From Beroe forskalii (Eukaryota > Ctenophora > Nuda > Beroida > Beroidae): 64,000 bases of DNA. Shown piece by piece: positions 1 to 64,000 of the stretch. The number at the start of each line of letters is the position of its first letter. Within the stretch, counting starts at the first letter, position 1. The stretch spans positions 62,001-126,000 of the forward strand of contig WFMF01000290.1 in assembly GCA_011033025.1 (NCBI GenBank), written 5' to 3'. The notes under the pieces are model-generated. The model ran no database searches. It was not told the origin of the DNA and worked only from the letters and a program-made list of their open reading frames with translations. The translations under genes and the position numbers were made by a program.

Positions 1-221
1 AATTGAAGATTTTTTCAATATTTTTCGATAATTGGCGTTATAAATTTCCATATTTCAGGTACGCTTTATAGTTCTGGATAGGCATCAAAAAGAAGAATAA
101 TTTCCTTGAAAATTTTATCATTTGTACATTTAAAGAGATGAAGTCAGAAATTTTGCGTCTCTACCCTAGAAATTTTAAGATGAAATACGGAATTAATTTC
201 ACGGACCTGAAAATCACGGAC

Positions 222-293
222 AAAATTTTACGGATATTAATATTCACGCTGAGGTGCTCAGCGTGAATGTAATGTCCGTGATAATTATGTCCG
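222..293. repeat. Short palindromic repeat, copy 1
   Basis: A compact inverted repeat built around ATTCACGCTGAG and CTCAGCGTGAAT, followed by ATGTCCGTGATAAT. A second copy of the same arrangement lies near 50.49-50.55 kb, so this is a small dispersed element (MITE-like). No coding capacity. Confidence 0.5.
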
Positions 294-463
294 ATAAGGT
301 AGGTCCGATAAGGTAGCACGTTCTTGCTGCTCAGATGATTTATTTCAATATTTTATTGATACCAATTATTTTTACCTTCCATTCGACGCACCTCAGAGTA
401 CGACACGAGTGTCGGGGCATGCCGGACAAGTAGCGGAGGTCAAGCAGGAAGGACTTTTTTCAG

Positions 464-600
464 GGACACAAACTGCCTGGCCAGGTGCAATGCTGATGTG
501 ACCTGCACGGGTTACGTCCCGGGCTCTACTTGGTGTGAAACTTACTACAACGAACCTGTCACTGGGGACGGCAGAGTTGCCTTCACGTGCAAGAGCAAAG
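464..600 (+). CDS. Internal exon of a cysteine-rich extracellular protein (PAN/apple-like?)
   Basis: A 137-bp open stretch lies between a good acceptor (run of T then CAG, ending at 463) and a donor AAAG|GTAACT at 600/601. In phase 2 to 1 it encodes about 45 residues, beginning DTNCLARCNADVTC and ending AFTCKSK, with five cysteines. The spacing C-x3-C-x5-C recalls PAN/apple modules, but that is a weak resemblance and I cannot name the gene. No further exon of the same gene is recognisable to the right. The intron after it opens directly with a 23-bp tandem array whose unit repeats the end of this exon plus the donor. It could alternatively be an exon relic. Confidence 0.45.
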
Positions 601-945
601 GTAACTACACACCAAAAGCAAAGGTAACTACACACCAAAAGCAAAGGTTACTACACACCAAAAGCAAAGGTAACTACACACCAAAAGCAAAGGTAACTAC
701 ACACCAAAAGCAAAGGTAACTACACACCAAAAGCAAACGTGACTACACACCAAAAGCAAACGTGACTACACACCAAAAGCAAACGTAACTACACACCAAA
801 AGCAAAGGTAACTACACACCAAGAGCAAAGGTAACTACACACCAAAAGCAAAGGTAACTACACACCAAAAGCAAAGGTAACTACACACCAAAAGCAAAGG
901 TAACTACACACCAAAAGCAAAGGTAACTACACACCAAAAATCTAA
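601..945 (+). repeat. 23-bp minisatellite made of the exon/donor junction (array A)
   Basis: About 15 units of GTAACTACACACC followed by AAAAGCAAAG start exactly at the donor of the exon ending at 600. The last ten exonic bases (AAGAGCAAAG) are the tail of the unit with one difference, so every unit recreates AAAG|GTAACT. Minor variants (GTTACT, CGTGACT, CGTAACT) occur in the middle. Confidence 0.85.
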
Positions 946-1914
946 CACGTTTTTTGTGCAAAATCCACTAACCACCGCGTCACGCCACGCGTGAGTGTTG
1001 GCAACCCTCTATTGTGGAGCGTGAGGACCCACCTGGGCACCTGGCTTGCACTACTAGTCTGACTAGTACCCTAAGCTGGGAAGCCAGGTGGTACTACTTC
1101 TCGAGTAGAAAACGAGCTGGGCCCAGGGGTGCCCCTTTTGGTAAGTTTCCTCCAGGCCCGTAGACAACGGGGAGCTGCAGCCCCTCGAAAAATGGAAACC
1201 TCGAGAAATCTTTTACCTTTATCAAATATCGTAATATTTGATTATCTTGTATTACAGCCGATGTTTGAAATGACCTGGAACTGTTATATAACAATTCATT
1301 TTCGGCTCCAGGGGCTAGTATAGGGACAGGGTCCACAACAGAAAGTTTAAGATCCCAGCTATTGATAAATTTTGGCCCTAAAACAGTCTAGAACACCCAA
1401 TTTCCCCACAGAAAATTTTTCCGGGGGCTGCGCCCCAAAACCCTGCGGCTACATAGCTCATTGTGCAGGGCCCTACCCAGAAAAAAAAAAGAAAAAGAAA
1501 AAAAACTTGGCAGCGGGCCTGGTTGCCTCTAAGGCATTGTCCTTCTACTATCGAGTACTTGAATATACCGTGAGTCGATATAGGGTTGTGTTGACATGTG
1601 TTGTTGGTTTTAAGTTCTGTGTCCCTTTGGTAGTTCTTGTTTAGAGATTGATTTCCTTTTAGGGTACTAGTATTCTCGTAAAGGGTTTGATTCTTGTGAA
1701 GAGTTTGATTCCCTCTAGGATGACAGCCGTCTCTGTGGGTTCGTTTAGGCTGTAGATAACATACAAAGACCAGAGTGAGTGAGGGATGATGTGAGAGAAA
1801 CAAAATAAATCTAACGCGGTTCTTGGGTATCTCACGTTATAGACTGGGATCAATATTACAGTATGTTTTAGATTGCATAATTACATGGTTCATAAGCCCT
1901 TATTTGCAACCTTA
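946..1914. other. Intergenic or intronic, no gene seen
   Basis: I find no exon with splice signals and coding character. It holds a GC-rich stretch around 1425-1490 with GGGGGCTGCGCCCC-type pairing followed by an A-rich run. This is probably decayed repeat. Confidence 0.4.
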
Positions 1915-2303
1915 CTCTTCAGTCTCAAATAGACGGGGGTGGGGGCTGTAATAACTGTCTCCCTGTGTAGGTTTTTCAAAAATGTCGTAAAAAGGGGGGG
2001 TTGCAAATAAGAGGGAGGGGGAGGTAAATTTCAATCGAATGGTTTGAAACACCCAAATTGATCAAACATATAGACTCAGATCGAGAAAAAGATCGTAATT
2101 CTGAGAAACAGTTGGCAAAGCTTTCATGTTGCTGCTTGATTTTGCTCAATTCTGACAAAAAATATTAATTTTTCTTTGATTTATGTATGTATTTTTTTCA
2201 AAATTTTCAAAATTTCTAAACGGGGAGGGTGTTAAATAACTGTCCCCACCGTAGTAAAAAAATCCAAAACTGCAATCGCCCCCCGGCTATTTGAGACTGA
2301 AGA
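1915..2303. mobile_element. MITE with terminal repeat CTCTTCAGTCTCAAATAG
   Basis: The 18-bp end CTCTTCAGTCTCAAATAG at 1915 is found inverted at 2286-2303. The 390-bp interior is non-coding, with G- and C-runs near each end. A second copy with the same ends lies at 42419-44150. Comparing the two reveals a nested insertion in the second copy. Superfamily unknown. Confidence 0.8.
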
Positions 2304-2920
2304 GGCTTAAAGGAAATATCGCCTTCAGAAAAATGAGCCAACATTTCATTAATCTACTTGAAATTCAGCCCTTTTGAGGCCCGAGGGCTTATTAATAACA
2401 TGTAAGCGTAATTGAATGCATTCTTAAATACATGTAGCCAAATTAATTCATCATCATTGTGGACTTATACTTCATGAGATAGAAATTTCAGCCTTGTATT
2501 CAAATAATTGATGCTTCATATGTTACAAATTAGGAATTTTTGGCTTTATTTCTTCATTTGACACTTTGATAGCTCTCCAATTACCACTGAACACAATTAA
2601 TTTCAATTGGGGATTGGGTAATTTTCAGAGACGATAATTACTATGACTTTATAACCTATAGAAGTATAGAATTAATCATCATAGCATCATGATAATTTTA
2701 TCAGGTACATCGAATTGATGATCAACTATCTTTCCAAAAAACATTATAGGCCTTGCAAAAATTGCATGCTATGTAAGTATATGGTAATTCAGGTCTAAAG
2801 GTTTCAAGCTATGAAGGGTCAACTAGTGAGCTCCATAGGATGTCTCTTGTATCATTGAAAGTCTTGTTAGTAGCAGTGGCTTTCCATCCGGTATCCATTC
2901 ATTTAAGCTTAATAAATACT
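2304..2920. other. AT-rich spacer, nothing recognised
   Basis: No open exon, tandem repeat or paired ends that I can support. Confidence 0.4.
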
Positions 2921-2926
2921 GAATCA

Positions 2927-3055
2927 GGGCGCTGGCAAGCGCCCGCAGCGCAAGAAAAAGAAAAAGAACGAGGGCATCTGCCCGAAGGGCAGATGCCCTC
3001 GGCCCGAAGGGCTGAGGGCATCAGCAGTCCCGGCCCGAAGGGCCGGGACTGCTGG
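2927..3055. repeat. Cluster of GC-rich stem-loops
   Basis: Consecutive perfect hairpins share the core CCCGAAGGG: one around GGGCATCTGCCC, one around TCGGCCC and one around CAGTCCCGGCCC, each followed by its complement after a GAA loop. They stand out from the AT-rich surroundings. Similar hairpins recur at 54.8-55.14 kb and 62.49-62.54 kb. Confidence 0.75.
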
Positions 3056-3482
3056 TCAGACTCAAAGATGAGCCGTGGCTATATGTTTTTTAATAATAGA
3101 ATAGGTAGCAACAATCCCATCTTTCAATTCTTGAAATGCCAGCGCCCACTATATAAAAATACAGCGATTTCAAAAAAGTCCGGTTTTCAAGTGGCAATTT
3201 AGACCTCTTATTAACATAAGTTAGTCTTGAAAATTTGCACAGGTGTAGTCCGTTACATGATTAATAAACCCTGAAAATTTCATGGAAATCGACCGCACCG
3301 TTTTCGTAGGAAAAATTATCAAAAAATGCCTTAAATCACGAAAATTAGTGTTATCGTCGTCTCTCTCTCGAAACCACCACAGTTTTTATAAATCACTTTG
3401 CGAGAAAACCAAAACAGATATCGTCGTAAGTCCAACGGTATCAGAAACTTTGGCATAGGACACGTGTCGTAGGCTATATTTG

Positions 3483-4275
3483 AATTTTAATATCAAATCG
3501 CTTAATTGGATAATTGGCCAATTAAACCAATTATCGCTTATATCTCGTCTCAGGAATATGGCATTGACTTCATTCTAACGTCATCGTAAACTTTGGCATG
3601 GATTGCGTGAAGTGAGCTATGTAAAAATTTTCATTGCAAATCGCTTAATTGGATAATTGGCCAATTAAACCAATTATCGCTTATATCTCGTCTCAGGAAT
3701 ATGGTATCGACTTCATTCTAACGCCATCGTAAACTTTGGCATGGATCGCGTGAAGTGAGCTATGTAAAAATTTTCATTGCAAATCGCTTAATTGGATAAT
3801 TGGCCAATTAAACCAATTATCGCTTATATCTCGTCTCAGGAATATGGTATCGACTTCATTCTAACGCCATCGCAAACTTTGGCATAGATTGCGTGAAGTG
3901 AGCCTTGTAAAAATTTTCATTGCAATTCGCTTAATTGAATAATTGGCTAATTAAACCAATTATCGCTTATATCTCGTCTCAGGAATATGGTATCGACTTC
4001 ACTCCAACGCCATCGTAAACTTTGGCACAGATCGCGTGAAGTGAGCTATGTAAAAATTTTCATTGCAAATCGCTTAATTGGATAATTGGCCAATTAAACC
4101 AATTATCGCTTATATCTCGTCTCAGGAATATGGTATCGACTTCATTCCAACGCCATCGTAAACTTTGGCATGGATCACGTGAAGTGAGCTATGTAAAAAT
4201 TTTCATTGCAAATCGCTTAATTGGATAATTGGCCAATTACACCAATTATCGCTTATATCTCGTCACAGGAATATG
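3483..4275 (+). repeat. 143-bp satellite, about 5.5 copies
   Basis: The marker GGATAATTGG recurs at 3508, 3651, 3794, (3937), 4080 and 4223, an exact 143-bp period. Each unit contains a dyad TTGGATAATTGGCCAATTA and the phrase TATATCTCGTCTCAGGAATA. Copies differ by a few substitutions. Confidence 0.9.
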
Positions 4276-4383
4276 GCATTATGGTATTGACTTAGATCAA
4301 ACGGCATCGGAAATTTTAAATCACTATCATGAGTCATTGAGTCATGTTGAATGAGATTGGTAATGCAGAATTTGTTCAACAAA

Positions 4384-4733
4384 AAGAATGATATGGTATG
4401 ACAAAAAACAATTGGAAATTGTGTAGGTTCCACATATTTTGTAAATTTTGCGATTAAAAGAGGTGATATGAACTTTAATCGCAGCGCTGGTGTGGTGGTG
4501 GGCTGTAGTTGCAAGGAATATTTCAATTCATAGTAGGTATAAATTCAGTTGAATTTATTAATACATGAATGAAACTACTGAATTGATAAGCCTATATTCC
4601 TTGTACCAAACAGCCCAAAACCACGCCAGCGCTGCGATTAAAGTTCATATCACCTCTTTTAATCGCAAAAATTTACAAGGGCGCTGCGGAACCTACACAA
4701 TTTCCAATTGTTTTTTGTCATACCATAGAACAA
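4384..4733. mobile_element. Small fold-back element
   Basis: Arms at about 4384-4531 and 4590-4733 are inverted copies. Shared blocks include ACAATTGGAAATTGTGTAGG, GCGATTAAAAGAGGTGATAT and GCAGCGCTGG. A 58-bp loop separates them. The right arm contains a short GC insertion (GGGCGCTGCG). No coding capacity. Confidence 0.75.
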
Positions 4734-6268
4734 TATAAATGTTGTTGAACTTATTAAGTTCAAATTTTTTTGAAAAATAAGTCCTCATGAAATAATTAAG
4801 AATACATGTCATTAAGGTGCATTAAGGCCCTTTTTGAGACCTTATAGGGCTTAATTATATGTAAATTAATTTCCTGTCATAAGGTATATCGGAGTATTTC
4901 TATATAATAGGGTCAGTCGGACCCTATAACAGTATAACCACGGCTAATATGCTCGTTTCCGACCCCAAAACTCCGAGTTATTGAGTTGTTCTAATTCTCG
5001 ACCCTACAACCCATATGATAGCTGCTCAGTAAAGAGTCAATCGAATTCGCATAATTTGAAACCGTGAATGAATGGATAAAACACGAAGATTGCTTTCATT
5101 TTCATTACAACTATCAATTTGAAAAACATCAGCAACCTAGATTCCTGTCATTGACCGTGCGGCTGTTGGAATTGAAATGTAACCGCTTAAAAATAAGAAG
5201 CGGTCAGTTCACAGTAAATAATAAGTCGTGAATATTGACCCAAAAGTGTCTAATGACGCATAGCATAATTATGCTTATTGATCACATAACTTAGATTGCC
5301 CATCCCCTGCCCCCTACCTCGTGGCATATACTTATCACGTGACCGTGTGGAGCCCCAATCTTATGCCCCGTCATTATCACCTGCTTGTGTGAATGGAGTC
5401 GATTTGGTACTCAATTTCCACGATCATTCACTGTGATCATTTAAGAGGTCTGGTGGTGATTGGGGAACGTGGGCATTCGATTTCACTTTGATGTTTTCCC
5501 TTCCCCATTTTGTGTATTCAAAAGGCAATGTTAAGGGTTGGCTATGGATAAATTCTGAAAGTTCCCGGGCACTTTTCAGAATTAACAGTACGGATAAAGG
5601 TAGCATACACAAATTGTCCCACAATCCTTCAAAACACGTCCATTTCTAACCCTCAAATTTGCCTTTTTGTATAACAAAAACCCAATTGGAGAGGGAAAAA
5701 CTAAATATGCTTTTTATACGGAATTTATCTTTCTATCACCTGCAAAATATCGCGGGATTTCAACTCCGGTTTTAGCCGTCGTTTGGGTTATGCTGAGCAC
5801 GGGTGCTTAATCCTTTATAATAATGAATTTTAGCATGTTCGTCCTATGCCCCAGCCCCCATATATCATCTGGTTTTTCTTGATTATCTAAACAAAATATG
5901 ATACTCACACAGTCACACGTTGCAAGAGCTCCACCTGAAACATTTTATTAATAGTTAGATTATAGATGAAATTTTAATATTACTCAATGCATGTATTGCG
6001 GTGCCATTTCCGATTTGATAATTTAATTATTCGAGGGAATACCTCCGTTTTAATTTCGGAAGAATGATTATGGACTTATGGACAAGTAATTCCGCCGCAC
6101 AAACAATAAGAGCACCACGATTACAAGGTTTCAAAGTTTGTGAGTTTGTGCGGCACTACCACTTTTGGTAGATATCGATGAGCTGATCACGAATATATCA
6201 CTTTTTTTTCAATTTGACAATGCCTTCCTTGTCCACGGCCTTTTTCTGTTTTGTGACGCCATGTGGTA
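4734..6268. other. Spacer with small dispersed repeat fragments
   Basis: No gene seen. Two copies of a small repeat family (TTTTCCCTCCCC-like run plus TTTGCCTTTTTGT) occur near 5490-5525 and 5650-5700, related to sequences near 20.59 and 55.38 kb. A reversed copy of a repeat shared with 49.17 and 54.11 kb (GATTCCTGTCATTG) lies near 5140-5175. Confidence 0.4.
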
Positions 6269-7533
6269 CCCGGACTTTATGCCGACAGTGGACTATATGC
6301 CGACATTGGATTTCTAGGAACATGTCGGTATATCATCTGTCGGCATAACGTCCGTTTTTGGACTGTATGCCGACAAGTGAATCTGTGCTACCCTTCTGTT
6401 ATTTGGTTTATCGTATCCTTGTGCCTTATCCGATAGTGCATAGCGTCTATTAGGCAGCATTAGGCCAGTTATTACTTATTCGAGAGCTTATCCGGTGGAT
6501 CGCGTGTCATGTCTCGCTAACAAGATGCGTTCGCTGATGAGGCGCTAGATGCAGCTTGTTATTACCTGAAGTAAATGTAGTGATATTTTGTCAAGCTGTG
6601 ATTGAGATTATTGGGTTGTATGAATTAAGAGACGTTTTACGAAGAACAACAGATATCCCATCTACCCCACTACCCTGGAGGACCTGGTCATTCCTCCCTC
6701 CTACCTCACCACCTCTGATGGCGGCAACCTTCTCCTGTGAGATTCCGGATACTCCGCCTTCGGAACAGACAATTCAGCAATTCCCTTGAAGTCCTATCCA
6801 CCTCCCCAAACTTTGTCATAGATGGGACCTTCGAGACCTCACCTCTTCTAACAGCTGCTCACTGTCCATGGACTCCTGGATGATGGCTGGCGGATTCCTT
6901 GTGCCCATGGACTCCTTCCTGGGAAGTCAGAAGCCCTCTACACCAACCTCCTGGAGGAGGTGGACACTCACGGACCCTTCTACTCTGACAGTGTCCTCAC
7001 TGACTACGAGACCGGTCTCCGCAACGCTGTCCTCTCTGTCTGGCCAGGAACCACCACTGCTTCTTCCATTTCAAGCAAGCACTGTGGAGGAAGTTCGCTT
7101 CAACAGACCTGGTCCCTGAGTACAGAGTGGTGGGTTCAGAAGACCGGAAGTCCTTTCAGATGGTAGGAGCTCTCCCCTTTGTTCCTCCCGGTGATGTCGA
7201 CATGGCTTGGCGGCACCTCAAACCTCTCCTTCCCTTGGAACTGGACTCCTTTGCTGGCTGCTTGGAGTACACCAGACTTCTCTTCGACCAGTTGGGGTGG
7301 AACCAGTTCGATGCCACCAGAGATCCCCCTCCTACTGTAGTTTGTAGATTAAAATACTGATCACATTATCTTTGCAATTATATTTAGCACTCAAGAAGTT
7401 CTAAGTTTTAATAAGCCCGGGAAATCATGTCGGCAAAATGTCCAGTGTCGGTATAAAGTCCACTTTTGGACTTTATGCCGACTAGGGGTTTTTCGGAGTC
7501 GGCATATGGTCCAGTGTCGGCATAAAGTCCGGG
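6269..7533 (+). mobile_element. MULE-type DNA transposon, degenerate
   Basis: Ends are inverted: CCCGGACTTTATGCCGACAG at 6269 and its complement ending at 7533. Further subterminal GTCGGCATA-type repeats lie inside both ends. Between them is a broken transposase gene of the Mutator-like (MULE) type. I could not identify a convincing target-site duplication. Confidence 0.8.
6800..7358 (+). pseudogene. MULE transposase fragment with frameshifts
   Basis: Read across frames, the region gives VIDGTFETSP, then LLPGKSEALYTNLLEEVD, then LTDYETGLRNAVLSVWPG, then HHCFFHFKQALWRKF, then MVGALPFVPPGDV. This order is the one found in the MULE transposase domain: DGTF with the first catalytic Asp, a second Asp block, CxxH with xQALWRK, and the LxFVPxxDV tail. 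At least one frame change lies between 6830 and 6915 and another at about 7047-7049. The gene therefore looks inactive, and the amino-terminal part before about 6800 is unreadable. It would have mobilised the surrounding element. Confidence 0.75.
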
Positions 7534-8107
7534 AATCACGTCATGTTACGTGTCAGTTCACGTGACCCGTCTGCTAGTACTTTGTGTGCATTGCGTTACG
7601 TGCACGTCATACCCCACAGATCGCGGTTGTGTGGGGAAGTGACAATCTTAGGTCAAGTGAAACTATTAAGGGCCGTATCTTCATTGATTTCATGATGCGC
7701 CAATGAAAATTGGAATATACTATCATGACCGATTGAAAACTTAGACAATGGCGAAAATCTGCTCCGCTTTTTCTACGCGGCAATTTATAAACATCGTTAG
7801 AGCGGTAAGCAATATCAAATTTATAACATGCCCATCGGCGATCATATATTATTTAGTGCACACGTCATTTTAACATGCTGTATTGTATTATTATATATCA
7901 ATCTATAAATTGATTCCTATAATGTTTTAATGTTATAAAACATTTTTAATATGATCTTGACGTAATTGGAACAAGTAAAAGATAACATGGTTGTACCTGA
8001 TCAAGCGAAGTGCGTCATTAATATTATAGTAAACTATAATTCTTCTCATCGAGATGAAGATGAAAATGCTGCAATTAAAACAACACCGGAAAACTCGTAA
8101 AACTTAT

Positions 8108-8872
8108 GGTCATTGAATACCTAGAGCATTGGTTGACTGGAGCACTGGTTGACCGTAGCACTGGTTGACTGGAACACTGGTTGAGTGGAACACTGGTTGA
8201 GTGGAACACTGGTTGAGTGGAACACTGGTTGAGTGGAGCACTGGTTGACTGGAGCACTGGTTGACTGGAGCACTGGTTGACTGGAGCACTGGTTGACTGG
8301 AGCACTGGTTGACTGGAACCATGGGTGAATGGAACACTGGTTGACTGGAGCACTGGTTGGCTGGAGCACTGGTTGAGTGGAGCACTGGTTGACTGGAGCA
8401 CTGGTTGACTGGAACACTGGTTGACTGGAGCACTGGTTGACTGGAACACTGGTTGAATGAAGCACTGGTTGACTGGAGCACCGGTTGACTGGAGCACAGG
8501 TTGACTGGAGCACTGGTTGACTGTAGCACTGGTGGACTGGAACACTGGTTGAATGGAACACTGGTTGACTGGAGCACTGGTTGGCTGGAGCACTGGTTGA
8601 CTGGAGCACTGGTTGACTGGAACACTGGTTGACTGGAGCACTGGTTGACTGTAGCACTGGTTGAGTGGAGCACTGGTTGACTGTAGCACTGGTTGAGTGG
8701 AGCACTGGTTGACTGTAGCTCTGGTTGAGTGGAGCACTGGTTGAATGGAGCATTGGTTGACTGGAACACTGTTGACTGGAGCACTGGTTGACTGGAGCAC
8801 TGGTTGACTGGAGCACTGGTTGACTGGAGCACCGGTTGACTGGAACACTAGTTGACTGGAACACTGGTTTAT
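8108..8872 (-). repeat. 15-bp minisatellite GAGCACTGGTTGACT
   Basis: About 50 units of GGAGCACTGGTTGACT-type sequence with frequent GAACACTGG and GTAGCACTGG variants. The unit is a multiple of three with no stop codon on the minus strand, so three minus frames stay open for over 700 bases. This explains long apparent reading frames without a gene. Confidence 0.95.
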
Positions 8873-8908
8873 TGGTAAAGATTGAATCACTGCATTTATG
8901 ATTGATTA

Positions 8909-9071
8909 GGGGATCGTTCACATATTATTACGTAATCAATTTTTGGCTGATTTCAACCCCCCCTCGTAATCAAGTTTACAGTAGTTGTATTTGTTACAAT
9001 AACATGTAACGTAATCATTCGGAAACCCCCTCCACCCCCTCTAGGTGATTACGTTAATTGTGAACGGTCCC
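8909..9071. mobile_element. Harbinger-like MITE nested in the minisatellite element
   Basis: Ends GGGGATCGTTCACATATTA and, inverted, TAATTGTGAACGGTCCC pair with each other, followed inside by ACGTAATCA on both sides. TTA precedes the left end and CTA follows the right end. The ends resemble those of the element at 14300-15528, suggesting one family. Confidence 0.65.
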
Positions 9072-9084
9072 TAGGGCACAGGTT

Positions 9085-9430
9085 GTATGGTTCAACCAGT
9101 ACTGCAGTCAACCAGTGCTCTATTCCACCCTTTTGCACCAGTACTCCAGTCAACCAGTGCTCCATTCACCCAGTAATTCATTCATTCACTATTCCAGTAA
9201 ACCAGTGCTTTGAGTATCAACCAGTTTGGAGCACTGAATGACTGGAGTACTCATGATAGCAGTGCTCATGTAACTCAATACTCCAGTCATTCAGTACTCC
9301 AATAAACCAATAATATTCCAGTCATTCAGTACTCCAGTCATTTAGTGCTCTAATTAGCCAGTGTGGAGTATGGCTGAGTGGAGTACTGGCTTAACCAGTC
9401 TATCAGTGCTTCACTCAACCAATGCTCTTC
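9085..9430 (+). repeat. Degenerate minisatellite, opposite orientation
   Basis: AGTCAACCAGTGCTCC and AGTACTCCAGTCATTCAG variants repeat irregularly. This is the reverse complement of the 8108-8872 unit and forms the other half of the fold-back. Confidence 0.75.
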
Positions 9431-9875
9431 TCAAGGGACATAAGTTTCGCGAATTCTGCGGTTTTATTTTAATTAATTGAAGCATTTTCATTTTCATCAG
9501 GTGGTACTTGACGAAGAGAATATAATATAGTTTGTTATAATATCAATGACGCACTTCGCTTGATCAGATACAACCGTCTCATTCAACTTGTAATTGTTCC
9601 AATTACTTCCAGATCAAATTAAAAATGTTTTACAACATTATTAATATGTAGATTGATATATAATACAATACAGTAGGTATGTTAAAATGACGTGTGGTGT
9701 GTACTAAGTTATAGGTATATAATATATATTACCGATGGGCATGTTATAAAGTTAACATTGATGATGTTTATAAATTCGCATGTAGAAAAAGCGGAGCAGT
9801 TTTTCGCCATTGTCTAAATTTTCAATTGGTCATGATGATATATTCTGATTTTCACTGGCTCTTCATGAATCAAGT

Positions 9876-12531
9876 AGAATAAGAATTCCGCTGAATGTGA
9901 TAGTACTGTGATAAACTGGAAAAAGTGAACTTGTTCGTGTTGTACCGCACTGCTACAAAGCAATTACTGTTGTGGACATGGTCTGTACGGTAACAAGCAA
10001 TATATATATTTTTTAAAATTTCGAATAAAATTATCAATGCTGCTCGTTACTTACGTGTGCTTGCAGACTTCACTAAGCATCAAGTTTTGTGCGGGTTACG
10101 AATTGGCAGTGCATATCAACGCAATAACTTTTTCAATTTCAAGTTATGGTCGTCCATTCGTCTCTTCTTCAATGATGGGAATGTTTGTCAATAGGTTAGA
10201 TTTGATAAATTCCAATCTGGAATTTGATTAAGACTTTTATAATGTAGGGAGCAATTTACGTTTTATTCATAATAACCCTTCTGACCATCCTTATATTATT
10301 GAATATACGATATGGTGCGTGCCAGGACAAAGTATGACCTTGACTTAAGTGTGATTTTTGCCTTTTTGGAGATTTTCCTTATCATTAATAGCATTTCATC
10401 AACAATTATCATGAAAAAACCTGATTGATATAATATGTTACTATCCAGCGCCAAGTAAACGGGGGAAACGTTAGCAACAATTTTTGTTTTTTCCCTGCTT
10501 AAGACACTTATTTGGCAACCTCCCCGTTTGCATAATTTTTTGATTTTTAAAATAAATTTTTCTGAAAAGCTGATATTAAAAAACAGAATTAACCATAAAA
10601 TAATAAATATATCTTGCTACATAATAATATGGGTGGTATGAAAGTATACCAATGACCCCCTGCTGACCCCCTGCTGACCCCCTGCTGACCCCAGGTGCTA
10701 AACCCCTGGTGAACCCTGCTGACCCCCTGGTGAACCCTTAGTGACTCTCTGGTCAACTCTACTGACCCCCTGTTGACCAATCACCTGTTTATTTGAGATT
10801 CACCCGTTTGCCGCAATTTTTCTAAATCACTACCGAAAGACTTTATCTCGACTCCCCCCCCCCCTCTATTTGGCACTGCAGAGTACTTTGGCACCGTTCC
10901 ACAGTTGTAGTCTTTCATAATGGATGCGTTAAATTGCACTTTTCTTGAATGCTTTTACTTGAATGCTTTATTATATTACTTGTGCTTACTGCTTTTTTGT
11001 TCCAAACTGTTTGCTGTTAAAAACACCCAGATTATTTGCATTATAACTTTATAAGATTTTATTTTCAATAAACTTGCCAATATTTTCTTTATTAAAATAA
11101 TCATCTGCCAATAATACAGGTTTAAAGTCTATGAAAAGTTAAATTTATAAAAATCGATGATTTTGGCGCTCTTCCTCATCGTTTCATCATTTGGTAAGTT
11201 TTAATTCATAATGTTGTTCAAAATTATCCTGAGTTTTGATTATTGATAGGCTTCCGTATGATTCCACTCAACTTTTATTTCAGATCTATGATGAAATATA
11301 TCGGAATCTATTGAGCATTTACGACAAAAATTGAAATAGGACTTGTAATATTTGTATCAGTCAAACAATATTTATCAGTTAAACAATATTTATCAATTTT
11401 ATGGTGCATTACAATCATTTTATAGAATTAATAATTATATCTGAAGAAAACTTGCTTCCCCTCTGAGATTTGGCTCTGATATAGTATGATAATTCAACAT
11501 ATTTTTACTAGATATAAGCCTGAGCAGTCATGTCACAATTACTGTTCAAGGATGTGACTTATTTTGATCACCTTGTTCAGCCAGTTAGACAAAAACGCTC
11601 TATACCTACCCATAGTCCGCATAAGGGCCAACGCAAATTCCCTGTTTGTAAATTGGACAATGACCTATCCAGATCCAAACTACAGACATATTGCCAATTT
11701 AGACTCACTTCTGCACCTTCAAGCGAGCATATATTATGTATATCAGCTTACGTATTAAGATTTTATAGTGGAAAATTTTGAAGTGATAATATATCTAACC
11801 AGGACCATCAGTGAGATCTAAGAACTATAGCTATCAGATGGCTGATGTGTCAAGATATGGGCTACATATGATAGATAAATAAATAAATTAATAAATCAAT
11901 AATAACTTTATTAATTCTTTAAAATCAGTAAAAACCTATTTAAAAAACCTATAAATATGCATCTTCAAAAACCTATCTATGCATCTTTGATATGAAGGCA
12001 ACTTGTCAATAAACGGTCCAGATCAATGAAACATAATCTGCACATGCGATTTGAATAATCAAATGCCATTGCAATGGTGGCAGCCTGGCCACTGTGAACA
12101 TCCTTGAGCAATAACTCAATAACCAAGAGGGTGCTGTGTCAAAATCAAGATGCAATAGCGCAATACTCCTGTTTCCAGACGATTCTCAGAGGAGCTCAGG
12201 ATAAATTAAACAGCATTGAACAAAAATAGTCATATCCGTTTATCTATTGATATATGCCCTATTGTCCTTATTTTCCTAATGAGGGATATTTATATGGGAT
12301 ATACTGTAATCGTGATTTTACGTATTTTGGTGCAGTTGAGTTACTTGCGGACTTCATTTTTCCAAAATGAAAATGGATTTATACCCTCTCGAAAAATTCT
12401 CGAATGTCTAATACATTACTAGTAATATGGAAATTTCATATCTTACTCGAAAACTGTTTCAGGCGGAGCTGTAGCGACTTGTGAGTATCATATTTTGTTT
12501 ATCATAGATAATATATAAATGTACTTTAGCG
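9876..12531. other. Spacer, no gene supported
   Basis: AT-rich, without exons I can defend. A short tandem of GACCCCCTGCT units occupies about 10651-10765. A reading frame of 64 codons around 11564-11758 lacks splice context and is unsupported. Confidence 0.4.
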
Positions 12532-12702
12532 AAAGACCAGGAATTAACATATCTCTATTACATACGAATGAAATGAGTATGTAATAGGATATAAATATTG
12601 AGTAGCTTGCTACGAAATATTTATATCTAATTTATCACGCGACACTCGAAGAGTGGAGCCGTGATAAATTTAGATATGCTATGAATGGCTTTCGCTAAAG
12701 TA
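12532..12702. mobile_element. 171-bp MITE with TACTTTAGCGAAAG ends
   Basis: TACTTTAGCGAAAG at the left is matched by CTTTCGCTAAAGTA at the right. Inner dyads around TATCACG and AAATATTTATATC add further pairing. Non-coding. Confidence 0.75.
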
Positions 12703-12746
12703 ATATAATAGTCGAACGTGTTATGCATATTTGTAACACGTAGGTT

Positions 12747-13162
12747 ATATCGTCACCTACAAGCTAGAAGGTCTTAAGTGCACTTAAGACCTTCTCTAGA
12801 TCTCTGCAGGAGTACATTCCAAGGGCTCAGAGGGACCTCCTCAAACGATCTTTGTACTTCTATCACCGTTTAATTCCAATTTATTCACTTTTATCTAAAA
12901 GGACTTAAATTGGCTTAAAACCTTTTTGCGATATTTTACTGGGCCTATTCCGAAAAACAGAAAGGACTTACATCAACATAAGACCTTTTGTCGTCATATG
13001 TTAACATGTTATAGAGTATTTTAGGAAATCATCAATAAAAAGCATAAAGGTCTTAAGTTAACTTAAGGCATTTTGCTGATTTTTTGTTCAAAATTGTTTT
13101 TCTGCGATATCTCAAAAGTACAAACATACACATAAGACCTTTTAGCTTGTAGGTGACGATAT
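12747..13162. mobile_element. 416-bp element with ATATCGTCACCTACAAGCT ends
   Basis: The terminal inverted repeat ATATCGTCACCTACAAGCT is perfect at both ends. The interior carries about half a dozen ACTTAAGACCTTTT-like repeats in both orientations, including a perfect AAGGTCTTAAG dyad close to the left end. Confidence 0.8.
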
Positions 13163-14299
13163 GTAGCTATGGTTTGGGGATGACTGTGAATAATATTCAT
13201 CTTGGGGCTATAAATTACATGAGGATACAAAGAAGACGCATGATATCTTGGCATGTGAATTAGCAAAGATCTATTTTATATAATTTTGATGTAGAAAAGA
13301 TATAACATTGATGCGGTGTCGGATTTATCAAATAGAGCTCATGTAATAGATGGGTTTTTCATTTAGCATCCTTATAAAGTGTATGTGAGAGACGCTAGAT
13401 ATCAAGGGATGTAATTCGCAGAGGAGCTATGTTAAATGTGCGTGAGACTATTATACATATAAAAACAAGCTTGATGGTGCCCGGCGGCCGTGCACTCTAT
13501 AAATACTTACCTAAGAACACGTCTATACCTAAACCAACTGCAATCTCCCATGCATTTATGAGCTTATGATTGATAGAAACATCTTTACTGCTGGTTACTA
13601 TACATCGTTAACGAAATACGTTTAAGATGCGCCACATGAACAGATAAAAATTGTTCAGTGGTCTTAAATAATCACAGTTTTAGTACATTGCACGCTGCAA
13701 CTATATCATCATCATTATGGAGAACAATGATGGTTTTGCCCATAAGTACCAATGAATTTTCAACGAATTCACATGGTACTTTCGTTCTTGATTTTAGAAA
13801 TTCAAATCAACATTCATCAGCAACCTCCCTACATTGGGTTACTGTAATAGCATTATTGATTATAGATAGACAAATATGCATGCATGCATGCATAAAAAGG
13901 ATTGATTTTCATTATATTTCCTGCAGCACTTTTCACGCCTTCTGACGCTTATTATATGACTTCCATGCTCTCAAGCCTCAATAAATTGTGATTCATACAT
14001 TTGACGCAGCATATTCTCATGATTACCCTTCATACAAAAATTTAGGCTTCCATATGTTCATTGATTGGCTGAGGAAAAAGCCTGTGAGTTAGAAATATGT
14101 TCAATCGCACAATTTACAAAGGAATTTTTCAGATTCAAACGAGTTACCATTTATACATAAAATCTGGAGCCTTTATTTAAAAACTTACTCATAAACATTT
14201 CCTTGCAGCATATTCTCATTTACCTGCAAACAAAAATTCATGCTTCTATGGGTTTAATTGTCTGGGATAAGCCTGAGAGTTGAAATTCGCAAATGTTTA
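13163..14299. other. Spacer, nothing recognised
   Basis: AT-rich sequence with a short ATGCATGCATGC alternation near 13880. Two loosely similar segments around 14010-14060 and 14200-14260 suggest an old duplication. No exon. Confidence 0.35.
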
Positions 14300-15528
14300 G
14301 GGAGCCGTCACATATTACGTCATCATTTTTTGCCCATTTTCAACCCCCTCCCCCCGTATGTCGGCATATGTCATCATTGGCTGACCCCCTCCCCGATGCT
14401 GACGTTAGCATTGACCAAACCCCTCCTCCTTTTTCAAAACAAATTTTGATTATTTCGAATCGAAACAGCAGACATGAAATATCAATCATGTACGTGTGGT
14501 GTGATTCGTATCTTTAAATTCGTTATAAACAAGCAAGATTTGGTTCTAATTGTTATAGATGAACCTCATTTAATCATTAAATGGCCTGTCAAGTGCCCAG
14601 CTAGTTAGAATATATAGATGTCATGGTAAATTGAGCGATTCGTCGAGGCCAGTATCGTGCCAGTAGCACGCCAGTACCACGCCAGTATCAGGCCTACCTC
14701 ACGCCGTTATCGCGCCAGTATCACGCCAGTATCACGCCAGTAGCGCGCCAGTAGCATGCCAGTAGCGCGCCAGTAGCATGCCAGTATCGCGCCAGTATCA
14801 CGCCTGTAGCGCGCCAGTAGTATGCCATTATAACGCCAGTATCGCACCAGTCGAACCTAACTTTAAGCCAGGACGCCAGTAGCACGCCAGTATCAGATCA
14901 TATACTGGCGTGTTACTGGCGTCCTGGCTTAAAGTTAGGTTCGACTGGCGCGATACTGGCGTTATAATGGCGTACTACTGGCGCGCTACTGCAGTGTGCT
15001 ACTGCTACTGCAGTAGCAGTAGCACACCAGTAGCACACCAGTAGCGCGCCAGTAGCACGCCAGTATCGCGCCATGGCGCGATACTGGCGTGCTACTGGCG
15101 CGCTACTGGCGCGCTACTGGCATGCTACTGGCATGCTACTGGGGCGCTACTGGCATGCTACTGGCGCGCTACTGGGGCGCTACTGGCGTGATACTGGCGC
15201 GATAACGGCGTGAGGTAGGCCTGATACTGGCGAGATACTGGCGTGATACTGGCCTGGCACTGGCGCGCTTATACTGGCGTGATACTAGCCTCGACGGATA
15301 CTAGCCTCGACGGATCATATTGTAGAAATGAAATGGGTACTCCAAAACAAAATATTGTGAACGAAAAAAGTTCGGAAATCGTTCCCTAAGGATTCAAAAA
15401 TTCAAAATTTTTGCTGACGTCAGCAAACCTCAAACCCCCCACTCCCCTGTCATCACCTGTCAGCAATTGAAGTTTGAACCCCCCCCCCCCCCCGTCGAGT
15501 GATGACGTAATAATATGTGACGGCTCCC
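14300..15528. mobile_element. PIF/Harbinger-like MITE with TTA target duplication
   Basis: The ends GGGAGCCGTCACATATTA and their inverted complement are flanked by TTA on both sides (14297-14299 and 15529-15531), the three-base duplication typical of PIF/Harbinger elements. C-rich subterminal runs lie inside both ends. The interior is a large multi-dyad palindrome (14635-15314). There is no transposase. Confidence 0.8.
14635..15314. repeat. 11-bp repeat folded into a multi-dyad palindrome
   Basis: Units such as CGCCAGTAGCG and CGCCAGTATCA repeat at 11-bp spacing and reverse orientation several times. Dyad centres are visible near 14905 (around AGTATCAGATCATATACT), at 15010 (CTGCTACTG|CAGTAGCAG) and at 15073 (CGCGCCA|TGGCGCG). 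The outermost ends GTCGAGGC and GCCTCGAC also pair, so the block could form a branched cruciform. Confidence 0.85.
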
Positions 15529-15556
15529 TTATTATTCGCTTATCTAACGTCCCGTA

Positions 15557-15727
15557 TGGTATTGTTGCTGTAAATGGCATTGCACGAGGCATTGCCGAGT
15601 AGTAATTACCGTACTTATCACACTAGGGGAAGCCGAGTCTGATTAGTGTATTAATTTCACGAAACGATTCGTCTAGTGAAATAAGTGCACTAAGCCGAAT
15701 GCAATTATTAGTGCAGCAATACCAATA
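15557..15727. mobile_element. Small palindromic MITE
   Basis: TGGTATTGTTGCTG at the left and CAGCAATACCA at the right are inverted, with CACTA and TAGTG motifs pairing further in. Non-coding. Confidence 0.55.
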
Positions 15728-17994
15728 GGGGAGTTAGATTAGCGTATTATACCACGACACAAAATGGTCACAATATAAGGCAGTGCACATGCAGTAATTC
15801 CTTATCAATAAGAAATAACTACATTCGCATGGAGATATTGCACTAAGTGCATATTTAGATATTTCATACTGCACTCCGTGCAAATATTATTATCAGATAT
15901 CCAAACATGTACTGAGTGCAATATGTTCGGTAATTGCACTGTGGTTATCTTCAGTCCTGCACTGGAGTGGTATGAAATAATAAACTTAATAATATGGTAT
16001 AAACCTATAAAGATTTAAGATTATCAGACAATCTTGGCAATTCTGGTGGTAAACGATCGTTCACGGTAAATTCGGGTTTGTATTGCGTGTGAATGCGCAC
16101 AAACGCAGCCATTGTTCAAAGTGAACACTGACTCACTTTGGGCACTTTCGCTTGTGAAATGTGAACGTGCCATTATCACTAAACCCTTGACCCTTTCCTG
16201 ATAATGATGGACAATTAACACGGATACCTAATCACTCATCATTTACATGAGATACCTTGCAAAATGAAGGTGATTGCAAAATTAAGGTGATTTCCGTTTT
16301 CGAGATAATCCCAAAATCACCCTATAAAATTCAGAATTCAATAGAGGGGAAAACATCTAAATTAGTCGCAAATTATAAGATTGACTGCTCGAGATTAGTC
16401 TGAACAAGGCCTGTTTTTGAGATTATCCCCAACAGTGAAATGGGTTATCCAGCAATGAGCACATCACTTGGAAATGGATTTATCTCTGGAGATGCTGAGG
16501 TATCAGGAATTTATGTATTTATTTAAGTATCTAGGCTTTTTAGAATGATGACTTTATCAATTAATAATTCATGACTTTCTAGAGTTAACTACTTATTTTT
16601 ACTTATTGATTTATATTAAATTGATTTCTTTTCATACCGTTCACGTTCTCAAGTAAACAATTTGCACAATTTAATCTTAGAATTATTCTAGAATAAATTA
16701 TAAATGTTCTAGTTTATCAAAAGGTATTTGATTAAATCGAACTGTGTCATAGGCTTTATTGAAATCAGGTCAAAGCCACAGTGGTTGAATAACTTGAGTT
16801 TTTGTAGCGATTGGCAATGAGCAATGGAATGCTATGGTGCCTGAAGCCGAAACGTTTCTCATAAAAAATCAGTAAGTCTTTTCCTATTCATGTATTTATT
16901 TGATAGCTTAATCATAATGTGTAAATTATTACTTTATCATGAATAAAACTACTACGGCTGGATGGATCTAATCAACCACCAAAGGAAAGGCTAGTTACTT
17001 TCCTTGAATTTCCGCTCAGGTGTCACGACTTTTTGATTAATGCTAGGTATGATGTGTCCCGCGGTAAGGAACAAACGCCAGTACTCCTTCCCTTCATCAG
17101 CACATTGAGAAATGCCTACACTGTTAACTAACTTGGCTCACTTCTAAATATATATTTTTTATTATCAAAATAGCTGTGAACTTTCGAGCATGAAACATTG
17201 TGCACAGATTTTATTTCTATAAAGACATTCTATAATAAAGTCATCATCTCCTGTCCCCATATCCTGTCACTGAAAATGATCAATTTTCGTACAGCCACTA
17301 TTACTCCATGCATGTTTCTGGATCTAACATATCCGATTTATGATTTGATTTATGATGAAAAAATAAATTTTCTTTTTACTGAAATTTTCTTTTTACTGAA
17401 AATTCCGACCAAATCTTAAGCTTTGAAACCCAGCAAGCATAAAAAGAGCTTATTTTAGCAATTAGCATATCAAATCTATCCTTAACTCATCTTTTGCCCA
17501 AACCAAACTATAGAATTCTGTGTCCTCCCATAGAAACAGAAAGCCAAAGTAACATTCTGTTCCTGCTTTTTGCTCAACAAGCATCACAAAACACCATGAA
17601 ACGTTACTTAAACCGCTCAAAAAGCACTGATCTTAATTTACACGACACATGTAAATTGTAAGTGCAGTGAATATTCGTTCATGAGTACTTACCATAATAT
17701 GAACTTCTCATCTTAATCGAGTCATGTGGGGTGGTGCCTCTAAAAAACGTATAGTAGTCTTTGCCTCGAAAGATCAAAAAACGGAACACACAAGTGCCGG
17801 TTGCTAATAATACTATAATACAGGAAAAGTGCCACTGCACGAACTTCTTAGCCACTTCTTAGTCTTAGTCAAACTGCATGCTTTCAGAGATGTCAATTCA
17901 ACAACAAGTCTGGATGAAGAACGAATGCAGTACACATAGCTACTCCCCAGAAATAATCCCACCTTCCTTTAGGAAAATTACATACACTGTCCAG
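15728..17994. other. Spacer, no gene supported
   Basis: AT-rich with scattered TGCACT-type motifs in the first 250 bases. A segment near 16290-16430 (GAGATAATCCC) resembles sequence near 26460. No splice-bounded exon. Confidence 0.35.
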
Positions 17995-18122
17995 GGTTCA
18001 CGACAACTGCGAGTAGTGGTCAAGCCCCACCAGATGATTCATTCAAAGTTGGTAATGTGGGAGGTGGTTACGATCACTTGGTTCTCATCACTCTGTCCAA
18101 TGGACGGAGATCAATAGGAAAA
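17995..18122 (+). CDS. Possible orphan exon
   Basis: Between an acceptor (ACACTGTCCAG) and a strong donor (AAA|GTAAGTG) lies 128 bp that reads openly as FTTTASSGQAPPDD then FKVGNVGGGYDHLVLITLSN. The composition is coding-like and the donor is near consensus. No domain is recognised. The next + strand start codon is about 750 bp downstream, in the Ig gene's signal-peptide exon, so this may be the tail of a separate gene or a chance frame. Confidence 0.35.
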
Positions 18123-18193
18123 GTAAGTGGGTCATAGCCAATAAAGAGAGGCAATTTACATGCAAAATTATCCTTGGCTACTCCTTCTTGAGT

Positions 18194-18705
18194 ATACTAG
18201 CAGGCCCATTAGGCCTGCTATAATATTAAACTATTGGATACATAGCTCACCCGGCGGCGCTTTGCGCCACCTCGTTTGCAACTTTTGAAAAGTGAGGATT
18301 GAAACCATACATAGGTTGCAATCCAATAATTAACTGAGGCAAAATATTCAATTTTATGAAGGATCAGAGTAAAAAATAGTTCGTCGGTTAATCTAAGTCG
18401 TGCTAAACCATGCGAGTTTTTTCCGTTTTGATTGCAAGATGATTTTAACTCTGACAATTGATTCTCATGGTCATATTGATATTAAAAATTTAAAAAATTG
18501 ATTTTTACACATTGATAGCGGACAGGAACTGTCTTCGTAATGTGCTACAGCTACATTCGTATATTCGACTCGATTAAATTTGACACTTTTTTAACCTTAT
18601 TAAATTGCTCTTAACGGTCAATTTCAAAACTACAGTAACCACTGTTATCATGGACTTATCATTGATTATCAACCGACCTCTGAATGTCATGAAAACAAAT
18701 AGATT
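18194..18705 (+). mobile_element. Double-hairpin repeat family, copy a
   Basis: It begins ACTAGCAGGCCCATTAGGCC, which folds into a first hairpin. A second hairpin follows (GGCGC-TTT-GCGCC). The body is shared with copies at 28.37-29.16 and 56.39-57.14 kb, for example GTCGTGCTAAACCATG and TTCCGTTTTGATTGCAAG. Confidence 0.75.
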
Positions 18706-18868
18706 CAACCTCTCCTGTTAGGCGACCTAATTCAATGATTTTATATCATGCAAGTTGTGTTATTGGCCACCATAAGAGGCCGATGAATTTTGGGCCAATG
18801 AAATTATTTGATTTTTGAGAGGAGGATGTTTCAGGGTGGTCAAAGTGGAAGCATACACACATACAACA

Positions 18869-21800
18869 ATGGCGTTAATGCAGAAACGAATTACATGTTT
18901 CTCTCAGTTCTTCCTTCTGGCTACTCTGTCCAACTTCGCACCAGAAATAGGTAATTTAACTAACTTCTAACGTGGTCGAGAGTCCTCAGTCCTGTCATTA
19001 TAACTTGCAAGTCAATTATAAGTATATATAATTTATGATAAAATTAAAGATACATCTTGCAATCTGGAGTTTCACAACTGAGTCTTCTTGGAAGCTTCAA
19101 GAATCAAGATAAGCTCCATAAGCAGTTCCTGGATACCCTTCCGGTTCTGGGGTACACGGGTACACAGCTGTGAAGGAGACGCAGATGATCTGAGCACACA
19201 CAGTCAAACTTACCAAATCGTACGTACAGATACAATTGGACTAAAAAACAAAACCAGCTGCAAATTATAATTGCAATTTCTAATTGATTCACGATTTTAT
19301 TTTTCAGTGGTGTACCAACAGCAGCAGAAGGAGCAATCATTGAATCTGATACGGGAGGTGAAACGAGATATGCTGCTGTCTGTGACTTCTCAGGTACTTG
19401 ATTTTACCACCACTTTGCCTTCACTTTGTATTAAAGCACCACCTTCATCATTTTCATTGAATTTTCAAACCTTGTAATGATATTACTAAAGGTCGTGTAT
19501 TTGAAATTGAAGCACTGCTCAGACAATCCACTGAGCTGGACAAGCAGACTGCACTATCAGGTCCTGCTTATAATTTCAACGTCTACCAAATAACTTTCCT
19601 GCAGGAACCCGTATACCAGGAAAAGGGAGCACCACTGAAGCTTGGTGTGATAATAATGGATCAGAACAAGGCACTACAAACTTCTTCTTTGTATTGGTTG
19701 CTCCAGGTTTGATTTAAATTAGTATCCTTTGGTTTGGTGTGGTATTATAGGCTCATATATAACAGCTCATAGTGGAATAGTTGAGCTAATTGCATGAGTA
19801 GAAGCTGAGCAATTATAATTATGATCATAAATCACTTGAGGGGAATTCAGACGTGACTTTAAATAAATCATAAAAACTATCAAATAGTCAAATACCACAA
19901 CTACCGCTTGTAGAGGAGACAATAAGACAAGGTACTTATAAGTGCATGACGCAGGGTGTACTAACTGAGTTTTCTGAAAATTTTGAAAAATGACTGCCCA
20001 CCCCTACACTTGCAGTACATTAAAATTATTTTTTGGTTTAAAAATGGGGGACCGCACCTTGATTACATTGAATGAGTGGAAAAATGAGTACTTTTTGAGA
20101 ACTAGGAGTGGAGTATAGGTTATAACTGTATTTTTCTCTCGGCCGGAAACCACCCACCCACACCCTCTGTCATGCACTTAGTACCTGATCCACCATCTAA
20201 CCTAAACGAGTCTTCTCCTTCAGCTGCTGTCTCAATCACTGAAATGCAAGTAGAGTTGGGTACCACTGCCACTCTGAGCTGCTTGGTGTACGGACTGTCC
20301 AGCGCCACCTCTGGCACTGTTTGGACGGGTAGCTTAGCTGGGACCACTCCCGCCAGCACCTACAACTCCACAGATAAATCTGAGTCCCGGACCCTAACCA
20401 TCACCACGGGCTCCCTTACTGTGGACGCACATGCGTATGGGTGCAAGGATAACGAAGATGACCCTCAAACTGTATACCTTTATACTTACTGTGAGTACAC
20501 ATTACAATGCATCAATCTTCAATCAATCTTTTTCTAGACGGGTTTTATGTGAAATTGAAAAACCATTGACTTTACTTCTTCTCGTTTCAAAGCTATTTTT
20601 TCCCTCCCCATTGAACTTTTTGTGAATACAAAAAGGCAAATCATATTATCAAATCTTTTGCAGCGGTTGATGTGGAATCTGATAAGAATATCTCGACGGG
20701 AAGCGACCAGACAGTTACCTGTCGAGTGACGTACGACACAAAAGCACCAATATTAACGTGGAAAGACCCGTCCGGCTCTGACATATCGAGTGATGGGGTC
20801 TCTTATAGCATCTCAACGACTGACAGCTCGACAGAACTGTTGTCCACTCTGACGATCCATACTGCGATATTATCGGCAATGTCGTCGCCATCAGAGTATT
20901 CATGCGTGACAAACGCAAACTCTACTGTCTCCAGTGATTCACCTACAGGCTACAACAACGTTACACTCACTCCCCCAACATTAGGTAATCAGTGATCAGT
21001 GGTAACTTAGATGCTATCCTATCATCTTGCTATCCTATCACTCTACTATCCTATCCAACCGCTATCCTTTCACTCTAATATCCTATCACTCTACTATCGT
21101 CCACTCTGCTATCCTATCACCCTGCTATCCTATCACTCTGCTATCCTAGCACAGTGTTTTCATATCACTCTGCTATCCTAGCACCTTGCTATCCTATCAC
21201 TCTGCTATCCTAACACAGTGTTTTCATATCACCTGCTATCCTATCATCTTGCTATCCTATCACCCTGCTATCCTATCACTCTGCTATCCTATCACTCTGC
21301 TATCCTATCACCCTGCTATCCTATCACTCTGCTATCCTATCACACTGCTATCCTATCACTCTGCTATCCTAGCACACTGCTATCATATCACCAGCAGCTA
21401 TCCTATCACCTGCTATCCTATCACCCTGCTATCCTTTCCCCTGCTATCCTATCATCTTGCTATCCTATCATCTTGCTATCCCTTCACTCTAATATAGTAC
21501 TATCCTATCACCTGCTATCCTATCACACTGCTATCCTATCACACTGTTATCCTATCATATCACTCTGCTAATCTATCATCCTGCTGTCCTTTTATAAGCG
21601 TGCTATCCTATCGCCCTGCTATCTCATCCCTCTTTTCTTAATACTCCAGTAGCTGAGGGCAAGGTCGTATACCCATCATTGTCCAGAAGGTTTCTCGACG
21701 GTTTTCGGTACTTTAGACCATGCTGAACAAAACGTATTTGCTGCCGTTCGATGAATCGACGTCCTGAGGGGTGATATGGCCACGCCCATTTTTGTCCTCA

Positions 21801-24800
21801 GGCAGTATTATGAGACCTGATTATTTCAACTTCTGATCATGGTCATAGAGACTTCAGAATTGAACCAGAGTATCTATCTCATCAAGGGGAACAACTTTTT
21901 CTCTGACAACTTTTTTGTCAGATAATTAGTTAATTGACCAATTAGCTACTTGGGTAATTTTCAAAAATCCTAAAAAACTTTTTATGGCTAAAAATGATCA
22001 CAATTACCTGAAACGTGGAAAAAAGTGATTTTTAAGAATATTTAAAAAAAAATTTCACTTAGAAAATTTTCGGACTTAGAAAAATTTTGAGGGAAAAAAC
22101 GAAAGTTTCATTTTTTGCATCCTTAATTAACTTGGTCTAATAATTTTTGACTTCTAAAAGTCACTGTGATTGCTTTTTGCTGTTCTGACAGCATATTTTG
22201 ACTGCTCCTAATGGAAATTTGCCCTCTTCAGACTTTCAGAACTGGTTTCAGAGCCAGGATCAGAGTAAAGCTGTGACAACTTACCTCCCCGAATAAGCGC
22301 CTTGCTTATGATGCCTCCACTGCACTTAATTTGTACTTTGTAGCCAAGGTCAAGATAAGCTGCCCCTCCTCAAGTTACTAGAAGTGTGCTCTCTTCATTA
22401 CTGGTTGCAGAGCCAGGTTCACCACTGTTTACAAGCAGTTGTGTTACTGTCGTGCTATTTCTCTTCTCGGATCAGAGTTTCTTGACAGTAACGTAGATGA
22501 GTATCAGGGAGACAGAGAAACGAGAGTTTGAGTTAATAAATATCAAATGTAAAATGTACAACAATATACGTAACAATACGACCAGCTGGTGGCAAAATAA
22601 AGTTCTGCAGTGCTGCTGAGAGCTGCCCTTATATACTCAATGTATTGTTCATGTATCGGGCAATACTGTATTGCTCTTTATTGGGCAATACTGTATTGCT
22701 CTATATTGGCCAATATTGTATTGTTCATGTATCGGGCAATACAGTATTGTTCCTTATTGGGCAATACTGTATTGCTCTATATCGGCCAATATTGTATTGT
22801 TCATGTATTGGCCAATACTGTATTGCTCTTTATTGGGCAATACTGTATTGCTCTATATCGGGCAATACATGATGTATCCTCATACGTAAGGGTCATACGT
22901 ATGCATCCAGCATGCATCATACGTATGCATTCTGTAACCTGATCTGAGCTGGTGCTGCTCAGCAGCACCAGCACAGCTGTTTGCAAGTAATTCACTGTAT
23001 ACTGTATATCAGGCAGAATACTGGCATTTGCAATTAATGTTGGGATATTGATTATTGAACGAAGTTGATAATATCTATTTTTGATCGAACAATATCCCTA
23101 ACAGTTGACTGCCCCCTGTACCAGACCACTCCAATCATGGTGCTCAGAGAGCCGCTCCCGCTGTCTTCATGTGGAAGCAGGATCTGAGAGGAAAGCTGTG
23201 GAAACTGACCTCCCCAAATTATGAGCGTCTTGCTGCTGATGCCTGCGCCCTGCACTTGAAGCCAAGATGGGCTGCCACCTCCTCCCTTCTAAGGATAGCC
23301 AGACGGACCCGCCAGGCTGCCCTGCAGGGAGAACCCCTGTTATCCCCAAGACCAGTAACGCCCACCAATCTTTCTGACTAAATTCTCTTTCAAAACAACC
23401 AGTGCCTTCTGCTGTGGGACGCCTGACACAGTGAGTAGACACCAATACTGCCGGCATGGTGGACTACAATCACTGGATCATGGATGGCACCCAAAAGTCC
23501 TTCCTCACCAAACCTATACAAACATGCAAGTTTTTTTTCATTATCCATGACTTCTTCCCAGACGGACTGTCCCTCTATCGTCTTAGTTCTTGGCACCTGG
23601 GTTGCCTACCAACCCTCCTCCATTCTCTGCATTACGAGCTGGCAATCCACAATGCCGTGGCCTGATACCAGGGTTACAACTTGCACTTCAAACAATCCCC
23701 CTTCAAGCATATTTGCCGAGGAGATCTTCTGGATGAGTAGGTACCAGATTAGCTGATTGAGAACTCATCAATCAGAGGCCAGAGCTCAGGACTTCGCCAA
23801 GATTGAAGACTTTCCTTTGTTCTACTTCTAGTGGATGATGCTGACAGATTGTGAAGGACTCTCAGCTTAATCCTGTGCTGATGCCTTGACTGGAACAAAT
23901 TTGAAGATATTGCCTACTGTCAAGATGAGCTTTCAGGAACTTCCACAGGGTGGAGTTGAGCAGTCGAGGGCCATAGAGTGGAAACTGTTGTGTGAGCCCT
24001 CAGCAACAATACAGTGGGTGAGAATCAGGGAAGCGCCGTGCTTTCTGCTAATTCCACATGCCATGAAACTAGCAGAAGAAGGAAGCCATGTCTACAGTAA
24101 GAAGGGGCTTTAGGGTTCTCCTAACTAAAAAATTACCCGATGGAATGAAGAAGATGGCTCCATTTTTGGTTACGTCATCCCTGATTGCTTGATTGGTGAG
24201 TTCTCCATCGGTTACTCATCCAGAAGTTCTGCTTGACAGCATCTGTTGCTCTGTCCAGCAGCTTTAAGTACAGTTCAGCATGGCAGCAACATTAGTGTCT
24301 GTTCAGTGTGTCAGGAGTCTCACTGCAGACCCCCCATTTCTAGGGGAACGGCGACAAAAACGTCAATTGGTGATGGGTGTTCCATGTCTCGGGGGGAACA
24401 GGGGTCCTCCTGGCTGAACAGTCTGGTGGGTCATTCTGGCTATCCTAGCGACCTAGCAATTGAGGGGAGGCAGATCCCCCTTCCACATGTTGAAATGGTC
24501 AGGAACAGGGGTGGTCAACTTCCTGTCAACACACAACAGTGGTGATCCTGGCTCTGCGATCAGGTCTGAAGAGGCACACACTTCCAGTAGTGATATGAGG
24601 AGAGGCAGCTTATCTTGACCTTGGCTTCAAATCAAGTGCACTGGAGGCATCATAAGCAAGGCGCTTATTTGGGACTGTCAGTTGCCATAACTTTATTTTG
24701 TCGCAGCTTCCTTCTTCAGTTCCTGCTTCCACACGTAGTGTGGAGTGGTCTGGTACAGGGGGCAGTCAACTGCTTGTAAACAGTGGTGAACCTGGCTCTG

Positions 24801-27800
24801 CAACCAGTAATGAAGAGAGCACACTTCTAGTAACTTGAGGAGGGGCAGCTTATCTTGACCTTGGCTACAAAGTACAAATTAAGTAGTGGAGGCATCATAG
24901 CGCTTATTCGGGGAGGTAAGTTGTCACAGCTTTACTCTGATCCTGGCTCTGAAACCAGTTCTGAAAGTCTGAAGAGGGCAAATTTCCATTAGAGTAGTCA
25001 AAATATGCTGTCAGAACAGCAAAAAGCAATCACAGTGACTTTTAGAAGTCAAAAATTATTAGACCAAGTTAATTAAGGATGCAAAAAATGAAACTTTCGT
25101 TTTTCCCTCAAAATTTTTCTTAGTCCGAAAATTTTCTATGAATTTTTTTTAAATATTCTTAAAAACCACTTTTTCCACGTTTCAGGTAATTGTGATCATT
25201 TTTAGCCATAAAAAGTTTTTTAGGATTTTTGAAAATTACCCAATTAGCTAATTGGTCAATTAACTAATTATCTGACAAAAAGTTGTCAGAGAAAAAAGTT
25301 GTTCCCCTTGATGAGATAGATACTTGGTTCAATTCCCGTCTCTATGACCATCAGAAGTTGAAATAATCAGGTTCATAATACCGCCTGAGGGGCAAAAATG
25401 GGCGTGGCCATATCACCCCTCAGGACGTCGATTCATCGAACGGCAGCAAGTACGTTTTGTTCAGCATGGTCTAAAGTACCGAAAACCGTCGAGAAACCTT
25501 CTGGACAATGATGGGTACACGACCTTGCCCTCAGCTACTGGAGTATAACATTTGATGTTCCCCTGCTTTTCATCTGAAAAAGTGCTAGCGCTATCGTGCA
25601 ACCTAAATGGTTCTTCGTCAGGTTGCTCAATGTGCGCGCAATGACAAATGCACTGTTTTCACACTTGAGAGTCTGCTCTAGCCTGTTAGCTAGTAGTACC
25701 TAGTATTAGCTACCTATCTTTACACATAATGCTAACCATTAATTATATGCTTAGCAAAGGAAAGCTTGCTGTACTAGTGGATGCCATCAAAATGGAACAG
25801 TTATGGATGCAATCAAAATGAAGTGGATGATGAACGTGTAAGACATCAAGATAAGCTCAAGATAAGGGTATGTAGTGGTACTTTGTAGACTCCAGTGTTG
25901 ACGTGCCACGGCTGTAAGACGCTGTGTAGATTGTAGACATATCTCAAGAGAGATGCAGTGATCTTGCTCTGATCTGATCTACAGCACAGACGTATCTCAC
26001 ACCGAGTGCTGACTTGAAGATATTCTGTATATGGGAAGATTGGTTCGCCAATATACTGAAGTTATGAGAGTGCAAAGTGCACCCCGTCTCAGATCTTTTG
26101 GGGTTCAGATTTTGCATGGAAAAGTTTACCATCATAGTACCATTGAGAAACTTCAAACACAGTCAAAGTTTTGAGGCTTCACTTTTGTCAAGCCCTTTTA
26201 TTGGGAGTATTCTGGACATTAATAAACATTATTCATTGTGTACTTATTGATATGTTATGGACTTGAACTGTATTTTTAACTCTGTCGATTGATAAAAAGG
26301 TTTATCGTCAGATATTTTTTGAGGATGCAATGCAGCAGTGTTGTCTACGTTTGTCAAATATCTTAAAAAAGTAAAAATCATACCTCGATTTTTCATAGCA
26401 AAATCAATTTAATATGGGCTTAGTCTTTCATATGCGGAATCCTCCCTTTTTCAGCTCTTTGGGATTATCTTGAAAACGGACCGAGGTACAGTCTTGAAAC
26501 TGTTATCCATTCCACCTATCCACCCTGCTAACATAAACCGACAATTATTTATATTTTTTAAAGAATTTAATTGGAAAACAGAATAACAACCATTTAATCA
26601 GAATTTCATCAGCATGCCAGGTTTCATCAGGTGACAAACATAAATCATTACCTACTCTCATACAGAAATAAATTGAACAGTTTATATTAATTAAATGAAA
26701 ATCAGTCTTTATGATATGAACAAAAATTGGTATAAAAAAGTTTTGAAAACTCATCAAAACTCTGAAGAAAGCTACCATCGCCTGTTATGAACATCACGGT
26801 CAAAAAGCGCTGATAAGCAGTGTATAGGCGGTTATCGGCGCCTATAGGCACCGATTATCGTTGATTTTCGGCGCTTATAGGCGCCAATAAGCAGTGACAG
26901 AAATCGGCGCCGATTCGAAGCCTATAGAAAATTATAGGTGCTGAATCGGCGCCGAAGCGGTGGTTTGCATCAATGGGATTTGCCCACTCAGCGGTGGGTC
27001 ATTATCACAAAATCATCATAATATATCAATGTCATTAACATGCCGAATTGTATGTGAGGTCTGTATAAAAATGCTTTTGTTACAAAAATACAAATTTCAT
27101 TTGAAAATGAAAATTCCAGAAAATTTCTCATCAGCCTGCTGCAGTCTTAGAAGCTTATTACTTTATTAAGACTCCATGCGACTTGCAAACAGGGTGTTTT
27201 TTGCTAGTGGTTCATAAAGCACAAGTGACATTGTTATTGAGTATTATATTATCGTGAACAAACAGAGAATGTAAAATTAAAAACTAAAAACTCCTAGGGT
27301 GCACCAAAAATTTTGAATATTAAGCGCTCAACCCATGGGCTGATACTGATATTTCTCAGTAAGACATGAGTTTTAATCTAAAACCTCCTCAGCTTACGAT
27401 GTGTCAATAGAAAACATCACGTTCATAAACGATGCGTCGTACGTCACTCTGACGTGCTCAGTGACAACAGAACCTAACGACACGCAGATAACCTTCTACA
27501 GAAACGAGACAGGAGCATCTGAGGAGTGTAAGTGCTAAAATGGGTCAAAAAGGGACGTTTTTACCCATATATTGTGGGCACATGCACCGATCGATATAAC
27601 CACACAAAAGATGACAATGAAATCCTATGGAAAGGAAATCATCAATCGATGCATGTGTACTCATATGGGTTATATGCAAGAGAAGTTTTTTGCTGATTGG
27701 GTCCCACGAACTCACGATGACGAAAGCATATAGCTATACGGTGAACATTATTGAATAAGCTTGAAAAAGCGTCTCTTATTTAGGAAAACACGAATTTGAG

Positions 27801-29808
27801 ATATAAATTGTTCAGGATGGCCTGGGCGTTTACCAAAATTTTGACAGTGGTCTTTCGTCCGTAGGTCCAGCATTGCCCATATCAGACCTCGGAGCAAAAA
27901 TGACGTACAAAAATCGAATAGTACTACAGAAAAATCCACTGGAATTGTTGCTCTGATGGCCAAAAAAATTTGGGGATACAACTCAAAATTTCGGTCATAA
28001 AAATTAATTCGAATTTAAGTTACAAAGTGATTCTGAAAATTTCATGCAGAAATATTTCAAGAATAGCGAAGTAGAAGAGAAAGTGTAAAGTCTCACTTGG
28101 GCAAAATCACAAACTGAGATAGGTATAGAATTATAAGCGATTTAGTGGATTTTGAAGGTTTTTACGGGCTTATTAAATAGCCAAATTGGTCTAATTCACT
28201 TATCTCTAATATAAAATCGCATTTCGTGTTTCTCCGTACGTCATGCCCATGGTAACGTGATAATTTTGGGATTCGAAATTAATAAACGAGATGCTGCGTA
28301 GCAGCGCCAAGTGAGCTGTGCATTTGCAGGCTCAAAGCCCAACTGGCCTGCTATAGTCTTTAATATGAAATGAATTCACGCGTTTTTCCCGTTGCTGTAA
28401 GTTTTTTTGACATTGCCAAGAAATTATCATGATTAACGAAGGCTAAAGATGCATATTGGTGCCGTTGCTATGGAAACCAATTTTTGTGCACGGGAAGATT
28501 ATAATCAGTTCTTTGATATTTCTCTCTATTACGCTACGACTGTTAAGTGCTGTGCTGTAGTTTTCGAAAATCTGATGTTTTCTTAACTTCAAATTCAAGT
28601 TCTCAAGATGGAGAATGCACATAACTTGAATAAAAGAGGATATTTCTGATGGATTGTTTTCATAAAATTGTGGCCGAGGTCGGCCAATAATCAAGACTTA
28701 GTCGGTGATAACAGTAGTAAATGCAGTTGTAAAATTAACCATTAAGATCAATTTAAGGTTTAAAAAAGTTTAAAATTAAATAGAATCGAATATAGGTGAA
28801 GCAGATTACGAAGACAGTTCTTGGCCTGGATCAATGTGAACAAAACAAAAGTGTCCAATGTCAGTCTGAGAACCAGTTGTCAGAATTTACATCATCTTGC
28901 CCAAAAAACGGAACAAAAATCACTCGGTTAAGCACGACTAAGATTTACTGACAAACTTTTTCCACTCTGCTCCTTCATGAAATTGAATATTTGATTTCGT
29001 TGCTTAAACAATTAAACTTTGGATCTGATCGGAATTTTTTTATGGGGTAAAAATATTCAATCAATTTGAATGGTAATGTCTAAAATTTGCGAACGAGGTG
29101 CTGTGTAGCAGCACCCAGTAAGCTGTGTGCTTGCAGGCCCAATGGGCCTGCTAGTAAATGTGTATAAATTGGTTTGCCCATTAATTTTGACCTAAGCGAT
29201 GGGAAATGTTGGACATAAGGACTCAAGACCACTGTCAAAATGTTGGTACACGCCGTGGCCATCCTGGTCAATTTATATCTAAAACTCGTGTTTTCCCAAA
29301 TAAGAGGGTGAACCCCCGGGCTTTATGCAAGTAATAATCAAATAACCAATGCTGCCCCAGCAATCGGATCTACCAACACGACCCTCAACACTGGGGACAG
29401 CAAGTACTACGCATACCGAATCCAGCAGACCAAGAACTTGGTGAATGCCACATATGCGTGCGAAGCCAGCTTCACCTCCGGAGGAGTCCAGAAATCAGAT
29501 ATCATGACACCTGAGGAACTAAGTTAGTGTGATGCGCTCCGCATCTGCTGATCTCAATCTGTTCATCTCTATGTTAATTCCTGTCGATATATATCATGTT
29601 TATCTCACCATGTTTATCTCATATCTATATCGCTTAGTCTATCTTGCGCCATGTTGGTGACACCCTGATACAATTCCAGCTATCACGGAGCACCCCTCCA
29701 CTACGATAGCGTTTGAGGGAGACACGGTGTCGCTAAGCTGCAATGCTACGGAGTCTCACACCACAACCACCATCATCTGGCATGACAGCGAGCACCACAC
29801 CTTCGAGG
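18869..29808 (+). CDS. Secreted or membrane Ig-domain protein, intact 5' part
   Basis: Eight exons keep phase 1 throughout: 18869-18950, 19322-19393, 19605-19706, 20224-20490, 20664-20984, 27393-27527, 29361-29522 and 29680-29808. The start ATG lies in a good context (ACAACAATGG) and begins MALMQKRITCFSQFFLLATL, a plausible signal peptide. The next two exons give a small two-cysteine module. Then follow Ig-like domains: VELGTTATLSCLVYGLSS, then SDQTVTCRVTYDTKAPILTW with EYSCVTNA, then SYVTLTCSV with ATYACEAS, then EGDTVSLSCNATES. Each shows the Ig Cys, the Trp where expected, and the YxC pattern. Several NxS/T sites fit an extracellular location. Domain-sized phase-1 exons fit exon shuffling. 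The exon 2 acceptor (19321) was chosen because it keeps phase. Role is inferred as adhesion or recognition. No transmembrane segment is visible. Later exons are broken (see next entry). Confidence 0.75.
21012..21635 (+). repeat. CTATCCTATCACNCTG minisatellite at an intron start
   Basis: About 35 irregular units of 16-17 bp (CTGCTATCCTATCACT) start about 25 bp after the donor at 20984/20985. The unit does not contain the exon end. Reading frames through it are low-complexity artefacts. Confidence 0.9.
21642..25546. mobile_element. 3.9-kb fold-back transposon in the Ig gene intron
   Basis: Very long inverted arms: TACTCCAGTAGCTGAGGGCA starts the left arm and its complement ends the right arm. 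Similarity continues for roughly 850 bp (for example GACGTCCTGAGGGG, GGCGTGGCCATATCACC, AGATAGATAC). TAA flanks both ends, a candidate three-base target duplication. A tract related to the inner arm (GGCAGCTTATCTTGACC) is repeated at about 24600 and 24850. I see no transposase motif in the 22.5-24.7 kb centre. Confidence 0.75.
22655..22872 (+). repeat. GGGCAATACTGTATTGCTC tandem array
   Basis: About eight units of 24-28 bp, each a dyad (GCAATACTGTATTGC or CAATATTGTATTG), sit inside the fold-back element. They explain overlapping open frames on the + strand. Confidence 0.85.
25547..27392. other. Rest of the Ig gene intron
   Basis: No exon seen. At 26800-26990 there is a cluster of GGCGCC- and GATAAGCGC-like repeats (TATAGGCGCCAATAAGC), related to 44.82-45.0 kb. 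A sequence near 26455-26485 resembles one near 16.4 kb. Confidence 0.4.
27768..29310. mobile_element. Inverted-repeat element enclosing double-hairpin copies
   Basis: Arms at about 27768-27895 and 29165-29305 are inverted. TTAGGAAAACACGA with GATATAAATTG, GGATGGCC and TTTTGACAGTGGTC recur as complements on the right. Two minus-strand double-hairpin repeats lie between them. All of this lies in the intron between exons 27393 and 29361. Confidence 0.6.
28278..29156 (-). mobile_element. Double-hairpin repeat family, copies b (head only) and c
   Basis: A head fragment at 28278-28358 precedes a longer copy at about 28372-29156, both on the minus strand. Copy c ends in GCAGGCCCAATGGGCC followed by TGCTAGT. 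It encodes on the minus strand ILHLENLNLKLRKHQIFEN and VIERNIKELIIIFPCTK, similar to the ILHLEILKLQLRKRQIF segment of copy e. Confidence 0.75.
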
Positions 29809-31376
29809 GTGGGTACAAACCTTTACATAGCATTCCCAGTCGGAACTCAAGCTGAATGTGATCACTGATCTGCTTTGATTGGTCAGATGATTTTACACAA
29901 ATCACGGTCATATTATGCTCTCTATATTTCTATAGATAGCTATAGTCTATCTAAACAAACTCACATTAATGTTGGATATATTTCTAATATTTCCACAGAA
30001 ACGACCTTATTTGTTCTTCCGTGATACTCATTTAATAACACCACCTCATTTCCCCAAACACGAAACCTGTTTAAAGAATATTTTCAATTGTCAATTATTC
30101 TTTATTTCTCTAATCATGCACGCTGAACGCTCCTCCAGGAGGGTGTGCCCACTCGGGGACAATATCACCGTGAACAGCACTGGGGGCGTGAGCTACCGTC
30201 TTCGATCCTGTGGCGTTTGACACCGTCGGGACGGCCCTCTCAACTACTCCTGCACCTTCATCTACGAGGATGTAGGGGAGCTGGAGTCCAATTCTGCCAG
30301 GCTTACTGGGTCAGGGGTAAACTTTTACATTATGTCACGATAGGTAATAGTTAGCGTCAGGGCTTTTGACTGTTTGAAAGCAGCTCTTACATACACAGAT
30401 GATAATGATAATATCCAATTTGGCTCTATCTGTAACATGTGCACTTTTTCATTATATTGGCCCGAAAATCGTTCCATAGAGCTGCTTAGTCATTTTTCAA
30501 TGATCAGTGAGATGCACTGTAAAATTGGAATACTACTGTTTGAAGTCTTACTACTCCTTACACAATGTTTTCAGCTTTGATCAACTACCCGACCCAAGAG
30601 ATCGCGGTAATTTACGGTGATCCGATATCCTTGAATCCGTACTTACGCTACCAACACCTCTGCTGACGTGTACTGAAGCAGGTTAATTCCACACAATCAT
30701 TTTGGATCCGTTTGCCACTTTGTCAAGGCGCCAGTCAATAATAGTATTATGCAGGTCTTGTGCCAGTCTAATGCAGGTTTGGCGCCAGTTTGTTGCACAA
30801 AACGTCGCCATTATCACAGCGCAGTACTACGTTGGCTGAACTGACTGTTTCGCAACTTCCCGCAGGACGGCACCGTTCTGACAAGCTACAGCAACACGAC
30901 CACCTACGACGGAGTCTAAGCAAGAACTTTGGAACCTACAACACCAGTTCAGCTGTGCTGGCCGACTCAGGGTAAAACCACTGCGCTGCAAATCGAGACG
31001 GAACGGAGATAGTGTCCACGAACACGCTACTTGTCACTGTCTACGGTAGGTGCAGGGCATATAATGAGGGCATTTCTCATGTCGATATTCGAGCTTTTTA
31101 ATGCGTAAGGAATACAGAAAAAAATCTTTTCCGTTCTTTTTTTCTTTCATGCCAAAAACTTACCTATGATGAGATGGTATATGTTAACGTATTTGATGTG
31201 CTTATCTGGCACATTTTTGTGCCATGCTAACTCAAATACGCCGCATATAACACAATGCTCAGGGGTGGCTACGGGACCCGACCTCCGGGAACTTCATGAG
31301 CGCTGCATCAGTTACACTGACTTGTGGCATAGTTCAATCAGACTTCGTGGCCAATGTTACTTGGTATAAGGATTCG

Positions 31377-32392
31377 GTGAGTAGCTGTCCTTAATTTCCA
31401 AGCCACAAATTCCAAGCAATCATATTTGATTAGAACTTGCATCTGTGAAAAATTCATAATAAAGGTTTCAGTGGGCCAATCGATTCAAGCTTATTATATC
31501 AAATCTGATATTACCCATGATCTTTCAAACATGCTGCCGCGCAATGAAAGTTGAAACGAAATTTTGAGATAATTCGATAACTATTCTCGAGAATTCTATG
31601 TATGTTGTAACTTTTTCAAAGATCAAGGTTCCAACATTTGGTGTGGTGAAACAAACTAATACCAATGAGGGGTCGAAGTTGGTAGCTACTTCTCAGCAGA
31701 ATTGACCACTGCAGTCAATCTTTAAGTAAAATCAGGAACGGCCAGTTCACCTGAGGTGTGACTGAATACCACAGAGGCTCGAAGTTTGAATTCATGCTTC
31801 CCCAGCGGAAGGACGGTACTACACTTTAAGCTAATGGGCTAATGGTCATAGTTCATACCACCCTATAGTAATTGAAGGAGGTTCCAGGTAACTGCGGGGG
31901 TATCGGCGAGATGCGTAAGGAAAAAAGTGGACGTGGCCAATATAAACCGAAATGTGGTTTTCGGGCTTAGGGAATACTTACAATCGATTTCTCGTACCAA
32001 AAACATATTATGTTAATAGTATAATCATACCTTATTTTTTATTTCCATCGTAACATTAACTTTTATTAACAATTTAATCAAAAAGAGGGTGTAGACAAAA
32101 AGGGGTGTGGCCACCCAGAGTTTTCCAGACACCAAAAAATTTAAACAAAAATTTTGGGTGACCCTAGGGACCCATTAGAGTCAATTGACACACTGAAACC
32201 TTTGTCAAGAATTTTAAAGAGTTATGTCAGATTATTCCCTTATTGTAATAACTCACATTTTCATTGAGCTTCGTTCCATCTTTCTTTTTCTATCGAATTT
32301 GTGTTACTCGTAAGCGATATAAGGATTGTCCTCTGTGATTGACCAAGTTTTGTATAAGAATATCCTACCAGCACTATTCACCACATCCTCAG
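31377..32392 (+). other. Intron of the Ig gene
   Basis: No exon or tandem repeat recognised. Includes two GGGTGTGGCCA-like segments near 31930 and 32100. Confidence 0.4.
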
Positions 32393-32831
32393 TCGCCGAT
32401 TGGCTCGCTGAATATCACGACCTTCGTCGACTACTGAAGTCACGTACTAACTTTCACGAGCTACACGGACAACGGCAATTACTCCTGTGTCGTGCACTAC
32501 GATGAGCAGACGGTGGGGGCGTCACTCTTGAAGAGGGCAAATCACACCAGTGCACAGGCAGAGATCCTCATCTGGGGTATGTTGTCAGGGTTAGAGTCGA
32601 GGATTTGGGTAAGGTTGGGGTAAATTAAGGTCAGGGAACAACGATACAGTGTCGTGCGAGGTGAAATGTCGCTGATGAAATGTCGTGCTTCCCTTCAGTG
32701 TGTTGTAATGTCTTTACCATTCCGACTTCAGGGCTTGTCCTTGCATATAGTTATCTTGCCTCCAACCCACTGTACACTTTCCATGATTGAATGATATAAC
32801 ACCTCACAACTTGATGTCTCCCATTCTCCAG

Positions 32832-33092
32832 GCATCGAGACGACTGAAGAGCAAGTTGAGATCGGCACCAATGGCACCCTGACCTGCGTGGCTTACGGGC
32901 TGTCCAGTGCCACCACCTCCAGCATATGGACAGGCAACTTGACGTCCACCTTTGCTTATGACACGTACGATGGTACGGCCTTCTCCGAGACACGGAAACT
33001 AGAAATCGACACGAGCGGCCTTACGGTGGCTGCCCATACATACTCGTGCAATATCTCAGCCGTCGACACCCCGGTCATGCTGTACACCTATT
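32832..33092 (+). CDS. Intact Ig exon, paralogue of 20224-20490
   Basis: The exon is 87 codons, phase 1 to 1, and reads GIETTEEQVEIGTNGTLTC, then VAYGLSSATTSSIWTGNL, ending VMLYTY. The exon at 20224-20490 has YGLSSAT, WTG and a YTY ending at the same positions. The following exon (33315) likewise matches 20664. An exon pair was therefore duplicated within the gene. Confidence 0.8.
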
Positions 33093-33629
33093 GTGAGTAG
33101 AGGATATACCTTATCAGCTTATCTGTTTTCCGCTTATCGGTTATCAGTTGTTTGGTGCGAAATGTTGCCAGACTGTTCAGATTACCGTTTCATGGGTGCT
33201 CAATTTATTCATATCGGTGGGATGCAGCTTTTTCGCAAAATTCATTTATATACTTAAATACTAGTACGTAGCTTCTTCTTGTTATTTTCTAAATCATAAT
33301 AAAATCATCTGCAGCGGTTGATGTGGAATCAGATAAGAATATCGTGACGGAAGGACCAGACAGTTACCTGTGTAGTGACGTACACAGCACCAATATTAAC
33401 GTGGAAAGACCCGTCCAGCTCCGGACATAACTGAAAGTGACGGAGGCAATTATACCATCAACACTACTGCCACCTCGACACAACTGTCGTCCACTTGACG
33501 ATCCACCTGCCGATATTGTCGGCAATGTCGTCCCCATCGGAGTATTCATGCGTGGTGGACGCAAACTTACTGTCTCCAGCAATTCACCTATTGAGCTACA
33601 ACAACGTTACTCACCCCATGACGTTAGGG

Positions 33630-34789
33630 TAACCAAAAATCAGCTATTTTGCTGCTATAATAAGTGAATTCATCAAACATAACATGAAAATTTTTGTTTG
33701 TATTAATTTTTATTCACGGAATGGGTTCTGAAAATGTCAAAACTGGATCATCAACTCTATTTCCATTTTTATTTCGAAATTTTAAAAACAGATATGTATC
33801 CAAATTGACTTTAAAAATTTCTATGGGGATAATGATCTTTGATAAAGCTGCTAAGAAAATCATCGCATTGTCCAGACGCTTGAGCAATAAAATATGGCCT
33901 CTACAGCAATATTTTATGATCTTTCATTAAGATCAGCTAAATTAACTATCAGCGCCTAACGTAAGCAATTAACCAATGATAGAGTGGTGTGATGTAATCT
34001 TCAACGACTACCATATTAGCCAATCACTATCATTAAAATCATTATTAAAAAAATATCATTATTTAAACTTGCTCAAACTCATCTTAGAATAGTGCAACTG
34101 GCCAGTATGAATAGATACATATAGAACACAAAACATGATTCATGTGACAAGCAGCCAACAGGTGGCTTATAAGAGGATTGTAAAAGCTTAATAGCTGAGA
34201 ATAATAAATAAGACAGACGAGGCCCAATCCATGAAGTTGATGAGAATGACGTGATGATGGTCCACAATGACCACAAACACCGCGTTTTCTCGCACATAAA
34301 TAACATGATTAAAAAACCTCTTCTCTCTGATGAGGATATAGAAAAGCAAACATGCAAAGTGCCTTTCAAGATGATGCTCAGAGACTTTTCGTGATATTAG
34401 TTTGTGAATGGTAATATTCTAACTGTCAATGATCAATACAATGATGATATTAAATCTTCTGAACTTCTTTTGGAAGAGTATGTTTTTTGTGAAAATTGGA
34501 AGTTTTAAGTTTTACTAAATAAGAATCTTGTCTGAGCTCACTCCACACTCCCTGCTATTCCTTTCACGGTGAAATTCTTTGAGTTGATTGAGGTACGTAC
34601 TATGTATTCTACGGTTTTGTTTTCATTTGATTTCACCAGTTGGAGAACATTGGGACGATATCTGAAGTGCGCAATCACATTTTCTGAATACTTTGTCGAC
34701 CTGTGGCCTGCGTAGACACGACTCTTCATTTTGTCTTGCTTGTAAGATTTATCTCTGACTCATCATCAAGTGATGTTGATAGAACTTCC
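33630..34789. other. Region between converging genes
   Basis: It lies between the last Ig exon (+) and the stop of the EGF/Gly-rich gene (-). A + strand stretch near 34200-34385 reads DENDVMMVHNDHKHRVFS and onward, which looks like a coding relic, but I cannot assign it. No clear polyadenylation signal can be tied to either gene. Confidence 0.35.
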
Positions 34790-36442
34790 TCACTCACTCC
34801 CAAGCCTCACTATCGTGACGTGTCCGGGTCCAATGGCACTTGCCGTGCTGATGCTGTAGGACAGAGCGTCTTGGCTGACGAATGAGCCCCCGCCCCCTCC
34901 TGTTTTGTGCGCTGTTCCTTTCCCAGTCCGCGAGCACTTCCCTGCGCCGCCAGAGTAGCCACCTCCGCCGCCCGGCGACCAGGTCCCGCGCCCTCCGCCG
35001 CCGAAGCCGCCGTACGCAGTGCGTCCGTAGTCAACGAACTGGACTCGCTGCCCCATGCCGCCTCTGAGATCCGGCCAAGGGCTTCCGCCTGTCTCTTGAA
35101 TCTGAAGGGTGAATCGTAAATCTGAAGTCAAACGGATGGAAGAAATTATAGTTTAGGCTCAAATCTTGTTAGGTTAGCTCTGAAAATTTGAACTTTTAAC
35201 TGCGTTAGACCTCGTCTTTATATCGTTCTACTGTTGTGTGGATAGGGATTACCTGATGTCCGTCGTTGAATCCGTCTTCTCCGGCCGAGTAGAAGCCGGC
35301 CCCTGCTCCTCCCCCAAATCCGGGGCAGGTGTCTCCCCCACTCCCACCTGATCCACCGAACACGTCGTTAGTCAGGGAGTGAAAGTAGCTGCCTGCCTCT
35401 GAGGTGCTAGCGTTCAGACCTGAAGTGGAAGGCAGTTAGACAGTCAGTCTTACCTGTACACACTGCTGGTAGGAGGGAAATTCAGTCATGGCTTCTTGCC
35501 CAAATTCTCGTATCTTCACACACCCACGAGATGGTATTCTCTACATTCCTTAGAATATTGACCAACGTAAAAACAGATCTACTCGCCTGCTCCACTCACC
35601 TGCTCCACTCTTAGCACCCACCTGGGCCGTTGTCACCCGCTCTTAGTACCCACCTGGGCTGTTGTCCCCCGCACTTAGCACCTACCTGGGCTGTTGTCCC
35701 CCGCACTTAGCACCTACCAGGGCTGTTTTCCCCGCACTTATAGTACCCACCTGGGCCGTTGCCCCCCGTACTCAGTACCAACCTGGGCCGTTGTCCCACG
35801 CACTCAGAACCCACCTGAGCCGTTGTTCCCGCTCTTAGTACTCACCTGGGCCGTTGTCCCCCGCTCCGCCGCCTCCCCCAGCCACCAGGAGGGGCTCGTT
35901 GTCCCCGGAAACTACGAAGGTGCCTCCTCCGCCGCCGCACACCACACTCTTGCTTCTTTTGCCGTGCAGGTCGTCGCTGAAGTTGTAGCAGGATCCCTCC
36001 TGCCCCACCGCCACTTTGAGGTAGGTGGCGCCTGTGAGGGTCACGGTGGCGCTCACAGTAGTAGGGTAGCCGCCGGGCTGGTTGAATGTTCTGCAGGACC
36101 CACCGCTTGAGCCACGAACTGGAGAGAATTTGATGCTAATACTCAGAAAACATTGACCCTCCCCCTATCAAAGTATGTTATGCTGTAATGCAAGGACGGA
36201 CAGCACACTCAATCCTGACCCCCTATCTACCACACACGTGTACCTGTTATCTTGACTCCTATTCCTACACACTACCTGTCTACCTGTTATGAAGTAGAGT
36301 CCGGTGTGCTCGATGTAGACGCTCTGGATGCCGGAGACCACGCTCACATCCTCGTACTCCGTGTAGTAGAGGGCACACTCGCTGTGGGCCGGGCCCGTGG
36401 GACCCCGGGCCCCACACGTGGACAGCTCGTATAGCACTGTGT
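34790..36442 (-). CDS. ALK-type glycine-rich domain exons
   Basis: Four exons encode [19 protein letters not shown], then [18 protein letters not shown], then [17 protein letters not shown], then [20 protein letters not shown], then [20 protein letters not shown], then GGGGGYSGG and [13 protein letters not shown] with stop. The CGA-G--GP start, GxQ-(W/Y) strand, VGQ-G and long Gly runs match the Pfam-type Gly_rich (ALK/LTK) domain. The region is GC-rich compared with the window. Confidence 0.8.
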
Positions 36443-39400
36443 CTGAAAGAGGGTAATTGGAGGGCTTTCATGTGTGACAATATAATGATAACAAGAAGTA
36501 TTGAAACTTGAAATAGTTACATTGTGATTACTAGTATTTACTGATAACACTCAGATGCCAGCTTATGAGCTGCGATGACAAACAGTAAAGAATGGGCATT
36601 ATGAAAAGAATTCATTTCTTACCATTCCCCCATTCCCAAGTTCCTGGTTCCAGCTGCCATTGGTCACTACTCACCTTGACAGAAGTCTCCTTGGTAACCA
36701 GGCAGACAGGCACACGTTTCCATGGCAACAGTGGAGCATACTCCCCCATTCTGACACGTGTCTGCTTCGCACTCAACCGGCTCCTTCTGTTGGACGGGGA
36801 TTATTCTTTGTTCAAATAGGAAACCCCCACATCAATAGTTGGTAATTGGAACCACGCTGTCCCTGTTCCCAATGAACTTCTTATCATCATCACTTCCTGT
36901 CTGTCTAATTAAGTAATTAGCCTGCTACTTCATGTCATTTTCACTGTGATTCATTCCATACCTAATACTTCTACATGACGTGGTAGCACGACACTCCATC
37001 TCACGACACTTCAACTCCTTGCCCTGACCCTAACCAACGGTGGCGCAATGTTGATTTTTGAGCCGGGGAATTTTTCCCTAGAAAATTAGCGCTAATTGAA
37101 TTATGGTAATTTCATTATAGCAGTCCAACAACATTTTTGATCCCAAAAGACAAACAGTAACGTAGTTGTATGAAACATTAGCTTCCCGCTCCCAGTCCCA
37201 AGGTTGTTTGTTTTCCTAAAGCAATCAGGTCGGACCAATATCTGCATGTTCTCATGTTGCAGCATATCAAAAATGATAGGCATATGGAAGTGAAATCATA
37301 ATATTGTGTTATTGCATGGAATTACCGATTGATAAAACCGCCTATCAAATGAAAAAGTCGTGTACACTTACAGTAACACACTGAATCTAGTTTGTATCGG
37401 TTAATGATGGTCATAATGTTATTTGGTCAAGGTAAAGTAGCCTTGAAATAACAAAAGCAAATTTTTACACAATCATAGATTTGCCAGAAAGTGTAACTTG
37501 AAAAGTAAGGCTCAAAGCTGGACACGATTTGCGATTTTAAAATTTGTCAAATTTGAGCCGGGGCAAAAGGATACTTTTCCCCGGCTTCATGAATAAAGCC
37601 GGGGAAAAAACCCCCTGTCCCCGGCTCCTGCTCCACCCATGACCCTAACCATAACCCTAGAACCATTATCTTAACCCCGACAATAGCTCGGAGTTGAAAT
37701 ACTACGAGATAAATTTTCGTGAGATGAAATGTCCGTTCCCCTTTCATGGCATTTTCCTCTATCTATATATGGGGGTATTACTTGGTAATGTTCTGCTGAG
37801 CATTGGTGTCCCTACATTTCCCTCCTTTCCCTCTACATTCTCCTCAACATGTCCCTTTAAAATTTCCTCCAATCCCCCCCATTTCCTGGATATAACTTGG
37901 CAAGTACCTGGCACTTGTCGCCTGAGCACTGACAGGAGAAGGAGTTTCCTCCGTCCAGGGAGACGCACTCCCCGCTACACTGCACTCCTCCGCACAGCTC
38001 ACAGTAGTCCCCGTCAAACCCTGCTTTGCACTGGCATGTGGTAGTGTCACATGTTAGAGTGACATCGTAATGTTGCTTGATAGTGTCACGTGGTATTGTC
38101 ACGTGGCGGTGTCACGTGGTAGTGTCACGTGGTAGTGTCACGTGGTAGTGTCAGGTGGTTGTGACACGTGGTAATGTCACGTGGAAGTGTCACGTGATTA
38201 AACGCATGTTAGTGTCAAGTGAAATAATATAAAGTGTGTGTTAGTGTCACGTGTTTGAATCGTGATTGAAATAGTGGTAATCGAACAATCTTACCACGAA
38301 CTGCAACAAATAAAACTAGTCTGCCCCCTACCTGCGTTGCTAAGCAACATGGCCCCTACCTGCGTTGCAAAGCAACATGCCCCCTACCTGCGTTGCAAAG
38401 CAACATGCCCCTTCCTGTATCGCTAAGCAACATGGCCCCTACCTGCGTTGCCAAGCAACATGCCCTTTCTTGCGTTGCTTAGAAACATGCCCCTACCTGC
38501 GTTGCAAAGCAACACGCCCCTACCTGTACTGTGTTGCTAAGCAACATGCTCCTATCTGTGTTGCAAAGCAACATGCCCCCGATCTGGGTTGCAAAGCAAC
38601 ATGCCCTTTCTTGCGTTGCTTAGAAACATGCCCCTACCTGCGTTGCAAAGCAACACGCCCCTACCTGTACTGTGTTGCTAAGCAACATGCTCCTATCTGT
38701 GTTGCAAAGCAACATGCCCCCGATCTGGGTTGCAAAGCAACATGCCCCTACCTGCGTTGAAAAGCAACATGCCCCCTAGTCCCTAACTCCGTTGCAAAGC
38801 AACATGTCCACCACCTGTGTTGCCAAGCAACATGCCCCTACCTGCGTTGCTAAGCAACATGGCGCCTAGCTCACTGAAAAGCAACATGCCCCTACCTGCG
38901 TTGCAAAGCAACGTGGCGCCTGCCTCACTGCTAAGCAACATGCCCCTACATGCGTTGCCAAGCAACATGTACCCTTCCTGCGTTGCTAAGCAACATGCTC
39001 TTACCTGCGTTGCTAAGCAACATGCTCCTACCCGCGTTGCTAAGCAACATGCCTCGCTCTTCCTGCGTTGCTAAGCAACATGTCCCCTTCCTGCGTTGCT
39101 AAGCAACATGCTCTTACCAGCGTTGCTAAGCAACATGCTCCTACCTGCGTTGCTAAGCAACATGCCCCCTACCTACGTTGCTAAGCAACATGCTCCTACC
39201 TGCGTTGCTAAGCAACATATCCCCTTCCTGCGTTGCTTAGCAACATGCTCTTACCTGCGTTGCTAAGCAACATGCTCCTACCTGTGTTGCTAAGCAACAT
39301 GCGCCTACCTGCGTTGCACTGGCAGATGAAATCCTCGCCGTCCTCCAGACACCTCCCACCGTTGAGACAGGGACTGAAGCTGCACCAGTGCTGCGCGTTG

Positions 39401-42400
39401 CATGTCCTCCCTGTCCAGCCCTCCTCACAATCACACTCGTACCTGTGAAGGGGGGCCTGCTGTTACTTCAGGTACTCCTATTTTCTCTTTGTTTTCATCT
39501 GCAAACCGCAGTACAGAAGTCCTTTACTTTGATTAACCATGTCTATTGCTAGTAGGCAAAAGTGGGTAGCGAAGCGATTTAATTCATAATGAACTATTCA
39601 GCGATCAGCAAATTCAGTATTTACCCAACGTCGAGTTCGTGACACTTTCCGTTGTGGCAGGGATCCGAGGAACAGTCCTCAATCAGGGCGCAACCCCCGT
39701 CTACTATCTTTCCTGAGCCGAAATATCCGTCCTGAAATGTAGATCAGTTATCTAACTTCAAAGGCATGGCAATTTGGTGTAGTAACATAGAAGCTGGATA
39801 GTTGGGCAAACCGCTGTTTTGTGCCTAGTATAGTTCAAATAGCATGAGTACATAGTTGCATTACCAATGGTTAATGTTCAGCTGCGAAGTTGCGTTACCA
39901 TGTTATTCGAACATACGCAGAGTTGCGTTACCATGGTAATTGCGTTACAATGTGGCATGTAGTTGCGTTACCATGGTAATTTCGATTCCATGGTAACTGG
40001 ATGAGTACTCACTGGGCACGTGCATTGGTAGGATCCAGGAGAGTTGTGGCAGCTGACGGTATCACTAGCGCAGTAGTCGTACATGTTTGTGCACTCATCA
40101 ATATCCTGTTGAGATTAAACAAAACGTGGAATTTGGTTGCAGATAGTTGTAGCACGATTGAGTTTAACATAGCGGCGGCAAGTTTTCATCATGATAAAAC
40201 CATGCTAACAAATCACCTGTGCGCAAGGTTCGTCGTTGTTGTTGAACGTCCAGCCAGGACAGCTACAGTGGAAATGTGGGACTCCTTTCTTCCTTCTGTC
40301 GAGTGACACGCATTCCCCTGCAGTTTTCACAATCAATAACGTTTAGGGATAAACATTGATTAGCTGATTGACACGATTTAGGTATGCGACGTGACCATTG
40401 AAAAGCCATACTGTTACATCATTGCGTTTAACAGCAGTGAATTACTCAATTCCATACTCCAAATCATGAACTATGAAGTAGGTTCACAAGTGTTGTTGCA
40501 GCATGAACTATGGCATGTAGGTTCATATTGTAGTATTGTTACTAACCGTTGTTGCAAGGGTTGGGTGAACAGTCGTCGTAGCGGTCCTGACACTGGGACC
40601 CGTAGAAATCCAGCGTACACACACAGGTGTAGGAGCCAATGGTATTCACACAGCGCCCTGAACAAATACTTAAGGCGCAAAAAACACGAATAATTGGAAT
40701 TCCGATCTGGTAAAAACACGAATAAGTGGTTAATGAAGAAATTACAATTGTTTCACGCTTGATGATCTCATATGGTATCAGACAGGGCCTTTGGGGACCG
40801 ATAATAATAATTGAAAAACTAAACTTCCCTCACACCCTGCTAAGTTGCTTCTATATTTACAATAGTTATTAACACTCGAGTAAGGGCGTGGTTATTAACA
40901 CTGTCATGAGGGTGTGGTTATTAACACTCCCATAAGGGTGTGGTACCCCCAACATCTACCCTCCTTTATATCCTGACATATAATGTTGTTCTTTCCTACC
41001 GTTGTTTTTGCAAGGGCTGCTCTGACACTCGTCTATGTCTCGCTCGCACTTCGTTCCGGTGTACCCTTCGTTGCAGATGCACTTTCCTTCCTGTCAAGGT
41101 TATCATTTGCTTAGTTTATTTAGTTCATGTCAGGACCGTTATCTAAGTAACTTATTGCCTAAAAAGAGTGATCCTGCTCATGCACTAACCGGCGTGAGAG
41201 TGCCCCTGTTCATGCACTAACCGGCGTGAGAGTGCCCCTGTTCATGCACTAACCGGCGTGAGAGGGCCCCTGTTCATGCACTAACCGGCGTGAGAGTGCC
41301 CCTGTCCATGCACTAACCGGCGTGAGAGTGCCCCTGTCCATGCACTAACCGGCGTGAGAGTGCCCCTGTTCATGCACTAACCGGCGTGAGAGTGCCCCTG
41401 TTCATGCACTAACCGGCGTGAGAGTGCCCCTGTTCATGCACTAACCGGCGTGAGAGTGCCCCTGTTCATGCACTAACCGGCGTGAGAGTGCCCCTGTTCA
41501 TGCACTAACCGGCGTGAGAGTGCCCCTGTTCATGCACTAACCGGCGTGAGAGTGCCCCTGTTCATACACTAACCGGCGTGAGGGTGCCCCCGTTCTTGCA
41601 CTAACCGGCGTGAGAGTGCCCCTGTTCTTACACTAACCGGCGTGAGGGTGCCCCTGTTCTTGCACTAACCGGCGTGAGAGTGCCCCTGTTCATACACTAA
41701 CCGGCGTGAGAGTGCCCCTGTTCTTACACTAACCGGCGTGAGGGTGCCCCTGTTCTTGCACTAACCGGCGTGAGAATGCCCCTGTTCATGCACTAACCGG
41801 CGTGAGGGTGCCCCTGTTCTTACACTAACCGGCGTGAGGGTGCCCCTGTTCTTGCACTAACCGGCGTGAGAATGCCCCTGTTCATGCACTAACCGGCGTG
41901 AGGGTGCCCCTGTTCATACACTAACCGGCGTGAGAGTGCCCCTGTTCATGCACTTACCGGCGTGAGAGTGCCCCTGTTCATGCATTCCTCGGAGTAACTG
42001 CAGGTTTGGGGCGATGACGTCATAACACACCGCAGCTGGGTTTCGAGGGTGTGCACTTTGGAGAGGAGACCTTCCTTGGTGTGTTCCAACTCAGTGATGT
42101 GTAGCGTCAACTCGTTTATCTGGTGACTCATCTGGGTGAGACGCTGGTAAATTGCGAAAAATTAAGAAATTGTTTCAAACTCTCTATTTTTGAAGCTCTT
42201 AAATCATGTTTTTGTCTTTGATCGACCTTTGTTGGTGACAGAGTTTACTATGTCACGATTCTCACTTTTTAGTTATGGTGGTTAGGAAAACATTTGCAAA
42301 CAGGAAAGCATTTCACCTGTGAAATTATATCTGAATGCAGGTGGAGTGTCTTTTGGATCTGAAATTAAGAAATATTATCACGTTACGTAGGTACTACATC

Positions 42401-44346
42401 AGATTAGAATGTTACATACTCTTCAGCCTCAAATAGACGGGGGAGGCATTGCATTTTTTGGATTCTTACTACAGTGGGGGAGAGTTATTCAACACCCTCC
42501 CCGTTAAAGGACCAATACACTATACTGAAGTTGCCGATTTTATTTTACTACCAGCTTCATTTCATAAAATTATTCAGATTAGTGAAAACCCGAGCTCTCT
42601 ATCTGCTTTCTACACGGAGTTACAGCGATATTATGTGTACGTAATTTGATCATGCTGCTACGTCATAAATCACTGATTCGCAGGAAGAGGAATGTATCTC
42701 GCACTGCGTAATATCATAGTTTACATTAGAACGTAGTCGGAAATCATCGTTTGCTTGTCATGCATTTTTCCACCCTGGTAACTAATATTTTTGACAGACA
42801 ATAATTACATAGTTTGGAATGGATATTAATTACTAGGGATCAACTAACTAATTAGGTAATAGTATATTTGCATTACTGGTATATCAAATCAAGGGAAGTG
42901 AGCAACTGAGCACATTGGCTCTATGAATAGCACCGCACAGACAGATAATTAACTCCTACTGCTCTAGTATTTTACTGGCTCCACTTCTAAAATCAGTTCA
43001 GAACTCAGGTTCCTAGAGCTAGAGTATGAACACTGTAGGTACTGGTCTGAGGTCCATGAAATCCACTTAGATTCATTCTTCAGAGTATTCAATGGACATG
43101 TCAAGTTTATCGTCATTGTACTATTGAACTTATGATTTCGAATGTCCCTCATTGGATTTGATCATTCACCGTTAGTTTCAATTCTATCAGATGGCTTTAT
43201 AATTACGTAGGTACTTGGGCCCATCAGAAATTTTGAATTGTAGGACTTATGATATTCTTCGGACCACCATTACCATAATCACATCAATATTAGCTGAATT
43301 TTCTTAGCCCAGTTAGATTTGCCCAGAAGATACATTGCGTTTTTTTAAGAAGTTAAAAAAGTTAAAAACATCTTAATATTGCAATGAAGGTTGACAATAA
43401 ATCAATTAAGCATTGTCAACCCATTACTATACTTAATTGAACCAATTTTTTGGGAATTTGGGATGTCAGATGGGCTCAATTGGACAATACCATCTATGAT
43501 CATGGGATGTTTCGACCGACGACTCTTGGAAGTGACTAAAAGATCAATATAGTACATTGATACCTACAATCTTACAATATAAAAGACAAGATTTGCTAAT
43601 TTTTACCGCCTATAATATGTATGATCCAGAAGCATTTGCTTCATTATTTTTCAAAGATGTTACCAAATTAGATAATTAGCACAATACTAGAAACCAGTTG
43701 ATATCATCCATAATCACTAATTTGAGTAAACTGCACCCCTGAACCAAAACAAAACAACACAACACACATCATCATACAGTGTTTATACAGCGCTCAGAGG
43801 CGGAGCAGCACTAATTGTAATCGATAGCAGTGATTTATGACGTATCAAAGCGGAATACAGAGTTACACTTTACACGCTTGTATCTCAGAAATTAGATCAC
43901 GTAGAGATATCGGAATTTCACTTAAGTGTGTGTAATAAATTGCTGCGTAATATTGAATGATTAATCATTTAATTTTTTAAACTCGATTCTATAGTGTATT
44001 GGTCCTTTAAGACATTTGAAAATTATGAAAAATATTCTGATAAAACAATTTATGAAAATTCTTATCTTTTGTTAGAATTTTACAGCAATCAAGCAGCAAT
44101 CTACACATGGGGACAGTCAATACAGCTCCCGTATATTTGAGACTGAAGAGTGGTTGCACTGTGGTCAGCGAAGGGATTTGAACTTGTGATCACGCGTTTG
44201 TAAGGCCCAACGACTGACCTCTTTAACAACTGCGCCACCTTACTATCGTACCCTATCGTAAAAATGAAATCAAACTAATCCAATCAAACCTGTGATAAGG
44301 AGTCGTGTATTTGGGATTCTTTTGTGTCAGAGTGTTGTGCTTCCAT
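34790..44346 (-). CDS. Coiled-coil / EGF-repeat / ALK-type glycine-rich protein
   Basis: Fifteen minus-strand exons join with fully consistent phases to 2058 bp (685 codons plus TGA): 44290-44346, 42317-42358, 41958-42143, 41000-41090, 40547-40657, 40217-40317, 40013-40105, 39625-39731, 39309-39442, 37908-38020, 36675-36786, 36284-36442, 35846-36118, 35253-35419 and 34790-35101. Order: a helical coiled coil, about eight EGF-like modules, then a glycine-rich domain of the type next to the ALK/LTK receptor membrane segment. The first visible exon has an acceptor and no signal peptide, so the 5' end is missing. The protein stops after the glycine-rich domain with no membrane span or kinase, which implies a secreted product. 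An in-frame GTGAGT just before the stop could be a donor to unseen exons. Four of its introns carry unusual tandem arrays. Function is inferred as extracellular matrix or ligand binding. Confidence 0.85.
35617..35845 (-). repeat. About 33-bp donor-junction minisatellite (array D)
   Basis: On the minus strand the exon end GGGGGACAACGGCCCAG plus GTGAGTACTAAG is repeated about seven more times right after the authentic donor (35846/35845). Decoy donors read CCAG|GTGGGT, GTTGGT or GTAGGT. Confidence 0.85.
35847..36117 (+). other. Shadow note for the 35.85-36.12 kb exon
   Basis: The high GC of the glycine-rich exons opens long opposite-strand frames here. They have no splice support and should be ignored. 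Confidence 0.6.
36675..42143 (-). CDS. EGF-like repeat exons of the same gene
   Basis: Six-cysteine modules, in order: [12 protein letters not shown] joined to [29 protein letters not shown] joined to [26 protein letters not shown] with [21 protein letters not shown] with [24 protein letters not shown] with [28 protein letters not shown] with [14 protein letters not shown]; a short [11 protein letters not shown] module; and [13 protein letters not shown] with [14 protein letters not shown]. The two DIDEC modules carry the calcium-binding EGF signature. Introns often fall inside modules, mostly in phase 0 or 1. Confidence 0.85.
36787..37907 (-). other. Intron of the EGF gene
   Basis: No exon seen. 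Short CCCTAACC-type tracts (36.99-37.04 and 37.63-37.68 kb) with GTCGTGAGATGAA-like sequence form a small dispersed repeat, also near 32.58-32.70 kb. It is not a telomere array. Confidence 0.4.
38038..38260. repeat. GTGTCACGTGGTA tandem array
   Basis: About 12 units of 13-15 bp, most containing the E-box CACGTG, lie immediately upstream (transcript sense) of the acceptor at 38021. Together with array C they make up nearly the whole intron. Confidence 0.85.
38330..39308 (-). repeat. 27-bp donor-junction and X-box minisatellite (array C)
   Basis: In transcript sense the unit is GTAGGAGCATG followed by TTGCTTAGCAACGCAG, repeated about 36 times from the authentic donor at 39309/39308. The exon ends GCAACGCAG, the same nine bases that close each unit. 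Every unit therefore rebuilds CGCAG|GTAGG or the stronger CGCAG|GTAAG. Each also carries the palindrome GTTGCTAAGCAAC or GTTGCCAAGCAAC. Confidence 0.9.
39870..40012 (-). repeat. Degenerate GTTACCATGG dyads at an intron start
   Basis: Right after the donor 40013/40012 the intron carries several copies of GTTACCATGGAA and TTACCATGGTAACGC with TTGCGTTAC spacers. It resembles a decayed version of the X-box-like arrays in the anoctamin intron. Confidence 0.6.
41179..41957 (-). repeat. 32-bp donor-junction minisatellite (array B)
   Basis: CCGGCG recurs every 32 bp exactly from 41189 to 41957 (25 positions). The position at 41957 is the authentic exon end. The unit is the last 27 exonic bases (TGCATGAACAGGGGC with ACTCTCACGCCG) plus five intronic bases. 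The authentic donor is CCG|GTAAGT. All 24 downstream copies read CCG|GTTAGT. Confidence 0.95.
41958..44346 (-). CDS. Coiled-coil exons of the EGF/Gly-rich gene
   Basis: Three phase-0 exons read [33 protein letters not shown] and [20 protein letters not shown], continuing [19 protein letters not shown]. Hydrophobic residues at heptad spacing and no Gly or Pro indicate a coiled coil, probably for oligomerisation. The third exon then enters the first EGF ([16 protein letters not shown]). The intron between the first two holds the 42.4-44.15 kb transposon. Earlier exons must exist but I could not find them. Confidence 0.75.
42419..44150. mobile_element. MITE (same family as 1915-2303) split by a nested element
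   Basis: Ends CTCTTCAGCCTCAAATAGAC and GAGACTGAAGAG are inverted and match the 1.9-kb MITE. It lies in the intron between coiled-coil exons and is interrupted by the element at 42508-44006. Confidence 0.75.
42508..44006. mobile_element. Nested 1.5-kb TTAA-flanked element (piggyBac-like)
   Basis: Ends AGGACCAATACACTATA and TATAGTGTATTGGTCCT are inverted and flanked by TTAA on both sides. Weaker pairing continues inside (TCATAAATCACTG against CAGTGATTTATGA). TTAA duplication is the piggyBac hallmark, but no transposase is seen, so this is a non-autonomous copy. Confidence 0.7.
44161..44239 (-). tRNA. tRNA-like sequence (degenerate tRNA or SINE head)
   Basis: On the minus strand, TGGCGCAGTTGTTAAAG fits an A box and GTTCAAATCCC fits a B box. 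Acceptor-stem pairing is imperfect and no clean anticodon stem forms. A tRNA-derived repeat or pseudogene is likelier than a functional tRNA. Confidence 0.3.
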
Positions 44347-44819
44347 CTGAAATCGTTAAAATTGGTGAGATTCGCAACTGGCAGTAAAAACGAAAATTAA
44401 ATCTTGCTCTCGGGAGATTATTTCAATATCAATGCTCAAATAGGCAGCACATAATCATGACATGATGATTGGAATTTGGCTTATGGAAACCATAATCAAA
44501 TTATTTTCTTACGATTCCTAGGATGAGTTTTATTAGGAATAGAGTCAATAGAGTTGCCCTAATTATCATATCGCTTCTTCATCTACGTCATTTTGTCATT
44601 GATTCCCTACCCTGAAAAACCTTGCGTTATTTTCTGATGAATTTGTTAGCAATCGGGGCATCACTCAAAATGACTCCAGCAAATATTCTATGCGTAAGCC
44701 TCAACTTCCCTGCGAAACTTTAAGAGCATCATTCGGCTATCTAGGCGTCCGCGTAGTGCTGCCCCCGCGCGCGACCGCCTCAAGTAAGACTGGGAAACGG
44801 AAATGCTGTTATTAACAGC

Positions 44820-45010
44820 ACTTTTCAGCGCCTATTGGTGCCTATAATAAATAAATGGGATTTTAACAGTGTTAAAATCCCATTTATTATAGGCACCAAT
44901 AGGAGCTGAAAATAATTTTTCCATTATCGGCGCCGATAAGCGCCTGTACTCCGCTTATAAATCATAGGCGCCGAATCGGCGCTCATCGGTGGTTCGCATT
45001 AATGGGATTT
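44820..45010. repeat. Long perfect palindrome plus GGCGCC repeats
   Basis: CCTATTGGTGCCTATAATAA and its complement form arms of about 35 bp around TTTTAACAGTGTTAAAA (44839-44907). They are followed by GGCGCCGATAAGCGCC-type sequence and TGGTTCGCATTAATGGGATT, the latter also found near 26.96 kb. Confidence 0.75.
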
Positions 45011-48000
45011 TGCTGAAATGCCCTCCCTATTGCTGCAAAACTAAAAGCGAATGTTAGCCACGTAGCGAGATATCAACGGTAATAACGCTAGAAACAATAG
45101 TTCTCGTATATCACTATATTATTCTAAGTAGTCCTTAGAAAAAGATAACTCACATTCACCAGAACTCGCTTGATAATTCACTAGAACTCACTAGATAGCT
45201 ATCTAGAAAACGCTAACTTCCTTTCTTTTCGACTTATGGTAGAGTAGATTTATTATTTACAAACCATAATAAAACTAAGCTTTCAACTAAAGAAGAAGAA
45301 GAAGATAAACGAAGAAGTAACGCGATTGACATTTGACGGCTAATCGTTTAATCGTAGCCTAATTTCTACTGAAAGTTTAAGCACTATTGAGAGCTAATCA
45401 CGTGACACTACATAAATTCTAGACTTTTCAGGCTGCCCTTGACATAATATTCAACTTATCAATCAGAACTGAGTGAAATATTCTTGTGAACTCTCCTTTC
45501 TTTGCTAAGTATGTGCTCGACACCCGAGATACAGCCGTTAACAGGGCTGTCTTAGACTCGTAACTATAATAACCCGGGTGTATTCTCTTTAATTGCCCTC
45601 CTTATTATTTTGTAATTAATGTGACTGCTGTTCCTATGTCGGCAAATTAGTTTTGTAGTATAATATAAATATTCGATGTGCTTTATAGTAGTACATAGCT
45701 CCGATGTGAGGCTAATATATATTTTACAGCTAATTTATATGGATTGAATATATTGACGTGTTTATGCTTTATTGAAAATTTCATTTTCTTTATAAAATGA
45801 GCCTCGCCTCATTACAGTGGCTATTTCACGAAATATAAGTGAAGTTCGCAAGGTTCGGTGGAAAGTAGCCAAGTCCAGGGAGACTTTACTTTTCATAAGC
45901 TGCGTAATGCCTTCCAAGAAGAATATTAGAACTACATACACTTCATGTTTTCACCAACGTGTTACGGTTACTTTGTCGCAGTAATGAAATGCCTGTAGCT
46001 GGCGGTTTTGGCAGCAGCTATGCCACAGTTCTGTAAATTTCAGTGCGTTCTGAGGGAGTTTGAAGCTTCTGATCAGTCTGGAAAGCTTTTGATGGCCACA
46101 CTTATTAGTGAAAAGTTTGGAAATTCTAACGGAACTTTTGAGGTCAATTTCATTAGGAATAGTCAAATGTAACCCAGCCTTTGCATTTTTGGATGCTTTG
46201 GCGATTTGGAATTTTGGAATGTTGCATGTTTAAAATAACTGGCTAATAATGGCCTATCATTATAAACTAAAATTAAGCTCAAAATGCTAAAATGGTGTCA
46301 AATGGTGGTAAAACAAACAAAACGATAGAAGGATCAAATAGAATCAAATAAACGATTAATTTGGTCTGCGTGTGATAGGCTGCACACATGAAAAGTAAGA
46401 TGAAAGGAAAGCAAGAAGTAACTGTCGGGGAGCTATTACCAACTCGTAAGAAAATGAGTAAACCGAATATCAGGGGAAAATAAATTACGAAGGATTGATC
46501 TGCGATTTCAAATTACCCGTGAAATTAGCAGACTTCTATGTAAATATATTATATTCAGGAATAGGACCGGAAGAAAAGCTTACAAGGAATGGAATCCGTC
46601 AATGATTCCTGGGGTTCGGATCGAAGGTGGAAGTCACTGGTCAATATGGTAGCCTGTAAATCTACCAGTAGTATCGGAAACAATACACAGTACACAGGGC
46701 CATGAGAACCTAATGGTATACAGAAACTCTGTACTGTAGTAGATAAAAATACACACCATGTTACAGCACAAGACGAGTAAGTCCAGCTCCTTAATCCAGG
46801 GCTGCACTGCCGTCCCTTGCGCCGACACCCCCCGAATCATTTGTATAACTTGATTTTAAGTGCCTACACCCCTCCGACCAGGTTGTAGAATTCCAGCAGT
46901 TAAAGTGATGTGCCCCACATTTCTTTTACATTTCTTTGCCCTCTTTACAGTTGTATTTTGTTATTTTTTTTCACTCCGACACATTGTTTTGCTTTTCGAA
47001 CCACGAGAATCCATTACTTCACACTTTCCACGTAAATTGAATCCCGAGAAATTTGTCTGGTAGACTTGGCCTAAAGCCCCAGTTTTACATTCGTGTAGCT
47101 TGTCCCTGGGTAGCGTTATGCTCTGACTATCTTGTACACATGGTTCTGAGTTCTGACCTGTACCTAACTACTATTTTAGCTCGTGATCACAGTCTCGCAA
47201 CACTCGGAAAGTAGACGGCTCTAAGTCGTAAATATCACCTCCTAAATCATGGTAATAGCATCAAGTTGAGAATCTGTAGCTGTTATTGGTATCCAGCCAT
47301 CTCCAAACTATCTGATCATCGCATGGTGTCATGCCAGTGGTATTTTGGTATTTTGGTGCAATGGGGTCCAGGGTTCGCGATGATAAGACTGATTTGGTAG
47401 ACAGTTCCCAGGGCTATAAGAAACGCAACACCAGCCTGATTACCCTAGATTACACGCCTTGGAGACTAGTGTCTGCACCCTTTTGTGGTGCAGATTTCCT
47501 ATGGTTTCTTTTTCTCTAAACTAACTTCAACTTACACACTAAGCAGTGACGTGTACCTCCTAAAAATACACTGCGTTTTGACAATGCGACGTAAAAAGGA
47601 GAAGGAACCAATGTCTGTAGCTAACACTGCAGTCCGTAGAGCTTTGGTAAGTTAGCTGTGCAAGCCTCCGCTTCGCTCCCGTATAATTCCCTGGCCCCGC
47701 ACACACATATATCCTGTGTTGCTAGTGCCAGCCAATCAGAGCACGCCGAGCTCGTCACGTGGCAACAAGAGCTCCCCGGGAAACCCCCGTTCAAACGCTA
47801 TTTCTAGAATTATTCTCAGACATATCGGGATTTGGTTGTGCTATTTTCACGTTTTTAACAGTCTTTCTATAACCCCTGACAGGGGTGAATGGCAGATTGA
47901 GTAGTGGGTCTCTACAACTGTAAGATGATGTGGAGATGTAGGGTTTCGCTGAAGGGTTTACTTGAAACTGTCCGGCTGTTAAAAGACCATGATTTACACT

Positions 48001-50480
48001 GGTAGTTATCACTTAGTTTAACTCCCGTATGAGGCTTCCCTTAACCTTAGTACAATAGCTAGGTAGACAAAACGCGGACGGTATTGGTAATTAAACGTCT
48101 AAACGAATTTAGCACGCATCAGAATTGACTTGGAACTGGAGCGACAATTAGGCAGGTTATTTTTAGTGACTACTTTTCGGCTTACTTCTCCGGATGTAAA
48201 CAATAAACATCGATTGTTTTGAAAAAAAAAACTTAAGTAAAGCTCTAGAGGCAGTGCAAGCCGCTTTGAACTGTAATGATAGTGACACTTCCATTTTACA
48301 TTCCATACACCCACTGGGACAACTGTCCCACTTTGCCCCGACATTGTTAAAGCTGTTCGGCCCGTCACATTCGACAAGTTATGACGGTTAAATGCTCATC
48401 CCGAAGAGTTTACGGGAAGTGGTGTTATGGTGGATATACCGCGGGGACCAGGTATGTGACTATACGCCCCCCACCCCCTAAGGAGGGAGGCTAGACTCCC
48501 TAGTCTTCTAAAAAATCTTAAAGGGGCTATCCCTGACTAGGATCTTCTCAAAAATTTGAAAATCAAAAAGAAGTTAAAATCAGCTCAGTGGGACAGAAAT
48601 TTCCCTTGAAATTTACCCTGTTAAAGATAAATCAATCAATAAAGAATGATTTTAAGATAATTTATGCGAAATTGTGAAAATTAGGGCTATGAAATATGAA
48701 AATTTGCTCATCTGAATTTTGCTCACCTCAGTTTTCAAGACACCCTCCCTCGAGATCAGGGGTACCCTTGCCATCAAAAGTGAAAAGGTAATAGCCTACA
48801 AAATTTCTTAAATTTGTCATATTTCCTCATTTTCCCGGCTTTCAGAAAAACTCAATTACCTCTTATTGTAATTTTATGGTAATAGTCCCAAATATCAGAC
48901 ACAATGAGTTATTTAAATTAAATGATTAGCAAAACTTCTCAACCGTCTTCTCTGATTTTGAAAATTACCCGAAAATTACCCGAAATAATCCATTTGAACG
49001 ATATCATTCCCCACTGCCTGAGCCGAGTAATTAACTATTCGGAGAAATAGCGATTAGCGGGGAACCTTTGCTTGGGCCTCGGACAAACATCGCCAAAGTT
49101 GCTATTTTTCCCTATAAACCCCATTCCCCATTTGCTGCTCATTTTTATTTTGAAGGTTTTGTTGTAATTTCAACAGCCGTAAGGCTAATGACAGGAATCG
49201 AAGGATCCAAGTCATCAAGCCAGTGACGTTTATTAAGGAAGTGTAATCCCTACTTAATTCGCCCGAGACTTCGCTGCAATGGGTAGCTCCTTATGTAACC
49301 CTCCGGCACAGTTTCCTGTACGCTCGGCTGAGTGAACTGCTCAATGCTCATTGAGTCAATTGTTCTGCTCATTTGTTCCGCTCATGTTTTTTCTGCTCAT
49401 GTTTTGTTCTGCTCATTTATTCTGCCGTAGGAAAGACCAATTTCTGATCCTAAACTTGACCACAAGGTTCTTCGCTAGCCGTCATGAGAGGAGAGGCCCT
49501 CATTTCAGTGGTCTGTTCGTTACATGAGTTTTGTGATAGTGTAATGCTACACCTGCAAGGCTACCCTCTTCGAGACAGTTGTAGCGTATGTATGGTCTAG
49601 GACTGGGTTTTAGGACTAATGCAAATAGTAATTTTCACATATATCTGTGCAACGCAGAGTAAATTCATTGGGTTACAGTAATTTTATACAACAAATCTAA
49701 TATTTACATCCTTAAACCTACTTGGTGATTACCTAGCTTTGATAATGTAACAGAACGTTGAATACATGAGTATTCCATCTTAGGTTCCGTGGCCATGTCT
49801 ATGTCGGCTTTGATCACTTACGGGAAACCCCTCAAACCCAAAATTAAGGAGAAAACTTAAGGACCTTACTAACTAGAAAGTTGAGAATGTTAGACATTTA
49901 AACTCTCCTGTTAAATAAACTAACCCAGGCTCCAGAAGTTTCAGTCACCTTTAAAACTGCTTAAACGCATTTAGTGGGTGACACTCCGCTTGAGTGAATT
50001 ATCAAATTTGGATTGACACGAGTCTGTTCACGTAATAATTAATTAACAACTGTACCTACTTCCTAACTAACTCATTCGTAAAACTAAAGAACTAAAAGCC
50101 GTTCAATATGATTTGATCTGAGACGGAGGGATTTCTGTATAATTTGCCGATAGTGTACAAGTATAAAGTAGCGTCTATCAGGGACAGGTATAGATAGGAG
50201 GGCATTAGCGCAGCCCTCGTAAAATGTAACGTAATAAAGCATCGAAAGGTAGAAATACCACTACAACTACTACGTACATATATTACAACAAGAGACGTTT
50301 TATCGGTATATATTTCAATATATTAACGATGATATTATTATTATAACACGAGAAATATATAATAATGTATTGACTGTGTCATATAATAATAGAATATAAT
50401 TGTTCGCAGCATTAACATCAGAACATACTCCACTCACACATACCCACACCACCTTATTGGACATATCACGGACATGAGTT
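45011..50480. other. 5.5-kb gene-poor stretch
   Basis: I see no defensible exon on either strand. The missing 5' exons of the minus-strand EGF gene would be expected here or further right. Minor items: TCTGCTCATTTGTTC tandem units at 49345-49425, and a repeat near 49165-49205 (AATGACAGGAATCG) shared with 54.13 kb and, inverted, 5.15 kb. Confidence 0.4.
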
Positions 50481-50487
50481 TCATGAC

Positions 50488-50556
50488 CCTCGCGGACATT
50501 AATATTCACGCTGTTCAGCTGTAATGTCCGTGATAATAATGTCCGGTATTGTCACC
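50488..50556. repeat. Short palindromic repeat, copy 2
   Basis: GGACATTAATATTCACGCTG followed by CAGCTGTAATGTCCGTGATAAT. Same arrangement as at 222-293. Confidence 0.5.
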
Positions 50557-52107
50557 TTAGTTAGAGCTGCAGCTTCTTATTCTTCCCCCTTCCGTCACTC
50601 GACTGTAGTACTGTCAACACAGTATTCCTCTTCTTCCCAACAGTGCCAAACAGTGCTTTAAGTTGCTTTCTCCCGGTTAAGCTGTTAACTCGTCATTCCT
50701 GCAAATTGCTTGTAATTAGCTTTTTGAATTTATTAGTGTTATTCATTGCTTCATTGCACTTTGTATTATTGTGTTTATTTAGGCTTATGATTTTTCTTCC
50801 GATGTGGTTATTTCTGTTGCATCGCAGATCAAGCTGATTTATGCTCTGAATTAACTAAACGCGAGCCTTATATACTCGATAGATTGTATCATTAACCCAA
50901 ATGGCCAAATGCCGGTCTAATCTCCTGATATATGTCATTAATTGTTCAAGACGTGGATTAAGCACTGTATATTCCAGGTTTAAAAATTTTATTTGACTTA
51001 GATTTTAACGGCCTTGCGTAAACCGGTCTATTATACCGAGCACTAGCCTTTGGACAAAAAGTCGTTTTTTTAAGAGTTTAAAACCAGTTAAATAAGTAAA
51101 TAACAAAAAAATGCGATCGAATTTTAAAAATTTTAATAGGTAGGTATGATAGGATTAATGATATTAATATTTTGGGATAAAATATTGTGATCATCAAGGC
51201 ATTCGGGTAAATTAGATCCAATTTGAATAATAATCCATAATAAAAATTCCTTTATTCATTGTTAATCCTAGAAATCCCCTCTTATCATATCAGAGATTAT
51301 AAAATGGGCCTAACCTGATTTCATCAGCCAAAGTTTTGATAATCAAGTTTGATGATTTTTTAGCTCTATGGTCTGACAGGAGCTAACCTCTCAGGCATCC
51401 ATTTCCACAGAATTCACTGATAACATTATTAATATGTTATTCTAAATTATTACGGTGTGAATATATACCATATGCCATATGAGTAAAATTAATCTTATAT
51501 TTTATTACGTTATTTTTTCCAAAGAACAGTGCCAAAATGTTTCATCAAAATGCGATCTAGGTTTCTTAAGGGGAGTGGGGGGGTTCAACCCAAATTTTTT
51601 GGGGTTGAACCCCCCCCCCTTAAAGCTTTTAAACCTTTGAATTGCAGTTAATTTACTTTTAGTATTTAATAAATCCATGTAAAAACTCAAATTTAAATAC
51701 AATATGAATTCAAATTTGAGGAAAACAAGGGAATGTGAAAGTTGCGCTCATAAATAGATAAATGTTTAAAAGTATGAATTACCGATGCACCATCTAAAGT
51801 ATGAACTTCGATCGATAGCCTTTTACTTGCTTAAAAATCTCTGAAAAGTGTGAAGAAGGTATCGGAAGTATCAATCTGAATCTGCACCTCAGCCTTCAGA
51901 CTCTCTCTTATTTGTAATGATTCCGATTAATTTTCGGTATTTATTTTTCGATCTTCTCTGCACAGGTCCATTACTTATTTAGTAAACTAATTTACACACT
52001 TCATTTCGTCATGTAATTCTGCAGCGCGGGTCATGTGGGTATTCCATTTAATCTACTTGAAGTTCAGAATGCAGGAAATACCAGGTCAATGATTCATTTT
52101 CAGTTAT
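50557..52107. other. Spacer, no gene supported
   Basis: AT-rich. A segment near 51000-51080 (AACCGG, CTTTGGACAAAAAGTCG) resembles the interior of the 53.14-53.59 kb element. Confidence 0.35.
51562..51626. repeat. Long hairpin with G- and C-runs
   Basis: CTTAAGGGGAGTGGGGGGGT, TCAACCC, a short A/T loop, then GGGTTGAACCCCCCCCCTTAA. The arms of about 28 bp are almost fully complementary. Confidence 0.7.
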
Positions 52108-52740
52108 AGAAGTCACCCCCCCACTCAGCAAACGTGAATCAAGTTTATAGCTGATTTGCCAGATTTGCGTACAACTGCACCCGTGCACATGAAATATCAC
52201 GTGAATCACGTGATTAATTTTGCACAGAAGTTGGTTCCAGAATATAGCTGTTTTGCCAACTTTAGTCTCTTCCCTTCTAGATCACGTGACAGCTTTTATA
52301 GGAAGCTGGGTCCAGATTATAGCTGTTTTGCCAACTCTCTCTGCTTCCCTTCTAGGTCACGTGACATCCTTTATAAGAAGCTGGTTCCAGATTATAGCTG
52401 TTTTGCCAACTCTGTCTCCCTCCTTTCTAGGTCACGTGACATCCTTTATAAGAAGCTGGTTCCAGATTATAGCTGTTTTGCCATCTCTGTATCCCTCCCT
52501 TTAAGGTCACGTGACAGACTTAATAAGAAGCTGGTTCCAGATTATAGCTGTTTTGCCAATGTTTGCGTGTAATTTGTGTACACTACACTACCTACAGTAC
52601 ACACATTTGAGAAAACAGAAATATTCAGCCTTGGTAGAAGTGAGTGCATCCCAATACAATATCCAGCGGGTGACAATTATTAATAACGATTTTGGTATTA
52701 TAGTATTAATTTAATAATAAGATTATACTGAATGATAACA
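52108..52740 (+). repeat. Left arm of a large inverted repeat
   Basis: Starts TATAGAAGTCACCCCC and carries four or five 74-85 bp units (TTCCAGATTATAGCTGTTTT, GGTCACGTGACATCC), then AGAAAACAGAAATATTCAGC and AATATCCA. The whole arm reappears inverted at 58540-59164. Open frames through the units are repeat artefacts. Confidence 0.85.
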
Positions 52741-53137
52741 GCTGTTTTGCCAACTCTATCTCCCTCCCTTCTTGGTCACATGACAGCCTTAATAAGAAGC
52801 TGGGTCCAGATTATAGCTGTTTTGCCAATGTTTGCATGTAAATTAACGTTGTTCTTTTGTATACTACACAGTACACACTTACACACTACACTTTTTCTGC
52901 TTATGCAGAAACACTCAGCCTTGAGTTCATAAATTTGGTATGAATACAATTGTATACAACATTTAAATTGGAGCTTTTTCGCCATTTGGCCCATATCTAA
53001 CCCATTACGTTATACAGTAATCTATAAATCTCAAAGTAAACAAATAAGGTGCCTGGTTAGATATAATTCAGATATTTCATCGACCATTAATTAAAGAGAT
53101 TTAAAAAGAATTTTAGATGTACAGTAATTGAAATATT
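52741..53137. other. Partial extra unit and spacer
   Basis: Around 52740-52850 there is one more copy of the arm unit (GGTCACATGACAGCC, CAGATTATAGCTG). The remainder is AT-rich without features. Confidence 0.5.
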
Positions 53138-53590
53138 ATTACCTTATTGGCCTTTTTTAAAGTGACACTTTTTTAATCGGCCCTAAGGACAAATCGAGTC
53201 ATTTTTGAACCATTTTAACCGGCCCCTTGGACAAAAATTTTTGCAAGCAGTTGCCAAACCAAGAAATTTTCGCTCAAAAGTAGCCACAAAATCAACTTAT
53301 ACTAAGTAAATTAACATCAAAAAACCCAAATCCTGGTCTAATATTATGATTTAGGTCATTTCTGTGTTATATAATTACTGTCAAATGAGTTCAACAGTAC
53401 CTACATAAGATGTAAGTAATAAAAGTTTCTTCTGGCCTAAATCAAATGGCCTTTATTAATCTTATCGGCCCCATTTTAACCGGCCATTTTTTAACCGGCC
53501 CTTTGGACAAAAATCTCAAAGTCGTTTTTGTTCTTAACTTCTTAATAAGGGCTGGGCGCTGGCTAAATAAGGGCCAATAAGGTAAGTATT
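53138..53590. mobile_element. MITE with TTACCTTATTGGCC ends
   Basis: TTACCTTATTGGCC and GGCCAATAAGGTAA form the ends. Inside are repeated AACCGGCCCTTTGGACAAAAA phrases on both flanks. Non-coding. Confidence 0.7.
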
Positions 53591-54785
53591 TTAGGCAATA
53601 ACATTGACAATACTTTCTTCTTCTAGGTTTCATGAGAAAGAAAATGTGATGAAACTACTAGTGTTTTTGTAAATGTCTAGATAATAGTCGTAATTGATAT
53701 CTACTTTAGTACAATTAGCTAAATTTTTTATCACAGAAAACATCATCGTGTCTCTCTCAGCACAATTTTTACGGATCTCGTTGCAAATAGCTTGAAAATC
53801 AGAACAGGTATTGTGTCAAACCCAAAGGTGCTATGCCCGAAAAGCATATCGGAAGATTTCATCCACAAACAAGTCATTCTCTTCAATTCAAATCAGAATT
53901 TAGGATGTCAGTGACATCCTAGATTTTGATTTGAGCATTCACTTCTGTATCTAAATTGCCTTTTGAGCATTCCAGATTCAAAATTGATTTTAAAGTTTAA
54001 AGACTTAATCGTTCAGAAGAGTTGTTTCTGTAACTTCATCTAGCACAGCACAGCAATCATAAATTTGGTTATTTTCAAAAAGAAATAGTCATTTTTGAAG
54101 GTTTTACTTATTTCAACAGCCAGAAGGCCAATGACAGGAATCGGAGGATATTTTTGAGTATTTTTCTAAAATTGGCCAGTATTTCGATAAGCTTGGCAAT
54201 AACATTTTCAAAATCCTCGCAGGTCCCTGGTGGAAGACCAATTTATTTTTCAGCAGCACCAATTGATCTGATAAAAAGTTATGGCGTTCAAATGATTAAA
54301 ATTGCAAAAGTGTCACATAAAACGAAACTTTTGGGAAATCTTTTTCAGGATACATTCACTAAATATTGTAATATTGGTCAAGTTGGTTGCAAAATAAGCT
54401 GTAGAACTGTAGAAGTCATCAAAAATATCCTGAATTGAGCTTGGAATGAATACAGGAGGCTCTACCTCTTAGGATTTGTTTTATCATTCAAATTTTTGAA
54501 GTTTTAGTTAATCTATTTTCATTTTTAAACTACAAAATCAAACGAGTTTGATTATCTTCTTCAGACCCCAGTTTAAACCCACAAGATACTAAGATAATGA
54601 GATAGGAAATTTCATTTTTAATGTTTCACTGTGCACAGAGTTGGGTAAAAAGTTTCATATGTGGCACTTTATGCTAAACAATAAACTTTTATCGTTATAA
54701 ATACCTAACAATATTCACAACGAGTAGTTATTTTTTGCAAAATTTTCCAATTCAAACATAACCATCTAATTACAGTTTTTACCAC
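53591..54785. other. Spacer, no gene supported
   Basis: A 94-codon frame near 54154-54438 has no splice or start context that I trust. The repeat TTTCAACAGCCAGAAGGCCA near 54110 is shared with 49.17 kb. Confidence 0.35.
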
Positions 54786-55245
54786 CAACCACTATCCATT
54801 GCCTCAATAACAAGAATTGCGCCTGCGGGCGCAATTCTTGTTGTCCGTTGTTCCTTATGCAGGCGCTTAATTTCCCTCCCCCGCGCTTGAATGGCTGTCG
54901 ACCTTCGGGCGGCATGAGTGAATGAATTATGTTCTGATAGCCGCCCTTCGGGCGGCAGAAGTAAATGACTAATGTTCTGATAGCTGCCCTTCGGGCGGCA
55001 GAAGTGAATGACCAATGTTCTGATACTCTGATAGCCGCCCTTCGAGCGGCAGAAGTGAATGACTAATGTTCTGATAGCCGCCCTTCGGGCGTCAGAAGTG
55101 AATGACTAATGTTCTGATAGCCGCCCTTCGGGCGGCTGATGGCTCTTGCCTGAATCAGTAAACCATGCTCGAAAAACCACGCTCGAATAATGAATTTCGG
55201 TAAAAAGGCACGGACGGACGGACGGACGGACATCACTGATATTAT
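54786..55245. repeat. Tandem GC-hairpin repeat and GGAC tract
   Basis: GCGCCTGCGGGCGC opens the block. Then five units of about 55 bp each hold a hairpin (GCCGCCCTTCGGGCGGC) plus AGAAGTGAATGACTAATG with TTCTGATA. Single stem changes occur in some copies. A (GGAC)n tract follows at 55211-55231. Confidence 0.85.
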
Positions 55246-55567
55246 AAAGGAGCAATCCGGGCAATTTCCAGAAATTACAGTAGTTGTATTGCAAACCTGG
55301 ACCTGATATACACATATCCTATTTCTAAATTTCTCACCTTTCCAAAACCACGATCTCTGCCAACCCTCCTATTTGCCTTTTTGTTTTACAAAAAGGCCAA
55401 TGGGGAGGGAAAAAATCCCCTACAAATGCATAGTCATGGATTTAATGTACACACTAGTATGGAAGTCCAAACAATTCCAATTTTATTGGGTTTTGATATA
55501 ATATTAGTACCTTTACTGATACACCTCTTCTTCATATAAACATTTTATTCAATATGCTTTATTACCT
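55246..55567. other. Spacer with one small palindromic repeat
   Basis: Around 55370-55420, TTTGCCTTTTTG pairs with CAAAAAGGCC and is followed by AATGGGGAGGGAAAAA, as near 5.65 and 20.6 kb. Confidence 0.5.
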
Positions 55568-56370
55568 ATACTAGCTGGCCCGTTGGGCCTGCTAATACAC
55601 AGCTCACTCGGTGGCGCTACGCGCCACCTCGTTTGCAAATTTTGAAGTCTATGCAATTCAAATTACTGTAATGAACAAATTTTTACCGCATCGAAAAATT
55701 CCAACAAAGCAAGAAATGAAATTCATACACTTCACATGTTACAATAGCAACGCGAGTACTTCCCGCACTCTGCACGTGCATGCCGACACGAAACCCATAC
55801 ACACATCAACACAGTGCCCATACACACGGTTTTCCCATTCTAATCTATGATGCCGACACAGAGTCCCACACACACGCCGACACGAAACCCATACACACAT
55901 CAACACAGTGCCCATACACACGGTTTTCCCATTCTAATCTATGATGTCGACACAGAGTCCCACACACACGCCGACACGAAACCCATACACACATCAACAC
56001 AGTGCCCATACACACGGTTTTCCCATTCTAATCTATGATGTCGACACAGAGTCCCACACACACGCCGACACGAAACCCATACACACATCAACACAGTGCC
56101 CATACACACGGTTTTCCCATTCTAATCTATGATGTCGACACAGAGTCCCACACACACGCCGACACGAAACCCATACACACATCAACACAGTGCCCATAAA
56201 CACGGTTTTCCCATTCTAATCTATGATGTCGACACAGAGTCCCACACACACACCGACACGAAACCCATACACACATCAACACAGTGCCCATACACACGGT
56301 TTTCCCATTCTAATCTATGATGTCGACACAGAGTCCCACACACACGCCGACACGAATCCCATACACTCAA
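55568..56370 (+). mobile_element. Double-hairpin family copy d with a 94-bp satellite
   Basis: The head CTAGCTGGCCCGTTGGGCC and second hairpin GTGGCGCTACGCGCCAC are followed by about six 94-bp units (marker CGACACAGAGTCCCACAC at 55855, 55949, 56043, 56137, 56231 and 56325). The units open all + frames and explain the near-identical short open frames here. Confidence 0.85.
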
Positions 56371-56389
56371 TTTACTTTATATATAAGAC

Positions 56390-57137
56390 TAGCAGGCCCG
56401 TTGGGCCTGCAAACATACAGCTCACTCGGTGCTGCTACGCAGCACCTCGTTCGCAAATTTTAAACAATACCATTCAAATGGATTGGATACTTTTTACCGC
56501 ATAACATTCCAAACGTTATGAGTAACAAAATGAAATGTTCAACTTTATGAAGGAGCAGAATGGAAAATAGTTCGACGGTTAGTCTTAGTCGTGCTAAACC
56601 ATGTGACTTTCGTTCCGTTTTGATTGCAAGGTGATGTTAATTCTGACAACTGATTCTCATGCTGACAAAGGACAATTTTGCTTTGGCCACATTGATCCAG
56701 GCCAGGAACTATCTTCGTAACCTGCTACACCTGTTATATTCGACTCGATTGAATAGTACACTTTTGTAAACCTTAAATTGCCCTTAACGGCCAATTTCAA
56801 AACTACAGTTACTACTTAACTGCTGTTATCACCGATACAGCATTAATTATCGACCGACCTCTGCCACAGACAATCCATCTGAAATATCCTCCGTTATTCA
56901 AGTTATGTCCATTCTCCATCTTGAGATCTTGAAGTTGCAGTTAAGAAAACGTCAAATTTTCAAAAAATACCGCACGGCATTTAGCAGTAGTAGCGTAATA
57001 GAAAGCGCTCTCAAAGAACTGATTATAATCTGCACGTGCACCAAATTTAGTTTCCATAGCAACGGCACCAATATGCCGCTCTTAGCCTTCATCTATCTTG
57101 ATAATTTCTTGGCAAGGTCAAAAAAACTTACATCTTA
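56390..57137 (+). mobile_element. Double-hairpin repeat family, copy e (longest)
   Basis: ACTAGCAGGCCCGTTGGGCC head, second hairpin GTGCTGCTACGCAGCAC, and a body of about 750 bp. Near the end a + strand frame reads ILHLEILKLQLRKRQIF then ALKELIIICTCTKFSFHSNG, alignable to copy c. It ends near GCAAGGTCAAAAAAACTTAC. Confidence 0.8.
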
Positions 57138-57702
57138 GTCTTAGTCTTAGTAAAACGGCCAAGGTCGGTTTAATCAACCAGGCCAGTGCAGCCATGCTGA
57201 GCATAGAGACTATCCCTAATACACTAGGCTAAGGGTGTGAACTCCTGGGTGGTTTTTAGGCCACCCGACTGCGGGTTATATCCTGGGCTGAGAACAGAAT
57301 CCAGTCCTGGACCACACAGGTCTGGGATTCTACCAACGCCCCTGGCTTCAAACGGACTGCAAAGCAAGTCAATGCTTGCCTGCAGATTAGGTCAGCTATC
57401 AGCCGAAGGTGGCTATGTACCACCTCCCTTCGTCTAGTGGATCACAGGGTGGCCTGACCCAACCAGACTGTGAAAATCATATTCCCATCGATTGGGATTT
57501 AACTGGGCTCAATGGGCAAAGCCCAGTTCCAGGATACTGCCTGGAACAGAAGACAAAGAACTGTTGAAAATGTTGTAAATGTTGTTAATGTTGCCGTTGT
57601 TATCCTTATATCTGTTGTTGTTGCTGTTGATGTTGTTTTGAGCAGAGCATGGGTCCTTTGGCTATCCTTTGACGTTTCCTTTGATCGGCTTGCGCCTGAT
57701 CG
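57138..57702. other. Unassigned repeat-like sequence
   Basis: Non-AT-rich text with no splice signals (for example GGATCACAGGGTGGCC), ending in a GTTGTT-type simple tract at 57570-57640. Possibly a decayed transposon; not identified. Confidence 0.3.
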
Positions 57703-57950
57703 GCTCGGGCTAAGCAAAAGTATATAACATGGTTAAATAATATTCTTGTGTTTAAGAAAAGAAATCTTAAATGACGTTGTCAAGCTAACATTGAGGCAAA
57801 AATATCGACAAATTATGAACATATACCGTTTTAAGTCATTTTATAGCTGTAAAAGCAAAGCATTGATTGGAGGCAGTCTACTACCTGTGTGTTTAATGGG
57901 ACAAGAGCTACATTACAAGTTACACGCATGAAAATACTCGCAGCATTATC
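57703..57950 (+). repeat. Direct repeat, first copy
   Basis: About 245 bp from GCTCGGGCTAAGCAAAAGTA to CACGCATGAAAATACTC recur at 58251-58497 with very few differences (548-bp offset), a recent local duplication. Both copies hold the same 61-codon frame ending MGQELHYKLHA. Confidence 0.9.
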
Positions 57951-58250
57951 ATAAATTACAAAACCGTTATCAGTGTAATACCAACTATAAAGGCTGAGTG
58001 TGATACACAAATTACACGCAGGTGATTCAGAATTGAAATAGACACATAAAATCTTTTAGGAATAAGATAAGCTGTGAAAAACTTGTCATAATATGTTAGT
58101 GTATAGAGATAATTGAATTAACAGTGGTTTGAGAGTTGAATGGTTGGATTGATAATGTTTAGTTTGTTTTCAAATGCTCTCAAGGAGCGGGCGGTCAGCC
58201 TGGCGGTTCTGACATGTGTACCAGAATGTGTGAATGACAATGCAGTCTTA

Positions 58251-58497
58251 GCTCGGGCTAAGCAAAAGTATATAACATGGTTAAATAATATTCTTGTGTT
58301 TAAGAAAAGAAATCTTAAATGACGTTGTCATGCTAACATTGAGGCAAAAATATCGACAAATTATGAACATATACCGTTTTAAGTCATTTTATAGCTGTAA
58401 AAGCAAAGCATTGATTGGAGGCAGTCTACTACCTGTGTGTTTAATGGGACAAGAGCTACATTACAAGTTACACGCATGAAAATACTCACAGCATTAA
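58251..58497 (+). repeat. Direct repeat, second copy
   Basis: Near-identical partner of 57703-57950. The frame differs by Lys to Met in its early part. No evidence that it is a gene. Confidence 0.9.
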
Positions 58498-58539
58498 CTC
58501 AAAAACTTACATCGGGAGGGAAAAAAACGCGAATTACGA

Positions 58540-59164
58540 AATTATTATTAAGATTTTATCATTCAGTATAATATTATTATTATTTTATTAATACCAATAT
58601 CGTTATTAATAATTGTCTCACTTGTTGGATATTGTATTGGGATGTACTCACTTCTACCAAGGCTGAATCTTTCTGTTTTCTCAAATGTGTACTGTGTAGG
58701 TAGTGTGTAGTGTACACAAATTACACGCAAACATTGGCAAAACAGTTATAATCTGGAACCAGCTTCTTATAAAGGATGTCACGTGACCTAGAAGGGAGGG
58801 AGACAGAGTTGGCAAAACAGCTATAATCTGGAACCAGCTTCTTATCAAGGATGTCACGTGACCTAGAAGGGAGGGAGACAGAGTTGGCAAAACAGTTATA
58901 ATCTGGAACCAGCTTCTTATAAAGGATGTCACGTGACCTAGAAGGGAGGGATACCGTGTTGGCAAAACAGCTATAATCTGGAACCAGCTTCCCGATAATG
59001 ATCATCACGTGGTATGGCTGCACCCCTGTCACGTGATGGCAAAACAGCTGTCACGTGATGGCAAAACAGCTAAATTCTGGACCTAGCTTCTTCCCATTCT
59101 GGCAAATCAGTTACAAAAATGGCATTTAGAATAACGTTTGCTGAGTGGGGGGGTGACTTATAGA
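58540..59164 (-). repeat. Right arm of the large inverted repeat
   Basis: Inverted copy of 52108-52740, including ATCATTCAGTATAAT at the inner edge, three GGATGTCACGTGACC units and GGGGGGGTGACTTATAGAA at the outer edge. Confidence 0.85.
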
Positions 59165-59331
59165 ACATGTGGGACATGCAAGAAATTATCCCGGGCTCTT
59201 ACTTCAATAATTGTAGCACTCGCTACTTAATAACTATATTGCAATGTTGCGTTACGGTACTTATTAAGTTATTATGATGATGTAGCAACAGTTATCATGG
59301 TGTTATGACGTCACATAACTCATTCTCTCAG

Positions 59332-62300
59332 ACAAATGGAATCCTACAGCGGACCCCACACACAGCCCCCAGCGAACTCCGAATCAAGATCGGAATACAG
59401 CGCCTCCTGGACACTGGTGTCTACGTCAGTGCCTTCCCCTTACACGACAGGTAGCTGGTAGTTGCCATGGTAACGTGTTGAATTACCATGGTCACGTGTT
59501 GAGATGCCATAGTAACCTTTCCTGTTACAAATGTTATATGCTTTGTTACCATGGTTACGTGTTTAGGTACCAAGGAAACGTGTTGATTTACTGTGGTAGC
59601 GTGTTAGTTAACATGGTAACGTGTTTAGTTACCACGGTAACGTGTTTAGTTACCACGGTAACGTGTTTAGTTACCACGGTAACGTGTTTAGTTTCCTTAG
59701 TAATGTGTTTAGTTACCACGGTAACGTGTTTAGTTACCACGGTAACGTGTTTAGTTTCCTTGGTAACGTGTTTAGTTACCATGGTAACGGGTTTAGTTAC
59801 CACGGTAACGTGTTTAGTTACCATGGTAACGTGTTTAGTTACCACGGTAACGTGTTTAGTAACCACGGTAACGTGTTTAGTTACCATGGTTACGTGTTTA
59901 GTTACCACGGTAACGTGTTTAGTTACCACGGTAACGTGTTTAGTTACCATGGTAACGGGTTTAGTTACCACGGTAACGTGTTTAGTTACCATGGTAACGT
60001 GTTTAGTTACCACGGTAACGTGTTTAGTTACCATGGTAACGGGTTTAGTTACCACGGTAACGTGTTCAGTTACCATGGTAACGTGTTTAGTTACCACGGC
60101 AACGTGTTTAGTTACCACGGTTACGTGTTAAGTTACCACGGTAACGTGTTTAGTTACCACGGTAACGTGTTTCATTGATAGCAGCCAGAATGTAAGGAAT
60201 TTGTGACATTGGCTTATTTATACATCATTTTTTCAAAAAGGTTATAATGCCAATCTTTTCACATAAAAAGTTAGTTTGGACATCTGTGGTGACCAAAACT
60301 TTTTTGAACATGATATTACCTTATTTGTGGCAACTGTGAGGTTAAATATGAGGCTGATTTGAGCAAAAATGCCTTATTTCACAGCTTTTGGCCATTTAAT
60401 GCATCAAAGGAGTGTTTTAGTCCTCAAAAGTATTTTTCCTTGATCTGGAGGTCAAAATCCACCTTTAGGTCAAAATTTAGAATTTGTGACCTTGCGTTGT
60501 CGATTTGAGGCTAACACAAAATCAAACTTTTGATAAAAACATGGGAAGGAAGACACTTATCCTCACCTGAGATCTGCCAACAAATCCTAATGAGTAAAAT
60601 TTTGATTTGAGGTGATCTTAGACAGTTTCAGCTTCATTTTGGTATCAAGAATATGTCTTTACTTGCTTTTGTTGCTGTTTTGAGGCTAAATTTTGTCGCA
60701 ACATCTCAAAAACCTGGATTTTACTGTTTTTAGCCACTTCAAACATCAAAGAAGTGTTTGAGTCCTCCCAAAGTTATCAGTCTCAATCAAAAGGTCAAAA
60801 TATACTTCCTTGGTCAAATTTGGGAGTTTTTGACCTTGCGTTGTCCATTTGAGGCTAAAAAATGGCCTGAATTTTTGATAAAATCCCTGGGAGAAAGTCA
60901 CTTAACCTCTCCTGAGAGCCACCAATCCATGCCATTGTGAAAAATTTGGGTTTGAAGTGATCCTAGACAGTTTCAGCTTCATTTTGCCATCAAGAATCTT
61001 TTTTCATTGGCTTTTGTTGCTGTCTTGAGGCTAAAACTGTGTCGCGACATCTGAAAACCTGGATTTTACAGTTTTTAGCCATTTTTAACCTCATGGAGGT
61101 GCTTCAGTCCTCTTAAAGAAATGTAATATTAATCAAGAGGTCAAAATATACTTCCTTGGTTCAAAGTTGGGAGTTTTTGACCTTGCGTTGTTCATTTGAG
61201 GCAAAAACAAGGCCAAATTTTAAGATGAAATTCCCGGGAGGACATCGCTTAACCTCACCTGAGAGCCACAAATTCATCCCATTGTGCAAAATTTTGGTTT
61301 GAGGTGATCCTAGACAGTTTCAGCTTCATCTTGGTAACAAAATATGTTTTCATTGGCTTCTGTTGTGGTCTTGAGGCTAAATTTGAGTCGCGACATCCAA
61401 AAACCTGGTTTTCGGAAAACGGGCCTAAGATTAACCCCTGAGGGACAACATAAAGAGGTAGGACCAGTTTAATGCCACCAACTTGTAGCCACCATGGGTA
61501 CTACAAGTTGGTAAGACAACTTCAGGTCAGGCCCTCTCCTCTGGGAATAATAGGTCCTCTGTGGCCTTGCATACACCGCCTCTTTGACCAGACCACGGAA
61601 AAAGTAAAGCAGGTAGCCAGGATCTATCCATGTCAACTTGTAGCAGCCATGGGTACTACAGTTTGATGTAAGTTGGTTTCTCTTCTGTGTTGGATATTGA
61701 GGTTAAGAAGGCGGTCTGGTCTGGCCAGCCTTTTACCGCCTTCGATAACCTCAACCGGGCCACGAAGGACTTGACCTTTCCAGTGAAGACTCTTCTTATG
61801 TAAGAGGGTCTTCTCGAATTTTGAGATAGGTCCCAAGGCTGTATCTCTTTTAGTTTTTGAGTTATGAGCTCTTTTGTGAGGAAAATCGGAGTCGCATGTC
61901 ACAAATCGAAAGCGACTTTTTAGGTGGTTTTAACCTCATAAAATCTCAACGCAAGGTCGGATTTGGATAATTTTTGCTGCAAATTTTAGATATCAATGAT
62001 TTCTTTGATATAAGACTGTTTCCAATCACCTGGGATGCCTATTTCGCTGCACAGAAGCCTTTAGGTGTCAAAAATGGCCAACTTGCATTCTGGCTGCTAT
62101 CGATGGTTTAGTTACCACGGTAACGTGTTTAGTTACCACGGTAACGTGTTTAGTTACCACGGTAACGTGTTTAGTTACCACGGTAACGTGTTTAGTTACC
62201 TTGGTCATCTGTTAGTAAACATGTTAACGTGTTCAGAAACCGTAACTTGTTGAGTTACCATGGTACCGTTTTTAGTTACCATGTGTTTAGTTACCATGGT

Positions 62301-64000
62301 AACCTGTTCGGTTACAAAGGTAATTTGCTTGGTTACCATGATAACGTGTTTAGTTACATAGTCACGTTGTCAGTTACCACGGTAACGTGTTTAGTTACCA
62401 CGGTGACGTGTTCAGTTACCATGAGATTATGAGAGGTTTTGTAACTAGCAAAAATTGCAAACCGCGATATTATGCACCGAGCGCGAAGCGCGAGGGCATA
62501 ATAACACATTAAGACCGAGGCCGAAGGCCGAGGTTTTAATGGAAGGTTTGCAGTTTTTGCGAGTTACAAAACCGAATTATGCAACGACAATACATGAAGG
62601 TATATATTGAGTAATTATGTATAATTCAAGCAAGAATATGAGAATATGTAGTGTTATTGGCTTGTCTAGTATTTGAGCTATTATAAAAAGTGCAGCTACT
62701 GTATCCTTTAGTGTGAAATCTGCGGTCTGTCACCCCAGTGTTCATTTCTAACACCTCTCCCTCCTATAGTAAGGTCACGTTTTGAAAAACACCAAAGTAC
62801 AATGCCAAAATGGTTTTATTATCAACTGTAGTTCCACTTTTTTGGCACTGTAGTTGCACTTTTTAAAAAGTGTAACTGTTTTAGCGTGCATAATGGGTAT
62901 AAAGGAGCACTGCGTAAACCTCCTTAGAAGTTGCATAATGCTTAGTTACCATGTGTGTAGTTACCATGGTAATATGCTTAGTTACCACGGTAACGTGTTT
63001 AGTTACCACGGTAACGTGTTTAGTTACCATGGTAACGTGTTCAGTTACCACGGTAACGTGTTTAGTTACCATGGTAACGTGTTTAGTTACCACGGTAACG
63101 TGTTTAGTTACCACGGTAACGTGTTTAGTTACCACGGTAACGTGTTTAGTTACCACGGTAACGTGTTTAGTTACCACGGTAACGTGTTTAGTTACCACGG
63201 TAACGTGTTTAGTTACCATGGTAACGTGTTTAGTTACCTCCCTTTCTCTGTCCAGCACTCTCAAGGAGCTAGACAATGACACGTGTGACCCTAAAGAGGA
63301 GGAGAGTGACAGACAGAAACTCTATCGAGCGTGGGGTACCTTCTCACAGTGGAAACGCTTCCAACCTCTCGACTACATCAGGTAACGCTATTCTCGTGCT
63401 ATAGTCTCGTAGTCGTAGTGCAGCGCTTAATTTGTGTGATTTAGGAAGACTCGCACTAACTTAGTGCGCATAGCATGAAGTTCATGCGCAATATTTTTGT
63501 ACTTATAAAATTATACATTACTAGCAGGCCCGTTGGGCCTGCATACACAGAGCTCACTCGGCGCTGCTACGCAGCACCTCGTTCACAAATTTCAAACCCC
63601 GCAACTCAAATCAACTAAATTATTTTTACCGCATCAAAAAATTTTAATCACACCAAAAGTTATAAAGCTCCGAAATCAAAACAGCATTAAACCGTAAAGA
63701 ACGCGCGCGCGATTAATCTGCACGTGCAGAATATCTGTATCCATAGCAACGGCGCGACTAAGCCCGGCTTAGCCTTTCTTTCTCTTGATATTTCTTTGGC
63801 AAGCTCTAATTTAATGGTGTGCGCCCGCACAAACATTATTCACGTGTGAATTTACTTTATTATTAAGATTGTATTCCTTAAGTCATATCCATCGCAGGCG
63901 GTATTTCGGTGAGAAAGTGAGTTTCTACTTCTGCTGGCTTGGTTTCTACACCAACTGGTTGATAGTGCCCAGTATACTGGGCGTCGTGTGCTTTCTCTAC
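59332..64000 (+). CDS. Anoctamin (TMEM16) family channel/scramblase, partial
   Basis: Three exons join in phase 2: 59332-59450, 63256-63381 and 63898 to beyond the window. They read [20 protein letters not shown] with LHD, then [20 protein letters not shown] with IR, then [20 protein letters not shown] with [14 protein letters not shown]. Anoctamins show the same order: end of the cytoplasmic dimerisation domain (GI-RLL-xG-Y--AFPLHD), a W----W-x-QPLD block, the RYFGEK motif, then the first membrane segment. Family members are calcium-activated chloride channels or lipid scramblases. Paralogue cannot be assigned. Earlier exons are not visible in the repeats to the left and the rest lies past 64000. 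The 3.8-kb first intron is almost entirely X-box-like minisatellite plus one inserted element. Confidence 0.85.
59455..60175 (+). repeat. 21-bp GTTACCACGGTAACGTGTTTA array in the anoctamin intron
   Basis: About 33 units begin within a few bases of the donor at 59450/59451. Nearly all contain GTTACCACGGTAAC or GTTACCATGGTAAC, an exact match to the RFX X-box form GTNRCC-N2-RGYAAC. The unit is a multiple of three, so frames on both strands stay open (SYHGNVF, TKHVTVV). Confidence 0.95.
60176..62104. mobile_element. 1.9-kb element inserted in the array
   Basis: TTGATAGCAGCCAGAATG at the left and CATTCTGGCTGCTATCGA at the right are inverted. Array sequence (GTTTAGTTACC) continues on the far side. 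The interior contains about three diverged tandem blocks of about 340 bp (markers CTGGATTTTAC and TTTGACCTTGCGTTG). No transposase seen. Confidence 0.75.
62105..62440 (+). repeat. X-box-like array, middle block
   Basis: About 14 units of the same 21-bp repeat, more diverged (AACCTGTTCGG, GTCACGTTGTC). Confidence 0.9.
62484..62545. repeat. Paired GAAG-loop hairpins
   Basis: GAGCGCGAAGCGCGAG and CCGAGGCCGAAGGCCGAGG lie side by side inside GCAAAAATTGCAAACC / GGTTTGCAGTTTTTGC flanks that also pair, so the block is a small multi-hairpin element within the array. Confidence 0.7.
62941..63237 (+). repeat. X-box-like array, last block
   Basis: Fourteen nearly perfect 21-bp units run to within 19 bp of the acceptor at 63255. 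The final unit merges into the pyrimidine tract (TTACCTCCCTTTCTCTG). Confidence 0.95.
63519..63822 (+). mobile_element. Double-hairpin repeat family, copy f (internally deleted)
   Basis: ACTAGCAGGCCCGTTGGGCC and GCTGCTACGCAGCACC head, then a shortened body ending CTTTGGCAAGCTC. It lies in the intron before the RYFGEK exon. Confidence 0.8.

Follow-up and report, generated by a model that had tools for sequence, protein, structure and literature searches.

Tandem arrays spanning exon/splice-donor junctions in the ctenophore Beroe forskalii as probable tolerated minisatellites

Why would an intron open with many copies of its own splice donor? In a 64,000-nt stretch of the Beroe forskalii genome (hereafter the window), a first-pass annotation had described four introns that begin, at authentic 5′ splice sites, with tandem arrays (A to D) whose repeat unit contains the last exonic and the first intronic bases. 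Both parts of this description were confirmed. All four arrays open at the ends of coding exons, as judged by an open frame together with homology for B, C and D and by weaker evidence for A, and in each of them the unit spans the junction, comprising the last 9-27 exon bases and the donor. The array positions obtained with TRF agree with those of the annotation within about 30 bases, and the introns begin at 601 (+) for A and at 41957 (-), 39308 (-) and 35845 (-) for B, C and D, respectively (Table 1). The units of B, C and D are unlike one another.

Table 1. Positions of the arrays and associated features, given in the coordinates of the window unless a locus is named; a slash marks the splice site.
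Feature	Position	Strand	Description	Basis
Array A	590..939	+	23-bp unit × 15.2; 11 exon bases + donor GTAACT	TRF
Array B	41165..41984	-	32-bp unit × 25.6; 27 exon bases; later copies GTTAG	TRF
Array C	38325..39317	-	27-bp unit × 35.6; ~9 exon bases; palindrome in unit	TRF
Array D	35610..35864	-	32-bp unit × 8.0; 19 exon bases	TRF
Coding exon before array A	397..600	+	cysteine-rich; open in three other copies	exon finder score 30.9
Gene with EGF repeats and glycine-rich region	34790..42143	-	13 exons seen, 5′ end not defined	
Exon 1 seen	41958..42143	-	donor CCG/GTAAGT	open frame, Bolinopsis alignment
Exon 2	41000..41090	-	joined to exon 1 across array B	open frame, Bolinopsis alignment
Exon 7	39309..39442	-	donor CAG/GTAGGC	open frame, Bolinopsis alignment
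Exon 8	37908..38020	-	joined to exon 7 across array C	open frame, Bolinopsis alignment
Exon 11	35846..36118	-	donor CAG/GTGAGT	open frame, Bolinopsis alignment
Exon 12	35253..35419	-	joined to exon 11 across array D	open frame, Bolinopsis alignment
Intron 7, last 20 bases	38021..38040	-	17/20 identical to exon 7 end	
Putative acceptor-straddling array	L012:8526-10000		32 bp × 42.5	
Putative acceptor-straddling array	L021:1763-2402		65 bp × 8.3	

Arrays B, C and D lie in a single gene, whose 13 exons, placed by splice consensus, form a single open frame that encodes 652 residues and closes with a stop. The product contains EGF repeats (Pfam, E 9e-31) and an ALK/LTK glycine-rich region whose Pfam score is slightly below the cut-off, and the best of its 147 homologues, a Bolinopsis microptera protein, is 54% identical over 100% of the query. 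This alignment is gapless at junctions B, C and D, and at B and C the closest gaps lie 5-8 residues upstream. Since one frame runs through all 13 exons, the product carries EGF domains and the Bolinopsis alignment is gapless at the junctions, donors B, C and D are taken as secure. If the donor chosen by our exon finder were taken for array C instead, which is placed two 27-bp units downstream, the exonic part of that array would be 63 bases.

The exon that precedes array A matched no family in Pfam. Three other copies (L002, L004 and L006) also keep this frame open, and each is followed by a similar array; the array itself is present at four places in the genome, and copies of its own exon adjoin it in the three that were read. 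Pairs of exon copies differ by 1-9 amino-acid-changing and 1-6 silent codon differences, so that selection on them is weak or unclear. The arrays at these paralogues, which are not alleles, have from 13 to 41 later copies.

It had also been claimed that the pre-mRNAs would carry from 7 to about 36 consecutive decoy donors. This holds in that many later copies keep the GT, but not every copy does. In array A the GT is kept in 14 of 15 later copies, 10 of them as strong as the authentic donor. In array B all 24 later copies have GT, but always as GTTAG, GTAAG being found only at the exon. Array C has lost the GT in 14 of 35 later copies, while in 14 of 35 the donor score equals or exceeds that of the authentic site; a separate count found AG/GT in 17 of 31 palindromic copies. 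By eye, GT is present in 7 of 7 later copies of array D and GTGAGT in none of the 7, and all those that could be aligned (6/6) score below the exon donor GTGAGT. Outside the window, later copies with a donor strength like that of the authentic site make up 9 of 13 at locus L009 and 22 of 29 at L011. In B, D and L021 no other copy is as strong as the authentic donor, and the weakening of decoys is limited to some arrays. In the putative acceptor arrays, most copies upstream of the exon equal its own acceptor in strength (39 of 41 at L012 and 5 of 7 at L021).

The annotation had proposed a scan of all introns of the genome; the check made here covered approximately 0.1% of it (264 kb of 216 Mb), together with two pattern scans. 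The sample consisted of 20 stretches of 10 kb (200 kb; 264 kb with the window) and was not strictly random, as 8 stretches were evenly spaced on C802, 7 others were taken at a fixed offset and 5 came from a seeded random list. We found 107 tandem arrays of at least three copies, covering 31.7 of the 264 kb (12%, window included). Exons were predicted with a finder of our own, trained on the same sequence including the EGF gene and started from preset matrices for donors and acceptors and preset residue frequencies. On the EGF gene, which belonged to its training data, the finder placed 11 of 12 exons exactly and ended the twelfth at a later copy of array C. At score 20 it called 35 exons in the reversed sequence compared with 84 in the real 264 kb. 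Among the repeat units, 10 of 123 contained a donor motif scoring at least 8, compared with a control mean of 3.8 and a maximum of 9 in 100 draws, and without the window the count was 7 of 97 (control mean 3.0, maximum 8), a weak excess.

At scores of at least 20, arrays straddled 7 of 84-85 predicted donors over the 264 kb, compared with 1 of 35 in the reversed control, in a count that includes the window, which was chosen for its cases. When the window was excluded, donors were straddled in 3 of 58 cases (L009, L011 and L021) compared with 1 of 26 in the control, and the figures for acceptors were the same (3/58 and 1/26). At score 10, donor straddling was alike in the real (10/252) and reversed (9/223) sequences. 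Over the 264 kb, acceptors at score 20 were straddled in 3 of 84-85 cases and in 3 of 35 in the control; as these counts are equal, they do not establish that acceptors behave like donors. The corresponding values at score 14 were 4/133 and 5/92, or 4/98 and 2/71 without the window. Relative to uniform placement in the 200-kb sample, we observed 3-4 straddled donors where 0.5-1.3 were expected (3-6-fold, P 0.01-0.04) and 2-4 straddled acceptors with the same expectation (0.5-1.3, P 0.04-0.22), while arrays centred in predicted exons were below expectation (7 vs 12.9 and 4 vs 9.1). This junction excess is suggestive. Of the recurring, junction-aimed mechanism that the annotation had favoured, the recurrence is borne out by unrelated genes, as described below, but the aim at the junction is unproven, with a 3-6-fold excess on 3-4 cases and with octamer and nonamer counts that point in opposite directions.

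We rejected a reading restricted to donors in view of the putative acceptor-straddling arrays at L012 and L021, even though acceptor cases over the 264 kb are no more numerous than in the reversed control. The L021 exon chain (995 residues) returned no homologue in our search, and its donor and acceptor arrays are placed by frame alone. The L012 exon has a weak Sema match (Pfam, E 0.021). The L009 exon has a pattern that we take to resemble a Sushi domain; Pfam gave no match for a 34-residue piece of it. Three of the junction cases (L009, L011 and L012) come from C802.

Whole-genome scans extended the comparison. Three tandem copies of the octamer AGGTRAGT gave 1262 matches compared with 4312 for the backward pattern, and a stricter nonamer gave 63 donor triplets compared with 13 backward, in ten arrays. 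Matches are not equivalent to arrays, and their assignment to arrays is ours. We rejected these counts as proof of donor enrichment, given that a few big arrays dominate both the octamer and the nonamer counts among the matches listed; within the sample, 41 of 63 backward octamers lie inside arrays. Among the octamer matches listed there were seven distinct arrays, two of them at exon ends backed by a domain (an M1 peptidase, Pfam E 2e-6, and a WWE domain, E 3e-16), three at coding-like exons of no known domain and two elsewhere. The exons of the middle group (L031 and L034/L035) had no Pfam match; on our reading their arrays start at the exon end with the first copy, the finder having ended the exons at later copies. 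Nine array starts were read from the nonamer scan, the second cluster on C248 being left out of the ten arrays: one, with a unit that includes about 40 exonic bases, lies at an exon coding for a NEK1-like kinase (E 1e-10), five lie elsewhere, and three reads (L041, L042 and L043) were still within the array and are left out of the 13 resolved cases. Of the 13 donor-rich arrays that could be resolved, 6 begin where an exon ends, among them three with domain support (L029, L033 and L039), and 7 lie away from exon ends. For comparison, 3 of 15 AGGTRAGT octamers outside arrays in the sample were at predicted exon ends, a difference that is not meaningful at these numbers.

Reading of L030, L032, L037, L038, L040, L044 and L045 showed no array start at an exon end. 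The open frame that runs through the L030 repeats was discounted in spite of a finder score of 57.9. The L032 array (C44, ~114 kb) is rich in AGGTGAGT and stands before a replication-factor-C exon on the opposite strand (E 5e-11). L034 and L035 (C77, ~417 kb and ~455 kb) are one gene region copied on opposite strands, with long donor arrays of 36-37 bp in which CAG/GTGAGT seems to be formed where adjacent copies meet.

Junction arrays thus recur in conserved genes unrelated to those of the window, encoding an M1 aminopeptidase, a NEK-like kinase and a WWE-domain protein. For the M1 gene we set the acceptor TTCAG/GTGCGA by eye, where it fits the reading phase, although the exon finder had chosen another; with it, the alignment of NGVK/VR to aminopeptidase N is gapless at the junction, and a one-residue gap lies some residues upstream. 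The E-value of the chain went from 3.7e-5 for the first exon to 4e-34 for the longer query, which is mostly an effect of query length. The repeated exon parts encode residues common to other animals, namely DNGPG (Bolinopsis protein), YCEGGDL (NEK1) and NGV (aminopeptidase N). The units of B, C and D and of the M1, NEK-like and WWE arrays all repeat the ends of conserved exons; the exon is thus older, and copying ran from exon to intron.

We consider that the junction arrays are probably the outcome of general minisatellite birth that is tolerated across the junction, with the decoys as a passive by-product. Replication slippage or break repair would create short tandem duplications almost anywhere, of which those inside exons would mostly be purged by selection. 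A duplication across a donor would be tolerated because the exon-proximal copy retains both the exon end and the site; further copies would then land in the intron, where the array could grow. Splicing would stay at the exon-proximal site by exon definition and, in some genes, also as the strongest copy. This reading agrees with the amount of array sequence, with the deficit of arrays in exons, with straddling at predicted acceptors too, with donor-rich arrays being as common off exon ends as at them (7 and 6 of 13), with an octamer that is not especially tandem-prone by match count, with the exon-to-intron direction of copying, and with authentic donors that outscore all other copies in B, D and L021. 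Against it stand the 3-6-fold donor excess, the nonamer triplets, the acceptor cases that over 264 kb only equal the reversed control, and the strong later copies of A, L009 and L011; as most later copies in these three have authentic strength, simple tolerance requires a positional choice of donor.

Alternatively, tandem duplication may begin preferentially at exon-intron junctions, for instance at breaks linked to transcription or R-loops. The donor excess in the 200-kb sample, the 7 of 84 straddled donors (window included) and the nonamer triplets would fit such a hotspot, as would the fact that three of one gene's twelve introns carry arrays. However, the cases are few and the window was selected on account of them, exon prediction is noisy (35 reversed vs 84 real exons at score 20) and gives like donor counts at score 10, the octamer triplets point in the opposite direction, and 7 of the 13 resolved donor-rich arrays lie off exon ends, so we think it unlikely. 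It is equally doubtful that a mechanism coupled to transcription or splicing repeatedly amplifies donors in the lineage of this ctenophore, such that several percent of introns open with decoy arrays and are spliced correctly only through the spliceosome's preference for the exon-proximal copy.

Some introns might instead have originated when part of an exon was duplicated in tandem (the Rogers/Hellsten model), with array growth following. The best candidate is intron 7 with array C, since the similarity of the intron's end to the end of exon 7 is far above that in other introns, the same 20-base comparison giving no more than 10 identities in any of the 11 other EGF-gene introns and no more than 12 in 58 predicted introns. 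A further candidate is the L011 intron, whose sequence looks like a run of 19-bp units from donor to acceptor. The introns with B and D, however, match their own exon ends before the acceptor at just 6 and 5 of 20 positions, and as the matching stretch of intron 7 also codes for the EGF motif CQC.AG, exon repetition could explain the match; we hold an origin of this kind to be improbable. Intron 7 has arrays at both ends, as a 13-bp array of 12 copies (38038-38196) lies just upstream of its acceptor. At L011, positions 6906-7770, the intron is apparently made of 19-bp units with AG/GT from near the donor through the acceptor.

That later copies act as putative alternative donors, yielding isoforms with extra junction copies as in human IFI6, where two downstream repeat units are reportedly used as donors (PMC4526556), would accord with the many strong later copies (10/15 in A and 22/29 in L011 at least equal to the authentic donor), with a 27-bp unit in C whose frame is open over about three copies, and with the exon finder's own choice of a C copy two units downstream, but it seems very improbable, given that later B copies are all GTTAG (24/24), that GT is missing in 14 of 35 later C copies and that later C donors would presumably add residues within an EGF domain.

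How do these arrays relate to systems already described? An IFI6 minisatellite supplying several splice donors is said to have been reported by Turri et al. in 1995. The available account of this human minisatellite describes several donors and the use of two downstream repeat units (PMC4526556). It resembles the arrays described here in that the repeat unit contains the splice donor and in that arrays cross the exon-intron boundary (B, C and D by homology; L029, L033 and L039 as domain-backed cases). The IFI6 case, however, concerns one human gene with downstream units reportedly in use, whereas here there are many arrays in several genes, with up to about 36 copies, known from DNA alone. In human segmental duplications, internal tandem repeats at exon-intron boundaries are described as forming novel introns (PMC2812944). 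These too are minisatellites, with a mean unit of about 30 bp, that alter intron structure; they comprise 27 intron modifications in recent paralogues, with about 4 repeats and transcript evidence, whereas here the arrays are longer, also occur in conserved single genes, and come from DNA. Intron gain by tandem duplication has been described for ATP2A1, in fission yeast and in a potato RdRp (PMC4974935). Tandem copies of a splice-site segment are common to both, and the end of exon 7 is repeated before the acceptor of intron 7, but the introns of B and D have no exon-end repeat before the acceptor and the introns here are not proven new. Introner-like elements place one family in many unrelated introns; array A is present at four places, three of which were read and lie next to copies of the exon that precedes it, and the units of B, C and D differ. 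The ctenophore Hormiphora has a similar share of tandem repeats (13% of its genome by TRF, compared with 12% in our sample), and the accessible parts of that paper make no mention of splice junctions (PMC8527503). A literature search, thin on subscription journals, found no account of junction-straddling arrays in a ctenophore.

Both isolated minisatellites at splice junctions and the gain of introns through tandem duplication are already known, and the arrays reported here look like a variant, on a large scale, of something already described and not a new splicing device. If about 1 donor in 20 (3/58, with a noisy finder) precedes tandem copies of itself, many of them intact, the genome would serve as a natural experiment on spliceosomal choice between identical donors and on the lengthening and origin of introns. 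The choice of a decoy by the exon finder at array C is a warning for gene predictors.

Other repeats in the window may be useful for guiding further studies. Array units bearing a palindrome of the type GTTGCTAAGCAAC or GTTACCACGGTAAC occur at 38325-39317, 39923-39996, 59459-60172, 62106-62421 and 62953-63238; we take these palindromes to recall RFX X-box sites, a putative likeness. Two arrays in opposite orientation, at 52226-52559 and 58734-58991, apparently share one 75-bp unit.
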